A stretch of 64,000 bases of DNA, taken from the NCBI GenBank assembly GCA_021730285.1, contig CP082962.1:1240001-1304000 (forward strand), in the 5' to 3' direction. The notes under the pieces were generated by a model. That model saw nothing but the letters and a program-made list of their open reading frames with translations. It was not told the origin of the DNA and did not search any database. Source of the stretch: Desulfovibrio sp. JY (lineage in GTDB: Bacteria > Desulfobacterota > Desulfovibrionia > Desulfovibrionales > Desulfovibrionaceae). Made by a program: the position numbers and the translations under genes. Of this stretch, positions 1 through 64,000 are shown one piece after another; within the stretch, counting starts at the first letter, position 1, and every line of letters begins with the position of its first letter.

Positions 1-1
1 C

Positions 2-1792
2 ATGGGCATAGGCGAAGGCGGTGGGGAGCTGGCCAAGCAGCTTCTTTGCCGCACCTACGAGTTGCGGATGCCCGAAGTGGTGGCCGTGCGCCTGGAAGGC
101 AAACCCCGCCCGGGCGTGGGGCCGCATGACGTGGCCCTGGCCCTGATCCGGGAGGTCTTCAAGGATGGCTTGGTCAAAAACAAGGTCCTCGAATTCGTCG
201 GTCCGGGGGTGGAAAGCCTGAGTGTGGAGTACCGCATCGGCATCGACGTGATGACCACGGAAACGACCTGCCTGTCCTCGATCTGGCAGACGGACGACAA
301 GGTGCGGGAGTTTCTGGCCATTCATGGCCGCGAGGCGGACTACAAGCCCCTGGCGCCTGCCGGGACGCCGTATTACGACATGGCGATACGGATCGACCTT
401 TCCCGCATCGAACCCATGATCGCCTTGCCGTTCCATCCGAGCAACGCCCATACCATCGCCAGCTTCCATGAAAACGCGCAGGACCTGCTTGCCGAGGTGG
501 AAAAGACGGCGGCCAAGATTCTGGGCAAGGGGAAGTCTCCGGTTCGCCTGCGCGACAAGCTCCGCAACGGCCGTCTGTGGGTGGACCAGGCCGTGGTCGC
601 GGGGTGCGCGGGCGGCATGTTCGAAAACCTGGCCCGGATGGCGACGATCCTCAAGGGCCAGGCCACCGGCCAGGACGATTTCTGGCTTTCCCTGTACCCG
701 GCCAGCCAGCCCCAGCATCTGGAACTGATCCGAAACGGCATGGCCGCCACGCTCATGGAGGCCGGGGCGATCATCCGGTCGGCCTTTTGCGGCCCATGTT
801 TCGGCGTGGGGGATGTCCCGGCCCACACCTGCCTCTCCATCCGCCACACCACCCGCAATTTCGCCAACCGCGAAGGCTCGAGGCCGGCCGACGGACAGAT
901 CGCCTACGTGGCCCTCATGGATGCCCGTTCCATCGCCGCCACGGCCCGCAACAAGGGCAGATTGACCGCGGCCACCGAACTCGACGACGTGCCCGAGGAA
1001 TCCCCGGTCGCCTACGCCTTTGACCAGGGCATCTACAAGCAGCGCGTCTACAACGGCTTTGGCAGGCCCGAACCGGAAACCCGCCTGTTTTACGGCCCCA
1101 ACATCACGGACTGGCCGACCATGCCGCCCCTGCCCGAAAACCTGCTGCTGACCGTCTGCGCCGCCCTGCGCGACCCGGTCACCACCACCGACGAACTGAT
1201 TCCCTCGGGCGAAACCTCGTCCTTGCGCTCCAACCCCTTGCGTCTGTCGGAATTCACGCTGAGTCGCCGGGATCCGGAATACGTGCCGCGGGCCAAGGCC
1301 GTGCGCGAGCTTGAGGAGAAGCGCTGCCAGGCCCTGGCGGCGGCCAGGCCCGACCCGGAGGTGGAGCGGGTGCTGGCCAAGGCCGGCCCCGGCGGCCGCA
1401 TGGACACGACAGGCCTTGGCAGCCTGCTTTTCGCCGTCAAACCGGGGGACGGCTCCGCCCGGGAGCAGGCGGCGTCCTCCCAAAAGGTGTTGGGGGGCTG
1501 GGCCAATATCGCCGGCGGCTATGCGACAAAACGCTACCGCAGCAACATGGTGAACTGGGGCCTGCTTCCATTCGTCGTGGACGATGCCGCGTCCCTGGAC
1601 ATCGAAAATGGCGACCTGGTGCATATTCCGGGGATCAGGCAGGCCCTCGTTTCAGGGCAGGACAGCATCGCCTGCCGGCTCATCCGCGATGACGTCTCGA
1701 GGCCGTTGACCCTGCGTTTGCCCGACATGACCGGCGAAGAGCGCCTCACGATTCTTTCCGGCTGCCTGATCAATTCCTATGCCCAGCCTTAA
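2..1792 (+). CDS. Aconitase-family hydratase, 5' end outside the window
   Basis: This frame is open to the left edge, so the true start lies upstream and the 596 residues visible are the C-terminal part; relatives of this YbhJ-like branch are roughly 750 residues. The aconitase [4Fe-4S] ligands are in place: Cys90 in TTETTCLSSIW, and Cys263 and Cys266 in CGPCFG. The swivel domain follows (FATKRYRSN-like segment at about 505-515), so the protein looks catalytically competent. Aconitases interconvert tricarboxylic acids such as citrate and isocitrate by dehydration and rehydration. The gene converges on the citrate lyase operon, which suggests a tricarboxylate substrate, but the exact one cannot be read from sequence. 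Homoaconitase or isopropylmalate-dehydratase-like activity is an alternative. Confidence 0.8.
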   Translation: MGIGEGGGELAKQLLCRTYELRMPEVVAVRLEGKPRPGVGPHDVALALIREVFKDGLVKNKVLEFVGPGVESLSVEYRIGIDVMTTETTCLSSIWQTDDKVREFLAIHGREADYKPLAPAGTPYYDMAIRIDLSRIEPMIALPFHPSNAHTIASFHENAQDLLAEVEKTAAKILGKGKSPVRLRDKLRNGRLWVDQAVVAGCAGGMFENLARMATILKGQATGQDDFWLSLYPASQPQHLELIRNGMAATLMEAGAIIRSAFCGPCFGVGDVPAHTCLSIRHTTRNFANREGSRPADGQIAYVALMDARSIAATARNKGRLTAATELDDVPEESPVAYAFDQGIYKQRVYNGFGRPEPETRLFYGPNITDWPTMPPLPENLLLTVCAALRDPVTTTDELIPSGETSSLRSNPLRLSEFTLSRRDPEYVPRAKAVRELEEKRCQALAAARPDPEVERVLAKAGPGGRMDTTGLGSLLFAVKPGDGSAREQAASSQKVLGGWANIAGGYATKRYRSNMVNWGLLPFVVDDAASLDIENGDLVHIPGIRQALVSGQDSIACRLIRDDVSRPLTLRLPDMTGEERLTILSGCLINSYAQP

Positions 1793-1817
1793 AGGCGGCG
1801 AAGAGCCTCCGACCGGG

Positions 1818-1860
1818 CGGGAGCAACCTTGTTCAACGCGCCTGACGCGCCTTGCTCCCG
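1818..1860. terminator. Possible bidirectional hairpin between hydratase and citC
   Basis: A perfect 9-bp inverted repeat (CGGGAGCAA / TTGCTCCCG) encloses a second GC-rich palindrome, just downstream of the hydratase stop and about 135 bp past the citC stop. There is no U-run, so it is a weak terminator candidate. The rest of 1793-1994 shows no gene. Confidence 0.3.
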
Positions 1861-1994
1861 TCGCGGCTTCCACGAATGTTCGGACGATCGACGGCCTCAC
1901 GGAATCGCCCCGCAGCGCCGCCCCCGGGCGGCCCTGCGGGGGGAGACGAGCCCCCCTCCCCGGGCCTTGGCTGCGCATGCGGTTTCGTGTCGGG

Positions 1995-3107
1995 CTACCG
2001 GGCATGTGGCGCCTGGGGGAGGGAAGATCCCCCTTGTTCTCTGCTTTCGCGGAGCCTGGCGATGAACGGAGATGCGGCCGCGGATGAAAGGTACTCCCGG
2101 GTGACCGCCGGGACCGCTTCGAAGGCGCTCTCGATCGCGCCCAGGGCGATCTGTCTTCGCACCCATGACGCGCTGACGGCCTGGTCGCTCCCCTCAAGGC
2201 GCAGACGGGGGATTGCGGCGAGAGCCATGCCGTGCTCGGCCAGCACGCTGCGCATGGCCTCATTGTAGACAGCCGTTGTCGGGCTGAAGGGCTCGTCGCC
2301 GACATACCTGCGGCTGACGCCCAAGGCCGGGGCGATCCAGCGGGCAAAGACCGTAGCGTCCAACTCCGCCTGCTTGCGGGCGATCAGGCCGGGATCTTCC
2401 GCTTTGAGGAAATACGCGGGAAAAGTGGCGGTGGAGACCATGTAGCGTCCGCCCGGAAGCACGGCCACGTTGTCCAGGTCGGCCAGCCCACAGCGCGCCA
2501 GATCGAAGCGCGCGGCGAACGGGAACGCGGAACAGTCCTCCTGCACCACGAACACGTAGGCGGCATGGTTGTCCGAGGCGGCTTCTTCGACCAGGTGCCG
2601 ATGTCCCTTGGTGAAGGGGTTGGCATTCATGACGATGGCCGCAACCGGCTCCGCGCCGCATGTGGGTATGGCACGCGAGGCGAGTTCGCGCTGAAAATCC
2701 CTGATGGTACGGTAGCCGAATTCCAGAAGCGTGATGAGCGGCTCGGCCGTGGCGATTTCGGCGTAGCCTAGGGACTCGAAGATGCGCCTGTTTCCCGGCC
2801 GGGTGAAAACGAACGCGGTGGCCTTGCCCGAGGCAAAAACGATTTCCTGCAAATGGGCCACCAACCGGGAGACACTTTCCGTGTTGCGACATTGCGGCGA
2901 CGCGGCAACGTACATGAGCACATCGCCCGACAGCGAGGCCGTGGCGCAGATACGGCCGTCATGAGTCTCCACGACCATGGTGCGGTCGCCCCTGGCGGGG
3001 TCGTAGTCGAAGCCCTGGGCGGCCAGGAATGCGCGCACCCTGGCGACGTCCCAGTCCCAGGAGAGATCCACGGTGGCCATTTTGAAGAGATAATCCTCAA
3101 AGACCAC
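1995..3107 (-). CDS. citC: Citrate lyase ligase ([citrate (pro-3S)-lyase] ligase)
   Basis: CitC acetylates the prosthetic-group thiol of the citrate lyase acyl carrier protein using acetate and ATP, which activates the enzyme. The 370-residue protein has the family architecture: an N-terminal GNAT-like domain (about 20-130) and a C-terminal nucleotidyltransferase domain starting at MNANPFTKGHRHLVE, which contains the HxGH-type nucleotide-binding motif. The GTG at 3107 is preferred because GGGAGG lies about nine bases upstream and because it overlaps the end of citXG by 11 nt, implying translational coupling. An internal ATG at 3080 is the alternative. It is the last gene of the citDEF-XG-C operon. 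Confidence 0.92.
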   Translation of the reverse strand: MVFEDYLFKMATVDLSWDWDVARVRAFLAAQGFDYDPARGDRTMVVETHDGRICATASLSGDVLMYVAASPQCRNTESVSRLVAHLQEIVFASGKATAFVFTRPGNRRIFESLGYAEIATAEPLITLLEFGYRTIRDFQRELASRAIPTCGAEPVAAIVMNANPFTKGHRHLVEEAASDNHAAYVFVVQEDCSAFPFAARFDLARCGLADLDNVAVLPGGRYMVSTATFPAYFLKAEDPGLIARKQAELDATVFARWIAPALGVSRRYVGDEPFSPTTAVYNEAMRSVLAEHGMALAAIPRLRLEGSDQAVSASWVRRQIALGAIESAFEAVPAVTREYLSSAAASPFIARLRESREQGGSSLPQAPHAR

Positions 3108-4557
3108 GGCCGAAAGCCTCCCTGGCCAGGTGGACGAAAAGCGTAATGGTCAGCAGGTCGCCCGATCCCCCGGGGGAAAGGCTCCTTCCCGTGACGTAGG
3201 CGAACAGTTCCTTCAAGGCTGCCCGACGCTGCACAGCGTCCCGGGAGTCCCTGACGGCCGCGGCCCTGGCCTGCATGCCCAAAAGCGCCTCCGCCCCGCC
3301 CCGGTGGAGCACATTGGTGTCCGGGCTTACCGCCATGAGGGCGTAAAGCGCCGCGTCCAACGCGGCGCGCAGCCTCTCTCGGCCGCAGGAGGCGAGGGGG
3401 CGGCCCGAAAGGACGGATTCCAACGCTGGCAGGCCCGTCTCGAACACCATGGGGAACCCCGCTTCGGCCTCGGCCCGCGCTCCCCCGCCGAATCTGCCGC
3501 GCCATTTCCGGTAAACGGCCTCCCCATGCGTTTCGCCAGCCCGGACAGCGGGTTCCGGCAAAGCTGCCTTGCCGAGCTCCCGCGCCACCATGCCCCGGCA
3601 CAGGCCCCTTAAGACGTCGCGGAACCGCTCTTGTTCGAATACGCCGTCCCGCCGCAAGACCGCTCCCGCCGCAAAAAGAGCCAGGCTCATGAGGAAGATG
3701 AGCCCCTTGTGGGTGTTCACGCCGCCGGTGGCCTCGAACATCGCCTTTTCCATGTCCAGCCCGATCAGACGCAAACGGGGGAGCATGGTTCCAAGATCGC
3801 CGCCTTCGTCTTGGAAGTCGTATCCGGCCGCGGCCAGGGCGTAATGGAAGCCGGCCAGGGCGGCCGAGGAATCCAGGAAGGAAAAGTAATCCATGTCCCG
3901 GTGGCAGCTTTCCTCGGAACGGTCCACCAACCCGGGCTTGGGGGTGTGGGAGACCTCGTAAAGCATGGCGCGCAGCGCGCCTTGCGCGAGAGCGCGGCAG
4001 ACGGTTTCGCGCCATTGCGCGTCCAGATAGGCGCGCGCCCGCCGCCAAAGCACATCGCGCAATGCGGCCGGAGGGTGGCGCCGCTCGCGCATGCACAGCA
4101 CCGCCGGACGATCCGGGCACAACAGGCAGGGCTTGCTCTTTCCGGAAACGACCGGCGCGCCGGTCTGATCGGCGACATCCACGTCGAGGAGGCGTCCGAG
4201 GGGATGCTCGCCTTCGAAGCGTTCCGCGACCTGTTTGACCTCCCCTGGATCGGCTGTTTCTTCCGTCAGCGCGCACAGGAAGAAGTCGCCAGTCGCGTCC
4301 GTCCGGACGAGGACGCTCCTCTTGTCGACCTGCATCCGGTGGGCGGCCAGATACCGCGTGAGTTCATCCACGACCTTGTCGAAGGCCGCGCGCATGAGCA
4401 GATCACTTTTGGGCCATCCCGGCACATTGAAGGAGAGACTGACCAGCACCCTGCGGCCCGAAGCGAAGGAGCGTCTCAGGGCCGCCCTTCCCTCGCGCGC
4501 GGCGAGCACCTGGGTCAACGGGTCACCGGAAAGGGTGTTGCCATCGCGTCCGCTCAT
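3097..4557 (-). CDS. citXG: Fused CitX-CitG: prosthetic-group transferase and synthase of citrate lyase
   Basis: One 486-residue polypeptide joins two activities. The N-terminal third (to about 170) is CitX, which transfers the phosphoribosyl-dephospho-CoA prosthetic group to apo-CitD. The rest is CitG, which makes its triphosphoribosyl-dephospho-CoA precursor from dephospho-CoA and ATP. CitG signatures include SHTPKPGLVDR, the acidic stretch around HRDMDYFSF, and TGGVNTHKG. The ATG at 4557 is chosen because GGGAGG lies seven bases upstream; the frame is open to 4593 without a better site. A CPDR and CLLCP region marks the junction. Fused citXG genes are known in other bacteria. The gene overlaps citC by 11 nt. 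Confidence 0.9.
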   Translation of the reverse strand: MSGRDGNTLSGDPLTQVLAAREGRAALRRSFASGRRVLVSLSFNVPGWPKSDLLMRAAFDKVVDELTRYLAAHRMQVDKRSVLVRTDATGDFFLCALTEETADPGEVKQVAERFEGEHPLGRLLDVDVADQTGAPVVSGKSKPCLLCPDRPAVLCMRERRHPPAALRDVLWRRARAYLDAQWRETVCRALAQGALRAMLYEVSHTPKPGLVDRSEESCHRDMDYFSFLDSSAALAGFHYALAAAGYDFQDEGGDLGTMLPRLRLIGLDMEKAMFEATGGVNTHKGLIFLMSLALFAAGAVLRRDGVFEQERFRDVLRGLCRGMVARELGKAALPEPAVRAGETHGEAVYRKWRGRFGGGARAEAEAGFPMVFETGLPALESVLSGRPLASCGRERLRAALDAALYALMAVSPDTNVLHRGGAEALLGMQARAAAVRDSRDAVQRRAALKELFAYVTGRSLSPGGSGDLLTITLFVHLAREAFGRGL

Positions 4558-4695
4558 GGGGCCTCCCGGGATGGCCCCGGCCAAAGACACCACGTGGCCG
4601 GCCAGGGCATTCCCGCGGACGGGGCGCGCCGCGAGGGGCCGGCTTGGTCCGTCCGTCGGCGAGGAAGGGAGCCGTCGCGGGGCAGCACGCCGGCC

Positions 4696-6248
4696 TTAGG
4701 CCACAACCTGGCGGATGATGTCGATGATGGTGCCGTCACGGTATTCGACCAGTCCGATGATCCTGTCGCTGCGGTGGATGGGAGCCGGCACGCCGGTGAT
4801 GGTGTCCACTTCCCGGTGCAGGTCCTGTATGTCGCGCACGGGCAGGCCGGCCTTGGCCAGCCGCAGGCGAAGGTCGGGCTTGGCCGGATTGACGCACACG
4901 CCCCGTTCGGTGACGACGACGTCCACGCTTTCCCCCGGAGTGACCACATTGTGGGCCGCCTTTTTAATGATGGGGTTGCGCCCCCTGAAGGACGGACAGA
5001 CCACCACGGTCAGGTTGGCGCCGCTGGCCGTGTCGCAATGACCGCCGGAAGCGCCCCGGATGTAGCCTTCGGACCCGGTGATGACGTTGACGTTGAAGTC
5101 CTCTTCCACCTCCAGGGCGCCCAGGACCACGACATCGAGCTTATTGGTCATGGAGCCGCAGTTGAGCGGGTTGGCATAATAGTCGCAACTGATTTCCACA
5201 TGACGCGGGTTGTCGCGCAAGGAGGCACTGACCGCCGCGCGAAGGACTGCACGTCGAAGATGGTCTCGAAGAGCCCCTCGTTGAGCATGTCCACGATGTA
5301 GGAGGTGACGCCGCCCAGGGCGAAGCCGCCTTTTATGTCGCGTTTCTTCATGATTTCGCGCAGGAACTTGGCGACGGCCAGGGACGCGCCGCCCGCGCCC
5401 ACCTGAAAGGAGAATCCCTGCCGCATGACCCCCGAATGCTCGATGACCTTGGAAGCCATCTCGGCGATAAAGAGGTCCATGGGCGACTTGGTGATCCTGG
5501 TGGTATCCGAAGCGATCTTGGAGGGGTCGCCGATGGAATCGATCTTGACCACATAATCCACGCAGGTCTGTTTGATGGACATGGGCAGGCAGGGGAAGGG
5601 GACGAGGTTGTCCGTGACCACGATGACGTTGCGCGCGAATTCCGCATCCACCATGGCGTAGCCGATGGAGCCGAAGGCCGAGGGGCCGTGGCAGCCGGTG
5701 GCGTTCCCTTCGTTGTCCGCGGCCGAGGCGGCGATGATGGCCAGGTCGATGGCGATCCGGCCCGTCTTGATGGCCCGGACCCGCCCGCCGTGGGAGTGGA
5801 TCATGACCGGGTGCTCCAGGGCTCCCTGGGTGATGGCCTCGCCGAGCTTCTCCCGGATGCCAGAGGTCCAGATGCGGGTGATGGTGCCGTCCTGGATGTA
5901 GGGCAACAGGGCGTCATGGGCGGGCGTCAGCGAGCTGGAGGCCAGGGTGATGTCGCGGATGCCCATGCCGCGCAGGAGCCCGATAGCCGCGATCACGGCG
6001 CTGTCGCCGGAACGAAGGTGGTGGTGGAAGGAGATGGTCATGCCGTCATGGGGGTCGCACTTGGCTATGGCCTCGGCCAGAGTGGGCACGAGTTTGTCCG
6101 CATGGGGCAGGATGGCCTTTGCGGGCCTGGCGACTTGGACCTCGTTTATCCGGCCCTTGCCGAGCTTGGCCCAGGCGCCCCGGAACGGCTCCAGTTCGCC
6201 GACGCCTTCCACGCAATTTGGCACGTCTACGCCGATGGCATTCTTCAT
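4696..6248 (-). pseudogene. citF: Citrate lyase alpha subunit, interrupted by a one-base frameshift
   Basis: CitF is the citrate:acetyl-ACP transferase subunit of citrate lyase. Two overlapping frames together cover the family end to end. The 5' frame (from ATG 6248) runs to FETIFDVQSF, then loses homology in a tail ending at 5148. The 3' frame resumes with SLRDNPRHVEISCDYYANP and continues through the conserved SGGHCDTASGA and VVVTERGVCVNP segments to the stop at 4696. Adding one base at about 5240 restores FDAAVSASLRDNPRH in frame and gives 517 residues, the normal CitF length. It lies 18 nt after citE, with AAGGA upstream of the ATG. This is either a real inactivating deletion or a sequencing error in a GC repeat. 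Confidence 0.85.
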
Positions 6249-6266
6249 GGCCTTGTGTTCCTTCCT

Positions 6267-7157
6267 CTACTCGTCGATGGCGATGCCGGCGAGGTCCAGC
6301 ACGTATTGCGCGCGGGCCACCACCGGAGCGTCCACCATTTTCCCGTCCACGGCGAAAACGCCGATCCCGAGCTTCTGGTTGCGGAGGAATTCCCGGACGA
6401 TCCGTTCCGCCTTGCGGACCTCCTTTTCCGTCGGGGTGAAGACCTCGTGTATGATCCTGATCTGCCGCGGGTGAATCGCCGCCTTGCCGGTAAAGCCCAG
6501 CTTCTTGATATATTCGGTTTCGGCCCGGCATCCTTCCTCGTCCTCGACATCGCTGTAGACGGTATCCAGGCAGTCGATGCGGGCGGCCTTGGCCGCCATG
6601 ACCAGGCGGCGGCGGGCATAGTCGATCTCGGTGCCGTCCTTGCTTTTTATCACCTGCATGTCGGCGGTCAGGTCTTGCCCGCCGATGGAGATGGCGTCCA
6701 CGCGCGGGTGGGCGCTGGCGATGGCGAAGGCGTTCTCCACGCCCAGGGCCGTTTCCACCATGGGATGGATTTTCAACCTGTCGTGGGGAAGGTTGTACTT
6801 GTTTTCGATGCGTTCCACTTCGGCGATGACGCGCATGATATCCGCGGCGGACTCGATTTTCGGGACCCGCAGGGCATTGGGCTGTAGGGGCACCATGGTT
6901 TCCAGGTCGACCAGGCCGAAGGGCGTGTCCAGGTGGTTGACGCGCACGGCGATCTCGCTGCCCTTGAATGCGAGGGCGCCAAGCATCTCGCGCACCAGGA
7001 TGCGAGCGGCGTCCTTTTGCTTGAGCGCCACCGCGTCCTCCAGGTCGAACAGCAAGCCGTCGGAACAATAGACGCAGGCGACCTGGAGCATGGCCGGATT
7101 GTTGCCAGGGACGTAAAGCGTGGAACGCCGGCGCATCCTGTGGCTATTCGGCTTCAT
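6267..7157 (-). CDS. citE: Citrate lyase beta subunit (citryl-ACP lyase)
   Basis: CitE cleaves citryl-ACP to oxaloacetate and acetyl-ACP. The 296-residue product is of usual length for the HpcH/HpaI aldolase family. It opens with RRRSTLYVPGNNPAML and carries the conserved FDLEDAV, RVNHLDTPFG, LRVPKIESA, MVETALGV and GGQDLTAD segments that form the Mg2+ and substrate site in this fold. The ATG at 7157 is preferred to an upstream start because GAGGAGGGG precedes it and it overlaps the citD stop by 14 nt, consistent with coupled translation. It is the second gene of the operon. Confidence 0.93.
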   Translation of the reverse strand: MKPNSHRMRRRSTLYVPGNNPAMLQVACVYCSDGLLFDLEDAVALKQKDAARILVREMLGALAFKGSEIAVRVNHLDTPFGLVDLETMVPLQPNALRVPKIESAADIMRVIAEVERIENKYNLPHDRLKIHPMVETALGVENAFAIASAHPRVDAISIGGQDLTADMQVIKSKDGTEIDYARRRLVMAAKAARIDCLDTVYSDVEDEEGCRAETEYIKKLGFTGKAAIHPRQIRIIHEVFTPTEKEVRKAERIVREFLRNQKLGIGVFAVDGKMVDAPVVARAQYVLDLAGIAIDE

Positions 7158-7443
7158 ACGCCGTCCCCTCCTCGATGCCGACAGCCCGGCGAATGGCGGT
7201 CTCAACCCGAGCCGATATGGTCGGGGCCAAGGCACCCTTGTCCCTGACGGTCATGATCACGTCCGTGATGCCGTATTGGTCGAGCAGCCGGCCGATTTCG
7301 GTCCGTATGCTCTCGCCGAACTGCAAGATGACCACCGATTCGAGATCGATCCGACGCCCGCCGCCTTTCTCCGCTGGTTGGACGAGGACCAGCAGATCAC
7401 TTGATTCGAGTGTGCCGGCCGATGCGCGACGTGTTGGATTCAT
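7144..7443 (-). CDS. citD: Citrate lyase gamma subunit (acyl carrier protein)
   Basis: CitD is the acyl carrier subunit of citrate lyase. The 99-residue product matches the family length (about 95-100). The N-terminal segment SAGTLESSD contains the serine that receives the phosphoribosyl-dephospho-CoA group from CitX. The ATG at 7443 has GAGGA ten bases upstream; the longer open frame to 7542 lacks homology. It is the first gene of the operon, about 380 nt downstream of the predicted sigma-54 transcription start. Confidence 0.92.
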   Translation of the reverse strand: MNPTRRASAGTLESSDLLVLVQPAEKGGGRRIDLESVVILQFGESIRTEIGRLLDQYGITDVIMTVRDKGALAPTISARVETAIRRAVGIEEGTAYEAE

Positions 7444-7465
7444 GGTGTTGTCCTCGTGAGCTTTT

Positions 7466-7480
7466 CGGGAAATGTTCCCG
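7466..7480. promoter_or_regulatory. Small palindrome in the citD leader
   Basis: CGGGAA-ATG-TTCCCG is a perfect 6-bp inverted repeat 22 bp upstream of the citD start codon, inside the predicted untranslated leader. It could be a short hairpin or a protein site. Nothing else in 7481-7834 resembles a gene or known riboswitch. Confidence 0.3.
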
Positions 7481-7834
7481 ATTTCGTGGGACGAAGCAGC
7501 CCGGTGAGCCGTGCGCGTGTCCTCTTGAACATCTTCGCCCATACGCGGCGCCCCCCCGGTCGAAAGGAGGCCATGGACGTGGGCAGGCGGCCGAGGCCTT
7601 GGCTGCGGCGTCGTCTACCGACATGGTCTGGGAAGATCCGTGGAAGCCGTGGGCGGGTTTCCGGCGATGAGACATATGCGCATACCCGAGCGGAGTGGAA
7701 ACGAGGTTGGTTTGTAACCCGGTTGGCCATGAAAGGATGCTTGCAGTGACGATCCCGGGCCAACCGCCGGCGCTATGCCTAGCCTGTCAACGGTTGCAAC
7801 GTTTTCATGTTTCAAGGTGCGACGCGTGTTAAAA

Positions 7835-7849
7835 GCAACAGGCGTGCCA
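7835..7849 (-). promoter_or_regulatory. Sigma-54 promoter for the cit operon
   Basis: Read on the minus strand, TGGCACG-CCTG-TTGC matches the sigma-54 consensus (TGGCACG, four bases, TTGC) exactly, with the invariant GG and GC ten bases apart. It points at citD; transcription should begin about 12 nt downstream of the GC, near 7823. The TGTTTCA boxes at 7942-8000 sit 95-150 bp upstream, where sigma-54 enhancer-binding proteins normally bind. Confidence 0.75.
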
Positions 7850-7941
7850 AGCGCAATTCGTGACAAGCTTATTTTATTATATTACTATATTAGCGTAGAA
7901 TTCCGCAGGCTTTCCCTCGAGCGGGGCAAGGCATCAAGATG

Positions 7942-8000
7942 TGTTTCAGGATTGTTGCAATTGCCGCATTGTGTTTCACGCGCATCGACGGTCTGAAACA
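7942..8000. promoter_or_regulatory. Candidate enhancer sites (TGTTTCA boxes) upstream of the sigma-54 promoter
   Basis: TGTTTCA occurs at 7942-7948 and again exactly 30 bp on at 7972-7978, followed by its inverse TGAAACA at 7994-8000. The second and third form an inverted repeat with a 15-bp centre. A further TGTTTCA is at 7808-7814, downstream of the promoter. Spacing and symmetry suit binding of a dimeric activator; the activator gene is not in this window. Confidence 0.5.
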
Positions 8001-8102
8001 TGTCCGCCAGATCAAAGGATCCGGCCCCCTGGAAAAGCAAGCAGGGCAGCCCGGACAAGAAGCCAAGAATCACCGGCATCATCGGATATCGCATGAGGGG
8101 GG

Positions 8103-9197
8103 ATGGACAATTCGCCCACTCATGTTGGCCGAAATGTCGTGTTTCTTGTCATTGTGCCACTGGGCGCACTGCTCTACCTTCACGCCATGCGACACGATCC
8201 GCAGATATGCGTCCGACTCGACACGCCACGGCGCATAACGATGTTGGCATACAATGGTTCGGAAATATTGGATATAACCGGTCCGCTAGACGTTTTTGCA
8301 ATCGCCAACAGCATCCATCTGGACGCTGGCGGACAGTTACCGCTGTACCAGTTGGAAATAGCGGGCGAAGCCAAGGACGTCGTGCTGGTGACTTCCTCGG
8401 GAATCAGGCTCCTGGCGGACACGTCCTGGGTGGAATGCTCCGGAGCGGATACGCTCCTTGTGGCTGGGGGCCTGGCCCGGCAAGCGCCGGAGGAGCTGGT
8501 AAACTGCCTGCGACACGCAGCTCCCTCGTCACGCCGGGTCGGATCGATATGCACCGGCGCCTTCATCCTTGCGCGGGCAGGGCTGCTTGAAGGACGGCGC
8601 GCGACAACCCATTGGCTTCTGGCCGAGCAACTTCGAAAGCAGTACCCGCGGATTGATGTCCAGGGCGATGCCCTCCATATCAAGGACGGTTCTGTCTACA
8701 CCTCGGCGGGTGTCACGGCTGGAATCGACCTGGCGCTGGCATTGCTGGAGGAAGACCAGGGCCGCACGATGGCGTTGAATGTTGCCCGGCTGTTGGTACT
8801 GTATCTCAAGCGCCCCGGCGGGCAATCCCAATTCAGCACCGCCCTGCTGACCCAATTCCAGGACGGTGGCGTGCTGGCGCCAACCATTCACTGGATGCGT
8901 GAGAATTTTCACCGCGATCTGTGCAATGAAGTCCTCGCCGAACACGCGTCCATGAGCCTTCGCAATTTCGCTCGCGTTTTCAAGCGAGAGACCGGAACCA
9001 CTCCGGCCCATTTTCTTGAACGCATCCGTCTTGAAGCAGCGGTCAAACGGCTTGAAGAAACGGGTTTGGCACTGGAAACCATCGCCCGGGAGTGTGGTTT
9101 TCAGTCCGCTGAGCACTTTCGTCTCGCCTTTGTGCGTGGCTTCGGGATTTCACCCGCCCAATACCGGGACAGATTCCGCCCCGGCGCCGGGCAATAA
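8103..9197 (+). CDS. GlxA-type transcriptional regulator (DJ-1/PfpI domain plus AraC HTH)
   Basis: The N-terminal half is a DJ-1/PfpI domain: RITMLAYNGSEILDITGPLDVF opens it, and VGSICTGAFILARAGLLEGRRATTH contains the nucleophile-elbow Cys. The C-terminal 100 residues hold two AraC-type helix-turn-helix motifs (SLRNFARVFKRETGTTP and ETIARECGFQSAEHFRLAF). Members of this family regulate neighbouring catabolic or stress genes, probably by sensing a small ligand in the DJ-1 domain. The start is uncertain: the ATG at 8103 follows GAGGGGGG too closely, and 8187 or 8241 would give the usual length of about 320 residues. It lies immediately upstream of a secreted DJ-1 protein that it may control. 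Confidence 0.85.
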   Translation: MDNSPTHVGRNVVFLVIVPLGALLYLHAMRHDPQICVRLDTPRRITMLAYNGSEILDITGPLDVFAIANSIHLDAGGQLPLYQLEIAGEAKDVVLVTSSGIRLLADTSWVECSGADTLLVAGGLARQAPEELVNCLRHAAPSSRRVGSICTGAFILARAGLLEGRRATTHWLLAEQLRKQYPRIDVQGDALHIKDGSVYTSAGVTAGIDLALALLEEDQGRTMALNVARLLVLYLKRPGGQSQFSTALLTQFQDGGVLAPTIHWMRENFHRDLCNEVLAEHASMSLRNFARVFKRETGTTPAHFLERIRLEAAVKRLEETGLALETIARECGFQSAEHFRLAFVRGFGISPAQYRDRFRPGAGQ

Positions 9198-9213
9198 CAC
9201 CTTGGAGGCTTGC

Positions 9214-10011
9214 GTGAAGAAACGTGACATGCGGCGCACCATGCTGCGTCTGGCGATGGCTTTGACTTTGATCGTAACGGTTTTGCCCGTCGCGGCGCAG
9301 TCGCGCCCACTCGAATCGGGGCCAAACTTGTACGACTTTCCTCCAAAGCCCGCAGCCAAACAGATTACCGTCGGGGTGCTGCTCTTCCCCGGTTTTGAAA
9401 TGCTGGATGCCTATGGCCCCATGGAGTTGTGGGGAAGCCTCAAAAATGCGCCAGCAGAAATCTGGGGCGGGCCAGAAAAGAAGGTTTCCGCGCGCCTGGT
9501 CACCATCGCCGCGCAGAAAGGAGAAATCCCCTCAAACCAAGGGCCGAAAACTGTTGCGGAATACGATTACGGCAATTCCCCCCAGCTGGACTTCTTGCTG
9601 GTCCCTGGCGGCAGCGGGGTAAAGGCCATCCTGGATGACCAAGCGACATTGCACTGGCTGCAAGCCCAGAACGGGAAGACCCAAATCATCATGTCCGTTT
9701 GCAATGGCGCTTCGTTGCTGGCTGCTTCGGGACTCCTCGACGGGCGTCCGGCAACGACGAACAAGATGGCGTTCGAGCCCTCCATCAAGCCAGGACCAAA
9801 AGTAAAATGGATTAAAAAAGCGCGATGGGTGGACGACGGCACGATAGTCACCTCGTCCGGTGTCTCAGCTGGGATCGATATGACATTGGCCGTCATCTCC
9901 CGCCTGTACGGGAATAAGGTCGGTGAATGGCTTGAGCTCGTCACTGAGTATGACCCGCATCGCAACCCCGCGTGGGACCCTTTTGCGAAAAAAGCTGGGC
10001 TGGTGAAGTAA
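9214..10011 (+). CDS. Secreted DJ-1/PfpI family protein (isonitrile-hydratase-like)
   Basis: The GTG at 9214 is preceded by TTGGAGG at seven bases and gives 265 residues with a clear signal peptide ending near PVAAQSRP. The mature part is a single DJ-1/PfpI domain with the nucleophile elbow MSVCNGASLLAASGLLDG and a downstream SSGVSAGIDMTL segment. It parallels the regulator at 8103 residue by residue (TGAF..LARAGLLEGRRATT against NGAS..LAASGLLDGRPATT). The signal peptide places it in the periplasm, which is unusual for the family. Hydratase, amidase or thiol chemistry is possible; the substrate is unknown. It starts 16 nt after the regulator and is presumably cotranscribed. Confidence 0.8.
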   Translation: MKKRDMRRTMLRLAMALTLIVTVLPVAAQSRPLESGPNLYDFPPKPAAKQITVGVLLFPGFEMLDAYGPMELWGSLKNAPAEIWGGPEKKVSARLVTIAAQKGEIPSNQGPKTVAEYDYGNSPQLDFLLVPGGSGVKAILDDQATLHWLQAQNGKTQIIMSVCNGASLLAASGLLDGRPATTNKMAFEPSIKPGPKVKWIKKARWVDDGTIVTSSGVSAGIDMTLAVISRLYGNKVGEWLELVTEYDPHRNPAWDPFAKKAGLVK

Positions 10012-10109
10012 ACTCGAGCATGGCCGACAACGTCCGGCAGTGCATGATCATCCCTGAGCGCTGCCGGAATATATGCCGGTTCAATTCCCTTGGGGACGCC
10101 AAGAAATTC

Positions 10110-10145
10110 AGCGGGTTACCTGTCCAGGGTAACCCGCTTTTTCTT
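10110..10145 (+). terminator. Rho-independent terminator after the DJ-1 gene
   Basis: An 11-bp perfect stem (AGCGGGTTACC / GGTAACCCGCT) with a 7-nt loop is followed by TTTTTCTTT. It lies about 100 bp past the stop at 10011. The 10012-10109 stretch shows nothing else. Confidence 0.85.
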
Positions 10146-10166
10146 TGGTCCACACGAAGTCCACAT

Positions 10167-10373
10167 TTACGACTTCAATAGTCTGGTATTTCCTCTCACT
10201 CTTGGGAAGCTTTCTGGATGCTGACCACCTTCTTGGGGCCCTCGCTGTCCCATGACCGCTTCCATGGCTTCCTGGGTCCGCTTGAGCCCGAGGCTGAGGT
10301 AACGGGTCGTGGTCTGCGGGCTTTTGTGACGCAGTACAGCTTGGGCTACCGCTACGGGCTGGAACGTGGCGTC
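10167..10373 (-). pseudogene. Relic of a tyrosine recombinase (integrase) C-terminus
   Basis: Reading the minus strand gives DATFQPVAVAQAVL, RHKSPQTTTRYLS and GLKRTQEAMEAVM, ending at a stop at 10167. The HKSPQTTTRYL block is the box II region of tyrosine recombinases, with the conserved His and the nucleophilic Tyr. The Arg-bearing box I and everything N-terminal are missing. The relic begins at the stop codon of the MCE gene (its reading frame overlaps the TGA), so it has no start codon. A shifted frame at a GGGCCCC run gives an alternative ending. It marks a past integration or deletion between the DJ-1 genes and the envelope cluster. Confidence 0.7.
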
Positions 10374-11382
10374 ATTTGCGGGGGCTTCCCTTGCCCTGGA
10401 TCAACGCTTCGGGGTGGCGTTCGAGGAAATCGGCCAGTTCGCGGATGGACCGGGCGGCGCGCGCGATTTCCGACAAGGCCCGGTTGAGGTCCGTGACGGT
10501 GGGCGATTTGGCGTTGACGATCTTCTGGAAATTGCCGAGCGCCCCCCGGGCATCCTTGAGGGTCGCGTCAAAGGAGCCCATGGCGGTGATGGCGGCCGAC
10601 GCCAGTCCGTCGGCGCGGCGGTCGATATTCTGGGCCAGGCCGCTGTAGGCGTCCAAGGTTATTTCCAACGTGTGCGCCAGCGGGTTCACCTGGCTTTTGA
10701 CGGCTTCCAGCATGGTTGTGGCACTGGTGAGCGCGGTGTCGATCTTGGCCGGCATCCGCTTGACCTGGGGCGAGTTGACCAGGGCTTCGATACCCGTGAC
10801 CGCGCCGATAAGTCGGTCGACGAGTTCCTGGAGCGGGAGTTTTTCGAGGGTCTTGGCGAGCTTTTCAAAGGTGGACGGCACGGTGGGAATCTCGACCAGA
10901 TCGGATTTGCCAACCAGCCGCTTCGGCGTATCGGGCAGGAGGTCCAGGGCGATGGCCAGCTGTCCGGTCACGAAACTTTGCGTGACGAGCTGGGCGCGTA
11001 GGCCCTTTCGGATCAACAGCCGCAGCAGGTCGGCGGGCGAGGTGTCGCGTGCCTGCAGGAGTGTTTCAGCCGTCCGTTTGGGCCCCGGGCCGCTCAGTTC
11101 GACGCGCCCGCCCAGGATTTCCACCACCACGGGGATGTAGAACTTCAGATGCTCCGGATCGGCCAGGATGCGAATACTCTTGACCGTGCCCAGAGGAACG
11201 CCGCGAAAGAGCACCGGTGCGCCGACCTCGAGCCCGCTGACGGAATTGGGGAAGAACATGATGCAGCGGAACTTCTTGGTAAAAAACGAGCCCGACCCCA
11301 GGGCCACGATGGCCCCGAGGGCCAGGGCCAGGGCGCCGAGAACGAACAGGCCGAGCAAGGGTTTATTGGCTTTGGCGCTCAT
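10372..11382 (-). CDS. MlaD-family MCE-domain protein
   Basis: A 336-residue protein with one N-terminal transmembrane segment (about 8-30, LGLFVLGALALALGAIVAL) and one MCE domain (about 38-130; VSGLEVGAPVLFRGVPLGTVKSI is diagnostic), followed by a long helical region. MCE proteins form periplasmic hexameric rings or tubes that carry lipids between inner and outer membranes. The usual MlaE permease, MlaF ATPase and MlaB genes are absent here, so it is an orphan or works with components elsewhere. Its C-terminus ends naturally in FLERHPEALIQGK, so the integrase relic did not obviously truncate it. It is the last gene of the minus-strand envelope cluster. Confidence 0.88.
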   Translation of the reverse strand: MSAKANKPLLGLFVLGALALALGAIVALGSGSFFTKKFRCIMFFPNSVSGLEVGAPVLFRGVPLGTVKSIRILADPEHLKFYIPVVVEILGGRVELSGPGPKRTAETLLQARDTSPADLLRLLIRKGLRAQLVTQSFVTGQLAIALDLLPDTPKRLVGKSDLVEIPTVPSTFEKLAKTLEKLPLQELVDRLIGAVTGIEALVNSPQVKRMPAKIDTALTSATTMLEAVKSQVNPLAHTLEITLDAYSGLAQNIDRRADGLASAAITAMGSFDATLKDARGALGNFQKIVNAKSPTVTDLNRALSEIARAARSIRELADFLERHPEALIQGKGSPRK

Positions 11383-11470
11383 GAGGATGCCTCTCTCCAG
11401 TACGGCCCGGCAGCATCACGGTTTCGGCCGGCGACGCTGGGAAACGCCGCCGGCCGGTTTCCTGCCGCGC

Positions 11471-13006
11471 TTACGGCGTGGGTACGATCTCCCCGGGCCG
11501 CCACTTGTGAGCGAACCACGGTTCGAGCGGGCCGTAAAGCCGCAGGATCACGTTCCAGCCCTGGCCGGGGATGGTCTGGACCCAGTTTTTCTCCTTGCCC
11601 GCCGGAGGATTCGGCCCGAAGTACACGTCCACGGACCCGTCCGCATTGACGGCGAGTCCCTTGGTCTGGCTGCTGACGCTCGGGAATTCCTGGTCGGTCT
11701 GGAGCATGGAGCGGGTCTGGTTGCTGTAGACGATGACGGACCAGAAGTCCTTGACCGGGATGTTCGGCGGCAGATGCAGCGCATAGTTTCTGCCGCCGTC
11801 GAGGGGGTTGCCCTTGGCGTCGAGCAGGGCCCAGGCGTACTGGGAGCCCCGGCCGACCATCTGCACCTCCATGGCCGGAGTCACGCCCGTGGCCGCGAAG
11901 AAGAACATGATGGCCCCGTCGAGGTTGTCGACGCCGGGCTGGCGCTCGAACTTGTAGCCGCCAACGAACGGCACCCGCCAGGCGCTGTTCGCGAAGTAGT
12001 AGCCCACCTTCTCACGCATCCTGTAGGCCACCGCCCGGGCCGTGCCGTCGCCAACGGCCGCGGCCTCGGTCAGGATCTTGCGCAGGCGGGCGTCGGGGGC
12101 AAACGGCTTGCCCTTCTCGATGCCGATGGACGCGAAATAGCCGAGCGTCACCGGGTCGAGGGACGCGGTCGGCTCCTCCTGCACCACCTGGTTGAGCAGC
12201 TCCCAGAAGCGGTAGTCGGCCGGGGCCACGGTGTTGAAATCCTTGTTCGACAGGTCCACGAAATGCATTTCGGGAGCCGGTCCCCTGTGCCCCAGGGGAT
12301 AGATCCTGGTGAACTTCTTGACGAGGTCCACGCCGGGCTTGGGATCACCGGCGACGAGGAAGCTGCGCCAGGGAATCCAGAGGCTGTAGGTCGGCGCGTG
12401 GACCACGTGGTAGCCCTTGGGCACGGCGCCTTTGTAGCCGGGGGGCAGGAGCAGATACTTGCCGCCCTGGCCGTGGTCCGGGCCGGTGATGCCGACATCC
12501 CCCACCCATCTGTACCACATGTCGTCGATGAGCCCGAGGACCTTGGGCGGCACTTCGAGCACCAACGGCCCGTCTTTGAGGTCGACCCAGGTCCAGCTGT
12601 AGACGGTGTTGTCGTTGGCGGTCAGAAAAATCGAACGCGAATTCACGAGCTGCTCGAAAATGGGCACGGTGGCGTTTTTCGGGCCGAGCGTCGCGATGGC
12701 GTTGCGGTTGGCGGCCTGGTTCACGGCCGGCAGCCCCAGCAGATAGGCCTGCACGGCGCGCTGGAAATCCAGGTTGTCGTAGAGCTTGTCGACCGTCGCC
12801 GCATCCGGGAAGCCCGAATCGAAACGCAACGTGCCAAGGCGCGTTTCCACGCTCGCCGGCGCGGCCACGCCCGGCGGCATGGGGGTCGTCATTTTATACG
12901 CGTGCTGCGGCGCGGCAGGAGGCGGGGCGACAACCGTTCCCTTCGTCCGGGCGCAGGCGGTCAGGGCCAACGCCACGGCCATGAGTGCTATTATTGTGTG
13001 TCGCAT
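11471..13006 (-). CDS. DUF1254/DUF1214 domain lipoprotein
   Basis: A 511-residue exported protein. The ATG at 13006 has AAGGA upstream and begins a lipoprotein signal peptide with lipobox LTAC, so it should be membrane anchored. The N-terminal half (AYLLGLPAVNQAANRNAI, SWTWVDLKDGPLVLEVPP, DMWYRWVGDVGITGPD) is DUF1254. The C-terminal part (NYALHLPPNIPVKDFWSVIVYSNQTRSML, then the ending GWNVILRLYGPLEPWF) is DUF1214. The function of these domains is not established. Genes for them are often found near sulfatases, as here, and an envelope role is plausible. Confidence 0.87.
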   Translation of the reverse strand: MRHTIIALMAVALALTACARTKGTVVAPPPAAPQHAYKMTTPMPPGVAAPASVETRLGTLRFDSGFPDAATVDKLYDNLDFQRAVQAYLLGLPAVNQAANRNAIATLGPKNATVPIFEQLVNSRSIFLTANDNTVYSWTWVDLKDGPLVLEVPPKVLGLIDDMWYRWVGDVGITGPDHGQGGKYLLLPPGYKGAVPKGYHVVHAPTYSLWIPWRSFLVAGDPKPGVDLVKKFTRIYPLGHRGPAPEMHFVDLSNKDFNTVAPADYRFWELLNQVVQEEPTASLDPVTLGYFASIGIEKGKPFAPDARLRKILTEAAAVGDGTARAVAYRMREKVGYYFANSAWRVPFVGGYKFERQPGVDNLDGAIMFFFAATGVTPAMEVQMVGRGSQYAWALLDAKGNPLDGGRNYALHLPPNIPVKDFWSVIVYSNQTRSMLQTDQEFPSVSSQTKGLAVNADGSVDVYFGPNPPAGKEKNWVQTIPGQGWNVILRLYGPLEPWFAHKWRPGEIVPTP

Positions 13007-13042
13007 ATGGGTTCCTTGGAGAGGAGATGCGAGATGCGAGAT

Positions 13043-13206
13043 GCGAGAGGGGAAACCCTTTAAAAAGGGTTCTCCCCTCTCGCGCTCTCCCCTTCCTAAA
13101 ATTTTCAATGGCTACAGTCGTCTTCCGGCTATATGGTTGTTATCGTTAAAAGTCTTTAGGGAAGGGGTCCGGGGAAACCCCTTTTTTCAGAAAGGGGTTT
13201 CCCCGG
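13043..13206. repeat. Composite hairpin repeat between arylsulfatase and DUF1254 genes
   Basis: Two hairpins (13043-13083, arms GCGAGAGGGG / CCCCTCTCGC; and 13169-13206, arms CCGGGGAAACCCC / GGGGTTTCCCCGG) flank inverted leads CCCCTTCCTAAAATTTTCAATGG and CGTTAAAAGTCTTTAGG with a spacer of about 35 bp. The same architecture recurs at 50991-51195 and, as half units, at 43915, 39944 and 53901. The right hairpin follows the arylsulfatase stop closely and may act as its terminator. A short tandem GATGCGA repeat (13024-13047) abuts the left arm. Confidence 0.65.
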
Positions 13207-13215
13207 CCTCTTTTC

Positions 13216-15711
13216 TTAATCGCTCATACCCTTGGCGCGCTGGGCCGCGGCCAGCTTCTTCTCCTCCTCGGGGGTGAGCTTGGGCCGGTCCACGGTCAGG
13301 GTGATCTTGTCGATTTTGCCGTTGAAGGGGAACGGCGTCTGGTAATCCGCGTCGTTGACCGGCGTCAGGGTATCCGAGCCGATGTCGAGGGACTCGTCCC
13401 ATTGCAGGGTAAACGGCAGGGTGTGTTCCATCTTCTTGGTGTCCACGGTCTGGCCGTCCACCTTGAGGGTGCCCGTGCCGCCGCGCCCGACGCCCGAGAA
13501 GCTGTTGAAGGCCAGGGTGCCCGGCCCCATGCCGTCGTAGGCGAAGTCGAATTCCAGCACATGCTTGCCCGGGGTGAGCGCCGGGCCTTCCCACTTGATC
13601 CGCTCGAGGTCGACCAGATTCCACAGGAACACGGGCTTGCCCCCCAGCAGGTAGAAGCCGTAGCCGCCGAAGCGGCCGCCCTGGGTGATGAGCATGCCGT
13701 CGCCGCCGCCTTCGGGGACCTCGACTTCGGCCTTGAAGTTGTAGGAAGCGTTCAAAACCGAGGGCGCGTCGCCATTGGGCGTGCCGATAAGCGGCCGTGT
13801 CCAGGTGAAGACGTTGCGGCCGGCGGTGAGGCTCGGGCGCGGCGCGATGAGGCGCTGGACCACCTCGGTATTGAGGGGCAGCACCTGGTGCTTCCTGGCT
13901 TCCTCCATGAAAAGCGCCCGCATCTGCTTCAGCTTTTCCGGATGCTTGGCCGCCACGTCCGTGGCCTGGGTCCAGTCCTTGGTGAGGTCGTAGAGTTCCC
14001 AGGGGTAGGTCATGGGGTCTTTCGCCAGGGAAACCATGTCCCATGGCGGCCGCATGACCTTGGTGCTGGCCAGCCAACCGTCGTGGTAGATGGCCCGGTC
14101 GCCCATCATTTCAAAGTATTGCGTGTGATGTCGCGAGGGCGCTTTGGCGTTTTTTGCGTCGAAGGTGTAGAACAGGCTCTCGCCCTCGATGGGGCTTTGC
14201 TTGATGCCGTCCACCGTTTCGGGAGCCTTGATGCCCGCTACGTCGAGGATGGTCGGCACGATGTCGATGACGTGGGAGAACTGGTTGCGGATGCCGCCCT
14301 TGTCCTTGATGACCTTGGGCCAGGCAATGGCCATGCCTTGGCGCACGCCGCCGATGTGCGAGGCGATCTGCTTGGTCCAGGGAAACGGCGTGTCGAAGGC
14401 CCAGGCCCAGGGCACGGCCATGTGGGGGTAGGTCTTGTCCGAGCCCCAGGCGTCGTAGAAGTACTTGAGCTGGTCTTTAACGGGCACGTTGACGCCGTTG
14501 AACATGGCCACTTCGTTGGGCGTGCCGTTGAGCGTACCTTCCGAACTCGTGCCGTTATCGCCGTTGATGTAGATGATGAGCGTATTGTCGAGCTTGCCCA
14601 TGTCCTCCACGGCCTGGATGACGCGGCCGATCTCGTGGTCGGTGTAGGCCACGTAGGCGGCGAAAACGTCGGCTTGCCGGATAAAGAGCTTCTTTTCGTC
14701 GGCGTTAAGCGCATCCCACTTCTTGAGCAGGTCGTCGGGCCAGGGGGTGAGCTTGGCGTCGGCCGGGATCACGCCGAGCTTTTTCTGGTTTTCGAATATC
14801 GTCTCGCGAAGCTTGTTCCAGCCCTGATCGAACAGGTGCATCTTGCTGATTTTTTCGATCCATTCCGGGGTCGGGTGGTGCGGGGCGTGGGTGCCGCCGG
14901 GCACGTAGTAGACGAAGAACGGCTGGTCGGGGGACAGGGCGTTGATGCGGTTCATGTAGTCGATGGCGTCGTCGGCCATGGCCGTGGTCAGATTCCAGCC
15001 GGGCTTGCCCGTGAACGGATAGATCTGGGTGGTGTTGCGAAAGAGGTTCGGTTCCCACTGGTTGGCGTCGCCGCCGACGAAGCCGTAGAAGTAATCGAAG
15101 CCCATGCCGATGGGCCACTGGTCGAAGGGGCCGTCCTGGCTGGCCTGGAAGGCCGGGGTGTTGTGGTCCTTGCCGAACCAGGAGGTGCGGTAGCCGTGGT
15201 CCTTGAGGATCGTGCCGATGGTGGCCTTGTCCTTGGGGATGATGCTGTCGTAGCCGGGGAAGCCCGTGGCCTGCTCGGCGATGACGCCGAAGCCCACGGT
15301 GTGGTGGTTGCGCCCGGTGATGAGCGCCGCCCGGGTCGGGGAGCACAGGGAGGTGGAGTTGAAGTTGGTGTAGCGCAGGCCGGCCTCGGCGATGCGGTCC
15401 AGGGCCGGGGTCGGGATCACGCCGCCAAAGGTGCTCGGCACGCCGAAGCCCGAGTCGTCGGTCATGATGAGGAGAATGTTGGGCGCGCCCTTGGGCGGCA
15501 CGATGCGCGCCGGCCAGTAGGGTTTGGACTGCTGCGCGGTGTCCTTGATGACGCCCTGGAATTTCTGGGGCGGGGCCGGGAGCTGGTTGCCCGGAATGGT
15601 TATGGTGGCGCTTGGCGAGCCCGGGGGGCCACTTTGCTCGGCTGCCGCCGGAACGTGGCCGAGGGCTGTCAGCACAAGCGTCGCCAGGATGATGGCGAGG
15701 ACGCGTGGCAT
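13216..15711 (-). CDS. Periplasmic arylsulfatase (type I sulfatase, Cys type)
   Basis: An 831-residue sulfatase with a signal peptide (cleavage near AAAEQS). The catalytic signature C-x-P-x-R is complete as CSPTR, with Cys123 the residue converted to formylglycine, followed by AALITGRN. The metal-binding NILLIMTDDSGFG motif and the WFGKDHNTP and YVPGGTHAPHH segments are also present. A C-terminal jelly-roll-like domain (about 640-800, with EFDFAYDGMGPG) resembles those of large arylsulfatases. It hydrolyses sulfate esters; in a sulfate reducer the released sulfate could serve respiration, which is inference. The maturase needed for formylglycine formation is not in the window. Confidence 0.93.
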   Translation of the reverse strand: MPRVLAIILATLVLTALGHVPAAAEQSGPPGSPSATITIPGNQLPAPPQKFQGVIKDTAQQSKPYWPARIVPPKGAPNILLIMTDDSGFGVPSTFGGVIPTPALDRIAEAGLRYTNFNSTSLCSPTRAALITGRNHHTVGFGVIAEQATGFPGYDSIIPKDKATIGTILKDHGYRTSWFGKDHNTPAFQASQDGPFDQWPIGMGFDYFYGFVGGDANQWEPNLFRNTTQIYPFTGKPGWNLTTAMADDAIDYMNRINALSPDQPFFVYYVPGGTHAPHHPTPEWIEKISKMHLFDQGWNKLRETIFENQKKLGVIPADAKLTPWPDDLLKKWDALNADEKKLFIRQADVFAAYVAYTDHEIGRVIQAVEDMGKLDNTLIIYINGDNGTSSEGTLNGTPNEVAMFNGVNVPVKDQLKYFYDAWGSDKTYPHMAVPWAWAFDTPFPWTKQIASHIGGVRQGMAIAWPKVIKDKGGIRNQFSHVIDIVPTILDVAGIKAPETVDGIKQSPIEGESLFYTFDAKNAKAPSRHHTQYFEMMGDRAIYHDGWLASTKVMRPPWDMVSLAKDPMTYPWELYDLTKDWTQATDVAAKHPEKLKQMRALFMEEARKHQVLPLNTEVVQRLIAPRPSLTAGRNVFTWTRPLIGTPNGDAPSVLNASYNFKAEVEVPEGGGDGMLITQGGRFGGYGFYLLGGKPVFLWNLVDLERIKWEGPALTPGKHVLEFDFAYDGMGPGTLAFNSFSGVGRGGTGTLKVDGQTVDTKKMEHTLPFTLQWDESLDIGSDTLTPVNDADYQTPFPFNGKIDKITLTVDRPKLTPEEEKKLAAAQRAKGMSD

Positions 15712-15768
15712 ATGCTTCCTCCGTCGGTTCGATGCGTGGTTGCCGAATCGGCGTACGTCATCCTGCCG

Positions 15769-17019
15769 TCAATACGGCCCGCCGAGCAGACGGGGCCCGC
15801 TCTTGTCATGGAATTTCCAGCCCATCCGCCGTATTTCCCGGGCGAAAAGCGGGCTGGCCTTGCCGGATATCCAGATCTCGACGCCATTGGCCGGGAAGTT
15901 TCGGGCAAAGTCCTCGAAGGCCCGGGCGATGACCGCGTTGGTCTCGGTCCAGAAAAAGCAATCCGCCGGAAAGACCAGGACCAGCCGGCCGGCGGCGTTG
16001 ACGGCGGCGATGTGCCGGCCCACGGCGACGAAGCCCGAAAGCGGCGACACGGCCGCGTTGTAGCCGGCGTACATGGCGGCCATGCGCTCCCGGAACCGGG
16101 CCACGTCCGGGTCGTCGGTGCCGGCCAGAAAGCCGACCAGGGCTCCCTTGTTGGCCACCTGGGGCATGACGGCAAGGGAGGCCACGATGCGGGACTGCTG
16201 GGTGGGGGTGAAGATCCGGTCGCCGATGAAAAACGCGGCCGTCTCCGACGGCACGCCCATATTCGCCAGTTGCGTCAGGTTTTGCCGGGCGAGCGCTTCG
16301 GGCGGCGCGGTCAGGTCCACGCCATTGAGTGTGGCCGAGGCGCCCACGGCGGACACGGCGATGCCGGCCCCGCCCGGGATGAGCGAAGCCAGGGCCGTGG
16401 CCGTGATGTTGCCGGCCGCGCCGGCCGCGGCCAGGTCGTGCAGGCGTTTTCGCACCAACGGGTTGGTGGTGTAGGGGTCCACGCCGAACTGGGCGGCGTA
16501 TTGCCGCTCCAGGGCCGGCACGCCGAGGATTCTCGATACGCCCGAGCCGTTGCCGATGTCGCCGGAAGTGATATCCTGGCGCAGGGTTGCAAACATCTGT
16601 CCGACGCCGGTGACCGCGCCCTGCAGCGTTCCCACGGGGTTGGTCACGAGGTCCGCCGCACCTTGCAGGGTCTGCCTGCCCTTGCCCACGATGCCGCCGC
16701 CGAATTCCGTAAGCGAACTGACCTGTTCCATTTTGGCCAGGGCGGCCGTTTCGGCGATGCGCTTGGCGAGCAAGGCGGTGGAAGCCACGCGCAAGTCGCC
16801 GAAGCGGGTGTGCAGGGTATAGATGTAGAGGTAGCCGTCGGTGGCAACGAAGGGATCGACGGTGAAGTCCGGCCCGGACAGCATGGAAGGGGGCAGGATG
16901 GCCGAAGCCGCAGGGGCGACGGGCGTTTCGTAGGGCGCGGCGGCCAGGGGCGCGGGACCGAACCAGGAGAGCAGCATCCAGGCGGTGCAGGCGATCAGCG
17001 GGAACAGGCGGTTTCTCAT
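15769..17019 (-). CDS. Secreted protein of unknown function
   Basis: I do not recognise this 416-residue protein. It has a signal peptide (ends near PLAAAPYE), start ATG 17019 with GGAG nine bases upstream, a middle region rich in Gly and Ala (TALASLIPGGAGIAVSAVGAS, about 210-235) that could be membrane-associated, and a C-terminal region (VAAVNAAGRLVLVFPADCFFW through EIWISGKASPLFAREIRRMGW) that looks globular. It sits 57 nt upstream of the arylsulfatase and 60 nt downstream of the Gly-rich gene on the same strand, so it is probably part of the envelope cluster. Confidence 0.7.
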   Translation of the reverse strand: MRNRLFPLIACTAWMLLSWFGPAPLAAAPYETPVAPAASAILPPSMLSGPDFTVDPFVATDGYLYIYTLHTRFGDLRVASTALLAKRIAETAALAKMEQVSSLTEFGGGIVGKGRQTLQGAADLVTNPVGTLQGAVTGVGQMFATLRQDITSGDIGNGSGVSRILGVPALERQYAAQFGVDPYTTNPLVRKRLHDLAAAGAAGNITATALASLIPGGAGIAVSAVGASATLNGVDLTAPPEALARQNLTQLANMGVPSETAAFFIGDRIFTPTQQSRIVASLAVMPQVANKGALVGFLAGTDDPDVARFRERMAAMYAGYNAAVSPLSGFVAVGRHIAAVNAAGRLVLVFPADCFFWTETNAVIARAFEDFARNFPANGVEIWISGKASPLFAREIRRMGWKFHDKSGPRLLGGPY

Positions 17020-17079
17020 GTGCGGTCTCCGATCGAAGGGGATGCCTTGGTGTGGGCGGCCGTTTCGGGTCGCGTCATT

Positions 17080-17853
17080 TCAATAGGGCGGGTTGACCTG
17101 GACGTAGACCGTCGCGCCGTCCTGGATCACGGGCTGATAGTAGACGCCGCCCACGGTGTAGTAGGTCGCCCCGTTGACGAGTATCGGTTCGGCAGCCGGC
17201 GGCAGGGCGTACAGGGTGGCCGCGGCCACTGCCGCGCCCGTTACGGCGGCGGCCGCCGCCACCGCGCCCGGCGCCACGGGCGGCGGGAACATGCCCGGCG
17301 CCGGAAAGGGCATGGGCGCGACGGGGCGGCCCCAGGGAGCGGGGGCGACGGGATGCATCCAAGGCGCGGGCGGCGGCGCGCCGACCGGTCCGTAATGGGG
17401 CATGGGGTACGCCCCGGGCGCGCCCGGCATGGGATGGGGGCCGTAGGCGGCCGGTCCCATGGGCATCGGGCCGTGCACCGCGCCCGCGGGCGGCATGCCC
17501 ATGCCGCCAAAAGCCGGCGCGGGCGGATGAAAACCGCCGGGCATCCCACCGGGCATTGGCGGATGAAAACCGCCCTCCATGCCGCCGGGCATCGGCGGAT
17601 GAAAACCACCGCCCATGCCGCCGGGCATCGGGGGGTGGAAGCCGCCGCCAAACCCGCCGGCCGGTGGATGAAAGCCGCCGAAACCGCCGCCGTGGAAACC
17701 ACCGAAGCCGCCACCGTGGAAACCACCACCGTGGAAGCCGCCGCCGAAGCCCCGAAAGCACTGGGCGGATGGTGCAAAAGCCAGGGCCAGACCGGCCGCC
17801 AGCCCGAGAAGGCCGGCCAGCCGCACGATGTTACGCGGGAAAGTCATTGTCAT
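17080..17853 (-). CDS. Secreted Gly/His/Pro-rich repeat protein
   Basis: A 257-residue exported protein with a signal peptide ending near SAQC. Residues 33-70 are a Gly-Phe-His run (GGGFHGGGFGGFHGG), 70-110 contain three near-identical GGFHPPMPGGM units, and 110-190 are Pro/Met/Ala rich. A short hydrophobic Ala-rich stretch follows. The C-terminal 45 residues (NGATYYTVGGVYYQPVIQDGATVYVQV) resemble the small beta domain found at the end of several secreted low-complexity proteins (DUF6515-like). The His-rich repeats may bind metal or be structural; no function is known. AATGGAGG precedes the ATG at 17853. Confidence 0.75.
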   Translation of the reverse strand: MTMTFPRNIVRLAGLLGLAAGLALAFAPSAQCFRGFGGGFHGGGFHGGGFGGFHGGGFGGFHPPAGGFGGGFHPPMPGGMGGGFHPPMPGGMEGGFHPPMPGGMPGGFHPPAPAFGGMGMPPAGAVHGPMPMGPAAYGPHPMPGAPGAYPMPHYGPVGAPPPAPWMHPVAPAPWGRPVAPMPFPAPGMFPPPVAPGAVAAAAAVTGAAVAAATLYALPPAAEPILVNGATYYTVGGVYYQPVIQDGATVYVQVNPPY

Positions 17854-17865
17854 GGCGCGCCTCCA

Positions 17866-18627
17866 TTAGGGCTTGGCCGGCGCAGCGGCCGGCGGGGAGG
17901 CGAGCTTGATCCGCACGGCGTCGGCCGGCGGCGTGAAATCGAAGGTTTTGGCCGGAAAACGCGTGACCGCCTTCCAGTCGGCGTAGGTGACCAGGGTGCG
18001 CGGATCGCCGTGCAGCGTCTTGTCCGTGACGGCCAGGCGCAACGGCCAGGGGGTCTTGCCGGCGTCGACCCAAAGCTCGAAATCCTTGGTCAGTTGCCGG
18101 AAGGCCAGATGGTGGCAGGGCTTGCCGTCCACCTCGCTTTTCCCGACGTAGACGGCTTCGAGCACGCCCTCCATCATGCTTTTGTAGGGATCGGCGGCCA
18201 GCAGGTCGATCATGGGCCCGATCAGACGCAATTGGGCCATGGCCGTGTCCAGGGCGTCGGCCAGTCGCGGCGGCACGTCGAAGGCGACATACGTCTTGGC
18301 CGTGGCGTCATAAACCTGGAAGGTCGTGCCGTTTTGGACCCAGGTCCCGGAGACGTCGTCGCCGGTCGCCTCGGCGCGCAGCTTGTCCGGGCGCGCGACC
18401 TTGATGGCCGTTCTGTGGGAAAAGGCCACTTTCTGCCCGTTGGGGAACACCCGGTCCACCAGGCTTTTTTCCGTGACCGAAAAGGCGGTGAGGGACTGCA
18501 TGTGGGCGGCCACGGCGTGCAGCAGGGCGTCGGCCTGGGGATCGATGGCGGGGGCGGCTCCGGCCGGCCCGGAAAGGAGTGCAAGCCACAGCAGGGTCGT
18601 CGCCGCAAGGAGAACGTATCGGCGCAT
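17866..18627 (-). CDS. DUF2092 family periplasmic protein
   Basis: A 253-residue exported protein (signal peptide to about GPAGAAPA). It has the DUF2092 pattern: HMQSLTAFSVTEKSLVDRVFPNGQKV, RPDKLRAEATGD, then CHHLAFRQLTKDFELWVDAGKTPWPLRL and VTYADWKAVTRFP. This matches the LolA/LolB-like fold seen in proteins that bind lipid chains, though the function of DUF2092 is not established. The ATG at 18627 (GGATGAGG nine bases upstream) is preferred to 18642, where the AAGG abuts the ATG. It lies 12 nt before the Gly-rich gene, so the two are likely cotranslated. Confidence 0.82.
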   Translation of the reverse strand: MRRYVLLAATTLLWLALLSGPAGAAPAIDPQADALLHAVAAHMQSLTAFSVTEKSLVDRVFPNGQKVAFSHRTAIKVARPDKLRAEATGDDVSGTWVQNGTTFQVYDATAKTYVAFDVPPRLADALDTAMAQLRLIGPMIDLLAADPYKSMMEGVLEAVYVGKSEVDGKPCHHLAFRQLTKDFELWVDAGKTPWPLRLAVTDKTLHGDPRTLVTYADWKAVTRFPAKTFDFTPPADAVRIKLASPPAAAPAKP

Positions 18628-18760
18628 GAGCGGGTTCCTCATCCTTGCCGCCCTGCCTGCCCGGAAAAGTCTTTTGCGGGTGGCCGGCGGGTTTGCGGGG
18701 GCGCGAAAAACCTCCCCCGCCGGGTGTGATGGAGCGGGCCGAAGCCCGGTTGTCCGTTGG

Positions 18761-19552
18761 TCAGAACGTGAAGGCCAACCCCAGGATGGGACCGCTTAGG
18801 GTCGCATCGAACTTGAAGGCGCTTTTGCCGCTGCCTTCGTTGTGGTTGACGCCCACGGCCCGGTAGCCGAGCAGCACCGTGCCGTGTTTCCAGAAGGTGT
18901 AGCCCAGGGCCGCCGTGGCGTCCCAGGTGATGGCCGAGCTGATGGAGAAGCCGCCGACGCCGCCGCGCAGGTTCAAAAGCCAGTCCTTGGCGAAGTGGAA
19001 CTCGGCCCTGGCCCCGACGATGGGATCGGCCCAGGTTTTCGACTGGAAGATGTCGCGCCCGCCCCGGGCCCGGTCGCCGTCGAGCTTGAGCGCCAGGCTC
19101 CAGATGCGCGCCCCGGCCAGGAGATCGAAGTCCATGGAGGCATTGCCCGACGGGCCCAGGGGAAAGCTCCCCAGGCGGTAAAAGGCGGCGAGGTCGATGA
19201 GCAGCAGGCTGGTTTTGCCGTCCAGGGAAACGCGCTTGCCCGAGGCCTGATCGCCGAGCAGCGAATAGTTGAAATCGGTGAAAAGCCCCACGCGATCCCT
19301 GTAGATGCCCTCGAGGTGCACCATGGCGGCCATGTTCAGGTACTTTGAAAGGTCGGCGAAGGAGGCGTCGACCTTGGTGTCGTAGCCTTTCGCGCCGATG
19401 GTGCCGTTTAAACCGGTCAGCCAGGCATAGGGAACGACGGTCCAGCGAAAATCGCCTTGCGTTTCCGTGCCCGTTGCCCGGGCGTTGGTGGAAACGGCGG
19501 CAAGCATGATGCAGACGGCGATAAGGATGGGGAGGGTGACTCTTTTGCGCAT
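18761..19552 (-). CDS. Outer-membrane beta-barrel protein
   Basis: A 263-residue protein with a signal peptide (ends near STNARATG) and alternating hydrophobic strands ending in the aromatic C-terminal signature GLAFTF expected of BAM-assembled barrels. Segments such as FRWTVVPYAWLTGLNGTIG, LEGIYRDRVGLFTDFNYSLLG and TAALGYTFWKHGTVLLGYRAVGV are typical strands. The ATG at 19552 has GGAG upstream. It is the first gene of the minus-strand envelope cluster, so 19553-19711 should hold its promoter; I see no strong consensus there. Specific cargo is unknown. Confidence 0.8.
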   Translation of the reverse strand: MRKRVTLPILIAVCIMLAAVSTNARATGTETQGDFRWTVVPYAWLTGLNGTIGAKGYDTKVDASFADLSKYLNMAAMVHLEGIYRDRVGLFTDFNYSLLGDQASGKRVSLDGKTSLLLIDLAAFYRLGSFPLGPSGNASMDFDLLAGARIWSLALKLDGDRARGGRDIFQSKTWADPIVGARAEFHFAKDWLLNLRGGVGGFSISSAITWDATAALGYTFWKHGTVLLGYRAVGVNHNEGSGKSAFKFDATLSGPILGLAFTF

Positions 19553-19711
19553 TCCTGGCTCCGGCATTTTCCGGGCGATGAAAAGGGATCGGCGCGACAT
19601 CGCGAACATCGGACCGTGACGCAACGGGATTTCCCCGGGAAGAAGTCGCAGAACTTCCATTGACCGCTAGCACGTTCCGTATGTGTTGTCTCATTCGAGG
19701 ACGCAAGATTT

Positions 19712-19749
19712 GCTCAAAAAACGAAAGACCCGCTATCATGGATAGCGGG
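19712..19749 (-). terminator. Rho-independent terminator after the AraC gene
   Basis: A 9-bp perfect stem (CCCGCTATC / GATAGCGGG) with a 3-nt loop is followed on the minus strand by TCTTTCGTTTTTTG. It lies 25 nt past the AraC stop and insulates the envelope cluster downstream. Confidence 0.88.
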
Positions 19750-19774
19750 CCCGATGTGGAAAAATGGCGGGGTG

Positions 19775-20782
19775 TCAGACCCTTGCCATGGTTTCGGAAG
19801 GCTTTTCGCCGAAGCGCTCGCGGTAGACGCGGCTAAAAAGGCTCTGGGAGGCGAAGCCGCAGGCCAGGGAAACGGACAGCACGCTTGTGCCCGGCGTGGC
19901 GCGGCGCAACAAGTCCCGTGCCCGGGACAGGCGGCATTCCCGCAGAAATTGCGACGGAGTGTAGCCGCGATGTTTTTTGAAGGCCAGTTGGATGGAACGC
20001 GCGCTCATGTTGGTGAGGTCGGCCAGATCGCCGAGATTGAGCGCTTTGTCGGCATGGGCTTCGAGGAAGTTTTCCACCAGGGCGATCACCTTGGGCGGGG
20101 CCGGCGGCGGCGGCGCGAGTAGAGCCCCCCGGGCGTTGTGCTCCAGGCAGGTCAAAAGGGCCGTCAAAAGGAGCTGTTCGTATTGGCCGACGAGCAGCGG
20201 CTCCCGGGCGAGCGCGGTGTCGTGTTCGAATAAGGCGGCCACCTGGTTGATGATGGCCAGCAAGCGCTTGGGGCCGGGCTGCGACAAATCGATTTGATCG
20301 GCAAAACGCAGCGCGCGCCGCAACGGTTTGCCGGTGAATTTTTCCAGCATTCGTTCAACGGCCGCGCGGGCGAAACGCACCGTCATATTGTTGTAAAAAG
20401 GCTCGACGGCAATCGTGGCGGGTTGTTCGAAATCAAGGCAGCTCGCGAGCTTGTCCGGGATGCAACGCGATATTTTTCCTTTTGTGCGGGCTTCAAGTCG
20501 TCCATGCGTCACAAAGATCAGGACGAAACTCTTGATGTCGATAGCGGCCTGGATATGGAAACCGGCCGACGCTGCCGCGGCATTGAGGGAAACATCACCA
20601 ACCTTCAAATGGTTGTAGATCATCTTGAATTTTTTCTTATTGAAGATGTCGATACTGCCATTTCGAAAATTTTGCGATAACGCGTCGTTAACGGCGTCCG
20701 GGCTTTTTGTTTCAAGATAGCGATAAGGCGAGAGGGGAATGTAAATACTGTCAACATTGAGAATATTGTTTCCGTCAGGCAT
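19775..20782 (-). CDS. AraC-family transcriptional regulator
   Basis: A 335-residue regulator with an N-terminal ligand-sensing domain of the AraC_binding_2 kind (about 25-200) and a C-terminal pair of helix-turn-helix motifs (LGDLADLTNMSARSIQLAFKKHRGYTPSQF and VSLACGFASQSLFSRVYRERFGEKP). The N-terminal codons are less GC-rich than the surroundings (Asn, Ile and Lys rich to residue 60). It is followed by its own terminator and then the promoter region of the envelope cluster, which it may regulate; that link is only positional. The stretch 20783-21034 upstream shows no other gene. Confidence 0.9.
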   Translation of the reverse strand: MPDGNNILNVDSIYIPLSPYRYLETKSPDAVNDALSQNFRNGSIDIFNKKKFKMIYNHLKVGDVSLNAAAASAGFHIQAAIDIKSFVLIFVTHGRLEARTKGKISRCIPDKLASCLDFEQPATIAVEPFYNNMTVRFARAAVERMLEKFTGKPLRRALRFADQIDLSQPGPKRLLAIINQVAALFEHDTALAREPLLVGQYEQLLLTALLTCLEHNARGALLAPPPPAPPKVIALVENFLEAHADKALNLGDLADLTNMSARSIQLAFKKHRGYTPSQFLRECRLSRARDLLRRATPGTSVLSVSLACGFASQSLFSRVYRERFGEKPSETMARV

Positions 20783-21034
20783 GCTATTGATTCATGCGCC
20801 CTGTTTTTTTTGTCAAGTGCGGACGCCGCCTGCCCCCTGCCGTACAGGCGCTTTACATTGAAGTTCCTCGCTATTTTGTCGACGTGAACGGGACGGGCTC
20901 AAAATCGGGCTCGGGCGGCCTCGCGTATCCCCTGTCCCTTATGCCGCAACCGGCTATTGCCCGCTCCATCGTCCCGGCAATCACCGAAGCCCGCGCGAGC
21001 GCACTCCCGGTGCGGCCGACGCGCCACGCGCCGG

Positions 21035-22183
21035 CTATTGGGTGAGACTGGCTCCATAGAGCGCGTAGGCGGTGTTGGGGTCGCAACCGGTTTGCCGAAC
21101 GGGATCGACCGCCATTGTCTTGATAAACCGTCCTGTCACCTCGCCTTGCCCGTTCACGCCTTCGATGAAGACGGCTCCGAGTTGGTAGATCGTGACCGAG
21201 TTGCGGCCGGATTGCTGCGGATACCGCGGATTGTAGAAGGGAATCAAGGCCACGCGGGGACTGTTCATCGATTCGCTGTAGCTGCTGTTGATGATGGCGT
21301 TGCTGTCGCTGTCCCAGGACGCGTTGGGGTCCTGGGCAATCAGTGCGCTGACGCCCTGTTCCGTCGGTCCGGGCATCTTCCCGGGTTCAACCAGCAGCTG
21401 GTCGCCAATGGCCACGTCCGTATTGTTCGAGCCCGTGCAGCCGGCAATGTTGTCGCGGTACTCGTCGCCGCCCGTCTGGGGCGTGCCCTTGTTGATGGCG
21501 GGATAGTCCACCGGCTGATAGTGTCCGGGCGTCACGGTGCTTTCCGGATCGCCCATCTTGAGGACGATTTGCCTTCCCACGTCGCTGTCGCCGTACCCCT
21601 GCACCTCGACAGACCGCATCTCGCAACTGCTCTCGCCGTCAAGCTGTCCGTTGTCGGCGTATTTCTTGTTGGGATCGCAGGTGTCGTCCCAGGTGAATTG
21701 GGCCGGCGGGGACCAGGGCTTGAGACATTTGCTGCTGTTGGAACAAAAAAGCGATGCCGAGCTCCTGGCCGCGAGATCCTGGGTGTTCCAGCCGAGGATG
21801 CGCCCCAGGAACATCTCCACCGGATTGCCTCGCGCACTGGTGCGCCCGACAACGGCCTGCACCGTGCTGTTGTCGGGATAGGCCACATCCGAATCACGGA
21901 TGGCCAGATCCTTGGCATCATCATCGCTCAGGTTGGCTTGGCCATATGCGATGGCGGTATTCGTCACCTGGGTGTGGTCGGTGCCGTATTGCACGAGCAC
22001 GTTGGCCCCGGCCAAGGCCGCCGCATCGGCGGCATTTTGCAACTGGCTGCGCTTGTATTCCAGAAACGCGTAGTCAACGGCCAGGGTGGCCATGCCGGCC
22101 AGGACGATCATGGACAGCGCCACCAGAACGGCGATGGCCCCCTGTTGGTCGCGGAAATGGGTTATGCGTGCTCGCGGCGTCAT
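21035..22183 (-). CDS. TadG-like pilus assembly protein
   Basis: A 382-residue protein with the N-terminal Tad hydrophobic segment (QQGAIAVLVALSMIVLAGMATLAVD, about 12-36) followed by the hallmark LQNAADAAALAGA. The rest is a large extracellular region with several Cys (CSNSSKC, DTCDPNKK), likely disulfide-bonded. TadG-type proteins belong to tight-adherence (Flp) pilus loci. The ATG at 22183 with AAGGGG upstream is preferred to the longer open frame. It is 17 nt after a TadE gene. No pilin, ATPase or secretin gene is visible here. Confidence 0.82.
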   Translation of the reverse strand: MTPRARITHFRDQQGAIAVLVALSMIVLAGMATLAVDYAFLEYKRSQLQNAADAAALAGANVLVQYGTDHTQVTNTAIAYGQANLSDDDAKDLAIRDSDVAYPDNSTVQAVVGRTSARGNPVEMFLGRILGWNTQDLAARSSASLFCSNSSKCLKPWSPPAQFTWDDTCDPNKKYADNGQLDGESSCEMRSVEVQGYGDSDVGRQIVLKMGDPESTVTPGHYQPVDYPAINKGTPQTGGDEYRDNIAGCTGSNNTDVAIGDQLLVEPGKMPGPTEQGVSALIAQDPNASWDSDSNAIINSSYSESMNSPRVALIPFYNPRYPQQSGRNSVTIYQLGAVFIEGVNGQGEVTGRFIKTMAVDPVRQTGCDPNTAYALYGASLTQ

Positions 22184-22200
22184 AAGGCACCCCTTTGTGA

Positions 22201-22602
22201 TCAGGATTGGCGTTGCGTGGCCGAACCCACGACCTGCCCCAGGTTGGCGCTGATCGATTCCCATGGAATGATGACCATTTGGCTGGTATTGTATTGCACG
22301 GTCACAGTGACCGGGGAGCCGGTCGTCCCTTGTCCGGTGGCGATCACCGAGGTCAGGGCGAGGTTGTAGCCGGCGTTTTGCATGTACAGGTTGGCGGCCT
22401 GGACGGCGTTTCGATTGCGGGACGCCGCCAGGGCGCCTTCCCGGGCGGCCCGGGTCACCACGGCCTGGGCCAGCAGGATCTGGCCCAAATCCACCACCCC
22501 CGCCAGCATGGGCATGAGGACGAAGGTCAGGATAAGGGCCAGTTCAACGCTCAACGATCCGGCCTGTCGCCGCCGCACGCGTTTCTTGGCGTATCGCTTC
22601 AT
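22201..22602 (-). CDS. TadE-like pilus protein
   Basis: A 133-residue TadE-type minor pseudopilin. A basic N-terminus is followed by GSLSVELALILTFVLMPMLAGVVDLGQILL, the prepilin-like segment with the conserved Glu, then AVVTRAAREGALAAS, typical of TadE. The start overlaps the stop of the preceding TadE gene by 4 nt (ATGA), indicating translational coupling. Confidence 0.85.
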   Translation of the reverse strand: MKRYAKKRVRRRQAGSLSVELALILTFVLMPMLAGVVDLGQILLAQAVVTRAAREGALAASRNRNAVQAANLYMQNAGYNLALTSVIATGQGTTGSPVTVTVQYNTSQMVIIPWESISANLGQVVGSATQRQS

Positions 22603-23027
22603 GGCTCCACCTGCGCACTGGCCCCGGCCGTGATATAGTCCGGGAAGAGGGGAACGCCCACGAATTGGGGCAGGATCATGGGGACAAAGGGGTAACGGAA
22701 GGTGACGGTGACCGAGTCTCCCGCGACACGCTCCGGTGGCGAGAGCGCCACCTCCGGCGTCACGCCGAGGCCGAACCCCGGTGGGCTGGCATCGGCGGCG
22801 TTGTTGAGCTCGGCTGTCACGAGGGCGGTGACGGCGGCGTCCGTCGTCCCCGGCAGGCTGGCCAGGCGGGCCGCGTTCGAGGACACGGCGGCGGCCATGG
22901 ATTCCAGGTAGAAAAAGCGGCTGTATTCGAAAATGGCGAACAAAATCAGGAGCACCACCGGGAGAAGGAGCGCCATTTCAACGGCTGATGCGCCGTGCTG
23001 GTTGTGTTGTCGCTGCGGTGCCTGCAT
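22599..23027 (-). CDS. TadE-like pilus protein
   Basis: A 142-residue TadE-type protein and first gene of the tad trio. It has GASAVEMALLLPVVLLILFAIFEYSRFFYL as the prepilin-like transmembrane segment with conserved Glu, and a short extracellular domain. The ATG at 23027 has AAGGG upstream; the longer open frame to 23069 is not needed. The 198-bp gap to the response regulator contains an inverted repeat (TTCCCC / GGGGAA, 23113-23132) that might be a regulator site. Confidence 0.85.
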   Translation of the reverse strand: MQAPQRQHNQHGASAVEMALLLPVVLLILFAIFEYSRFFYLESMAAAVSSNAARLASLPGTTDAAVTALVTAELNNAADASPPGFGLGVTPEVALSPPERVAGDSVTVTFRYPFVPMILPQFVGVPLFPDYITAGASAQVEP

Positions 23028-23225
23028 GTCGGTTACCCTTGTTCGTCCTCGCCCAGTATCGGGAAGCACGATTATCAGGTAACCACCGCGACTTGCGGTG
23101 TCGATCCGGTCGATTCCCCAGAGGGTCGGGGAAAACCCCTAGGGCGTCGCCGGGCGCACTCCGGGAAAACGCTCCGGTGCGGAAGATGGGAATGGAACTT
23201 CCTGGATTTACAGCGGCAACGCGGT

Positions 23226-23882
23226 TCAGTCGATCAGGCCGAGCTTGGCGGCGTAGCGCACGAGTTCCACGGAATTTTGCAGCTTGAGCTTCTTCATGAG
23301 GTTGCAGCGGTGGTGTTCGGCGGTCTTGACGCTGATGGAGAGGGCATCAGCCACTTCCTTGGTGGTCAATCCCTCGACCACCATGCGCATGACCTCGCGT
23401 TCCCGGGCGGTCAGGCCGTCGTAGGCCGAGGAAAAGGGAACCTCGTGTTTTTGCTGTCCGAGGAGCAACTCCCGGGAAACCTCCTGCGAAATGGCCGGGT
23501 CGAGATAAAACGCGCCGCGCTCCACCTGCCGGAGCCCCTCGATCAGCCGTTCGGCGGCGGCGTCCTTGGTCAGGTAGCCGTTGGCCCCGGCTTTGACGGC
23601 TTCGACGACATAGTCCGGCTTGGTGTGCATGCTGACGACGAGGATGAAGATCCCGGGCAGCATGGAGCGCATCTCCCGCACGAGCTGGATGCCGGACCGA
23701 TCGGGCAGGGAGATGTCGATCAGGGCCACGTCGGGTCGGCAGGCGCGGGCGGCGCGCATGGCGTCGGCGGCGGTGCCGGCCTCGGCGGCGATGACGGTGT
23801 GGGCATCCCGACGCAGGATGGCCTTGAGGCCTTCCCGGTACAGCGGATGATCGTCAACGATCAGCATCCGTTTCGGTTCCAT
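23226..23882 (-). CDS. NarL/FixJ-type response regulator
   Basis: A 218-residue regulator with an N-terminal receiver (acidic pair D10-D11, phosphoacceptor D56 in DVALIDISLP, and Lys in YLTKDAA) and a C-terminal LuxR-type HTH (LTAREREVMRMVVEGLTTKEVADALSISVKTAEHH). It overlaps the 3' end of the histidine kinase gene by 29 nt, so the two form a coupled pair. The TadE genes lie just downstream on the same strand and could be its targets. Confidence 0.95.
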   Translation of the reverse strand: MEPKRMLIVDDHPLYREGLKAILRRDAHTVIAAEAGTAADAMRAARACRPDVALIDISLPDRSGIQLVREMRSMLPGIFILVVSMHTKPDYVVEAVKAGANGYLTKDAAAERLIEGLRQVERGAFYLDPAISQEVSRELLLGQQKHEVPFSSAYDGLTAREREVMRMVVEGLTTKEVADALSISVKTAEHHRCNLMKKLKLQNSVELVRYAAKLGLID

Positions 23883-25968
23883 GTCCCCGCTCCCTGGTAT
23901 AGTTGACCTCGGCCACGATCAGGCAGCCCCGTTCCGGCTCGGCCACGATCCGCAGCCGGCCGCCCAAAAGCGCCATCCGTTCGCGCATGCTGGCCAGGCC
24001 CATGCGCCGTTCCCGGCCGGCCTGCGCCATCCGTTCCTGGACGGCGAAGCCCCGGCCGTCATCCTTGATGCGCACGATAAGCATCGGGTACGATTCCACC
24101 AACCGGACCGACACGTGCTTTGCCCCGGCATGCCGGCGGACATTGGTCAGGGCCTCCTGCACGACCCGGTAGAGGTTTATGGCCAGGTCCTGATCCAGGA
24201 CCAGACCCTCCAGCCCCGCCTGGGAGAAGTCGACCGCGATGCCCGTGACCCTGCGGAAATCGTCGCACAGCCTTTTGAGGGCCTGGGGCAGGCCCAGGTG
24301 TTCCAGGTCCGGGGGACGCAGGTCGTAGGAGATTTCCCGGACCGCGGCGATGGCCCGGGAAAGCAGGGCCGAGAAGTCGTCGAGGCGGGACTCCACCGCC
24401 GGCGAGGCCAGCACCACCCCGTCGAGCAGCGTCTGGCCGGCAATCTTCGCTGCGGACAGGCACTGGGCCACATTGTCATGCAACTCCCGGGCCAATCGAG
24501 CCCGTTCGTGTTCCTGGGTTGCAATGAGATCGCCGGTCAGTTCCCGGATGCTCGCCTCGGCCCGCTTGAGTTCCGTCACGTCCGCATTGGTCCCGACGAA
24601 TCGCACCGCGCCGGCATCGTCCCGGACCACCCGGCCACGCACCAAAATCCAGTGGACCGCGCCTGTTTTGGCCAGCATGCGTTGTTCGCAGACATAATCA
24701 TCCTGGTTTCCCGCCAGGAATGCGGCAAAGGTCGCCCGCGCCCGTTCCCGGTCCTCGGGATGGATGCGCGTCATCCAGTCCTCAAGCGTCGCCAGGGAGG
24801 CCGCGCCGTCATAGCCGAGCAATTCCCGAAACCCCGGGTCCACATAGTAGGCCCCTGTCTGGGCGGTGAATTCCCAAATGCCGACCTTGGCCGCCCGGGT
24901 GGCCATCTCGTACCGGCTGTGGGCGTGGTCCAAAGCGGCCAGCATGGCGTTGATGGCCTTGGAGAGCCCGGTGATTTCATCGTTGCCGTCGACGAAGGTC
25001 CGCTGCCTGGAATTTTCGCTTTGCCCCAACTGGTCGATCTGGCGACTCAACCCGGTGATGCGGGACACGATGCGGCGCTCGACGAGATAGAGCATGGCCA
25101 GACCGAAGGTCATTCCGATCACCAGAAGAAACACGACATTATTGTTGAGGGTGCGTTGTTTCTGGCGATGGATGCGCCGGGGAAGCGTCACGGACACGAG
25201 CAGCGCCGGTTTGTCCGCGACGTCACGCAACAGGGCATAGCCATGGATGAGGGCGTCACCTTCGGGAATGATCTGGTGATCCCCGGTCCGCAGCAGGGTG
25301 GCGGTGATGTCCTTCAGACGGGGCGTCAGGGCCGGGAGCTGCAGGTCGACCACGGCAAGATCGAGCATGACCGCTTCGCCCAGGGCCTTGATCCTGGCCG
25401 CGTCAAGACGTTGTCCCATGACCATGACCCCGCGAGCCGGCCCCTGGCGCAAACTGGTGAGCACGGGGCAGGCGGCCACAAGCCAGGCCTCGCCCCCCGC
25501 GCCGAGCACTCCGGAAATGGCCTTTTCCCCACCGAGTGCCTGGCGCAAGAACGGCGACGCGGTCAGGTGCTGGGTCAGGGCCTCCGGAACGGGGGCCAGA
25601 TCCTTTCCATCCGCGGCCAGGGTTCGTCCGAGGATCAGTCGTCCGGCCGCGTCGTAAAGCAGCAGCAGCCCCACGTGCACGGTCTCAAAGCTCTGCGGCG
25701 TGATGTTGGATCGCACGTAGCCGGGATTGCCGTCGGCGACGAATTGGTACGTATCGTCCCACATGGCCCAGTCGGCGACGGTGATCTCCAAGGCCTTGCG
25801 GGCCTCTCGCAGGGCCATGACGCCCCGCGTCAACTCCTCGTCGACCTCTTCCCTCTCCAGGTAATTGAAACTGGCCTGGATATTCCCTTTGGAAATGGCG
25901 TAGAGCACGGCGAAAAGGCCGCAGAATGTTGCGCAGATAATGAAAATCGTGGCGCGGCGCAGGTTCAT
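23854..25968 (-). CDS. Hybrid-sensing histidine kinase (CHASE4, HAMP, PAS, HisKA_3, HATPase)
   Basis: A 704-residue membrane sensor kinase. TM1 is at about 5-25. A periplasmic CHASE4-like domain (ITVADWAMWDDTYQFVADGNP) leads to TM2 at about 278-300, then a HAMP linker, and a PAS_3 domain at about 350-470 (IWEFTAQTGAYYVDPGF). HisKA_3 follows with phosphoacceptor His497 in ARELHDNVAQ, then HATPase_c with the N box (VVQEALTNVRRHA) and DDGRGF. The ATG at 25968 has AGGGA upstream. It phosphorylates the response regulator at 23226; the ligand is unknown. 25969-26312 upstream shows no gene, only a 7-bp inverted repeat (TCCCAAC / GTTGGGA, 26159-26197). Confidence 0.93.
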   Translation of the reverse strand: MNLRRATIFIICATFCGLFAVLYAISKGNIQASFNYLEREEVDEELTRGVMALREARKALEITVADWAMWDDTYQFVADGNPGYVRSNITPQSFETVHVGLLLLYDAAGRLILGRTLAADGKDLAPVPEALTQHLTASPFLRQALGGEKAISGVLGAGGEAWLVAACPVLTSLRQGPARGVMVMGQRLDAARIKALGEAVMLDLAVVDLQLPALTPRLKDITATLLRTGDHQIIPEGDALIHGYALLRDVADKPALLVSVTLPRRIHRQKQRTLNNNVVFLLVIGMTFGLAMLYLVERRIVSRITGLSRQIDQLGQSENSRQRTFVDGNDEITGLSKAINAMLAALDHAHSRYEMATRAAKVGIWEFTAQTGAYYVDPGFRELLGYDGAASLATLEDWMTRIHPEDRERARATFAAFLAGNQDDYVCEQRMLAKTGAVHWILVRGRVVRDDAGAVRFVGTNADVTELKRAEASIRELTGDLIATQEHERARLARELHDNVAQCLSAAKIAGQTLLDGVVLASPAVESRLDDFSALLSRAIAAVREISYDLRPPDLEHLGLPQALKRLCDDFRRVTGIAVDFSQAGLEGLVLDQDLAINLYRVVQEALTNVRRHAGAKHVSVRLVESYPMLIVRIKDDGRGFAVQERMAQAGRERRMGLASMRERMALLGGRLRIVAEPERGCLIVAEVNYTRERGHGTETDADR

Positions 25969-26312
25969 GGTTTCCCTATGCCCCGTGGCGGGGGATTGTG
26001 CAAACCGTTCCCGCAGGGCATCTCCTGTGAAACGGAGGCCTGCGCCACAGGCGTAATCCCGATCATGGGAATCGGCACACGCAGGCGCATTGTGTTCATT
26101 GCCGATGGGAATTTGCAGCGTGGGCAAGGGCACCGGCGAAGTCGCCGTCTGGGGAGTGTCCCAACAACTTTATCAACCTGCTCAAGACGCGTTGGGATAC
26201 TTTCTCGTACAAATCCATGGGAAAGTTCTGGTGGGGATGCTGGGGCGGGGTCCAACACCGTAGCCAACGGGTAGTGCGTTTTATCTTTGAGTAGAAAGTG
26301 ACCTCTAATTCT

Positions 26313-26972
26313 CTATTTATTCATTTCACGATCAGAGCGTGTTTCATAAGCCTTTCTCAGTACAGAACAAGAGGACTCAAGTGTTTGCTTCAATCCGTCC
26401 ACACCTAACTTTGGCAGTATTTTTCTTTTCAATGCGTGGTCTTTCGTTCTTTTCCATCCTATTTTGATGCAAAATCTAATAAAATACTTAAGGTCACAGA
26501 TTCTTAACAGATGAAAAACCAATTGTTCCAAATTGTAGCGCGAAAACACTAGCGCATCTAAAAACATATTCGAGGACAGCAATGCGGCTTCTGAGTCAAT
26601 TTTTCGAATAGCGGCAACAGTTCCTTTGGCGGCTTGATCAGCTAATATGCAATAACTCCTTATGTCACACGCAAGTTGTATATTAACCATCGAAACCCTT
26701 TCGCACATTGAAGCTACTTCTTTATTGAAGTCGTTTTGGCCAATTAAATTCCCGTGTAAATTTTTGACGATATCATCAGCAAATTGCTCTTTTCCGATGA
26801 TCCCTTCTTTTGTTGAAATAATAAAATCAAGCTCACCTAGAATTATAATTAGAAAATAGGCAGCTTTTGAAATTTCAGCACGTAACGATATTCTGCGTTG
26901 AAAGAAAAAACCACCCTGAGCCAGAAGCCAACCTAGAAAGATCCCACCTGCCCCAGTAATGAAGTTATCCAT
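26313..26972 (-). CDS. AT-rich orphan gene, probable membrane-anchored protein
   Basis: I do not recognise this 219-residue protein. It starts with a Gly-rich hydrophobic segment (about 5-22, GAGGIFLGWLLAQGGFFF) that could be a membrane anchor, followed by mostly helical sequence with a second hydrophobic stretch (AAYFLIIILGELDFII). Its codons are strikingly AT-rich (Ile, Lys, Asn, Phe and Ser) against GC-rich neighbours, and the flanks 26973-27130 share the bias. It lies next to a tRNA gene, a common integration site, so I infer recent horizontal acquisition. Short anchored helical proteins of this kind occur in phage-defence and prophage cargo, but nothing here proves such a role. Confidence 0.7.
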   Translation of the reverse strand: MDNFITGAGGIFLGWLLAQGGFFFQRRISLRAEISKAAYFLIIILGELDFIISTKEGIIGKEQFADDIVKNLHGNLIGQNDFNKEVASMCERVSMVNIQLACDIRSYCILADQAAKGTVAAIRKIDSEAALLSSNMFLDALVFSRYNLEQLVFHLLRICDLKYFIRFCIKIGWKRTKDHALKRKILPKLGVDGLKQTLESSCSVLRKAYETRSDREMNK

Positions 26973-27148
26973 ACAACGAACATCCTAATGCTCTGGAAAA
27001 GTTAACAACAAAAGCACACAAACCCGGCCATGCATTACAATTTGATATATATCTACTCGTCGTTTTGTCTTAATGATAAAAAACTGTTTCACCATTGACG
27101 GGTCCGCCAACGGGACCGCGTTGGCGCTGGTGCTTTTTTCAAAAGAAA

Positions 27149-27176
27149 AAGGGGTCACCGATTTCTCGGTAACCCC
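27149..27176 (-). terminator. Rho-independent terminator after tRNA-Ala
   Basis: Stem GGGGTCACCGA / TCGGTAACCCC (one mismatch) with a 4-nt loop is followed on the minus strand by a U-rich run (CTTTTTCTTTT). It begins 13 nt after the tRNA 3' end. Confidence 0.85.
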
Positions 27177-27189
27177 TTGGCATGCTTCG

Positions 27190-27265
<76 letters not shown>

Positions 27266-27278
27266 GCAGCGAGAGGTG

Positions 27279-27306
27279 AAATTATCCTCACACAAAAAAA
27301 AGTCAA
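27279..27306 (-). promoter_or_regulatory. Sigma-70-type promoter for tRNA-Ala
   Basis: On the minus strand, TTGACT (27306-27301) and TAATTT (27284-27279) are 16 bp apart, placing the start about 7 nt ahead of the mature tRNA. The surrounding GC-poor stretch fits a strong tRNA promoter. Confidence 0.65.
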
Positions 27307-27421
27307 GCGCTTTTTTCCCCGCCCGCCCATTTTTTCCCGCGCCCTTTTCTTCCACACCCGTTTCCCGTACAACCCGACCGTACGATGGCGCTTGCCATAG
27401 CAAGCAAGGAGTCCCCTTAAC

Positions 27422-28417
27422 GTGCTCGTCCTGGCCAAACGCCTCCTGCGCAAAACCCTCTGGGTCGCCGGCATCTTCTTCGGCATCACCCTCATCAGCT
27501 TCGCCGTCATCCACCTGGCCCCGGGTTCGCCAACGGATATGCAGACCACGCTCAATCCCCTGGCCACCGCCGAGACCCACGCCCGGCTCCAGAAACTCTA
27601 CGGCCTCGACCGCCCCCTCTACATCCAGTACGCCGACTGGCTCGGCAAGCTCGTCCGCTTCGATTTCGGCCAGTCTCTCTCCGGCGACCACCGGCCCGTC
27701 TGGGACAAGATCAAGGAACGCCTGCCCCTGACCTTTTCCATGAACATCGTCTCGCTTCTGCTCACCCTGCTGATCGCCGTGCCCATCGGCGTGGCCTCGG
27801 CCGTGCGGCAGGGAGGCCTTTTCGACCGCGCGGCCACGGTCTTCGTCTTCATCGGCTTCGCCATGCCCGGATTCTGGCTGGCCCTGCTCCTCATGCTTTT
27901 GTTCGGCATCCACTGGGCCGTGCTCCCCATCTCCGGGCTCACCTCCATGGACTTCGCCTCCCTGTCGCCGCTGGGCAAAACCCTGGACCTCGCCCGCCAT
28001 CTGGCCCTGCCGATTTTCATCTATACCTTCGGGAGCCTCGCCGGCATGTCCCGCTTCCTGCGCTCCTCCATGCTCGAGGTGCTGCGCCAGGATTACGTGC
28101 TGACCGCCAGGGCCAAGGGCCTGCCCGGCCATGTCGTCATCTACAAGCATGCGCTGCGAAACGCCCTGCTGCCGGTCATCACCATCCTGGGGCTTTCCGT
28201 ACCCGGGCTCATCGGCGGCTCGGTCATCATCGAGTCCATCTTCGCCCTGCCCGGCCTGGGCCAGCTTTTCTACCAGTCGGTCATGGCCCGCGACTATCCG
28301 CTCATCATGGGCAACCTGGTGCTCGGTGCCGTGCTGACCCTGGCCGGCAACCTGCTGGCCGACGCCGGCTACGCCCTGGCCGATCCGCGCATACGCCTCG
28401 GTGGGCGCGGCCGCTAA
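27422..28417 (+). CDS. ABC transporter permease, DppB/OppB family
   Basis: A 331-residue inner-membrane permease of peptide or nickel type importers. It has the N-terminal segment [30 protein letters not shown] typical of DppB, six predicted membrane spans, and the EAA-like cytoplasmic loop with [31 protein letters not shown] that contacts the ATPase. The GTG at 27422 has AAGGAG nine bases upstream; a perfect small hairpin (GCTTGC-cata-GCAAGC, 27390-27405) ends just before that site. It is paired with the next permease. No binding protein or ATPase gene follows, so the partners must be elsewhere. Confidence 0.92.
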
Positions 28418-28497
28418 GGAGAAAGGCGAAGAACGTATGGCGTCAGAAATAAACAGTATCAGGTTTTGGGGGTGGAGACGCTGCGGAGGTCGCGACG

Positions 28498-29343
28498 GTG
28501 CGTAAGGCGTTCGGCCGCTTTTTGCGGCGCCATCTGCCCCGGCACGGCATGCTGTGGGCCGGGCTCGTCCTGGTGGGCGGCATTTCGCTGGCCTCCCTCG
28601 CCGCACCGTACGTAACGCCCTACGATCCGCTGGCCTTAAATGTCGACGCCATCCTTTCGCCCCCCGGGCCGACCCATCCGCTCGGCACCGACGCGCTCGG
28701 CCGCGACGTGCTGTCGCGCCTGCTCTACGGCGGCCGGGTGTCGCTTTGGGTCGGATTCGTCGCCGTCGGACTTTCCGTGTCCATCGGGCTTGTGCTCGGG
28801 CTTTGCGCCGGCTATTTCGGCGGCCTGGCCGACGAGGTCATCATGCGCGGCGTGGACGTGATGTTGTGCTTCCCCTCGTTTTTCCTGATCCTGGCCGTCA
28901 TCGCCTTTCTCACCCCGTCGCTGACCAACATCATGGTCGTGATCGGGCTGACGTCCTGGATGGGCGTGGCGCGGCTGGTGCGGGCCGAGACGCTGACGCT
29001 TCGCGGCCGTGAATTCGTGCTGGCCGCCAGGGTATCGGGCATGAGGGCTCCGGGCATCCTTTTTTACCATATCCTGCCCAACGCCGCCGCGCCGGTGCTC
29101 GTTTCGGCGACCCTCGGCGTGGCCGGGGCCATCCTGATCGAATCCTCGCTCAGCTTCCTGGGCCTTGGCGTGCAGCCCCCCATGCCGAGCTGGGGCAACA
29201 TGCTCATGGAAGGCAAGGAAGTGCTGGAAGTCGCCCCGTGGCTGTCCATCTTCCCGGGGCTGGCCATTTTGCTGACCGTGCTCGGTTACAATCTCATCGG
29301 CGAAAGCCTGCGCGACATCCTGGACCCCAGGCTGCGGCAATAG
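28498..29343 (+). CDS. ABC transporter permease, DppC/OppC family
   Basis: A 281-residue partner permease. It has the DppC N-terminal signature (PYDPLALNVDAILSPPGPTHPLGTDALGRDVLSRLLYGGRVSL), several membrane spans, an EAA loop (LRGREFVLAARVSGMRAPGILFYHILPNAAAPVL) and the C-terminal LGVQPPMPSWGNML block. GTG start at 28498 with GGAGG about ten bases upstream. The 80-bp gap after dppB-like has no gene. recN follows 15 nt downstream and is probably cotranscribed, an unusual pairing. Confidence 0.92.
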   Translation: MRKAFGRFLRRHLPRHGMLWAGLVLVGGISLASLAAPYVTPYDPLALNVDAILSPPGPTHPLGTDALGRDVLSRLLYGGRVSLWVGFVAVGLSVSIGLVLGLCAGYFGGLADEVIMRGVDVMLCFPSFFLILAVIAFLTPSLTNIMVVIGLTSWMGVARLVRAETLTLRGREFVLAARVSGMRAPGILFYHILPNAAAPVLVSATLGVAGAILIESSLSFLGLGVQPPMPSWGNMLMEGKEVLEVAPWLSIFPGLAILLTVLGYNLIGESLRDILDPRLRQ

Positions 29344-29358
29344 GCGAGGCGGCGCATA

Positions 29359-30984
29359 ATGATCGAAGTGCTGCGAATCAAGAATCTGGCGCTCATCGAC
29401 GACCTGGAGCTGGAGCTTGGCCCCGGGCTCAATGTACTGACCGGCGAGACGGGCGCGGGCAAGAGCTTCATCGTCTCGGCCGTCAACTTCCTCACCGGCG
29501 AGAAGATGCGGCCCGATCTGGTCCGGGCCGGCTGCGAAAAAGCCGTGGTCGAGGCGCTTTTCGTCCAGGACGGCGAGGACCTCATCCTGCGCCGGGAACT
29601 GACCGCCGGCACCGGGCGCAGCCGCATCTACGTGGGCGACAGCCTCGCCTCGCGCGAGACGTTGGCCGCGCTGCGGCCCAAACTCCTGCTCCACGCCTCC
29701 CAGCACGGCCAGCAGCGCCTGCTCCAGCCGGGCTTCCAGGCGGCGCTCCTCGACGCCTTCCTGCCCGATCCCGCCCCCCTGGCCGAGCGCAACCGGCTGG
29801 TCAAGGAGCTGTCCGACATTGCCGGCCGCATCCGCGACCTCGACGCCAAGGCCTCGTCCCTCGAGGAAAAACGCCAGTTTCTGGAATTCCAGCAGGCCGA
29901 GATCAAAAAGGTCAATCCCCTCCCCGGCGAGGAGGAGGAGCTGACCGCCAGGCGGGCGGCCCTGGCCGAGGCGCGCAAGGCTTCCGAGGCCCTTTCCAAG
30001 GCCCTTGAGTGCATCGAGAGCGAGCCCAAGGTCCTCGACAGCCTGGCCGACCTGCACCGCGAGCTGCTTCACGCCGGCACGGTCGCGCCGGAATTTACCG
30101 ACGACGCCGAGGCCGTGGCCGCCTTCCGCCATCAGCTCAAGGACATGGCCGTGCGCCTTCGCCGCGCCCCGGCCGCCGGGGCGGCCGTCTCGGCCAGCGA
30201 CGCCGAGGCCATCGAAAAACGGCTTTTTACCTTGGCCCAGCTGCGGCGCAAGCTGAAAAAGACCCTGGCCGAGATCGTGGACCTCGGGGGGCAGGTCACG
30301 GCCAACCTCGATTTCCTGGACGCCTGCGCCCTGGACCGCAAACAGCTGGCCCGGGAGGAGGCCGCCGGCATGGAGGCCCTGGCCACGGTGCTCGGCACCC
30401 TGGCGACCGCCCGGCGCGAGGCGGCCACGCGTCTGGCCGACGCCCTGGAGGACATCCTGCGGGGGCTTGGTTTTTCCAAGGATGTGCGGGTCATTTTCGA
30501 ATTTTCCCCGGCCACGGTCCATACCCCGGTGGCCGTGGACGCGCCGGCGCTCGTCGAGGACCGCGCCCGCATCCTGTGGCGGCCCAATCCCGGCCAACCG
30601 CCCCAGCCCCTGGACAAGATCGCCTCGGGCGGCGAACTTTCCCGCTTTCTGCTGGCGCTCATGTCCCTTTCCGCCGAACCCGGCGGGCCCACGCTCATTT
30701 TCGACGAGATCGACGCCGGCATCGGCGGCCTGACGCTCGGCAGCGTGGGCGAGTACGTCAAAAAGCTCTCCCAAACCTCCCAGATCGTGCTCATCACCCA
30801 CTGGCCCCAGCTGGCCCGGCTGGCCGACAGGCATTTTTCCGTGCGCAAGTCCGTGGAAAACGACCAGACCAGCACCCGCTGCGCCCGGCTTTCCGGCGCG
30901 GCCGTGGCGGCGGAACTGGCCCGCATGGCCGGCGGCGGCGAGGCAGGGGCGGAAATGGCCCGGCGGCTGCTCACCGATCTGTAG
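29359..30984 (+). CDS. recN: DNA repair protein RecN
   Basis: RecN is an SMC-like ATPase acting in double-strand-break repair. The 541-residue protein has Walker A GETGAGKS at about 29-36, an N-terminal MIEVLRIKNLALIDDLELE, a coiled-coil middle (about 145-370), the ABC signature ASGGELSR and Walker B TLIFDEIDAGIGG, then the switch His in LITHWPQLA. The length is slightly below the usual 550-560. No SOS-box can be claimed; it appears to be driven from the permease operon. Confidence 0.95.
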   Translation: MIEVLRIKNLALIDDLELELGPGLNVLTGETGAGKSFIVSAVNFLTGEKMRPDLVRAGCEKAVVEALFVQDGEDLILRRELTAGTGRSRIYVGDSLASRETLAALRPKLLLHASQHGQQRLLQPGFQAALLDAFLPDPAPLAERNRLVKELSDIAGRIRDLDAKASSLEEKRQFLEFQQAEIKKVNPLPGEEEELTARRAALAEARKASEALSKALECIESEPKVLDSLADLHRELLHAGTVAPEFTDDAEAVAAFRHQLKDMAVRLRRAPAAGAAVSASDAEAIEKRLFTLAQLRRKLKKTLAEIVDLGGQVTANLDFLDACALDRKQLAREEAAGMEALATVLGTLATARREAATRLADALEDILRGLGFSKDVRVIFEFSPATVHTPVAVDAPALVEDRARILWRPNPGQPPQPLDKIASGGELSRFLLALMSLSAEPGGPTLIFDEIDAGIGGLTLGSVGEYVKKLSQTSQIVLITHWPQLARLADRHFSVRKSVENDQTSTRCARLSGAAVAAELARMAGGGEAGAEMARRLLTDL

Positions 30985-31123
30985 CGCCCTTTCCTTCCAG
31001 ACCGGCGTGGACGCGTCAGAGGTCCTGCCGGGCCGACGCGCGCGGCCCAAGCCTCCCCCTTGCCGGGCGCGGGCGTCGGGGATAGGTTATCCTTGCGGCG
31101 GATAACCCACGGAGGGTCCCCCC

Positions 31124-31567
31124 ATGTCGCCCCAGGTCGAAACCATCCTGCTGGCCGTCGATTTCTCGGAGGCCGCGCAGTACCTGGCCGAATACGCAAC
31201 CATCTTTGCCAAAGGACTCGACGCCCGGCTGCTCGTGCTCTACGTCTCGCCGAGCATGAACCGCTACGCGAGCCTGTACGTGCCGCCCCAGAGCATCCGG
31301 ACCCTGGTCGACCAGATTCTGGAAGGCGCCAACCGGGTCATGCACGAGTTCATGGACGCGCGCTTCGTGGACGTGTCGGCCGAGGGCCGGGTGGAATACG
31401 GCTACGCCCCCGAAAAGATTCTGGAAGTCGCCCGGAAATCCGGCGTGGACATGATCATCATGGGCACCCACGGCCGGCGCGGCGTGGATCGCATTCCCTT
31501 CGGCTCGGTGGCCGAAAAGGTGGTCAAGACCGCCACCATTCCGGTGCTGACCGTGCGCCCGGCCTGA
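31124..31567 (+). CDS. Universal stress protein, UspA family
   Basis: A 147-residue single-domain Usp. It opens with TILLAVDFSEAAQYLAEYA and has the ATP-binding signature GTHGRRGVDRIPFGS (G-2x-G-9x-G-S), so it is of the nucleotide-binding class. GGAGG precedes the ATG at 31124. It is a stand-alone gene between recN and cheW-like. Such proteins are induced by diverse stresses; the specific trigger is unknown. Confidence 0.94.
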   Translation: MSPQVETILLAVDFSEAAQYLAEYATIFAKGLDARLLVLYVSPSMNRYASLYVPPQSIRTLVDQILEGANRVMHEFMDARFVDVSAEGRVEYGYAPEKILEVARKSGVDMIIMGTHGRRGVDRIPFGSVAEKVVKTATIPVLTVRPA

Positions 31568-31667
31568 CGCCGGAAGACATTTTTCCGCAAGCGGCGGCCG
31601 GACGTTGCCCAAAGCGTTCACATGGCGTATGCACGGGCAGTATATCCCCCGCAACGCGGATGGTGCC

Positions 31668-32138
31668 ATGGCCGACGACATCCCGAAACAATACCTGACG
31701 TTTCGCCTCGGCAACGAGTGCTTCGCCCTGGAATCCCTGGTGGTTTCCGAGGTGCTTGACGTGTTGCCGATCACCTGGGTGCCCCTGGCCCCGGGCCATT
31801 TGCGCGGCGTCGTCAACCTGCGCGGCAACGCGGCCACGGTGGTGGACCTGCGCAGCAAGCTGGAACTGACCGACGAGGGCACCGGCGAGGCCTCCTGCCT
31901 GGTCATCGTGGAGCGCGACTTCGACGGCGAGACGATCGCCGTGGCCGCCCTGGCCGATGACGTGTACGAGGTGGTGGAGATCGGCCCGGCGGACATCGCC
32001 CCGCCCCCGGACATGGGGCTGGCCGTGCCGCCGCGCTTCGTCAAGGGGCTGGCCAAGGTGGGCGACGGCTTCGTCATGGTCCTCGACCCGGACCGCCTTT
32101 TTTCCCTGGAAGAGCTGGCCGCGCATCAGCGGCCGTAA
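31668..32138 (+). CDS. CheW-like coupling protein
   Basis: A CheW domain protein of about 156 residues from the preferred ATG at 31668 (weak GGATGG upstream); the frame is open back to a TTG at 31605 and an ATG at 31629. It has the CheW pattern FRLGNECFALESLVVSEVLDV, PGHLRGVVNLRGNAATVVDLR and the closing VKGLAKVGDGFVMVLDPDRLF. CheW links chemoreceptors to CheA in signalling arrays. No other chemotaxis gene is nearby. It converges with the lytic transglycosylase gene, whose stop lies 13 nt inside its 3' end. Confidence 0.88.
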   Translation: MADDIPKQYLTFRLGNECFALESLVVSEVLDVLPITWVPLAPGHLRGVVNLRGNAATVVDLRSKLELTDEGTGEASCLVIVERDFDGETIAVAALADDVYEVVEIGPADIAPPPDMGLAVPPRFVKGLAKVGDGFVMVLDPDRLFSLEELAAHQRP

Positions 32139-34345
32139 AGACGTCGGTACATCATGGCGTTGGCCGTGATGCGCCGCACATAGTCGCGGGTCTCGGTGTA
32201 GGGAATGAGCTCGGTGAAAAGCTCCTGCCCGAGCGCGGCCAGATTTCGCGTCCAAAGCCGGGCCCGGGTCTGTCCGGCATTGTAGCCGGCCAGCGCCGCG
32301 GCCAGACTCCCCGCCTTCTCCACCCGCTCCCGAAAAAACGCCACCCCGAGCCTGATGTTGACCGCCGGATCGAACAGGTCCCGGCGCTTCACCTTGAGGC
32401 CGAGCGACCGGGCCACGGATCTGGCCGTGTCCGGCATCAGCTGCATGAGCCCCACCGCCCCGGCCCCGGACACCACCTTCGGATCGAAAAAACTCTCCTG
32501 CCGGATCAGCGAATAGACCATGTCCGGATCGATGCCCGATCCCTTGAGCGCCGCGACCACCAGCCGGTCGTAGGCCCGTGGGTAGAGCGCCTGGCGCAGC
32601 GGGGCCAGATCCGCCGCCGTGCCGCGCAGGAGACAGCCGCCGAAGGTGCGCCAGGCCGTGCGCATGACCGTCCCGCGCCGCCCCATCGCCTCGGCCGCCG
32701 CGATGGCGGCCATGGCCAGATCGGCCCGCTCGGGCATGGCCCGGCTGGCGAAATCCAGCTCCATCCCGGCCAGGGACGGCAGGCCCGAATCGGCAAGCAG
32801 CCGGGCCTTGTCCAGGGCGTCGGCCGCCGCCTGGGAAGGGGCGTCGGCATGCCCGGGGCAGCTGGGCGTGCGGCGCACCGGCGAGGCGACCACGTCCGGG
32901 ACCGCCTTGCCAAGGGCGGCAAGGGCCGCGGCGGCCAGCCCGCCGTAATAAGTGTTGGGACGCCGGGAAGACGCGTCGAGATAGGCCTGGGCCGCCTCCT
33001 CGGGCCGGCCCAGGGCGGCCAGCGCCTTGCCCCGCCAGTAGCGCGCCCCGTCGGCCCAGTCGTCGTCCGGAAAACGGGCCGCGAACGCCTCCAGGTCCGC
33101 AACCGCCCCGGCCATGTCGCCGGTCACGTAGCGCAAAATCGCGGTCAGCGACGCACCCTGGGCGGCCAGATCGGGCGAAACGGCCAGGCCCTTGAGCTGC
33201 TGCGCCGCGCCCAGCGCATCCGCAAAGCGCCCGTTTTCGGCCAGAACCAGGGCCAGATGGCGCGCCGCCACCTCGCGCAGAGGATCGTCGCGGCCGGGCG
33301 CGGCCAGCACCTGGCGCAAGAGCGCCTCCATGCGGGCGGTGTCCTCGGCATCGAGGGAACGCCACAGACAGCGCGCCTCGTGGTAGCGGGACCAGCCGGC
33401 CAGGGACGCGTCCGGGTCAACCGCCGCCGCCTTGGCGAACATCCCGGCCGCCGTTTGAAACTTGCGCTGGCGATAGAGCGCCTTGCCGCGCACATAGTCG
33501 GCCCGGGCGGCCTGCCCGGCGTCGAAGCCGTGACTCGCCTGCAACAGCGTCAGGGCCGCCTCGGGCGACCGTTTCTCCACCATGGCCTCGGCCCGCAGCA
33601 GCACGTTGGCCGGCGTATCCGGATCGTAGGCGGCAACCGTCCCCTTGCCTCCCGCGCCAAGCGACCGGGCCAGGGCGTTGCCGGCCGCCGCCGCCTTGGA
33701 GGCCGGCCAGGTAAGCGACAGGTGACGCAGGAAATCCGCCGCCTTGCGATCCTGGCCAAGCCCGGCGGCGGCCACGGCGGCCCGCAGCCAGACTTCCGGG
33801 GCAAGCGACGGATCGGCCTCGGTCAGCCAGGCCTCGGCCAGGGCCAGCGTTTTCTCGTGGTCGCCCTGGCGGGCGGCGCTTTGAAGGGCCAGATACTGGG
33901 CGTCGCGGCCGAGAAAGGAGGCGCCGGGCGCGGCGACGAGCGGCGCCAGGGCGCTTTGCGCGCCGGCGGCATCCCCGGCCAGGTAGAACCCCAGCCCCGC
34001 GTAATAGGCGGCCACGTCGGCCAGGGGTCCGGCCTTGCCGGCCACGGCGGCCAGACGCGCCGCGCCGGCGGCATGGCGGCCGGCCAGCACCTCGTTGATC
34101 CCGAGGACGGTTTCAAAGCCCGGTGCGCCGCTTTCCCCGGGCACGGGACGGGGCGTCTTATCCAGACTGCCCCCGAGCCTGGCCGAACGCGGCAGCGGAA
34201 TGTCGGCCGGCGCGGCAGGTGGTGACCAGGACTCCCGCTCCCCGGCCCGGGCAGTCGCGGAAAGAGCTGAAACCAGGACCAGAACCAGGACAATCCATAC
34301 CAAACCAAACCGATCGGAGAAGCATTTTATTTCCGGCATGCGCAT
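32126..34345 (-). CDS. Soluble lytic murein transglycosylase (Slt70-like)
   Basis: A 739-residue periplasmic enzyme that cleaves peptidoglycan glycan strands. A signal peptide (FGLVWIVLVLVLVSALSATARAGE) is followed by a long TPR-like helical superstructure (about 70-580), then the GH23 catalytic domain with SLIRQESFFDPKVVSGAGAVGLMQLMP (catalytic Glu in RQES) and LAGYNAG. The ATG at 34345 has AGGTAGGA upstream; the next ATG at 34339 is almost equivalent. The C-terminus overlaps the cheW-like gene by 13 nt in convergent orientation. Confidence 0.93.
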   Translation of the reverse strand: MRMPEIKCFSDRFGLVWIVLVLVLVSALSATARAGERESWSPPAAPADIPLPRSARLGGSLDKTPRPVPGESGAPGFETVLGINEVLAGRHAAGAARLAAVAGKAGPLADVAAYYAGLGFYLAGDAAGAQSALAPLVAAPGASFLGRDAQYLALQSAARQGDHEKTLALAEAWLTEADPSLAPEVWLRAAVAAAGLGQDRKAADFLRHLSLTWPASKAAAAGNALARSLGAGGKGTVAAYDPDTPANVLLRAEAMVEKRSPEAALTLLQASHGFDAGQAARADYVRGKALYRQRKFQTAAGMFAKAAAVDPDASLAGWSRYHEARCLWRSLDAEDTARMEALLRQVLAAPGRDDPLREVAARHLALVLAENGRFADALGAAQQLKGLAVSPDLAAQGASLTAILRYVTGDMAGAVADLEAFAARFPDDDWADGARYWRGKALAALGRPEEAAQAYLDASSRRPNTYYGGLAAAALAALGKAVPDVVASPVRRTPSCPGHADAPSQAAADALDKARLLADSGLPSLAGMELDFASRAMPERADLAMAAIAAAEAMGRRGTVMRTAWRTFGGCLLRGTAADLAPLRQALYPRAYDRLVVAALKGSGIDPDMVYSLIRQESFFDPKVVSGAGAVGLMQLMPDTARSVARSLGLKVKRRDLFDPAVNIRLGVAFFRERVEKAGSLAAALAGYNAGQTRARLWTRNLAALGQELFTELIPYTETRDYVRRITANAMMYRRLYGR

Positions 34346-34535
34346 GCGCAATATCCTACCTTGGCGAGTCGTATATGGCCATTTTCCTTGATGTCTCAAG
34401 CGAGCACACCCCTTGACTAAACGTGAAATTCGTGACTAACAAGCCGGAGTTTTCAGGGGTCTGCTTTGAGTCTCCGGGTTTCGTGCGCCTGGCGTAGCGA
34501 AGCTTGTGCCTTTTCCACCCGTCAAGGAGGTCGGT

Positions 34536-35804
34536 ATGTCCTTCACGCAGTCCTGGGATTTCACGCCGGGCACCCGCGTCGTTGTAGACGATCTGCGAAA
34601 GTGCTCTCGTGAATACGAGTGGCTGGAGGAACCTTACGTCTCGCCCGACGGCGAGACCGTGGCAATGGTCGCCGCTTTGCCGGACGCCGAGTTTTCCCTG
34701 GCGGTCAATGGCGAAGTCTGGGATGAAACCTTCGACAAAATCTGGTATCCGCGCTTTTCCCCGGACGGCAGGCTGACCGCCCTGGTGCAGTCGGCCGGCG
34801 AATGGTCCATGGCCGTGGACGGCGCCGCCTGGGAAGAGCAGTACGCCTACATCTGGAACACCCTTTTCTCCGAGGCCGGCGACGTCATCGCCGCGCCCGT
34901 CCAGATCGACGGCCGCTACGGCATGGTGGTCAACGAGGCCGTCTGGGAAACCCTCTACGAGAACGCCAACATGGTGACCATGGCCCGCGACGGTTCCGCC
35001 ACGGCGGCGGTCGTCCAGGTCAAGTCCCTTGGTCAGGCCGACATCGAGACCTTCCAGAACGGCATCTTCAGCGTGGCGGTCAACGGCGCGGCCTGGGATT
35101 CCATCTTCGTCAACTGCTGGAACCCGATCTTCGACGCCACGGGCAAGCATGTGGCCGCCACCGTGCGCCGCACGCTCTACGACTACACCATCGCCGTGGA
35201 CGGCAAGGCCTGGGAAGGCGCTTACGCCTGCGCCTGGGGGCCGGTCTTCAACCCGGCCACGGGCCAGGTCGCCGCGCCGGTGCGCAAGGCCGGAGCCTGG
35301 GGCATGGCCATCGACGACAAGATGGCCTGGGACCCCCGCTTTGTCCAGGTGTGGCATCCGGCCTACTCCCCGGACGGCGGCAAGCTGGCCGCCATCGTGG
35401 CCCCGAGCTTCGGCGTCTTCACCGTTGCCGTCGACGGCACGCCCTGGGACGCGACCTTCCCGGTCATCACGGATCTGGTCATAAGCCCGGTCGGCAGTCG
35501 CGTGGCGGCGCTCGGCAACGATCACAACACCAATTTCGCGGTCATCTGCGACGGCAAGGTCTGGAACGGCCGCTACGACATGGCCTGGACGCCGGTATGG
35601 AGCGACGACGGCGCCCATCTGGCCGTTGCCGTGGAACGCGCCGGCCGGTTCACGGTCGTGTGCGACGGCAAGGCCTACCCCCAGAGCTTCGACAAGTGCT
35701 TCGCCCCGACGTTCTCCCCGGACGGAACCATGGTCCTCATCCGGGCCATCGCCGACGGCAAGCTTCATCGAATCGTGGCCCCGCTTACGGCCTTTACCGG
35801 CTAG
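34536..35804 (+). CDS. tmcD: TmcD, beta-propeller-like subunit of the Tmc redox complex
   Basis: A 422-residue cytoplasmic protein without a signal peptide. It is built from nine repeats of about 40 residues following F-x-[VM]-A-V-[ND]-G-x-x-W then [PF]-x-F-[SD]-x-[DT]-G and a hydrophobic strand, for example FSLAVNGEVWDETFDKIW and FTVAVDGTPWDATF, so a beta-propeller is likely. It matches the tryptophan-rich fourth subunit of the TmcABCD complex of Desulfovibrionaceae. AAGGAGG lies six bases upstream of the ATG at 34536; the upstream ATG-less extension is not needed. It is the first gene of the operon here. Confidence 0.9.
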   Translation: MSFTQSWDFTPGTRVVVDDLRKCSREYEWLEEPYVSPDGETVAMVAALPDAEFSLAVNGEVWDETFDKIWYPRFSPDGRLTALVQSAGEWSMAVDGAAWEEQYAYIWNTLFSEAGDVIAAPVQIDGRYGMVVNEAVWETLYENANMVTMARDGSATAAVVQVKSLGQADIETFQNGIFSVAVNGAAWDSIFVNCWNPIFDATGKHVAATVRRTLYDYTIAVDGKAWEGAYACAWGPVFNPATGQVAAPVRKAGAWGMAIDDKMAWDPRFVQVWHPAYSPDGGKLAAIVAPSFGVFTVAVDGTPWDATFPVITDLVISPVGSRVAALGNDHNTNFAVICDGKVWNGRYDMAWTPVWSDDGAHLAVAVERAGRFTVVCDGKAYPQSFDKCFAPTFSPDGTMVLIRAIADGKLHRIVAPLTAFTG

Positions 35805-35813
35805 GAGGAAGTC

Positions 35814-36473
35814 ATGCACGCCTTGTACGATCTCGCCGTCGGACCGCTGGCTTGGCTGGCCTTCGGCATCTTTATCCTCGGTTCGGCCTATCGCCTGCTG
35901 GCCATGCGCGCCCTGGCCCTCAAAAAGGACGGGGCCTTCGTGGCCTTTATCAGCTGGCCCCACGCCACCAAATCCCTCATGCACTGGCTGACCCCCTTCG
36001 GGTCGCTGGGCTGGCGGGAAAACCCCGTCGTCACCGTGGCCACCTTCATCTTCCATATCTGCCTCTTTCTGGTGCCGATCTTCCTCATGGGGCACATCGT
36101 GCTCCTCGACACCTTCCACGGCTGGTCCTGGCCGGCGCTGCCCGGACAGCTGGCCGACATCCTGTCCATCATCGTGGTCGTCATCTGCGCCTACTTTCTG
36201 TGGCGGCGCATGAGCGTTCCCGAAGTGCGCTTCGTCACCAGCGCCCAGGACATCGTCGTGGTCTCCCTCGTGGGCCTGACCTTCCTGACGGGCGTTTTGG
36301 CCTATCATCGCATCGGCGACAACCTGGTTCTGACCACCCTGCACATCCTGTGCGGCGAGGCCATGCTGATCGCCATTCCGTTCACCAGGCTTTCCCACAT
36401 GCTGTTCGGCTTTTTCAGCCGCGGCTACATCGCCTCGGAGTTCGGGTCCGTCAGACACGCCAAGGACTGGTAG
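35814..36473 (+). CDS. tmcC: TmcC, membrane cytochrome b subunit of the Tmc complex
   Basis: A 219-residue integral membrane protein resembling the NarI/DsrM-type cytochrome b family. It has about six membrane spans and conserved His (ICLFLVPIFLMGHIVLLD, LVGLTFLTGVLAYHRIG, TTLHILCGEAMLIAIPFTRLSHMLF) positioned to ligate heme b. It would carry electrons across the membrane between the TmcA cytochrome and the cytoplasmic TmcB. AGGAGGAAG precedes the ATG. It follows tmcD by 9 nt. Confidence 0.93.
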   Translation: MHALYDLAVGPLAWLAFGIFILGSAYRLLAMRALALKKDGAFVAFISWPHATKSLMHWLTPFGSLGWRENPVVTVATFIFHICLFLVPIFLMGHIVLLDTFHGWSWPALPGQLADILSIIVVVICAYFLWRRMSVPEVRFVTSAQDIVVVSLVGLTFLTGVLAYHRIGDNLVLTTLHILCGEAMLIAIPFTRLSHMLFGFFSRGYIASEFGSVRHAKDW

Positions 36474-36488
36474 AGACCGGAGGATTTC

Positions 36489-37808
36489 ATGAACACCATT
36501 GCCGACCGCCTCATCGAGGACGAAGGGCTCAGGCGCGGGGTTTCGCGTCTGACCCCGGAGAAAATACAGAAAGTTTTCAGGGAGCTGATCGCCGGCGAAT
36601 GCGGGGCGCGCCTGAAAACCTACATGGAGACCTGTGTGCACTGCGGCATGTGCGCCAAGGCCTGCCATTATTACATGTCGCACAAGGACCCGAGCTACAT
36701 GCCCGCGGCCAAGGTCACCCAGACCATGACCCGCCTGCTCAAGGCCGACGGCAAGGTCGACCCGCAGGTCATCTACGAGTGCGCCCAGGTCGCCTACACC
36801 GAGTGCAACCTGTGCCGCCGCTGCATCCACTACTGTCCGCTGGGCATCGACACCGGCTACATCATGAGCGTGGTCCGGCGCCTGTGCCACAAGCTCGGCG
36901 TGACCCCGCAGTACATGCAGGACACCGCCCACAGCCACTCGGCCACCATGAACCAGATGTGGGTGAAAGACGACGAGTGGCCCGACACCCTCCAGTGGCA
37001 GGAAGAGGAAGCCCGCGACGAGTTCCCGGGCCTGCGCATTCCGCTCGAGGTCGAGGGCGCGGACTTCATGTACTCGGTCATCGCCCCGGAACCCAAGTTC
37101 CGCACCCAGCTCATCTACCAGGCCGCGGCCATCTTCCACGCCGCCGGCCTGTCCTGGACCATGCCGGCCACGCCCGGCTGGGACAACTCCAACATGGCCA
37201 TGTTCTCCGGCGACTCGGAGATCATGTCCCGGGTCGAGCGCGCCCACTACGAGACCGCCCAGCGCCTGCGCGTCAAGCGCATCGTCATGGGCGAGTGCGG
37301 CCACGCCTTCCGCGCCGTCTACGACACCGCCAACCGCTGGCTCGGCTGGAAATGGCATCCGGTGCCCATCACCCACTCGGTGGAGTTCTTCTGGGAGCTC
37401 ATCCAGCAGGGGCGCATCAAGATCACCCACAAGTACGCCGAACCGGTCACCATCCACGACCCGTGCAACATCATCCGGGGCCGCGGCCTCATGGAGAAAT
37501 TGCGCGACGTGGTCCACTTCCTGTGCGAGGAAGTGGTGGAGATGCACCCCAACCGGGAGCACAACTACTGCTGCTGCGCCGGAGGCGGCGTCATCAACTG
37601 CGGGCCTCCTTTCAAGAACGTCCGCGTCGCCGGCAACGCCATCAAGGCCGAGCAGCTCAAGGCCACGGGCGTGCACACCGTCGTCGCGCCCTGTCACAAC
37701 TGCCACGGCGGCCTCGAGGACATCATCAGCAAGTACGAACTCGGCATGCACACCAAGTTCCTGGGTGACCTCATCTACGAACTGATGGAAAAGCCCGAGG
37801 CGGAGTAA
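36489..37808 (+). CDS. tmcB: TmcB, HdrD-like iron-sulfur subunit of the Tmc complex
   Basis: A 439-residue cytoplasmic Fe-S protein. Two [4Fe-4S] motifs sit near the N-terminus (CVHCGMCAKACHYY and CNLCRRCIHYCPLGID). The C-terminal half has the heterodisulfide-reductase-type Cys-rich motif ending in NYCCCAGGG and CHNCHGGLEDI, with HDPCNIIRG upstream. Family members (HdrD, DsrK, TmcB) use this special cluster for thiol/disulfide or electron transfer chemistry. It is expected to accept electrons from TmcC. It starts 15 nt after tmcC, with GGAGG. Confidence 0.95.
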   Translation: MNTIADRLIEDEGLRRGVSRLTPEKIQKVFRELIAGECGARLKTYMETCVHCGMCAKACHYYMSHKDPSYMPAAKVTQTMTRLLKADGKVDPQVIYECAQVAYTECNLCRRCIHYCPLGIDTGYIMSVVRRLCHKLGVTPQYMQDTAHSHSATMNQMWVKDDEWPDTLQWQEEEARDEFPGLRIPLEVEGADFMYSVIAPEPKFRTQLIYQAAAIFHAAGLSWTMPATPGWDNSNMAMFSGDSEIMSRVERAHYETAQRLRVKRIVMGECGHAFRAVYDTANRWLGWKWHPVPITHSVEFFWELIQQGRIKITHKYAEPVTIHDPCNIIRGRGLMEKLRDVVHFLCEEVVEMHPNREHNYCCCAGGGVINCGPPFKNVRVAGNAIKAEQLKATGVHTVVAPCHNCHGGLEDIISKYELGMHTKFLGDLIYELMEKPEAE

Positions 37809-37832
37809 CCCCGGCGAGCAGGAGAACCCGAT

Positions 37833-38222
37833 ATGAAACGACGCACCATACCGCTTGCGCTTGTGGCTCTCGTCGCCGCCTGCTTCCTGGCGCTTCCGGC
37901 CTTGAGCCAAGAGGACATGACGACCATTCCGGACCAGGGCTTTGCCACGCATACCCGTTTGCCGGCGGTCTTCAACCACGACGCCCACAACGAAAAGGCG
38001 GGGATTTCGGACTGTACGACCTGCCACCACGGTGAAAAGGACGGCAAACGCGACCCGTCCCAGGACACCTCCGGCATCCCCTGTTCCGATTGCCACACCG
38101 CCGCCGGCAAGCCCGGCCGCACCCCGCTGATGCGGGCCTTCCACGAGCAGTGCATGGGCTGCCACATGGCCAAGAAAAAGGGCCCCGTGACCTGTGGCGA
38201 CTGCCACCGGCCCGTGAAGTAA
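37833..38222 (+). CDS. tmcA: TmcA, tetraheme type II cytochrome c3
   Basis: A 129-residue periplasmic class III cytochrome c. A signal peptide (ends near LPALSQE) precedes four CxxCH heme motifs: CTTCHH, CSDCHT, CMGCHM and CGDCHR, with additional His (FNHDAHN) to serve as sixth ligands. It is the electron entry point of the Tmc complex, receiving electrons from periplasmic hydrogenases through type I cytochrome c3, by analogy with the characterised Desulfovibrio vulgaris complex. It is last in the operon and is followed by a strong terminator. Confidence 0.95.
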   Translation: MKRRTIPLALVALVAACFLALPALSQEDMTTIPDQGFATHTRLPAVFNHDAHNEKAGISDCTTCHHGEKDGKRDPSQDTSGIPCSDCHTAAGKPGRTPLMRAFHEQCMGCHMAKKKGPVTCGDCHRPVK

Positions 38223-38244
38223 GAGCCTTCCTCCGCGAGCACAA

Positions 38245-38280
38245 GGCGCGACCGGGAAACCGGTCGCGCCTTTTTGTTTC
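38245..38280 (+). terminator. Rho-independent terminator of the tmc operon
   Basis: A 12-bp perfect stem (AGGCGCGACCGG / CCGGTCGCGCCT) with a 4-nt loop, followed by TTTTTGTTT, 22 nt after the tmcA stop. Confidence 0.95.
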
Positions 38281-38298
38281 CCCCAGCCCCCATCCCAA

Positions 38299-38354
38299 AG
38301 ATTTTTAATGGTTCCGAAGTATTATTAAAGACCAACTGAGATCGTTAAAAATCT
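38299..38354. repeat. Inverted repeat resembling the core of the composite hairpin family
   Basis: AGATTTTTAA (38299-38308) and TTAAAAATCT (38345-38354) are perfect 10-bp inverted arms around 36 bp, with the flanking words AATGG and ATCGTTAAAA also seen at the core of the element at 13043-13206. It lacks the outer hairpins. It ends 39 bp before the next start codon. Confidence 0.45.
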
Positions 38355-38393
38355 AGATCAATTCTTGCATATGACCAGCCAAAGGAGACGCCC

Positions 38394-39302
38394 ATGCGCC
38401 GTGTTTCCCTCGCCCTCTTGGGCCTTGTCGTCAGCGGGCTGCTGCTTGCCGCGCCGGCTGTCGCCGCCGATTCCGGACAACTGCCCGAACCGCTGCCCGC
38501 TCCCGCGCCGCGGCCGGAGGCTGCCCAGGCAGGGCCGCAAACGACGCAGCAGGGGCAGGTTCCCGGCGACGTGCGACGTCAGGTTTCCGACGCCCGGGTC
38601 TTTTCCGCCACCTCCACCTGCTTCTACGGGCCAACCATCGAACGGGGCCAGGCCAGGCATCTGTGCGCCAACCAGACCCGGGGCAAGCTCATCGACGCGG
38701 CCGCATCGAATCTGGCCGCCGATCCGGCCGTGGCCCGGCTGCGGCTTTCCCGCCGCGACTTGCGCGCTTTTGCCGACAGTCTCATGCGGGTGTCCGTGGC
38801 CGACGAGGAAATACGCCCCGTGCCGGACGGCACCGCCGTGCGCCTGACGCTTCGGGCCGAGACTCCGGCCGAGGACCTGGGGACGCGTCTGGCCGCCTTT
38901 GCCGCCGATGGCAACCTTCGCGCCGCCGCCCTGGCCGAAACCGCCAAACGCGACCGTCTGGCGGCCGAGGCCCGCATGGCCGCCGTGCCCTTTGGCGCGG
39001 ATCGGGAATTTCAGGCCAAGGGCATGGAAAACAAGATGCGCGAGGATGCTTCCTTCGCCGCCCGGCGCGTCGTGCCCGGCATGTCCATGCCCCAGGTCAA
39101 GGAACTCATGGGCGACCCGGCCGCCCTCAAACAGGCGATCATCGGCCCGGAAACCTACGTCTGCGCCGGTTACGGCCGCATCTGGGTCGTCTTTCGCGAC
39201 GGGCTGGTCTCGTGCCTGCGCACCCGGCTCGATTACGTGGACCGGTATGCCACGGACTGCCACTGCGCCGGCAATTATGCGACAATATTAAAAAACGACT
39301 AG
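38394..39302 (+). CDS. Secreted protein with an SmpA/OmlA-like C-terminus
   Basis: A 302-residue exported protein (signal peptide to about PAVAADSG), then a Pro/Gln-rich linker and a central Ala-rich helical region. The C-terminal 75 residues (RRVVPGMSMPQVKELMGDPAALKQ through WVVFRDGLVSCLRTRLDY) resemble the small SmpA/BamE-like fold. Four Cys occur (two near STCFYGPTIERGQARHLC, others near YVCAGYG and DCHC), likely as disulfides. AAAGGAG precedes the ATG. Function is unknown; it is a single gene after the tmc terminator. Confidence 0.7.
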   Translation: MRRVSLALLGLVVSGLLLAAPAVAADSGQLPEPLPAPAPRPEAAQAGPQTTQQGQVPGDVRRQVSDARVFSATSTCFYGPTIERGQARHLCANQTRGKLIDAAASNLAADPAVARLRLSRRDLRAFADSLMRVSVADEEIRPVPDGTAVRLTLRAETPAEDLGTRLAAFAADGNLRAAALAETAKRDRLAAEARMAAVPFGADREFQAKGMENKMREDASFAARRVVPGMSMPQVKELMGDPAALKQAIIGPETYVCAGYGRIWVVFRDGLVSCLRTRLDYVDRYATDCHCAGNYATILKND

Positions 39303-39399
39303 GAGTTGCTAGCTTGACAGAGCCCCCGGCCGCTGGCTAGTGATGGAGTTTGGTATCGTTTCCCTCGCTGTCTCCCGACCCATAGCCGCCGGAGGTTCC

Positions 39400-39840
39400 A
39401 TGAGGGCGCTCATTGTTGATGACGATTTTTACAGTCGTAGTTTTCTCGAATATATTCTGCACCCTTACGCTAGGTGCGACGCGGCCGTGAACGGCGAGGA
39501 CGCCATCATGGCCTTCAAAAAGGCCCTGGAAGCCGGGGAGCCCTATACCCTGGTTTTCATGGACCTGCTCATGCCCGTCATCGACGGCCCGCGCGCGCTC
39601 AAGGAAATTCGCGAGATCGAAAGCGATTTCGGCATCGCGGACGGGGCGGGCAGCAAGATCGTCATCACCTCGGTCCTCGAAGACGGCGAGGACACCCACA
39701 ACGCCATGTATCTGGGCGACGCCACGTCATTTCTGCAAAAGCCCGTGGACGAAAATTCCATCCTGGCCGAGTTGACGCGTCTTGGCTGCATCGCACCGGG
39801 CAATGACGAAAAAAAGGGCGCGCAAGGGAAACCCCAGTAA
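39400..39840 (+). CDS. Stand-alone CheY-like response regulator
   Basis: A 146-residue single receiver domain: acidic cluster D7-D9, phosphoacceptor D55 in VFMDLLMPV, Thr/Ser in VITSVLEDG and Lys in FLQKPVDE. There is no output domain, so it acts by protein contact or in a phosphorelay. The ATG at 39400 has GGAGG seven bases upstream and gives the usual length. No kinase is adjacent. Confidence 0.93.
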   Translation: MRALIVDDDFYSRSFLEYILHPYARCDAAVNGEDAIMAFKKALEAGEPYTLVFMDLLMPVIDGPRALKEIREIESDFGIADGAGSKIVITSVLEDGEDTHNAMYLGDATSFLQKPVDENSILAELTRLGCIAPGNDEKKGAQGKPQ

Positions 39841-39943
39841 AAAGGGCGGGAGCCCCTTCCAGGCGCTTTCTTTTCTCATTTTCTCCTTTTCCGGATAGTC
39901 GAAAGCCCATCCCTTCCCTGACGCAGCGTCCTTGGAAAGGGGG

Positions 39944-39981
39944 CCGGGGAAAAACTTTTCTTCAGAAAAGTTTTTCCCCGG
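39944..39981. terminator. Hairpin terminator after the receiver gene
   Basis: CCGGGGAAAAACTTTTC and GAAAAGTTTTTCCCCGG form a 17-bp perfect stem with a 4-nt loop about 100 bp past the receiver stop and 13 bp before the next start. It is a half unit of the composite repeat family, including the lead GGAAAGGGGG. Confidence 0.65.
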
Positions 39982-39994
39982 TGTAGGCTAGGGC

Positions 39995-41191
39995 ATGCGC
40001 AAAAGGCTTGTCCTGGCCGGCGGCGGCCACGCCCATCTCTTCACCCTGTCCCGGCTCGGCGTTTTCGACGATGCCGGCATTGCCGTGGCCTGCGTCGCGC
40101 CGAGCCCCTTTCTCGCCTATTCCGGCATGGGTCCGGGCATGCTTTCCGGCCGCTACGCCCTGGAGGACCTGCGTTTCGATATCGCGGCCATGCTTGCGGC
40201 CGGCGACCGCCAGGCGCGAAGCGCCTCCCGGTTCCCCCCTGCCCGGGCCAATGGGGCGCGGGGGCACGTCTTCGTCCAGGGCCGCGTGGCCGGGATCGAT
40301 GCGGAGGGGAAGCGACTCGTTCTGGAGGACGGCCGGGAGCTTGCCTACGACGCGGTGAGTTTCGGCCTCGGCAGCGTGGTCGACGCCCCGTTTCCCGTCG
40401 AGGGCGACGGAGTCTACCCGGTCAAGCCCATCGAGAACCTGCTTGCGGCCAGACGGGCCATCGAATCCCGGGTGGGCGCCGGAGAGGCGGTGCGGGTGGT
40501 GGTGGCCGGAGGCGGGGCCTCGGCCTTCGAGGTGGCGGGCAACGCCCTCGGGCTCCTCGCCGGCCTGGGCGCGACCAGACCGCTTGTGACCGTGGTGGCC
40601 GGGCGCGGGCTGCTGCCGGGCTGGCCGGTACGGGCGAAAAGACTGGCCCACGCCTCGCTTGCCCGCCGGGGGGGCAGGGTTCTTTGCGACCGTGTGGAGC
40701 GGTTCGACCGGGACCGGGTGATGCTTGTGGGCGGCGGGACGCTTGCCTGCGACGTGCTGCTCGTGGCCACGGGCACCCGCCCTCCCGGGATTTTCGCCCG
40801 AAGCGGCCTGGCGCTGGCCCCGGACGGGGGGCTTGACGTCAACGCCTTTTTGCAAAGCGCGCTTTATCCCGACATCTTCGGCGGCGGCGACTGCATCCGT
40901 TTCGCGCCAAAGCCGCTTCCCCGGGCCGGAGTCTACGCCGTGCGCCAGGGGCCGGTCTTGTGCGCCAATCTGCTGGCCCGCCTCACCGGCCGGGAACTGA
41001 CGCCTTTTCGCAAGACCGACACGAACTATCTGGCCCTGCTCAATTGCGGCGACGGCCGGGCGATTTTGCGCAAGGGGCCGCTGGTCCTCGAAGGCCGCTG
41101 GTGCATGGCGCTCAAGGACTGGATCGACCGGCGGTTCATAGGCTCGTTTGCGACGGCTCGTCCGCCTCGGGAATCTGACAGGCCGGCATGA
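39995..41191 (+). CDS. FAD-dependent pyridine nucleotide-disulfide oxidoreductase (SelD-associated type)
   Basis: A 398-residue NDH-2-like flavoprotein. It has an N-terminal FAD-binding glycine motif within LVLAGGGHAHLFTL, an internal NAD(P)H-binding motif VVVAGGGASAFEVAGNALGL, and the second FAD motif YPDIFGGGDCIRF. The GGGHAH start is typical of the family that is fused N-terminal to selenophosphate synthetase in some bacteria; no selD is visible here. The electron acceptor is unknown. The 3' end overlaps the convergent PEP-synthase-like gene by 56 nt. AGGCTAGGG lies just upstream of the ATG. Confidence 0.85.
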   Translation: MRKRLVLAGGGHAHLFTLSRLGVFDDAGIAVACVAPSPFLAYSGMGPGMLSGRYALEDLRFDIAAMLAAGDRQARSASRFPPARANGARGHVFVQGRVAGIDAEGKRLVLEDGRELAYDAVSFGLGSVVDAPFPVEGDGVYPVKPIENLLAARRAIESRVGAGEAVRVVVAGGGASAFEVAGNALGLLAGLGATRPLVTVVAGRGLLPGWPVRAKRLAHASLARRGGRVLCDRVERFDRDRVMLVGGGTLACDVLLVATGTRPPGIFARSGLALAPDGGLDVNAFLQSALYPDIFGGGDCIRFAPKPLPRAGVYAVRQGPVLCANLLARLTGRELTPFRKTDTNYLALLNCGDGRAILRKGPLVLEGRWCMALKDWIDRRFIGSFATARPPRESDRPA

Positions 41192-43805
41192 CGTGCCCCG
41201 GCATGCCGACCACCTTCTCCAGGTCCGCCAGAATCTTTTTCTTGTAGCTTTGCACCAGCGGCTCGTTGTGCATGATCATGTCGAGCTGGCGGGTGTGCAT
41301 GAGCATGTAGCCGACGACTTTGAGCGCCGTCAGCATCTCCGGCTCGGCCCCGCCGCTGGCCTTGGCGAACGACGCGTCTTCGTTGACCTCCACGGAAAAT
41401 CCCCGCACCTCCAGGATCTCGGCCACGAACTCGGCCCGACGCCGGCGGCGCGAATACTCCGCCGCCCCGCCCTTGAACTGGAAGCTGACGTAGTTCTCCC
41501 GTGGGCGCTCGCCCACAAGCGCCTCCACCGTGCAGAAGTGGAACCCGAAGCGCGAGCTGAGGCACATGTAATTGCTCGAAATCATGAAATAGTTCCGCTC
41601 GGCAAAGGACGAATGCGTGGCTGCCTCCAGCTGCGGATTGGTCGAGGCCTGGGCGACGATGGACAGAAACCCCCGCCCGTCCACCGGCGGCGGCCCTTCC
41701 CACGGCACGGCCACGATGCCGTCCCACAGCGCGCCCACCGGGATGCAGCAGATCTCCTCGAGCTTGACGTACTTGCCCGGCACGTCATGGGTGAACCCGT
41801 CGTCGAGGTTGAGGAACCACCACTTCATGGCCGTGCCCCGGTACTTGAGCTGCTTGGCCGCCCGCTTGGAGAAGCGGAACTCCTGGCCGAAGGCGAACAT
41901 CTCGGTCACGGACTTCTCATGGCAAAACCGGGTCACGTCGTGGAGCGTACGGCAGTTTTCCGGGGCAAACTCCGGCACGTTGGGATCGAGCAGGTAAAGC
42001 GGCGTGATGGAGTCCATCACCCGGCGCAGGATGGCGTGCATGGGGGTGACCCGCTCCGGGGCCGGGGCCCGCGCGGCGGCCGCCGCCGCGACCAGCTCCC
42101 GCACAAGGCCCGGATAGACGGCCCGGCCGTCGGCGTCCACCGTGACCACGGCGTCCGGCGCCAGAAGCCGCGTCGCGCCGGGCAGGCCCATGAGCGCCGG
42201 CACGTGAAATTCCCGGGCCACGTTGGCCAGATGCCCGGCCGCGCCGCCCTTTTCCGTCACAATGGCCGCGACCCGGTCGATGATGGAGGCATAGCGCGGC
42301 GGCGCTTCGATGCTGACCAGCACCCCGCCGCGCGGAAAACGCAGCAGATCGGCCTCGCGGCGCACCACGAAGACCGGCCCCGACCCCACGCCGGGGCTGG
42401 CCGTCGCCCCGCCGGCAGCCAGCGTCTCCCCATACACCCGACGCGGCTTCCCGTCGTCCCCGCCGCCCGGCAGTTGCACCAACTCCCGGCACTGGAGAAA
42501 CTGGACCTTGCCGGCCGTGTCCACGGCCCATTCCACATCCACCGGCGAACCGTACATGGTTTCCAGCCGCACCGCCGCCCGGGCCAGCTCCAGGGCCTGG
42601 GCATCGGTGAGGCTCGGTTCCCCGGCCCGCTCGCCGGCGGTTTCGGTGCGGCACACGCCCTCGCCGGGCAAACACACGAACACCTGGTCCTTGTCCCGGA
42701 TATGGCGCTCGATAAGGCGCGGCGGATCGTCCCGGGAAACCACGAACTCGTCGGTCGCCACCGACCCGTCCACCACGGACTTGGGCAGGCCGAAGGCACT
42801 GTGGATATGGATGGCGTCGTCGCGAATATCGAGCGGATTGCGGGAATAGATCACCCCGCCGGAAGCGGCGTCGACCATGACCATGACTCCCACGCACATG
42901 GCCACGTCCTCGTCCGGAATGCCGCGGCTTAAGCGATAGGTCATGGCCTGCGGACTGTACTTGCTGGCCAGCACCTCCTTGTAGGAGGTGAGGATGTCGT
43001 CGCCGGAAACGTTGAGCTTGGAGGAAAACTGCCCGGCGAAGGTCTGCCCGGCCTCGTCCTCGCCCAGGGCGGAGCTACGCAGCGACACCGGCACCTCCCG
43101 GCCGAAGGGCGCGCACAGTTCCTTGTAGGCGCCCTCGATGGCCCGGGCCACGTCGTCCGGCACCTTGGCCTCGGTGATGGCGTTGCGGATGCGGGAGCTT
43201 AGGATCAGCAGGTTGGCCTGGTCGTCGGGACCGGCGGTCTGGAGCAGGCGGTTGACCTCGTCGACAAGGTCGTTTTCCTCCATCAGCCGGTGGTAGGCCC
43301 GGGCCGTGACCGCGAACCCCGGCGGCACGGGCAGCCCGGTGCGACGCACGATCTCGCCGAGCCCGGCCACCTTGCCGCCGACCGCGTCGGCCATGTGGCG
43401 ACCGGCCTTGGCAAAAGGCACCACCAGCACCTCCGAGCCCTCGGGCGCGTTTTGCTGGAGACATTCGCCGATGCCGCGCTGGATCTCCTTGAGCCGCGCG
43501 TACAGGGCCGCGTACCTGTCCGGGGCGATGGCGTTTAAATGCTCGACCATCTTGTAGACGTTGACCGAAGCGGCCGTGGAATGGGCCCGGATAAAGGACA
43601 TGCCGAAGGTGCGCCGGCCGTGCAGCGCCTCCTCCATCTCGGACATGATCTCCAGGGCTTTCTTGTTGGCCGTCAAAAGCAGCTTGAAGTGGTGGTAACG
43701 CCTCTTGAATTCGGCCTGGATCGCTTCCCCGGACGCACCTGAAGCGTCCTCCGGCTCCCCGCCGGAAAAAAGCCCTGCCAACGTGCGTTTTATCGTGCCG
43801 AACAC
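41136..43805 (-). CDS. PEP synthase-like protein (PPDK ATP-binding and phosphohistidine domains)
   Basis: About 889 residues from a GTG at 43805 (GGGGGC upstream); an ATG at 43862 is the alternative, and the frame stays open further upstream only through a repeat. Residues about 150-460 are a PPDK_N ATP-binding domain (VAGLGEIVRRTGLPVPPGFAVT, SLRSSALGEDEAGQTFAGQF, VDVEWAVD). A swivelling phosphohistidine domain follows, with the catalytic His in TEKGGAAGHLANVAREF. The usual C-terminal PEP/pyruvate TIM barrel is missing; instead there are about 270 residues of unfamiliar sequence with several Cys and Trp. It may phosphorylate a substrate other than pyruvate. Confidence 0.85.
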   Translation of the reverse strand: MFGTIKRTLAGLFSGGEPEDASGASGEAIQAEFKRRYHHFKLLLTANKKALEIMSEMEEALHGRRTFGMSFIRAHSTAASVNVYKMVEHLNAIAPDRYAALYARLKEIQRGIGECLQQNAPEGSEVLVVPFAKAGRHMADAVGGKVAGLGEIVRRTGLPVPPGFAVTARAYHRLMEENDLVDEVNRLLQTAGPDDQANLLILSSRIRNAITEAKVPDDVARAIEGAYKELCAPFGREVPVSLRSSALGEDEAGQTFAGQFSSKLNVSGDDILTSYKEVLASKYSPQAMTYRLSRGIPDEDVAMCVGVMVMVDAASGGVIYSRNPLDIRDDAIHIHSAFGLPKSVVDGSVATDEFVVSRDDPPRLIERHIRDKDQVFVCLPGEGVCRTETAGERAGEPSLTDAQALELARAAVRLETMYGSPVDVEWAVDTAGKVQFLQCRELVQLPGGGDDGKPRRVYGETLAAGGATASPGVGSGPVFVVRREADLLRFPRGGVLVSIEAPPRYASIIDRVAAIVTEKGGAAGHLANVAREFHVPALMGLPGATRLLAPDAVVTVDADGRAVYPGLVRELVAAAAAARAPAPERVTPMHAILRRVMDSITPLYLLDPNVPEFAPENCRTLHDVTRFCHEKSVTEMFAFGQEFRFSKRAAKQLKYRGTAMKWWFLNLDDGFTHDVPGKYVKLEEICCIPVGALWDGIVAVPWEGPPPVDGRGFLSIVAQASTNPQLEAATHSSFAERNYFMISSNYMCLSSRFGFHFCTVEALVGERPRENYVSFQFKGGAAEYSRRRRRAEFVAEILEVRGFSVEVNEDASFAKASGGAEPEMLTALKVVGYMLMHTRQLDMIMHNEPLVQSYKKKILADLEKVVGMPGHVMPACQIPEADEPSQTSL

Positions 43806-43914
43806 GTCGCCCCCGCATGGCCGGATACCGGCCGGATTGGCATTTTTCGCTCCACAAAACATGTACCGTTTTGAAACAAGGTTGGCAACGCGCCTCGGCA
43901 AGGGGCAGGGAAGA

Positions 43915-43981
43915 GGCCTCCGGCGGCCAGGGGGAAACTTTTTGAAAAAAGTTTCCCCCTGGACCCCCTTCAAAAACTTTC
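43915..43981. repeat. Half unit of the composite hairpin repeat in a divergent promoter region
   Basis: CCAGGGGGAAAC..GTTTCCCCCTGG (43927-43962) forms a long stem, preceded by CCGGCGG and followed by the lead ACCCCCTTCAAAAACTTT. The same unit occurs at 51124-51195 and 53901-53975 in the opposite orientation. Here it sits between divergent genes, upstream of both, so it is not a simple terminator. Confidence 0.7.
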
Positions 43982-43989
43982 TATTTGAA

Positions 43990-44018
43990 ATGTAATTTAC
44001 ATCTATATGTATTTTACA
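43990..44018. promoter_or_regulatory. Tandem palindromic operator, probably for the PadR protein
   Basis: TGTAATTTACA (43991-44001) and TGTATTTTACA (44008-44018) are two copies of TGTA-N3-TACA, 17 bp apart start to start, 31 bp upstream of the padR-like start codon. PadR-type repressors bind such AT-rich dyads in their own promoters. This stretch is AT-rich and may overlap the -10 region. Confidence 0.6.
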
Positions 44019-44049
44019 GTAGAGTGTTGGAAACAGCACGGAGAACAGC

Positions 44050-44430
44050 ATGACTACGGAAAAAACGAAGGGCTACCGCCATCTGCCCGCCTTCCTGCTC
44101 CTGGCCCTGGCCCACGGGCCGGGCCACGGCGCGGCCCTGCGCAGCCGCATGCAGGGCCTGCTGCCGGTGCGCGACACGGATTCCGGGGCCATCTACCGCA
44201 CCCTGGCCACCCTTGAGGCCGACGGCGAAATCGTCGGGGAGTGGGATGTCAGCGGACGGGGGCCGGCCAAAAAAAACTATCGGCTGACCGAACGCGGTTG
44301 GGAGCGCCTGGAATTCTGGCGCGAGGACATCACCTACCGGGCGCGGCTTCTGGCCGCCTTTCTCGAAGACGCCGACGCCGTCCTGGCCGGACCGCGCGGG
44401 GAAGGAGACGAGCCATGTCAAAAGCCGTGA
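44050..44430 (+). CDS. PadR-family transcriptional regulator
   Basis: A 126-residue winged-helix repressor. It has the PadR pattern FLLLALAHGPGHGAALRSRMQGLLPVRDTDSGAIYRTLATLEADGEIVGEW followed by the wing GPAKKNYRLTERG, and a C-terminal dimerisation helix. GGAG precedes the ATG at 44050. Its 3' end overlaps the transporter gene by 16 nt, so both are coexpressed and probably repressed by this protein through the tandem dyad just upstream. Confidence 0.93.
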   Translation: MTTEKTKGYRHLPAFLLLALAHGPGHGAALRSRMQGLLPVRDTDSGAIYRTLATLEADGEIVGEWDVSGRGPAKKNYRLTERGWERLEFWREDITYRARLLAAFLEDADAVLAGPRGEGDEPCQKP

Positions 44431-45851
44431 CCGCGCCGCAGGAAAAAGGGCCGGACAGCCCCGGGACCTTGTTGTCGCTGCGCCCGCGCCAGGCGGTGTC
44501 CCTGGCCGCGATCATCGTGGCCGGGATTTTTCTGCTGACCGAAACCGCGGCCGGCGGTTCCTCCCTGGGCAAGGCCGCCACCGTCGTCGTGCTGGCCATC
44601 GGCCTGTGGACCACGGGCTGGCTGCCGGAATGGCTGACCGCCCTGGTCTTTTTCTCCCTTTGCATGATGGGCAAGGTGGCCCCGGCCGCCGACGTCTTTG
44701 CCGGGTTTTCCTCGTCCGCCACCTGGCTGGTCCTGGCCGGCGCGGTCATCGGCCTGGCCATACAACATACCGGGCTCGGCGACCGGCTGGCCTCCCGGCT
44801 GACCCCGTTCATCGGACGATCCTTCCCCAAGGCCGTGGTGGCCGTGTCGCTGTTCGGCCTGGCGCTGACCTTCGCCATGCCCTCGGCCATGGGCCGGGTC
44901 ATGCTGGTGCTGCCGATCCTGACCGCCCTGGCCGACCAGCTCGGCTATCCCTACGGCAGCAAGGGTCGACGGGGCGTCATCCTGGCCGGCGTCTTCGGGA
45001 CCTACCTGCCGGCCTTTGCCGTGCTGCCGGCCAATATCCCCAACACCGTCTTCATCGGCACCGTGGAAGCGGCCCTTGGCACCCCGCCCAATTACGGCCA
45101 GTACTTCCTGCTCCACTTCCCGGTGCTGGGGCTGTGCAAGGCCCTTATCCTTCTCCCGCTGCTGATCCGCCTGTACCGCGACACGCCACGCCTGCCCGAG
45201 GGCGACGCGAAGCGTCCCGCGACCAAGGCCTCTCCGGGGGAAATCCATCTGGGCGTGGTGCTCGCCATCGCGGTGGGACTTTGGGCAACAGACGGCTGGC
45301 ACGGCATCCCGGCCGCCTGGATCGGCATGCTGGTGGCGATCTGGTGCCTTTTCCCGGGCAGCGGACTGATGGGAAAGAACCCGTTTTCCGCCTTGAAATT
45401 CGAGCCGATCATCTATGTCGCCGGCATCGTCAGCATGGGGGTCATCGCGGACCGCAGCGGCCTGGGCCGACAGGTCGCCGCCTGGGTCCTGTCCTTTCTG
45501 CCCCTGGAGCCAAACGCCCCGGGCCAGACCTTCGGCATCCTTTCGGGTCTGTCCACGCTGGTCGGCATGGTCGTGACCCTGCCCGGCGTGCCGCCGGTCA
45601 TGACGTCCCTGCTGTCGCCCCTGGCCGGAGCCACCCACTGGCCGCCCCTGGCCGTGGCCATGACCCAGGTGCTCGGGTTTTCCACCGTCATCCTGCCCTA
45701 CCAGGCACCACCGCTGGTCGTGGCCATCCAATCCGGCGGACTCGAGGCCAAGGACGTCGTGCGGCTGTGCCTGATCACGGCGGCCATCACCGTAGTCGCC
45801 CTATGGCCCCTCGACTTCCTCTGGTGGCGTCTGCTCGGCTGGATCGGCTGA
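44415..45851 (+). CDS. SLC13/DASS-family anion transporter
   Basis: A 478-residue inner-membrane transporter with about 11-12 predicted spans. SLC13-type features include GLWTTGWLPEWLTALVFFSL near the N-terminus, the repeated hairpin region FAMPSAMGRVMLVLPI, and the second repeat TLVGMVVTLPGVPPVMTSLLSPLA. Family substrates are dicarboxylates, tricarboxylates or sulfate with Na+; which applies cannot be told. The ATG at 44415 with AAGGAGA upstream is chosen over the open frame from 44241. Its 3' end overlaps the convergent diguanylate cyclase gene by 51 nt. Confidence 0.88.
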   Translation: MSKAVTAPQEKGPDSPGTLLSLRPRQAVSLAAIIVAGIFLLTETAAGGSSLGKAATVVVLAIGLWTTGWLPEWLTALVFFSLCMMGKVAPAADVFAGFSSSATWLVLAGAVIGLAIQHTGLGDRLASRLTPFIGRSFPKAVVAVSLFGLALTFAMPSAMGRVMLVLPILTALADQLGYPYGSKGRRGVILAGVFGTYLPAFAVLPANIPNTVFIGTVEAALGTPPNYGQYFLLHFPVLGLCKALILLPLLIRLYRDTPRLPEGDAKRPATKASPGEIHLGVVLAIAVGLWATDGWHGIPAAWIGMLVAIWCLFPGSGLMGKNPFSALKFEPIIYVAGIVSMGVIADRSGLGRQVAAWVLSFLPLEPNAPGQTFGILSGLSTLVGMVVTLPGVPPVMTSLLSPLAGATHWPPLAVAMTQVLGFSTVILPYQAPPLVVAIQSGGLEAKDVVRLCLITAAITVVALWPLDFLWWRLLGWIG

Positions 45852-46874
45852 AGGCCCGGGAACCGTATCCTGGGCCATACGCCAGGCGTTGCGCCCGGCG
45901 TTTTTCGCGGCATACATGGCGGCGTCGGCCCGGCGCACCAACTCCCCGGCGCGCACGCCGTCCTCGGGGAAAAGCGCCACGCCGACGCTGCCCCCAAGCT
46001 GGCAGTCATGGCCCGACACCGCAAACGGCTTGCGAAGGGCCGCCACCATCTTGGCGGCAATGACCGCGGCATGGGCGGCGTCCCCCACGCCCGGCGTCAG
46101 GGCCACGAACTCGTCCCCGCCAAGCCGCGCCACCGTGTCGCTGCGCCGCACGCACCCGGCCAGCCGCTTGGCCGTCTCCTGCAACACCTTGTCCCCGGCC
46201 TCGTGGCCGTAGGCATCGTTGACGCCCTTGAAACGGTCCAGATCGATAAAATAGACCGCCGCCCGCTCATGGGCCCGCTCGGCCAGGCGCAGGGTCTGGC
46301 GCAGCCGGTCCATGAAAAGCGACCGGTTGGGCAGGTTGGTCAAACCGTCGTGCAGCGACATGCGGGTGATGAGCGCCTCGGCCCGCCGCCGCTCGGTAAT
46401 GTCGTTGATGATGCCGTCATAGGCGACAAGCGTGCCCGCGGCGTCGTAGTGCACGACCGGCGTGTTGCGCACATAGCGGATCGTGCCGTTCTTGTGGATG
46501 ATGCGGTGCTCGATGGGGGCGGGATCGCCCTCCAGCACCCGGCGGGCATGCTCCAAGACCGCCGGCCGGTCCTCGTCCGGGACCATGGCCAGCCACAGCA
46601 GCGGATTGTCCCGGTATTCCTCGGCAGTGTAGCCGGTGACGGCCACACAGTTGGGGCCGTGTACGGTGGAGACAGCCCGCCCGTCCGCAACCTGGACCGT
46701 GTAGACGTAATCCGTCACGCTCTCGAGCAGCCGGCGCCAGCGTTCCTCACCCTGGCGCAGCGTCTGCTCCGTGAGCAAACACGCCTCATGCAACCGCTCA
46801 AGATCCTCGATGCGGCGGCGTAACACCGCGTTTTCCGCGGCAAGCGCGTCGGCACTGCGGGAGTCGGTGGCCAT
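45801..46874 (-). CDS. PAS-GGDEF diguanylate cyclase
   Basis: A 357-residue c-di-GMP synthase. A short N-terminal coiled coil (about 5-45) leads to a PAS domain (about 50-165; VTGYTAEEYRDNPLLWLAMVPDED), then a GGDEF domain with an intact active site RLGGDEFVAL. An inhibitory I-site RRSD lies five residues before it, so the enzyme should be active and feedback-regulated. There is no membrane segment. The ATG at 46874 has AAGGAG about nine bases upstream. Confidence 0.95.
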   Translation of the reverse strand: MATDSRSADALAAENAVLRRRIEDLERLHEACLLTEQTLRQGEERWRRLLESVTDYVYTVQVADGRAVSTVHGPNCVAVTGYTAEEYRDNPLLWLAMVPDEDRPAVLEHARRVLEGDPAPIEHRIIHKNGTIRYVRNTPVVHYDAAGTLVAYDGIINDITERRRAEALITRMSLHDGLTNLPNRSLFMDRLRQTLRLAERAHERAAVYFIDLDRFKGVNDAYGHEAGDKVLQETAKRLAGCVRRSDTVARLGGDEFVALTPGVGDAAHAAVIAAKMVAALRKPFAVSGHDCQLGGSVGVALFPEDGVRAGELVRRADAAMYAAKNAGRNAWRMAQDTVPGPSADPAEQTPPEEVEGP

Positions 46875-46995
46875 GGAGCACACTCCTTATGCCCACGCTA
46901 GCCCAAAGCAACCGGTTTGTCATGACCCACCGCCCCTTGCCAAGGCAATTGGCAAAGGGTACGAGCAAAATGACCCTAAAAGCATGGAGAACGCC

Positions 46996-47754
46996 ATGAC
47001 GGTTGGAACCGACTACGCCGACGACCTCAAGCGCGAATTGCTCACGGAAATGGCGGACAATTTTTTCTCCCGCCGCTGCCGCCTGGACGAACGCCTGGAA
47101 TCCTTCGTCGGGCTGCGGGAAAAAGTCGCCCGGCAGGGCCGACTCGCCCTGTCCCGCTGGCTGGCGTTCCGCGCCCTGCTGCGCGACAGCCCCGAGGCCG
47201 ACCGGTTCCTGGAAGGACTGGGCTTTCACCCCGAAAAACTCCTGGCCATCCCGGATAAGGACAGCATCGAGGTGCATCCGCGCCACCCCCTGGCCCTGAC
47301 CGCCGCCGGCCGCTACCGCAAGGCCGTGCTCGCCGCCTACGACGACCTGCGCCGGGATCTCGAACACTACAATGAAGGCGGTTATGCCCCGGACCCCCGC
47401 GACCCCAGACGCATGCGGCGCATCCCCGGCTACGACCACCTGATCGATACCGCCCGCGAAATCAACGCCGAGATCGAGGCCGTCAATACCTGCCAATGCC
47501 CCTCGGACATGCTCCAATTCACCAAGTCCCTCGACCCCGCACGCCAGGAACAGGAATCCACCTGCGGCTACCCCGGCGACGCCTGTAGCCTCGATGCGTC
47601 GCTGTCCTACACGCCCCTGGATCTCGACGCCCTGGAAGCGCCGGCCTTGCCCACCCCGCCACCCCTGGAAGAAATCAAGGACAACCTGGCCAACCTGGCC
47701 GACAGCCTCTACCGCCAGGACCCCGACGCCGCCGAAGCCGCGCTGCAGGCGTAG
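46996..47754 (+). CDS. Conserved hypothetical protein with Cys motifs
   Basis: I do not recognise this 252-residue protein. It is soluble, acidic and largely helical (LTEMADNFFSRRCRLDERLESFVGLREKVARQ). In the C-terminal third it has a CQC pair followed by a spaced Cys pair (NTCQCPSDML and CGYPGDACS), and a Pro-rich stretch before a final helix. The ATG at 46996 follows TGGAGAACGCC, and the earlier ATG at 46984 is also possible. It diverges from the diguanylate cyclase gene, with 121 bp between the two starts. Confidence 0.65.
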   Translation: MTVGTDYADDLKRELLTEMADNFFSRRCRLDERLESFVGLREKVARQGRLALSRWLAFRALLRDSPEADRFLEGLGFHPEKLLAIPDKDSIEVHPRHPLALTAAGRYRKAVLAAYDDLRRDLEHYNEGGYAPDPRDPRRMRRIPGYDHLIDTAREINAEIEAVNTCQCPSDMLQFTKSLDPARQEQESTCGYPGDACSLDASLSYTPLDLDALEAPALPTPPPLEEIKDNLANLADSLYRQDPDAAEAALQA

Positions 47755-47775
47755 ATTTTTGGTGGGGCTTCGGGG

Positions 47776-47844
47776 TGGGGCTCTGCCCCAGGCCCCGGCA
47801 GGGGCGCTGCCCCTGCACCCCGCCGGAGGGCTTATGCCCTCCGG
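47776..47844. repeat. Cluster of three GC-rich palindromes
   Basis: Three successive hairpins, TGGGGC-tct-GCCCCA (47776-47790), CAGGGGC-gct-GCCCCTG (47799-47815) and CCGGAGGGC-ttat-GCCCTCCGG (47823-47844), lie between convergent stops. They may terminate transcription from both sides. The rest of 47845-47918 shows nothing. Confidence 0.7.
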
Positions 47845-47918
47845 ACCTCCCGTTACCGGGTTGGGATGATGCGGCGGGGGGCAGTCGGTGATGGGGCTAC
47901 ACCCAGAGCCTCCCCGAA

Positions 47919-49826
47919 CTACGCCAAGTAACGCCGCAGCCACAGCTCCAGCATGACGAGGGCGTAGATGCGCTTGCCGTGGTCGGCCTGGCCGCGTTCG
48001 TGGGCATCGAGCAGCGCGGCCACGGCTTCGGGGCGGGCGATGTTGCGGGTCAGGTGGCTGTTGGTGAGGAGATCGCGGGCGAACTCGCGCAGGGGACCTT
48101 TGAACCAGCCGGCGAGGGGCAGGCCAAAGCCGCGTTTGGGCTGGCTGGCGATGCCGGTTGGGAGCAGGTGGGCGAAGGCTTTGCGCAGCAGATACTTGCC
48201 GGTGCGGCCGCGCAGTTTGCAGCGCACGGGCAGGCGTGCGGCGAAGGAGGCCAACTCGCTGTCGAGGAACGGGGAACGCCCTTCCAGGGCGTGGGCCATG
48301 GCCATGCGGTCGGCTTTGACCAGCAGGTCGCCGGGCAGGTAGACGCTCACGTCCGCGAAGAGATTGTGGTCCAGAGGCGCGTCGGCGTTGGCCGCGGCGT
48401 AGAAGGCTTCGTACAGGGCGACGGTATCGGCCGGGCGCGAGGCGCGTTCGAATTCCGGGCGCAGCAGGGCGTGGCGGTCCCAGGGGGAGAAGTAGGAACC
48501 CCAGCGCACGAGGCTGGCCGTGCGGGGGATGCGCGCGGCCTGGGCCAAGCGGGCGATGCCGGCGCGCCAGTCCGCTTCCACGGGTACGTTGCCCCGGGCC
48601 GGAACAAGCGAGGCCAGCCAGGGCACGAGCCGACGCGTCACGACGTTGGGCAGGCGCGCGTACACGTCGGCCAGGGGATCGAGCCAGTAGCGCTGGTAGC
48701 CGGCGAACATTTCGTCGCCGCCGTCGCCGTTTAAGGCCACGGTGACGTGCTGTCGCGTCAGCTTGCACAGGTGCCAGGCGGCCAGGGCGGACGGATCGGC
48801 AAAGGGCATGTCCGTGGCGGCCGCGACATCTTCCATGACCGCCCGGGCGTCGTCGAAGGTCAGCGTGAATTCGGTGTGTTCGGTGCCGAAACGTCCGGCC
48901 ACGGCCCGCGCCTTGGCGGTCTCGCTGAAGGCTTCCTCGGCGAAGCCGATGGAAAAGGTGCGCACGGGCCGGTCGGTGAGCCCGGCCATGACGGCGGTGA
49001 TGATGCCGGAATCCACGCCGCCGGAAAGGTGCGCGCCGAGCGGCACGTCGGCGACCAGGCGCAGGCGCACGGCCTCGGTGACGCGTTGGCGCAGCTCCTC
49101 GGCCAGGGCCTCCTCGGAGCCGGTCAGTTTCGGCAGGTAGTCGAGCCGGAAATAGCGCGTCAGGCAGGCCCGGCCGTCTCGCCACGTGAGCGAGTGCCCG
49201 GCGGGCAGGCTTTTTACGCCGGCAAAGCCCGTGGCCGGCTCGGGTACGTGCTGGAGCGTCAGGTAATGGGCTACGGCCGAGGCGTCCAGACGGGCGGAGA
49301 CGCCGGGAACGGCGAGCAGCGCCTTGATCTCGGAGCCGAAAACGATGCCGCCGTCCTTTTCCATGTAATAAAGCGGCTTTTTGCCGAAGGGATCGCGGGC
49401 CAGGAACAGCTCGCGGCGGCCGGCGTCCCAGATGGCCAACGCGAACATGCCGCGAAGCCGCGCGGCGCAGGCCGGCCCCATCTCCTCGTAAAGGTGGATG
49501 ATGGTTTCGGTGTCACTCTGGGTGGTGAAGACGTGGCCCCTGGCGGTCAGCTCTTCCCGCAATTCCTTGAAATTGTAGATCTCGCCGTTAAAGACGATGG
49601 CCAGGGAACGCGTTTCGTTGAAAAGCGGCTGGTCCCCGGTGACGAGGTCGATGACCGCCAGCCGGCGATGCCCAAGCCACACGCCGCCGCCATCGGCAAA
49701 GGCGTCGGCGTAAACGCCCTGCCCGTCCGGGCCCCGGTGGGCGATGGCCGCGCACATACGGTCCAGGCGTTCGGACAACTCCGCCCGGCCGCCCCGTGTG
49801 GCCATGAATCCGCAGATACCGCACAT
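47919..49826 (-). CDS. Asparagine synthase-like glutamine amidotransferase
   Basis: A 635-residue AsnB-type enzyme. The N-terminal Ntn glutaminase domain begins MCGICGF with catalytic Cys2, then RGPDGQG, FNGEIYNF and SDTETI. The synthetase domain has the ATP loop SGGVDSGIITAVMA, FADPSALAAW and GDGGDEMFAGYQRY. In polysaccharide loci such enzymes amidate sugar acids or peptides rather than make free asparagine, which is likely here given the glycosyltransferase neighbours. It starts 9 nt after the GT4 gene and is the last gene of the minus-strand block. Confidence 0.93.
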   Translation of the reverse strand: MCGICGFMATRGGRAELSERLDRMCAAIAHRGPDGQGVYADAFADGGGVWLGHRRLAVIDLVTGDQPLFNETRSLAIVFNGEIYNFKELREELTARGHVFTTQSDTETIIHLYEEMGPACAARLRGMFALAIWDAGRRELFLARDPFGKKPLYYMEKDGGIVFGSEIKALLAVPGVSARLDASAVAHYLTLQHVPEPATGFAGVKSLPAGHSLTWRDGRACLTRYFRLDYLPKLTGSEEALAEELRQRVTEAVRLRLVADVPLGAHLSGGVDSGIITAVMAGLTDRPVRTFSIGFAEEAFSETAKARAVAGRFGTEHTEFTLTFDDARAVMEDVAAATDMPFADPSALAAWHLCKLTRQHVTVALNGDGGDEMFAGYQRYWLDPLADVYARLPNVVTRRLVPWLASLVPARGNVPVEADWRAGIARLAQAARIPRTASLVRWGSYFSPWDRHALLRPEFERASRPADTVALYEAFYAAANADAPLDHNLFADVSVYLPGDLLVKADRMAMAHALEGRSPFLDSELASFAARLPVRCKLRGRTGKYLLRKAFAHLLPTGIASQPKRGFGLPLAGWFKGPLREFARDLLTNSHLTRNIARPEAVAALLDAHERGQADHGKRIYALVMLELWLRRYLA

Positions 49827-49835
49827 AGGCCCGCC

Positions 49836-51074
49836 CTACCGCATCGCCATCTGCCGACACAGGTCGGCGTAGGCCCCGGCCACCACGCGCCAGGAATATT
49901 CCCGCTCGGCCCTGTCCCGGCCGGCCCGGCCCAGCCGGCTGCACAGGGTGCGGTCGGCCACCAGCTTGGCCAGAACCCCGGCCAGGGAGACGGCGTCATC
50001 CGACGGCACGAGAAAGCCGGTTTCGCCGTCCACGACCAGTTCCTCATTGCCGGCGATGCGCGTGGCCGCCACGGCCAGTCCCGAGGCCATGGCCTCCAGC
50101 ACCGCGTTGGGCATGCCCTCGTCGCGCGAAGGAAAGACGAACGCGTCGGCCCGGCGCAACTCGTCCGGCATGTCCGCCCGGGACACCCAGCCGGCAAAAC
50201 GCACCCGATCCCTCAGCCCCAGACGCGCCGCCCGGTCGGTAAGCTCGGCCCGAAGCGGTCCGTCGCCAACAATGGTCGCCTCGAAACAGGCGCTTTCCGG
50301 CAGCCTGGCCAGAGCGTCGAGGAGCACATCCAGCCCCTTCTGACGCACCAGCCGGCCGACGAACAGCAGCCGCACCGGGCCTTCGCGCGTGGCCGCCGCG
50401 TCCGGGCAAAAACGCGCCGCGTCCACGCCGTTGGGGATCATGCGGATGGGCACCGCCCCGGCCGATTTTCGGGCCAGATCGGCCAGCCCCCGGCTGTTGG
50501 CCACCACATGGGCCGCGCGCTTCCATAAAAACCGGATAAACGGCCCCGTCACCTTATGGTAGGTCGCCAGATCGTAGGGCTGGAACCCCGGCACGTCGCC
50601 GCCGCGAAGCGAGACGATATAGGGCACGCCGCGAAGCACCCGCAGCGCCCAGGCCGCCGGGCCGCAAGGGATGCCGAAAAAAGCCACGCAGGCATCGGGC
50701 CGGAATTCCCTGGCCATGGCCGGCAAAGCGACCATGGCGCTCGCCGTAAACGACAACATTTCGAGCGGCGAACAATGATCCGCATGACGCCGCAAGGCCG
50801 GCAGCCGCCAGACCTCGTAGCCATCCACGACCTCGCGCTTCGGCAAATCCCCATACGACGCCGTGACCACCCGCACCACATGCCCCAAGCCCACAAGCTC
50901 CCGGGCCATGTTCGCCGTGGCGTTCCCCGCCCCGCCGCCTAATGGGGGATACTCATAATTGAGGAGAAGAAGGCGAAGAGATGAAGAGGTGCGAGAGGGG
51001 ACCCCTTTTTGGGAAAAAGGGCTTCCCCTCTCGCGCTCTCCCCTCCCAAAAACTTTCAACGGGGATGCTTCCAT
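49836..51074 (-). CDS. GT4-family glycosyltransferase with a repeat-derived 5' end
   Basis: The core (from about residue 33) is a GT-B glycosyltransferase: LRLLLLNYEYPPLGGGAGNATANMARELVGLGH opens the acceptor domain, and the GT4 C-terminal domain has LLFVGRLVRQKGLDVLLDAL and PSRDEGMPNAVLEAMASG. Homologues normally start right at this LRLLLLNYEYPP strand. Here no ATG, GTG or TTG lies between it and a hairpin repeat (50991-51034); the nearest in-frame starts are a TTG at 51059 and the ATG at 51074, so translation would pass through the hairpin and add about 30 Arg/Gly/Ser-rich residues. The true start is uncertain. Confidence 0.85.
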   Translation of the reverse strand: MEASPLKVFGRGERERGSPFSQKGVPSRTSSSLRLLLLNYEYPPLGGGAGNATANMARELVGLGHVVRVVTASYGDLPKREVVDGYEVWRLPALRRHADHCSPLEMLSFTASAMVALPAMAREFRPDACVAFFGIPCGPAAWALRVLRGVPYIVSLRGGDVPGFQPYDLATYHKVTGPFIRFLWKRAAHVVANSRGLADLARKSAGAVPIRMIPNGVDAARFCPDAAATREGPVRLLFVGRLVRQKGLDVLLDALARLPESACFEATIVGDGPLRAELTDRAARLGLRDRVRFAGWVSRADMPDELRRADAFVFPSRDEGMPNAVLEAMASGLAVAATRIAGNEELVVDGETGFLVPSDDAVSLAGVLAKLVADRTLCSRLGRAGRDRAEREYSWRVVAGAYADLCRQMAMR

Positions 51075-51195
51075 ACCGAATATTTTCCCTTTCCTTGCGA
51101 CACGTTTCAGGTGCAGCCGGATACCCCGTTAGAAGTTTTTGAAGGGGGTCCAGGGGGAAACTTTTTTCAAAAAGTTTCCCCCTGGCCGCCGGAGG
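50991..51195. repeat. Composite hairpin repeat between methyltransferase and GT4 genes
   Basis: Left hairpin 50991-51034 (GCGAGAGGGG / CCCCTCTCGC) and right hairpin 51150-51185 (CCAGGGGG / CCCCCTGG) flank inverted leads, CTCCCAAAAACTTTCAACGGGG on the left and CCCCGTTAGAAGTTTTTGAAGG on the right, around a 60-bp spacer. The element overlaps the methyltransferase stop on one side and the GT4 5' end on the other. Confidence 0.75.
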
Positions 51196-51985
51196 CAACA
51201 CGACTCACCATCACCGCCTTTGTCACGGCGAGCATGTCGGGGTCGCGGTGCTGGAAATCGGGGTGCAGGCGGCCGGCGACTTGGGCGAAGGCTTCGGGGT
51301 CGGACTCGCAGGCGAGAAGCTGCGTATCGAAGCCGGCCACGGCCAGGGCGCTCAGGTGGTCGTCGAGCCGCCAGCGGGGCAGGTCGCCGGGGTTGAGGAA
51401 ACGCTTCCAGGCGAACTTGGAGAACATGAGGAAATGGAAGGGGTATTTGAAAAAATGGTCGCGGTAGTCCACGCGGTGGAGCATGACGCCGCCGGGGGCC
51501 AGCACGCGGCCGAGGTCGGCGAAAAGCGCGGCCGGATCGGCCACGTGTTCGAGCACGGAATTGGACACCACGACATCCACGCAGTGGTCGGGCACGGTCT
51601 CCAAGGTTTTGAGGCGGTGCACGACGTTGAATTTGACCTTGGGGAAGCGGGTGGTCATGGCGGCCAGATTCTGGGCGTCCAGGCCCACGTCGAAGCGGAC
51701 GTAGGGCTCGTGGCACACCACCCGGGCCGCGCCCATGGCCACCAGGGCATAGCCGGGGCCGTTGGACGCGCCGCTGCCGATCTCGAGCACTCTTTTTCCG
51801 GCCACGGAAACGCCGATTTTGGCCAGGTCAGCGGCATAGGATTCAGCGATGGCCCAGGGGTCGGTCAGGCCCACGTTGACGCGGTAATGCGGCAGATAGC
51901 GACCGAGCAGATGCAGGCTCGATTCGCGGAAAAAGAAGCGACGGATAACCCGCAGGGTGAAGTATTCGATCTTATCGCGTTCCAA
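51167..51985 (-). CDS. SAM-dependent methyltransferase
   Basis: A 272-residue class I methyltransferase from a TTG at 51985. Motif I is VLEIGSGASNGPG, and later VVSNSVLEHVADPAALFADLGRVLAPGG, typical of the Methyltransf_11/UbiE group. The TTG lies directly after GGAGGGG and overlaps the amidotransferase stop at 51972 by 14 nt, so translation is probably coupled. The C-terminal residues GGQGETF and the stop are encoded by the hairpin repeat, implying that the repeat displaced the original end. The substrate is unknown, probably a glycan or lipid of this cluster. Confidence 0.85.
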   Translation of the reverse strand: MERDKIEYFTLRVIRRFFFRESSLHLLGRYLPHYRVNVGLTDPWAIAESYAADLAKIGVSVAGKRVLEIGSGASNGPGYALVAMGAARVVCHEPYVRFDVGLDAQNLAAMTTRFPKVKFNVVHRLKTLETVPDHCVDVVVSNSVLEHVADPAALFADLGRVLAPGGVMLHRVDYRDHFFKYPFHFLMFSKFAWKRFLNPGDLPRWRLDDHLSALAVAGFDTQLLACESDPEAFAQVAGRLHPDFQHRDPDMLAVTKAVMVSRVASGGQGETF

Positions 51986-53849
51986 GGGCCCCTCCGCCCA
52001 GGTCCATGTGCCGCAGCACCCAGAGATTCCAGAGAAAAAGACGGTGATCAGCCCCGCCGTCCCGGTGCTCGCGGATGCGCGCCTCAATGAAGCCGGCGTC
52101 GAGCCCTGCCTCCACCGACGAAACCACGCCCATGGCGAGCTGTCCCTGGGCCAGCCAGCGGCCGATGGGCACGCCGAAGCCCTGTTTTTTGCGATAGATG
52201 ATGTCGCGCGGCAAGAGCCGCTCCAGGGCTTTTTTCAGGATGTACTTGGTGGTGCCGTGGCGAAACTTGTAGCGGCTGGGGATGGTGCGTACGAAATCCA
52301 CCAGCTCGATATCCAGAAACGGCGCGCGCACCTCCAGGGAATGCATCATGCCGGCCCGATCGGTTTTGACCAGGATGTCGTCCTGCAAATAGAGGCGCGT
52401 GTAGAATTCCAGGGTCTTATCCACCATGTCCGTGGACGGGCAGTCCTCGTACACGGCCACGGCCTCGCCGTAGAGCGCCTCGGGATCGACGGGTTCGTCG
52501 AAAAGCGCGGCAATCTCGGCCGGATCGCACGGCCCGAGCCAGGTGGGGTTCCACAGGCGCGGCGGATACGAGAGTCCCCGCAGAAAACGGTTGATGCGAA
52601 ACGAGGCGGCCATGTAGCCGTGGCCCACGGGCAGGCGGGCGGCGAGCAGGGCCAGGGCCTTGTGCAGGGGCTTCGGGGCGACGCGGGAATAGAGTCCGGC
52701 GGCGCGCAGGGCCCGGAAGGGGTCGTAGCCGGCGAAAAGCTCATCCGCGCCGTCGCCGCCGACGGCCACCGTGACCTGTTTGCGCGTCTCCCGGCACAAG
52801 AGCGCGGTGGGCAAAAGCGACACGTCGCCCATGGGCTCGTCGAGCCGGCCGACGATTTCCGGCATGAGCGCCAGCGCGTCGGCAAGGGTCAGGCGCGTCA
52901 GGTGATGGGCGACGTTGCAAAAGGAGGCCGCCATGACGGCCTTGTCCGATTCGTCGAAGGAGGGGTCGTCGAAGCCGATGGAAAAGGCGGCGATGCCGGG
53001 CGCATGCCGGGCGGCCAGGGCGGTTACGGCCGAGGAATCCACCCCGCCGGAGAGAAACACGCCCAAGGGCACGTCGGCCATGAGCCGGCGGGCAACGGCC
53101 GCGTCCAAAAGCGAGACGATCCGCTCGCCCCATTCCCGCTCGGGATCGGCCGGGAGGACGTCCGTCGGCTCCAGGCAAAAGGCCCACCAGCGCTTGCGGC
53201 GCACGGAGCCGTCGCGCACGTCGACAAGGAGGTTTTCGCCGCCGGGGAGCTTGTGCGTGCCGGCGTAGAGGGCGTTTGGCGCGGGGATGAAGCCGTAGGC
53301 GAAATATTTGCGCAGCGCGGTCCGGGAGATGGACGCGCCGGCCAGGGCGGGATGGGCGATAAGGGCGGTCAACTCCGAGGCGAAGGCGAAAAATCCGGGA
53401 CGCGCGGCGTAGAAGAAGGGCTTTTTGCCGAACCGATCCCGGGAGCAGAAGAGCAGGCCGCGCGGCTTGTCGTACAGGGCAAAGGCCCACATGCCGTTGA
53501 GGCGCTTCGGCAGGTCCTCGCCCCACTCCCGCCAGCCGTGGAGCAGCACTTCGGTGTCGCAGTGATCCGAGACGAAGCGGTGGCCCCGTTCGACAAGCTC
53601 CTCGCGCAAGGAAGCGTGGTTGTAGATCTCGCCGTTATAGACCACGACCAGGTCGCCGTCGGCCGTGGCCATGGGCTGCGCCCCGCCGGCGATGTCGATA
53701 ATGGCGAGGCGACGATGGCCCAGATGCACCCCGGCCGGGGCGTCGGCATAAGCCCCCTCGCCGTCCGGGCCGCGCCGGGCGAGGGTGGCGTTCATGCGGG
53801 AAAGCGCCGCCGCATCCCCCTGTCCGACAAAGCCACAGATGCCGCACAT
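51972..53849 (-). CDS. Asparagine synthase-like glutamine amidotransferase
   Basis: A second AsnB-type enzyme of 625 residues. It has catalytic Cys2 (MCGICGF), RRGPDGEG, YNGEIYNH and HCDTEVLLH in the glutaminase domain, and SGGVDSSAVTAL and GDGADELFAGYDPF in the ATP-dependent domain. It is only moderately similar to the enzyme at 47919, so the two probably act on different acceptors. It lies between the GT2 and methyltransferase genes, consistent with amidation of a surface glycan. A hairpin repeat sits in its leader. Confidence 0.93.
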   Translation of the reverse strand: MCGICGFVGQGDAAALSRMNATLARRGPDGEGAYADAPAGVHLGHRRLAIIDIAGGAQPMATADGDLVVVYNGEIYNHASLREELVERGHRFVSDHCDTEVLLHGWREWGEDLPKRLNGMWAFALYDKPRGLLFCSRDRFGKKPFFYAARPGFFAFASELTALIAHPALAGASISRTALRKYFAYGFIPAPNALYAGTHKLPGGENLLVDVRDGSVRRKRWWAFCLEPTDVLPADPEREWGERIVSLLDAAVARRLMADVPLGVFLSGGVDSSAVTALAARHAPGIAAFSIGFDDPSFDESDKAVMAASFCNVAHHLTRLTLADALALMPEIVGRLDEPMGDVSLLPTALLCRETRKQVTVAVGGDGADELFAGYDPFRALRAAGLYSRVAPKPLHKALALLAARLPVGHGYMAASFRINRFLRGLSYPPRLWNPTWLGPCDPAEIAALFDEPVDPEALYGEAVAVYEDCPSTDMVDKTLEFYTRLYLQDDILVKTDRAGMMHSLEVRAPFLDIELVDFVRTIPSRYKFRHGTTKYILKKALERLLPRDIIYRKKQGFGVPIGRWLAQGQLAMGVVSSVEAGLDAGFIEARIREHRDGGADHRLFLWNLWVLRHMDLGGGALGTR

Positions 53850-53900
53850 AGACCTACTCTTTCACCCTCGCATGCCTCTCCGCCAATACGCCCCCTCCCC

Positions 53901-53975
53901 CTTGAAAAGTTTTTGAAAGGGGGTCCGGGGGGAAACTTTTTTCAAAAAGTTTCCCCCCGGCCGCCGGAGGCATCC
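53901..53975. repeat. Half unit of the composite hairpin repeat
   Basis: CCGGGGGGAAAC..GTTTCCCCCCGG (53925-53960) preceded by TTGAAAAGTTTTTGAAAGG and followed by CCGCCGGAGGCA. The unit is nearly identical to that at 51124-51195. It lies between the GT2 stop and the amidotransferase start and could attenuate the operon. Confidence 0.7.
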
Positions 53976-53990
53976 CCGCCTCCACTGCGC

Positions 53991-54956
53991 CTAAGGCTCT
54001 TTCTTGCACGTGCAATTGCGCGTGCAGTCCACAATGTAGGTCGGCTTGTCCTGGGACTCGTGGTAGGTGCGCATGAGGATCTCGGCGATAAGGCCCATGA
54101 AGATGGCCATGATGCCGATCAGCATGAACATGACCACCACCTGGGGCAGGGGCGTCTCGATAAAACTCTTATTCAGGAAGAACTTGCAATACAGCATGAA
54201 CACGAAAGACAGTATCGACATCATGATGCTGGCCAGCCCGAAACCGCCAAAGAGGTACATGGGCTTTTGCGCGTACTTGTCCATGAATTTGACGGTCATA
54301 AGGTCCAAAATGACCTTGATGGTGCGCTCGATGCCGTACTTGGACTCGCCGTGAATGCGCGGATGGTGGGTGACGCCGACCTCGGCCACGCGAGCGCCCT
54401 GCCAGGCGGCGTGGATGGGGATGAAACGGTGCATCTCGCCGTAGAGCTTGACGCCTTTGATGATTTTGCGGCGGTAGGCCTTGAGGGAACAGCCGTAGTC
54501 GTGCAGACGCACGCCGGAAATGGCCGAGATGAGGCAGTTGGCCACCCGGCTGGGAAAATTGCGTTTGATGGGGTTGTCCTTGCGGTCCTTGCGCCAGCCG
54601 GAGACCACGTCGTAGCCCTCGGCCAGCTTGGCGAGCAAGCGCGGAATGTCGACCGGATCGTTTTGCAGGTCCCCGTCCATGGGGATGAGGATATCACCCC
54701 GGGCCAGGTCGATGCCGGCCATCATGGCCGCGGTCTGGCCGAAATTGCGGCGCAGGTGCACCACGCGCACGCGGTCGTCGCGGCCGGCCAGATCGTCCAG
54801 GCGCTCGCGGGTGTCGTCGATGGACCCGTCGTTGACCAGAATGATCTCGTAGGGATGCCCGAGGGTGGGCAGCACGGCGTCGAGCTTTTCGTAGAGCGGC
54901 GCGATGTTATCCTGCTCGTTGTAAAGCGGAATGATAATGGAAAGCGACTCCGGCAT
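53991..54956 (-). CDS. GT2-family glycosyltransferase (GtrB/ArnC-like)
   Basis: A 321-residue polyprenyl-phosphate glycosyltransferase. The GT-A domain has SIIIPLYNEQDNIAPLYEKL, VNDGSIDDT, the metal-binding MDGDLQNDP and the acceptor-loop region around GWRKDRKDN. Two C-terminal membrane spans (about 237-260 and 272-295) match the DPM1/GtrB type, which loads a sugar onto a lipid phosphate. It ends in an unusual Cys-rich tail (CTRNCTCKKEP). It is 18 nt after the membrane protein gene at 54975, forming a carrier-loading and transfer pair. Confidence 0.92.
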   Translation of the reverse strand: MPESLSIIIPLYNEQDNIAPLYEKLDAVLPTLGHPYEIILVNDGSIDDTRERLDDLAGRDDRVRVVHLRRNFGQTAAMMAGIDLARGDILIPMDGDLQNDPVDIPRLLAKLAEGYDVVSGWRKDRKDNPIKRNFPSRVANCLISAISGVRLHDYGCSLKAYRRKIIKGVKLYGEMHRFIPIHAAWQGARVAEVGVTHHPRIHGESKYGIERTIKVILDLMTVKFMDKYAQKPMYLFGGFGLASIMMSILSFVFMLYCKFFLNKSFIETPLPQVVVMFMLIGIMAIFMGLIAEILMRTYHESQDKPTYIVDCTRNCTCKKEP

Positions 54957-54974
54957 GATCCCCGCCGTTTGTAT

Positions 54975-56666
54975 TCAGTTTCCGGATGATTGGTTTTCGG
55001 CTTCCCGGCGCGCCGCGTCCGCCGCCGCCACAAGCGGTCGGAGGTCCACCAGGCGCACCCCGGGCTCGGGGCTGGTATAGGGGAATTCGGCCGCGTCGAG
55101 AAGGACGAACTTGCCGGGTTTCGCGGCCAGTTCCCGGATACGGGCATCGAGAGGCGCGAAGAGCGGTCCCTTGGCGATGGCCTGGCCGGTGAAATCCGCG
55201 TCGCGCACCACCATGTGCGTGACGTTGTAGGCCTTGGCGAATTCCAGCACCGTGGCGGCGTCCTTGGCGTAATAGGCCGCAACCTGATGGGCCAGTCGCG
55301 GATAGTACTCCTCCCAGTAGCCCACGCTCCAGGGATGGGCCAGTTCGTAGGAGGCCAGGACGTCGCGCCGGCCGAAGGTGAGCACGTCGTCGAGAAGCTC
55401 GGGGTTGCCGGCGAGAAGCGCGTTTTTTGGCAGCTCGCGCACCGCGGCGTAGAGCGGCGCATCGGCCCGGTAGTCGTACAGTCCGACGTCGGTCAGTCGC
55501 CAGGCCCCGAGAGCGGCCGCAACGAGCAGCAGCAACACCCGCGGCCAGGGGCGCGCCAGGGCTGTGGCCAACGCGTGGCGCAGCACCACGGCCAGGCCCA
55601 GGGCGTAGACCAGATTGATGGAGTAGGAAATGTAGCGGTCCGGCACGAAGAGCTTCAGCGCCACGGCCCGGGCCAGAATGTACAAGAGCAGCGAGCCGAC
55701 GAGCAACGCGCCGACCGGGCGGCACTTGGCCAGAAGGGCCGGCCAGGGAGCGCGTTTGGCGCCGATGATGACAACAGGCAGCAGCACGACGAGGCTTATG
55801 ATGCCGGCGACAAGTCCGATGTCCAGGAACAGGCCGATGCTCTCGAAGGGCCAGTAGACGAGGTCGAAAAAAGGATTGGGCAGAGGGTAGAGATAAAGCC
55901 TGCCGGCGGCGGAAAATTCCGGACCAGCGGCCAGGGCGGCATGGCCCACCAGCGGACCGAAGCCGGAGACCGTCAGGGCGTGGTTGAAGGACCAGACGAG
56001 GCCGGCCGCCGCGATCAGGAACAGGCCGTGCCAGGGCCGTACCGGAAACGGCGCATCGGGTCGGCCCTGGATGCGGGCGAAAACCGCGTCCAGACAGGCG
56101 CAGCCGGCGCAGAGCACGGCGATATAGGGAATGAAAACCGCCTGGAGCAGGAGGATCACGGCCATGCCAAGGCCCGAGCGGCGCATCCAGGCCAGCAGAA
56201 ACAGCGCCAAAAGCGGCGCGGCGAACCCCCGCGACAGACCGCCGGAAATGTTCTTCATGAAAAACGGCATGAGCCAGGCCATGGCGGCGCAGACATAGCC
56301 CAGGACGCGGCCCTCAAGGGTCGCGCCAAGGCCGAAAAAGGCCAAGGCCAGGACCAGCAGCAAACCGCCGGTCAGCCACTTGGAAAAGACGAGCGGCCCC
56401 ACGCCGAGCCCCTTGGCGGCCAGGAAATAGAGCGCCTTGATCCCGGCCGGCACATAGGCGGCGGCATAGCGCGTCAACAGATCGGACGGGTACAGGGCCG
56501 GATCGAGCCAGCGGGCCATCCAGAAAAGCTGCTGGCGCGTATCGTCGTTGACGATAAAAGGCGAGGCCAGACCGTGGCGATGGGCCACGGCAAAAACAAG
56601 AAGGGTCAGAAAAGAGACGACGAACCAGTCCGCGCGGCGGGCCGGCGCATCAGATGGCCCGGTCAT
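54975..56666 (-). CDS. Polytopic membrane protein, probable GT-C-type glycosyltransferase
   Basis: A 563-residue protein with about 10-12 predicted membrane spans and a C-terminal soluble region (about 420-563). After the first span comes FIVNDDTRQQLFWMARWL, where the acidic pair matches the DD/DE motif of the first periplasmic loop of GT-C enzymes. GT-C proteins use lipid-phosphate sugars as donors, which the adjacent GT2 would supply. The ATG at 56666 overlaps the GNAT stop by 17 nt. Family assignment is by topology and motif; specificity is unknown. Confidence 0.72.
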   Translation of the reverse strand: MTGPSDAPARRADWFVVSFLTLLVFAVAHRHGLASPFIVNDDTRQQLFWMARWLDPALYPSDLLTRYAAAYVPAGIKALYFLAAKGLGVGPLVFSKWLTGGLLLVLALAFFGLGATLEGRVLGYVCAAMAWLMPFFMKNISGGLSRGFAAPLLALFLLAWMRRSGLGMAVILLLQAVFIPYIAVLCAGCACLDAVFARIQGRPDAPFPVRPWHGLFLIAAAGLVWSFNHALTVSGFGPLVGHAALAAGPEFSAAGRLYLYPLPNPFFDLVYWPFESIGLFLDIGLVAGIISLVVLLPVVIIGAKRAPWPALLAKCRPVGALLVGSLLLYILARAVALKLFVPDRYISYSINLVYALGLAVVLRHALATALARPWPRVLLLLVAAALGAWRLTDVGLYDYRADAPLYAAVRELPKNALLAGNPELLDDVLTFGRRDVLASYELAHPWSVGYWEEYYPRLAHQVAAYYAKDAATVLEFAKAYNVTHMVVRDADFTGQAIAKGPLFAPLDARIRELAAKPGKFVLLDAAEFPYTSPEPGVRLVDLRPLVAAADAARREAENQSSGN

Positions 56667-57786
56667 AAAGGCGGAAGACCTTGTAGCGATCCCCACCGTA
56701 ATCCATGAGCGTCTTGTTCCACTGCTCCAGGGATTCCGGGATGAGCGAACAGTCGCAGTAGTCCATCTTGGGGTGGTTTTCGAGAAAATTGACCACGATG
56801 TTGAGAATGATGGCGTGATGCAACCGCTTCCACTGGTGTGAGCGGGCCACGCCCATGATGACGGCGCGGCAGTGGGTGAGCGGTTTGACCCGGCAGTCCC
56901 ATACCAGCTGCAGCTTTTGCCACCAGCCGAACTTGCCGTTGAAGCGCTTGACCGACCGGTTCATGTCCGGCGAAACCACGGCAAAGGCCACGATGTCGTC
57001 GCCGTCGAGGATCATGGTCTCGAGATCCGGGCGCACCAACGGTTGCAGCGTGACGAATATATCCTCGTACTGGCGGTCGGTCAGCGGGATATGGCCCCAG
57101 TTTTTGCTCCAGATGTCGTTGAAGAGCTCTTTGATCTGGGGGCCGCGCTTGGCGAATTCCTTGCGTTCGATGGGCTGGATCGTGCATTTCTGGCGTTTCA
57201 AGATGCTGTCGCGCAACTTTGCCAGTTTTACCGCGTCGTGCATGGGCTTGCGGCTGATCTTGTAGGCGTACCAGTCAAACGTCTTGGTAAAGCCCCAGGA
57301 GGTCACGAGATCTTCGTAATAGGGGGGATTGTGGGTCTGCATCATGGCCGGCGGGGTATCGAATCCCTCCACGAGCAAGCCGACCTCGTCGTAGATGGAA
57401 AACGACAGCGGCCCATGCAGCCGGACCTTGCCCTTCGCCCGCACCCAGTCGGCGGCGGCATCGAACAGGGCATGGGCTGTTTCCCGGTTGTTCTCGCATT
57501 CGAAAAAACCGAAAAACCCGGTCTCGTCGTCGTGGTATTTCTCGTAGAGACCGTTGACATGGGCGGAAATACGCCCCACCACCCGGCCTTCCCGGCGGGC
57601 CAGAAAATACTGGGCCTGGCCGAACTCGAAAAACGGCCCCCTGGCCGGGTCCAGAATTTCCTGCTGCATGGGAATCAGCGGCGGCACCCAGAGGGGATCG
57701 TCGCGGTAGATTTCCCAGGCATAGCGAATAAAGGCGTCCATGTCGGCCGGACCGGCCGCAGAAACAACGAGAGAAGAATCAGACAT
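56650..57786 (-). CDS. GNAT-fold acyltransferase, YghO-like
   Basis: A 378-residue protein resembling the YghO family. It has YAWEIYRDDPLWVPPLIPMQQEILDPARGPFFEFGQAQYFLARREGRVVGRISAHVN (split across about 20-80), FFGFFECENN and a second GNAT-like half near the C-terminus (VNFLENHPKMDYCDCSLIPESLEQWNKTLMDYGG). Family members lack a proven reaction. Because it sits in an apparent operon with a serine-palmitoyltransferase-like enzyme, N-acylation of a sphingoid-type base is an attractive hypothesis. It follows the membrane-fusion gene by 11 nt. Confidence 0.8.
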   Translation of the reverse strand: MSDSSLVVSAAGPADMDAFIRYAWEIYRDDPLWVPPLIPMQQEILDPARGPFFEFGQAQYFLARREGRVVGRISAHVNGLYEKYHDDETGFFGFFECENNRETAHALFDAAADWVRAKGKVRLHGPLSFSIYDEVGLLVEGFDTPPAMMQTHNPPYYEDLVTSWGFTKTFDWYAYKISRKPMHDAVKLAKLRDSILKRQKCTIQPIERKEFAKRGPQIKELFNDIWSKNWGHIPLTDRQYEDIFVTLQPLVRPDLETMILDGDDIVAFAVVSPDMNRSVKRFNGKFGWWQKLQLVWDCRVKPLTHCRAVIMGVARSHQWKRLHHAIILNIVVNFLENHPKMDYCDCSLIPESLEQWNKTLMDYGGDRYKVFRLYDRAI

Positions 57787-57797
57787 GCTATGCCGGC

Positions 57798-58748
57798 TTA
57801 TTTTTCGGGCTGAATGGTGATCTGCCCCTTGAGACCTTCCTTGAGCTCCAACGACGGGTTGGGGATGGTCAGCTCGACGTCGTAATACGAGGGCTGCTGC
57901 AACGTGGAGGGGATGGGGGCCCAGGGGATGCGCGACACGGTGGCGGAATACGTCTTGCCCGGCATGGAGTCGAAGGTGACGGTGGCCGCCTCGCCTTCCT
58001 TGAGCTTCTGGGCCTCGATCTCATGGACCTGGGCCCGGATGATCATGGGGTTGAGCTTGCCGACCTGGAACAGCTCCGCGTCCTTGGCCAGTTTGACCCC
58101 GAGGCGCAACTCGGGATTCATCCACATGACATAGCCGTCGGTGGGCGCCTTGATGATGCCGTCCTTGGGCATCTTGCCCACACCTGCGGCCTTGCCGAAG
58201 CGGTCCTCGGCCAGTTCCACGTGATCGGACAGGAGTTCGCGGGCCAGGGCCAATTGCTCGGCCAACGAGGTCTTTTCCTTCCGGTAAACCTCGATCTCCT
58301 TGGAGTTCATGGTCAGGGACTGCTGGGAGGCCATGTTGCGCTGGCTCATGGCCTGCAGTTCCTTGGCCTTGGCCGTCAGACGATCGATCTCCTTGTCGGC
58401 CATGGCCATCTTGTACTCGATTTCCTTGATGTTGGCCGGCGAGAGCTTGGTCTTCTCGTCCATGCGCGTTTCAAGGGGAATCTCATAACGGGCCAGGATG
58501 TCGTCGCGTTTGACCTGCTGGCCAATCTTTCCGGTAAGGGCTGTTATCTTGGCGTTGTACGGCAAAAAGACCGACAATTTGACCGGGCTGTACAGCTTGC
58601 CGGAGAAATTGATCGTCGCGGGCCGAAACGAGTCCGGCACCTCCTGCTTGGCGGCCTGCTTCGGGGCCGGGGCCTTGTCTTGGGCCATGCCGGCCGTACT
58701 TGCGGCCAACAGGCAGAAGGCAGCCAAGAACGTGACAAGCTGCCGCAT
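57798..58748 (-). CDS. Membrane-fusion (HlyD/MacA-like) periplasmic adaptor
   Basis: A 316-residue periplasmic adaptor with a cleavable signal peptide (ends near TAGMAQD). It has the biotinyl-lipoyl half motifs (LTGKIGQQVKRDDILARYEI and GIIKAPTDGYVMW) flanking a helical hairpin (about 105-190), then beta-barrel segments. It is shorter than typical MacA and has no membrane anchor. Together with the TolC-like, LolD-like and MacB-like genes upstream it would complete a tripartite exporter. It lies 1 nt after the TolC-like stop. Confidence 0.88.
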   Translation of the reverse strand: MRQLVTFLAAFCLLAASTAGMAQDKAPAPKQAAKQEVPDSFRPATINFSGKLYSPVKLSVFLPYNAKITALTGKIGQQVKRDDILARYEIPLETRMDEKTKLSPANIKEIEYKMAMADKEIDRLTAKAKELQAMSQRNMASQQSLTMNSKEIEVYRKEKTSLAEQLALARELLSDHVELAEDRFGKAAGVGKMPKDGIIKAPTDGYVMWMNPELRLGVKLAKDAELFQVGKLNPMIIRAQVHEIEAQKLKEGEAATVTFDSMPGKTYSATVSRIPWAPIPSTLQQPSYYDVELTIPNPSLELKEGLKGQITIQPEK

Positions 58749-58749
58749 G

Positions 58750-60438
58750 TTAGATGTTCTCCATGATGGTGGCGTTGATGTAGCGGTCCTGGAAGTCGCC
58801 GGAGATGGACCGAACCTCGAGCAGGTCGACGTCGCGGGTGTATTCCTTCGTGATCAGGGTCTGCCGGCTGTCGAGGTAGTCGGCCATGGCCTTGACGATG
58901 GCGTCGTACTCGGCCTGGCCGGATTCGAAGCGGAACTGGGCCTGCTGGGTGGTCAACTTTTGCAGCTCCACGGTGGACGCGGCGAATTTGACGTCGGAAT
59001 TGGCCGAACGCAGCTTGGACAGCGCCTGTTGGAACTCGCTCATGATGGTGAAATCCAGGTTGCGCCCTTCGACGTTTTGCTGGGCCAGCTTCTTGTACTG
59101 CCGGCTCACGTCGCGGCTCTTGGTCCACCAGTCGAAGGGAAAATTGAACGACAGGTTCGGGTACATGAAGGGCAGCGTCGAGGTGTCGTCCTTGTAGGAC
59201 GTGTTGTTGAGCGTGGACACCGAGGTGAAGCCGAAGGAGAAAGTCGGCAGAAAGTGGATGTAGGACAGGGCGATATTCTTACGCTGCAGGGAGACTTCGT
59301 AATCGTGGATGCGCAGCTTGAAGGAATGCTTGCGCAACCGTTCGTCGGTCACCGTGGCCGGGTTGAAGTTCTCGAGGACCTGCCCGGGTGCGTTGGTCAG
59401 GTCGAGATTGATTTTCTGGACAAAGGGGATGCCCATGATGAACTTCATTTCGTCCTGGAGCACGCTGCGGGTGGTGCGCAGCTTCTCCGCCTCGGCCTTG
59501 GCCATGTTGATGCGGGTCTCGGCGATACGCACGTCGAGCTCCGCGCCCTGGCCGAGACCGGCCTTGGTCTTCACGTACTCAAGGTTTTTGACGGCCAGGT
59601 TTTCCCGTTCCTTGGCCAGCTTGAGCATGGAATCGATCATGCCGAGCTGCAGGAAGGTGGTGCCGAGCCGCTTGAGCCCGCCGTCGATGACCTTGAGGTG
59701 GGACAGGACGGCGATGTTGACCAGCTCTTTTTTCGCCTGGACCTCGAAAGCGGTCAAAAGCGGGTTCCAGGCCCCGGTGGAAAAGCTCAGGTCGTATTTC
59801 TTGCGGGTGCGGTTGCTGGAGTTCCCCGCGTAGACGGCGTTGGCCGCCGAGATGGAATTGGAAAGGTTTTGCGCCGGGTTGGACGAGGCGTTTTCCAGGA
59901 CCGAGGACCAGGCCGTGGGCGCCACGGTGTTTTTATACTCCGGCAGGCGCAGGTAGAACGTCGTGCTCATCACGATGGTGGGGATGTACTGGGAATAGGC
60001 GTCCCCCACGTCCAGCCGCTTGGATTCGATCTCGATGGAGCTTTTGGTCAAAAGCGGCGACTGGGCCAGGGCCACGCGCACGCATTCCTGGAAGTCGGCC
60101 GGCGAACGCAACGTGGTCGAGCCGAGGGCGAGCCCCCCGGCGGCCTTGGCGAAACTCGGCGCGGGCTCGTCCTCGGACGCCTTGGGCGCGGCCTTGGCGG
60201 CCGGGGCCGCAGCAGCCGGAGCGGCGGAGGCCGGAGCGGCAGCAGTCGGAGCAGCGGCGGCAACGCCCTTGTCCCGGGTATAACGGGCCGAGCCGGCCCA
60301 GGCCGGCAGACAAGCGAACAGGACTGCCAGACACAGTGTCACGGCCATGGCCCGTGCCGTCGCGCGCTCCGCCCAAAAGCGGCGGACGCCCCCCTGCGAC
60401 GCCTCGGTCCGATGTCCGTTGGTGAGTTCCCTGGTCAT
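58750..60438 (-). CDS. TolC-family outer-membrane channel
   Basis: A 562-residue protein with an extended basic N-region, a signal peptide (ATARAMAVTLCLAVLFACLPAWA), an Ala/Pro-rich linker (about 60-95), and the duplicated helical/strand TolC architecture (for example LGQGAELDVRIAETRINMAKAEAEKLRT, the long helix of one repeat). It forms the outer-membrane exit duct for the export system. GGGGAGGAG precedes the ATG at 60438, which favours the longer start over 60348. Confidence 0.9.
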   Translation of the reverse strand: MTRELTNGHRTEASQGGVRRFWAERATARAMAVTLCLAVLFACLPAWAGSARYTRDKGVAAAAPTAAAPASAAPAAAAPAAKAAPKASEDEPAPSFAKAAGGLALGSTTLRSPADFQECVRVALAQSPLLTKSSIEIESKRLDVGDAYSQYIPTIVMSTTFYLRLPEYKNTVAPTAWSSVLENASSNPAQNLSNSISAANAVYAGNSSNRTRKKYDLSFSTGAWNPLLTAFEVQAKKELVNIAVLSHLKVIDGGLKRLGTTFLQLGMIDSMLKLAKERENLAVKNLEYVKTKAGLGQGAELDVRIAETRINMAKAEAEKLRTTRSVLQDEMKFIMGIPFVQKINLDLTNAPGQVLENFNPATVTDERLRKHSFKLRIHDYEVSLQRKNIALSYIHFLPTFSFGFTSVSTLNNTSYKDDTSTLPFMYPNLSFNFPFDWWTKSRDVSRQYKKLAQQNVEGRNLDFTIMSEFQQALSKLRSANSDVKFAASTVELQKLTTQQAQFRFESGQAEYDAIVKAMADYLDSRQTLITKEYTRDVDLLEVRSISGDFQDRYINATIMENI

Positions 60439-60459
60439 GCGCTCCTCCCCGTCGAGCGT

Positions 60460-61161
60460 TCAACCGTTGAGATAGCCGTCCGTCAGGACGCACGTGCGTG
60501 TGCAATGCTCGGCCGTCATCGCGTCGTGGGTGACCACGACCATGGCCGTGCGGGCTTCTTCCGTAATCTTTGTAAAATACTCCAATACACGCAGGCTGTT
60601 TTCCCGGTCAAGCTGGCCGGTGGGCTCATCCGCCAAAATAAATTCCGGCTCGTTGACCAGGGCTCTGGCGATGGAAACCCGTTGTCGCTCGCCACCGGAA
60701 AGCCGGTTGGACGGCTGGTGGATGCGATGTTCGAGGTTGACCATGGACAGCGCCTCGCGGATCCGGTCGGGCCGCTCCTTGCGGCGCACGCCGGCGTAGA
60801 TCAGCGGCAACTCCAGGTTCTCGTACACCGTGGAGTTTTCAAGCAGGTCGCAGGTCTGAAAAACGAACCCGAGCATCTCCCGGCGAAAAATGGCCTGCTG
60901 GTCGCGGGTCAAGGTCAAAACCTCCACCCCCGCCACTTTATAGGAACCCGTGGAGGGCGGCTGGAAAAGCCCCAGGCAGAAAAGCAGCGTGGATTTTCCG
61001 GACCCCGAAGGCCCCATGACCGCGACCATTTCCCCACGACGCACGTGCAGGTTGACGTCCTTGAGCACCGGAATGGCCTCAAGGCCGGTGTTGTAGGTCT
61101 TGGTCAGCCGGTTGATGTCGATGACCAGGGCATTGTCGTCGGTGTGGTCGTAGTTACTCAT
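60460..61161 (-). CDS. ABC transporter ATP-binding protein (LolD/MacB type)
   Basis: A 233-residue ATPase. Walker A is GPSGSGKST, the Q-loop is in FVFQTCDLLE, the signature is LSGGERQR, Walker B is FILADEPTG and the switch His is in VVVTHD. The pattern is that of the LolD/MacB/FtsE group that partners MacB-like permeases. The ATG at 61161 overlaps the permease stop by 8 nt (ATGAGTAA). It powers export together with the adjacent permease, adaptor and channel. Confidence 0.94.
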   Translation of the reverse strand: MSNYDHTDDNALVIDINRLTKTYNTGLEAIPVLKDVNLHVRRGEMVAVMGPSGSGKSTLLFCLGLFQPPSTGSYKVAGVEVLTLTRDQQAIFRREMLGFVFQTCDLLENSTVYENLELPLIYAGVRRKERPDRIREALSMVNLEHRIHQPSNRLSGGERQRVSIARALVNEPEFILADEPTGQLDRENSLRVLEYFTKITEEARTAMVVVTHDAMTAEHCTRTCVLTDGYLNG

Positions 61162-62407
61162 AGCGCATCGCATCCACGACCTGCATCCGGCTGGCCCGGA
61201 TGGAGGGATAAAGGCCCGCGCCGACGCCGAGGATGGCGGCGAAGGCAAGACCCATCATCAGGCAGAAGAAGAACAGCCCCTCCGGCGGCCGGGAGCCGAG
61301 CATCCGACTCATGTATTCGATGCCCACCCGTCCGAGGATCACGCCCACCACGGACGAGGAGAAGGTGACGCAAAGGGCTTCGAACAGGAACTGGTAGAGG
61401 ATGTCGGTATCCAGGGCGCCCATGGCTTTTTTGAGGCCGATCTCCCGGGTCCGGCTGGTGACCGTGGCCATCATGATGTTCCAGATGCCGAAGCCGCCGA
61501 GGATCATGGTGGCCACGATGGAACTGTAGATGAAAAGCTCCACCCACCAGAAGATGCGCTGCACCTGCTTGAGAGGCTCCCAGGCCACATTGACCCGAAG
61601 CCCCCGGTCGATCTGGTTGGCCTTGACCACGCCGGGAATGGCCTTGGCCACCGGGGCCACGTCGTCCCAGGTGGCACAACGCACGTAGGCGCTGTAGGGC
61701 ATGGAGATGTTCACCACCCGGGCCAGGGCCGTGGTGATGGGCAAAAACACGAACTGGCTGCGGTCGCCGGCGCGCACGCCGCCGAGGATGCCGATGACGG
61801 TATAGAGGTTGTCGTCGATGGACAGAATCTTGCCGATGGCTTCCTTGTCCGCGCCGAACATCTGGCGGGCCAGATCCACGCCCACCACGCACACCCGGGC
61901 CCCTTCCTTGACGTCTTTTGCGTCGAAAAGCCGGCCCTCGGCGGCGTTGAAGGAGAAGACTTCCCAGTAGTTGGCCTCGCAGCCCACCAGGTTGAAGCCA
62001 AAAAGCCTGTCGTGCCAGGTGGTCAGCGCGCTGGTCTTGAGCGCCACCTTGGTGATGTCGGAAACGCCGGGGATGCGGGCGATGGCGTCCAGGGTCCGGT
62101 CGCGGAACCATTCCTGGCGCTCCAGCGGCTGCTGCTCGAACATCACGTTGATGATGGTCGCGCCGCCGAGCAGGTCGAGGTCGTTGTTGAAATTCTTCTT
62201 GAGGTCGTTGCCCATGGTGATGATGACGATAAAGCCCGCCATGCCAAGGGCAATGGACGCCAGGACGCCGATGTAGCGGCGACGCTTGCGCACGACCTCC
62301 CGCACGCTGACACGCACGAGGTCGTAATACCGCATGGGGCCGGCGCCGCGACGCCGAATGCGGTCGAGTTCCGCGACGGTTATCTTTTTTCGTTTTCCAA
62401 TAGCCAT
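61154..62407 (-). CDS. MacB-like ABC transporter permease
   Basis: A 417-residue permease of the FtsX/MacB type. It has one N-terminal span (about 45-65), a large periplasmic MacB_PCD domain (about 70-280) with Cys and aromatic residues, and three C-terminal spans with the conserved RTREIGLKKAMGA loop contacting the ATPase. MacB systems act as mechanotransmitters pushing substrates from the periplasm through TolC. The start may be the ATG at 62407 or 62335; neither has a strong ribosome site. Confidence 0.92.
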   Translation of the reverse strand: MAIGKRKKITVAELDRIRRRGAGPMRYYDLVRVSVREVVRKRRRYIGVLASIALGMAGFIVIITMGNDLKKNFNNDLDLLGGATIINVMFEQQPLERQEWFRDRTLDAIARIPGVSDITKVALKTSALTTWHDRLFGFNLVGCEANYWEVFSFNAAEGRLFDAKDVKEGARVCVVGVDLARQMFGADKEAIGKILSIDDNLYTVIGILGGVRAGDRSQFVFLPITTALARVVNISMPYSAYVRCATWDDVAPVAKAIPGVVKANQIDRGLRVNVAWEPLKQVQRIFWWVELFIYSSIVATMILGGFGIWNIMMATVTSRTREIGLKKAMGALDTDILYQFLFEALCVTFSSSVVGVILGRVGIEYMSRMLGSRPPEGLFFFCLMMGLAFAAILGVGAGLYPSIRASRMQVVDAMRYE

Positions 62408-62474
62408 GCTGTGTACCGGGAGACGTCCCAGAAATAACGGATGCTCCCGCGCCTATACCGAAGGCAGGGGCGCT

Positions 62475-63761
62475 TTACAAGTACGAGAGCCTCGAGCGGC
62501 CGGAGGCCTCGGCGGCGTCCCCATCCGGGCACACCGCGTCCATATCCTCGGCCATGTCGCACTCGCGTACGCCGAACTCCCGGGACAGGCGGTCAAGGAC
62601 CGAAAGGACGAAATCGAGCTGCCGGTCCTGGTGGGTGCTCATGTAGGCGGTTCGAATAAGCGCCTGGCCGCGCGGCACGGCCGGATAGACGGCCGGCAGG
62701 GCGAAGACGCCGGCCTCGAACAGGGCGCGTGAAAACTGGAAGGCCTTTTCGTCGGAACCGATGATGATGGGGATGATCGGCGAGGCCGACGCGCCGATGC
62801 GCAGCCCGATGTCCTTGTAGGCCTGGCGCATGCGCAGGGTGATCGCATGGAGGCGGTCCACCCGCTCGGGCTCGCGCTCCAGGATGTCCAGGCAGGTCAG
62901 CACGGCCACGGTGTTGGCGGCCGGCAGGGCGGCGGAAAAAATCTGGGTGCGCGACTGGTAGCGCAAAAACCGCAGCATGTCCTCGTCGTCGCCGGCGATG
63001 AACCCGCCGATGGAGGCCATGGACTTGCTGAAGGTGCCCATGATGAAATCGACCTTGCCGGTGATGTCGAAATGGTCCGCCGCGCCGCGTCCGCCACGGC
63101 CGAACACGCCGAGGCCATGGGCGTCGTCGAGATAAAAGACGATGTCGGGATGATCGACCTTGATGGCGGCCAGCTCGTCGAGGACGGCCAGTTCGCCGGA
63201 CATGCTGAAAACGCCCTCGGTGATCAGAAACACGTCGCCGTCGGGCCGGGCGGCCTTGGCGTCCTCCACGCGCTTGCGCGCCTGGGCCGCGTCGTTGTGG
63301 GCGAAGGTGACCAGCCGGGCGCGGGTGTTCTTGATGCCCTCGAAGATGCTGGCGTGGTTTTCCCGGTCGCAGATGACGGTGTCGGCCGGGGTGATCAGCA
63401 CGCCGAGCGCCCCCATGTTGGTGCTGAAACCCGTCACGTGGACCACGGCGTGGCGTTTGCCGACAAAGGCGGCCAGCCGTTCCTCCAGGGCATGGTGCAG
63501 CACCATGTTGCCGCTCAGAAAGCGGGAGCCGCCGGGGCCGGTGCCCCAATCGTAGACGGCCCGGGCCGAGGCGTCCATGACCCGGGGGTCGTGGCTTAAA
63601 CCCAGATAGTCGTTGGAACCGATCATGACCAGACGCTTGCCGTCCACTTCGACCTCGGTGCCCCAGGTCTTGGATATGGGCCTGAAATAGGGATTGATCC
63701 CCTGGGAGGAAATACTCGAATACAGGGCGTTGACGTGGTCGCAGCGTTGGCGCAGTTTCAT
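62475..63761 (-). CDS. Serine palmitoyltransferase-like PLP enzyme (alpha-oxoamine synthase family)
   Basis: A 428-residue fold-type I PLP enzyme that would condense an amino acid with an acyl thioester. The PLP Lys is in FSKSMASIGGF and the Asp in YLDDAHGLGVFG. The diagnostic stretch GTGPGGSRFLSGNMVLHHALEERLA with DRENHASIFEG and TGFSTNMGALG resembles serine palmitoyltransferase more than AONS (GSGGSGH) or KBL. GAGGAAG precedes the ATG at 63761. It is the first complete gene of the block. AONS, KBL or a sulfonolipid-type enzyme remain alternatives. Confidence 0.85.
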   Translation of the reverse strand: MKLRQRCDHVNALYSSISSQGINPYFRPISKTWGTEVEVDGKRLVMIGSNDYLGLSHDPRVMDASARAVYDWGTGPGGSRFLSGNMVLHHALEERLAAFVGKRHAVVHVTGFSTNMGALGVLITPADTVICDRENHASIFEGIKNTRARLVTFAHNDAAQARKRVEDAKAARPDGDVFLITEGVFSMSGELAVLDELAAIKVDHPDIVFYLDDAHGLGVFGRGGRGAADHFDITGKVDFIMGTFSKSMASIGGFIAGDDEDMLRFLRYQSRTQIFSAALPAANTVAVLTCLDILEREPERVDRLHAITLRMRQAYKDIGLRIGASASPIIPIIIGSDEKAFQFSRALFEAGVFALPAVYPAVPRGQALIRTAYMSTHQDRQLDFVLSVLDRLSREFGVRECDMAEDMDAVCPDGDAAEASGRSRLSYL

Positions 63762-63887
63762 GGCGATTGTTTCTTCCTCGTGTGTTTTGGAAGCGGACGG
63801 CGGGGAGCTTGGGGGGAGAGGTTCGCCGCCCAGCGGCCCTTTGGCCAGGCCGCATTCCGGCGTATGACCGGAGAAACGGCCAATACT

Positions 63888-64000
63888 TCAAAGGCCGGAG
63901 CTTGGCAAGTCCTGGGGATTACGACCGAAGGCCCGGGCCTCGCGGACATGGGCGGCCAGCTGGCCGAGGATCTTGCCAAGGGCCAGCCGGGCCCGGCCAA
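63888..64000 (-). CDS. C-terminal end of a gene cut by the window edge
   Basis: A minus-strand frame open to the right edge gives GRARLALGKILGQLAAHVRE and ARAFGRNPQDLPSSGL before a stop at 63888. The sequence has the amphipathic helical character and codon use of a real C-terminus. It lies 126 nt upstream of the PLP enzyme on the same strand and may be the first part of the same block. Product unknown. Confidence 0.4.
   Translation of the reverse strand, partial: GRARLALGKILGQLAAHVREARAFGRNPQDLPSSGL

Follow-up and report, generated by a model that had tools for sequence, protein, structure and literature searches.

The locus analyzed here lies closest to described systems for ceramide synthesis, lipid glycosylation, and glycolipid export. 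Ceramide synthesis in Caulobacter, Sphingomonas, and Bacteroidota proceeds through Spt, bCerS, and CerR, and in one Caulobacter model N-acylation precedes reduction. On lipid A, ArnC loads a sugar onto polyprenyl phosphate and ArnT moves it onto the lipid at the outer face of the inner membrane. The HgdD-DevBCA system is reported as a MacB-like pump for the heterocyst glycolipid (PMC6161253), and sphingolipids are reported to replace lipid A in Sphingomonas (PMC11087976, PMC11324152). According to a 2024 paper, the route of sphingolipids from the inner to the outer membrane is not known (PMC11324152); the operon described below matters because of this gap and because key lpx genes are seemingly absent here. 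A tripartite pump stands beside the SPT gene in every locus read and is thus a direct, deletable candidate for sphingolipid transport. The author of an earlier note knew of no described system that carries this gene set, and the papers listed in our literature searches likewise contained none.

The operon and its conservation

The window, i.e., the whole 64-kb stretch of DNA analyzed, contains twelve genes on the minus strand from 63761 to 47919, all open and collinear, with intergenic gaps of −29 to +92 bases and a single exception of 141. Just upstream, three further genes (per1, per2, and GTC2) extend the set to a 15-gene operon; in locus L009, which reaches beyond the window, they appear as two small proteins without Pfam match and a second GT-C protein of the PMT_2 type. 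In order of transcription, the features are:

Mostly beyond the window, in L009 from 7889 upward: per1, per2, and GTC2, the first three operon genes
63888..64000, minus strand: 3' end of per1, small protein of 175 aa without Pfam match
62475..63761, minus strand: SPT-like PLP enzyme (alpha-oxoamine synthase), 428 aa, by profile and tree
61154..62407, minus strand: ABC_P, MacB-type permease (MacB_PCD and FtsX), by profiles, with MacB structures scoring best
60460..61161, minus strand: ABC_A, MacB/LolD-type ATPase, by profile matches
58750..60438, minus strand: OMF, TolC-like outer-membrane protein (OEP/TolC-like), by profile matches
57798..58748, minus strand: MFP, HlyD/MacA-type periplasmic adaptor (HlyD_D23), by profile matches
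56650..57786, minus strand: GNAT, putative bCerS-family N-acyltransferase, 378 aa, by homology, neighbourhood, tree, and structure model
54975..56666, minus strand: GTC1, membrane protein, probable GT-C glycosyltransferase, by weak Dpy19 matches in homologues
53991..54956, minus strand: GT2, ArnC/DPM-like polyprenyl-phosphate glycosyltransferase, by profile matches
51972..53849, minus strand: AsnB1, glutamine amidotransferase of the asparagine-synthase family (Asn_synthase/GATase), by profile matches
51167..51985, minus strand: SAM methyltransferase (MTase), start uncertain, by profile match
49836..51074, minus strand: GT4 glycosyltransferase, by profile match
47919..49826, minus strand: AsnB2, glutamine amidotransferase of the asparagine-synthase family (Asn_synthase/GATase), by profile matches

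Two palindromes divide the 3' part of the operon. The promoter scan stayed at shuffle level, the terminator scan gave 29 versus 16.0, and the Rfam search returned one tRNA and nothing else. A Wza-like gene lies upstream, as does one whose Wzz match stays below threshold.

The common order reads GTC2-per2-per1-SPT-ABC_P-ABC_A-OMF-MFP-GNAT-GTC1 in its 5' part and continues from GTC1 as GT2-AsnB1-MTase-GT4-AsnB2. It is whole in 10 of the 12 genus loci fetched and in L043 from another genus; in the remaining two genus loci (L032, L042) the contig ends after MTase, and in L044 from a third genus the order is kept without GTC1 as far as the contig end after AsnB1. The per1 gene adjoins SPT in the 12 genus loci, L043, L044, and L193–L195. 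Methyltransferase identity is just 44–46% in three genus loci (L032, L033, L035), where the other genes score higher. In all 37 loci read, which span three family codes (f1, f12, f96), the operon-type SPT is followed by the genes for the permease, the ATPase, the TolC-like protein, and the adaptor, and this adjacency persists where the GNAT sits elsewhere in the genome. No such permease was found at 48 of 51 loci of other SPTs; at one locus of another SPT (L054), a distant permease lies directly behind the SPT gene. GTC1 accompanies SPT and exporter in 27 of the 37 loci, and homologues of GT2, AsnB2, and GT4 come after SPT-ABC_P-ABC_A-OMF-MFP in G224 (L203), a member of another family. The recurring gene order is far beyond chance, and the collinearity of twelve genes claimed in the earlier note, for which it had suggested a co-occurrence analysis, is borne out in the relatives as well.

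Kinship of the enzymes and the exporter

By profile search the PLP enzyme belongs to the alpha-oxoamine synthase (AOS) family. In its tree it groups with 13 SPT rows (support 100/99.9) and not with AONS, KBL, or ALAS, a placement that recurs in a wider tree (95/94), and the operon SPT clade sits on a long stem of length 1.0. The earlier note had regarded a placement with AONS or KBL as evidence against its SPT-like assignment; AU tests rejected both groupings (operon clade with KBL, p 0.00198; with AONS, p 0.000168), so that the assignment holds as one of kinship. The nearest solved structure is the Sphingobacterium SPT 3a2b (313 bits), compared with 244 bits for AONS/KBL and 203 bits for the cysteate acyltransferase 28eh, which was scored against the enzyme and is absent from the trees. 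The NCBIfam SPT equivalog cut-offs are missed (NF047600, 396.5 of 640; NF047599, 331.5 of 500; NF047603, 231.7 of 670), as they are by 7 of 10 other enzymes scanned, including SPTs beside cerR and GNAT. K246, D213, and H215 align with a lysine, an aspartate, and a histidine of 3a2b and are presumably the PLP lysine and its partner residues; the match is not specific for SPT, because these residues are common to AOS enzymes generally. On phylogenetic grounds, the PLP enzyme is best described as a divergent SPT relative.

The GNAT matches no Pfam or NCBIfam model, and no solved relative was found by sequence; its predicted structure (mean pLDDT 93.7) matches tandem GNAT structures (best Foldseek E 4e-13). 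Comparison with the bCerS homologues of Sphingomonas and Roseomonas, both from clusters containing spt, gave 32.7% over 84% of the query (E 2e-45) and 31% (E 3e-45), respectively. In both genera the homologue follows lptF/lptG, in clusters whose SPTs pass one NCBIfam cut-off, and Caulobacter cerS is reported to follow lptF/lptG too (PMC11324152). GNAT relatives often adjoin spt and cerR: among the best 80 kept from named genomes, many of them on short contigs, 54 loci hold an SPT homologue, 48 an epimerase, and 45 both. Six near relatives lack an SPT in the stretch examined, and the three of these that were scanned all lie near a PAP2_3 protein. In four relatives (G033, G334, G394, G412), a GNAT has a large PKS/FAS-like gene as its neighbour. 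In the GNAT tree, whose root serves for drawing only, the protein falls into its own 14-row clade (100/99) within a 20-row group (100/99) and not inside the usual bCerS clade; the group is separate from the alphaproteobacterial and trio rows, except for the weakly placed Streptomyces trio row L163. Across the phylum the family occurs in 109 of 395 genomes, namely in 17 of 17 with the operon-type SPT versus 92 of 378 without it, and of 20 loci read from these 92, ten hold another SPT and an epimerase, two an epimerase alone, and eight neither. Homology and neighbourhoods thus support the ceramide-synthase kinship claimed earlier and identify the GNAT as a putative member of this family outside the usual bCerS clade.

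A clear CerR-family reductase was not found in the window genome by profile search at E<=1e-35; the best match covers part of the profile and scores 84 bits, compared with 351–408 bits for CerR in GNAT clusters. The upstream NAD epimerase (L009, 11642–12592) was discarded as CerR, as it reaches 84 bits in a partial match and is LegB-like at 82 bits; it remains a weak reductase candidate. Among 22 genomes with the operon-type SPT, three have a clear CerR, seven have none, and twelve have epimerases of 136–161 bits, which we take for other enzymes or which may be divergent. Neither an acyl carrier protein nor an acyl-AMP ligase was seen in the cluster, and likewise no dedicated ACP and acyl-ACP synthetase of the Rhodobacteria type.

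The tripartite set claimed in the earlier note is complete and comprises a permease with MacB core and FtsX, an ATPase, an adaptor, and an OMF. The best profile matches of the permease are MacB structures (169 bits, LolF 29.8), and the lolCE model gives 38 of 362, below its cut-off; an identity as LolCDE was discarded on these grounds. The ATPase scores 215 bits with LolD, 208 with DarD, and 207 with MacB, each under its cut-off. The DevA (168 bits) and DevB (32 bits) models also score under their cut-offs. From these profiles, the exporter appears to be a MacAB-TolC/DevBCA-like tripartite pump.

Profiles (GT2, GT4, Asn_synthase/GATase) also confirm two glycosyltransferases, two amidotransferases, and a methyltransferase in the collinear set. 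ArnC is the best-scoring model for GT2 (212 bits, cut-off 529), AsnB1 and AsnB2 both exceed the asn_synth_AEB cut-off, and GT4 and AsnB2 resemble EPS/PEP-CTERM families. The GT-C-like label given earlier to GTC1 stands in part: the protein looks like a membrane protein and 5 of 15 homologues have weak Dpy19 matches (best E 0.011), but the window's own protein has no profile match and no solved relative was found. A GT-C glycosyltransferase is the probable identity.

A candidate pathway and its rivals

We consider it likely, from sequence, that the product made and exported by the operon is a ceramide-like glycolipid. As its phylogeny suggests, the SPT-like enzyme would form a long-chain 3-keto-amine from an acyl thioester and an amino acid, the latter probably serine or alanine. 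Judging from its family and neighbourhood, the GNAT would N-acylate this 3-keto-amine to an oxidised ceramide-like lipid. As there is no clear CerR, the ketone would either stay or be reduced by another enzyme. GT2 would then load a polyprenyl-phosphate sugar, the GT-C proteins would move it onto the lipid at the outer face of the inner membrane, and GT4, the two amidotransferases, and the methyltransferase could elaborate the head group. Finally, as the strict linkage suggests, the MacB-type pump with its adaptor and TolC-like partner would pick up the lipid at the inner membrane and deliver it to the cell surface, much as DevBCA-HgdD handles the heterocyst glycolipid.

A plain ceramide pathway is opposed by the lack of a clear CerR, the SPT scores below cut-off, and the position of the GNAT outside the bCerS group. 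The first two observations, together with the long stem of the operon SPT clade, would also fit a PLP enzyme with alanine, glycine, or cysteate as its substrate; in the absence of CerR, the product would then be a 1-deoxy-, keto-, or sulfono-lipid instead of a ceramide, with the export logic retained. A Black Sea study proposes that 1-deoxy and sulfono-1-deoxy ceramides are made by Desulfobacterota and/or Bacteroidota (PMC11334938). Among solved enzymes, however, an SPT comes closest to the PLP enzyme, not the cysteate acyltransferase, and we judge such a product to be unlikely.

Small molecules and peptides are general cargo of MacB-type pumps, and the PLP enzyme and GNAT might accordingly produce a small secreted N-acyl amino-ketone, similar to a signal or antibiotic, next to a surface-polysaccharide locus that contributes the glycosyltransferases and amidotransferases. 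The upstream Wza-like and Wzz-matching genes, the EPS/PEP-CTERM likeness of GT4 and AsnB2, and the dividing palindromes point in this direction, but GTC1 stays with SPT and exporter in most loci, G224 keeps GT2, AsnB2, and GT4 homologues behind them, and the GNAT family is that of ceramide synthases, which makes this reading quite improbable. Equally hard to credit is an exporter for another substrate, such as a lipoprotein or drug, linked to SPT by mere co-regulation of envelope genes: the ATPase is equally near LolD and MacB, yet the permease profile is far from LolF and the SPT adjacency is unbroken over f1, f12, and f96, even with the GNAT elsewhere.

Lipid A genes and comparison with known systems

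The ceramide-like glycolipid is perhaps made in place of LPS and, in this genus, may stand in for lipid A. No match for lpxC was found in the window genome and none for lpxB in nine genus genomes. Within the window's family, 6 of 7 operon-bearing genera lack lpxB, compared with 1 of 9 genera devoid of the operon, and no such link was seen in the rest of the phylum. The set of 27 genomes behind this count comprised 9 of the 14 members of the genus, 8 further carriers, and 10 non-carriers, and was chosen after the lpxC result was known. A phylum-wide link of the operon-type SPT to lpxC loss was ruled out: 13 of 17 phylum carriers keep lpxC, so that the link exists only inside the window's family. 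The literature search on Desulfovibrio and lpx genes gave nothing pertinent among the papers listed, and the main text of PMC3087551 contains no word beginning with "Desulfo".

It is conceivable, albeit doubtful, that in Desulfovibrionaceae without the lipid A pathway a ceramide-like lipid, glycosylated and possibly 3-keto, forms the outer leaflet. Divergent Spt and GNAT would make it without CerR, and a dedicated MacAB-TolC-like pump would deliver it. If the lipid does replace lipid A in these sulfate reducers, they would be a further, independent example of a lipid A-free outer membrane and a second solution for the Gram-negative outer membrane, with a lipid-export route other than Lpt.

With the Spt-bCerS-CerR system the locus shares an SPT-family PLP enzyme and a bCerS-family GNAT in one genome, but a clear CerR is missing, both enzymes form their own clades, and no AcpR/AasR was seen in the cluster; moreover, the pump is of the MacB type, whereas LptF2/LptG2/LptC2 are suggested for Caulobacter (PMC11324152). 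PfSgaAB of Pseudomonas fluorescens, which makes polyketide-derived sphingolipids, resembles it in an AOS with SPT role, and a PKS/FAS-like gene beside a GNAT occurs in the four relatives, but SgaAB is described as a two-gene cluster (PMC12134224) and no PKS gene was seen in the window's operon. The ArnC/ArnT pair is matched by a GT2 nearest ArnC and by GT-C-like proteins; in contrast, the ArnC cut-off is missed and the lpx genes named above gave no match. DevBCA-HgdD(TolC) of Anabaena shares the MacB-type permease with separate ATPase, the adaptor, and the TolC-like protein, and differs in that its models score under cut-off here and that sphingolipid-type enzymes lie within the present operon.

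Gene order and the linked exporter

The twelve collinear genes described in the earlier note are borne out in the complete 4.69 Mb genome (the window being G000:C1:1240001-1304000): all are open reading frames on one strand, and three further genes precede them.

63761 to 47919, minus strand: operon of 12 open reading frames, from the PLP enzyme to AsnB2
upstream of the PLP enzyme gene: GTC2, per2 and per1

GTC2, a GT-C-type membrane protein, matches PMT_2 right at the cut-off. With these 15 genes as the reference, gene order was compared across 18 fetched loci: The whole order is present in L031 and L033-L041 of the same genus and is complete in L043 from a different genus, and in L032 and L042 the contig stops after MTase. 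L044, from a third genus, keeps the order minus GTC1, and its contig ends after AsnB1. L047 has a GNAT 3.6 kb before the SPT, along with the exporter and GTC1; L045, L046 and L048 carry the GNAT without the SPT.

The complete tripartite exporter that had been proposed to accompany the SPT-like gene is confirmed: Permease, ATPase, TolC-like outer membrane factor and adaptor follow the SPT in 37/37 loci of this SPT clade (the window, L031-L044, L047, L049-L051, L171, L172 and L193-L208), among which L050 or L051 may be the same species as another genome counted. The permease profile matches MacB structures with 169, 163 and 160 bits, far above LolF (30). GTC1 occurs in 27 of the 37 loci, L049 and L199 ending before its position; a GNAT is found within or close to the cluster for 28 and elsewhere in the genome for the other nine. 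G027, outside this count, carries this SPT on two short contigs only and gives no GNAT match. As a control, 51 other SPT loci from the set of the 80 best GNAT relatives contain a permease homologue in three cases: in L054 it follows the SPT at a distance of 0.3 kb (23% identity), and in L089 and L104 it is at least 5 kb away.

The 28-base palindrome GGGGAAACTTTTTNNAAAAAGTTTCCCC occurs in the window at 43931-43958, 51154-51181 and 53929-53956 (0.00 expected in shuffles) and in 69 copies genome-wide vs 0 in the reversed control. Two copies divide the 3' part of the operon, at the GT2|AsnB1 and MTase|GT4 gaps; the nearest relative has one such palindrome, at the MTase|GT4 gap (L031 15148). Immediately upstream of GTC2 lies a Lip_A_acyltrans (LpxL-like) gene (L009 10556-11569), in a genome without an lpxC match, and such a gene likewise adjoins GTC2 in G010 (L174). 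Upstream of the operon, at L009 13575-19774, one gene has a sub-threshold Wzz match and another is Wza-like (Poly_export, SLBB); the same region encodes a second adaptor of the HlyD type and a large protein that is membrane-like.

Phylogeny of the PLP enzyme and the GNAT

The top NCBIfam model for the PLP enzyme is the Bacteroidota SPT (396.5 bits), whose cut-off of 640 is not reached; an SPT cut-off was passed by three of ten further enzymes scanned (Roseomonas, Sphingomonas, Parabacteroides) and missed by seven, including SPTs that adjoin cerR and a GNAT. The closest solved structure is the Sphingobacterium SPT 3a2b (313 bits), followed by an AONS/KBL enzyme (244), another SPT (222) and a cysteate acyltransferase (203). 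In a 33-row tree, six operon PLP enzymes form one clade (100/100, stem 1.0) inside a 25-row SPT group (95/94), outside of which fall KBL, AONS, ALAS and two odd plasmid rows. A second tree of 25 rows, which left out 3a2b, L163, L169, L170 and four trio rows, supports the SPT side including the operon clade with 100/99.9. The phylogenetic check on the serine-palmitoyltransferase-like assignment came out in its favor: in this tree, a grouping of the operon clade with KBL or with AONS was rejected (p 0.002 and 0.00017). Because of the missed cut-offs, the structure matches and the tree placement, the enzyme is, as judged from sequence, SPT-like, yet a separate branch.

The GNAT has no Pfam or NCBIfam match; its predicted structure (mean pLDDT 93.7) resembles two-domain GNATs (7q3a, E 4e-13), with N-myristoyltransferase further down the list. 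At least 525 relatives were found in named genomes, and the best 80 of these were analyzed: An SPT homologue (≥60% of the query covered) is in the locus for 54, many contigs being short, an epimerase for 48 (the match in L051 being weak) and both for 45. Roseomonas mucosa (L161) has acyl-AMP ligase and SDR genes and then, each time after further genes, ACP and SPT, a DGK-family gene, and two LptF/G genes followed by a desaturase and the GNAT homologue; Sphingomonas parapaucimobilis (L162) has NAD(P)-binding, ACP, SPT, ATP-binding, LptF, LptG, desaturase and GNAT homologue genes, and a Streptomyces plasmid carries a consecutive SPT-GNAT-epimerase. In Caulobacter, cerS (CC_1154) directly follows the LptF2/LptG2 genes (CC_1156/CC_1155) (PMC11324152).

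In a 50-row GNAT tree, a 14-row clade (100/99), comprising the operon GNATs and four sited elsewhere in SPT-operon genomes, is nested in a 20-row group (100/99) that stands apart from the alphaproteobacterial rows and almost every trio row, the only exception being the Streptomyces row, weakly placed on its side. The available stretch around the six other members of this group contains no SPT. A PAP2_3 membrane protein, of the family that includes AUR1-type enzymes, lies near 3/3 scanned GNATs among these six (L242 6210-7073, L057 6624-7565, L055 11156-12175). YghO, the GNAT homologue of E. coli, matches the window's protein at 32.5%; its neighbors are a fatty acyl-AMP ligase and an NAD-type epimerase (L245 1-4092), and the 7 kb displayed include no SPT.

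Of 395 phylum genomes drawn evenly, 17 (11/246 genera) carry this SPT and 109 (75 genera) a GNAT (E≤1e-60), the latter present in 17/17 genomes with this SPT vs 92/378 without (Fisher test: p 1e-10 over genomes and 1e-6 over genera; descriptive values, since the genomes are related). Among 59 relatives, the SPT is found in 20, the GNAT in 20 and both in 19 genomes. Twenty loci inspected from the 92 genomes show another SPT plus epimerase in ten, an epimerase alone in two and neither in eight.

Ceramide reductase and lipid A genes

The ceramide reductase gene that was to be sought beyond the 64 kb did not emerge: With a CerR profile built from 17 epimerases of GNAT clusters, the window's genome yields no clear CerR, its best match (84 bits) covering part of the model only. 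G016, G033, G394 and G334, two of them part of the profile, score 351-408 bits. A clear CerR is present in three of 22 genomes with this SPT (G033, G334, G394), each time in a cluster that also holds a PKS-like gene and, from a different clade, a GNAT; 12 have matches of 136-161 bits, which may be other epimerases, and seven, all from the window's family, have no match at E≤1e-35. G018 reaches 157 bits and other genus members ≤136. In Caulobacter, Spt and bCerS reside in the cytoplasm and CerR in the periplasm (PMC11087976), so that an oxidized ceramide-like product before export would be chemically sensible.

Four genomes that carry this SPT have a PKS/FAS-like gene next to a bCerS-like GNAT, and three of them also have a CerR-like gene:

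L047 569-9695: PKS/FAS-like gene (2431 aa; NMO, KS, AT, ACP, KR, DH) and GNAT
L222 7835-16952: PKS/FAS-like gene (2636 aa) and GNAT
L223 4654-15430: PKS/FAS-like gene and GNAT
L224 6841-17907: PKS/FAS-like gene and GNAT

Pairs of GNAT and CerR-like epimerase, with no SPT in the locus, occur in genera of the window's family (L048 6830-8994, L225 7798-10025, L226 7420-9563).

The lpxC profile (TIGR00325) has no match in the window's complete genome; 4/14 control genomes match, including E. coli and Caulobacter, as do 362/395 phylum-draw genomes. Within the window's family, lpxC is missing in the window and in the genera g36 (11/11) and g37 (3/3) and present in g35 (2/2); phylum-draw SPT carriers outside this family have it in 13/13 cases. 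Among 27 chosen genomes searched for lpxB (TIGR00215), 18 lack it: carriers of the SPT operon (nine genus members and G018, G022, G023, G028, G271, G335 and G449), plus two g36 genomes that do not have this SPT, G134 and G167. The nine with lpxB are G033 (SPT, PKS, CerR) and eight genomes without this SPT. Counted by genus, lpxB is missing with the SPT in six and without it in one, and present with the SPT in one and without it in eight (p 0.006). In the g36 loci inspected (G134, G293), the GNAT adjoins a CerR-like gene. Lipid A with Kdo is reported for a D. desulfuricans strain (PMC3354558), and LPS of gut Desulfovibrio is mentioned in a review (PMC10383351); if g36 corresponds to Desulfovibrio sensu stricto, missing profile matches would not prove the absence of LPS.

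Comparison with known lipid exporters

What the analysis shows is the operon's gene content, its order, phylogeny and linkage, together with the lack of a clear CerR and of lpxC and lpxB profile matches; on the favored reading, the operon would make, glycosylate and export a ceramide-like lipid via a MacB-type pump. This reading, in which we infer substrate and product, export direction, the roles of the sugar and amide genes and a replacement of LPS, is based on the operon itself and on the precedent of DevBCA-HgdD. Among the papers listed from PMC, a partial literature, none connects an SPT gene with an exporter of the MacB type, as judged by title and abstract opening. DevBCA-HgdD is described as a MacB-like pump for heterocyst glycolipids (PMC6161253).
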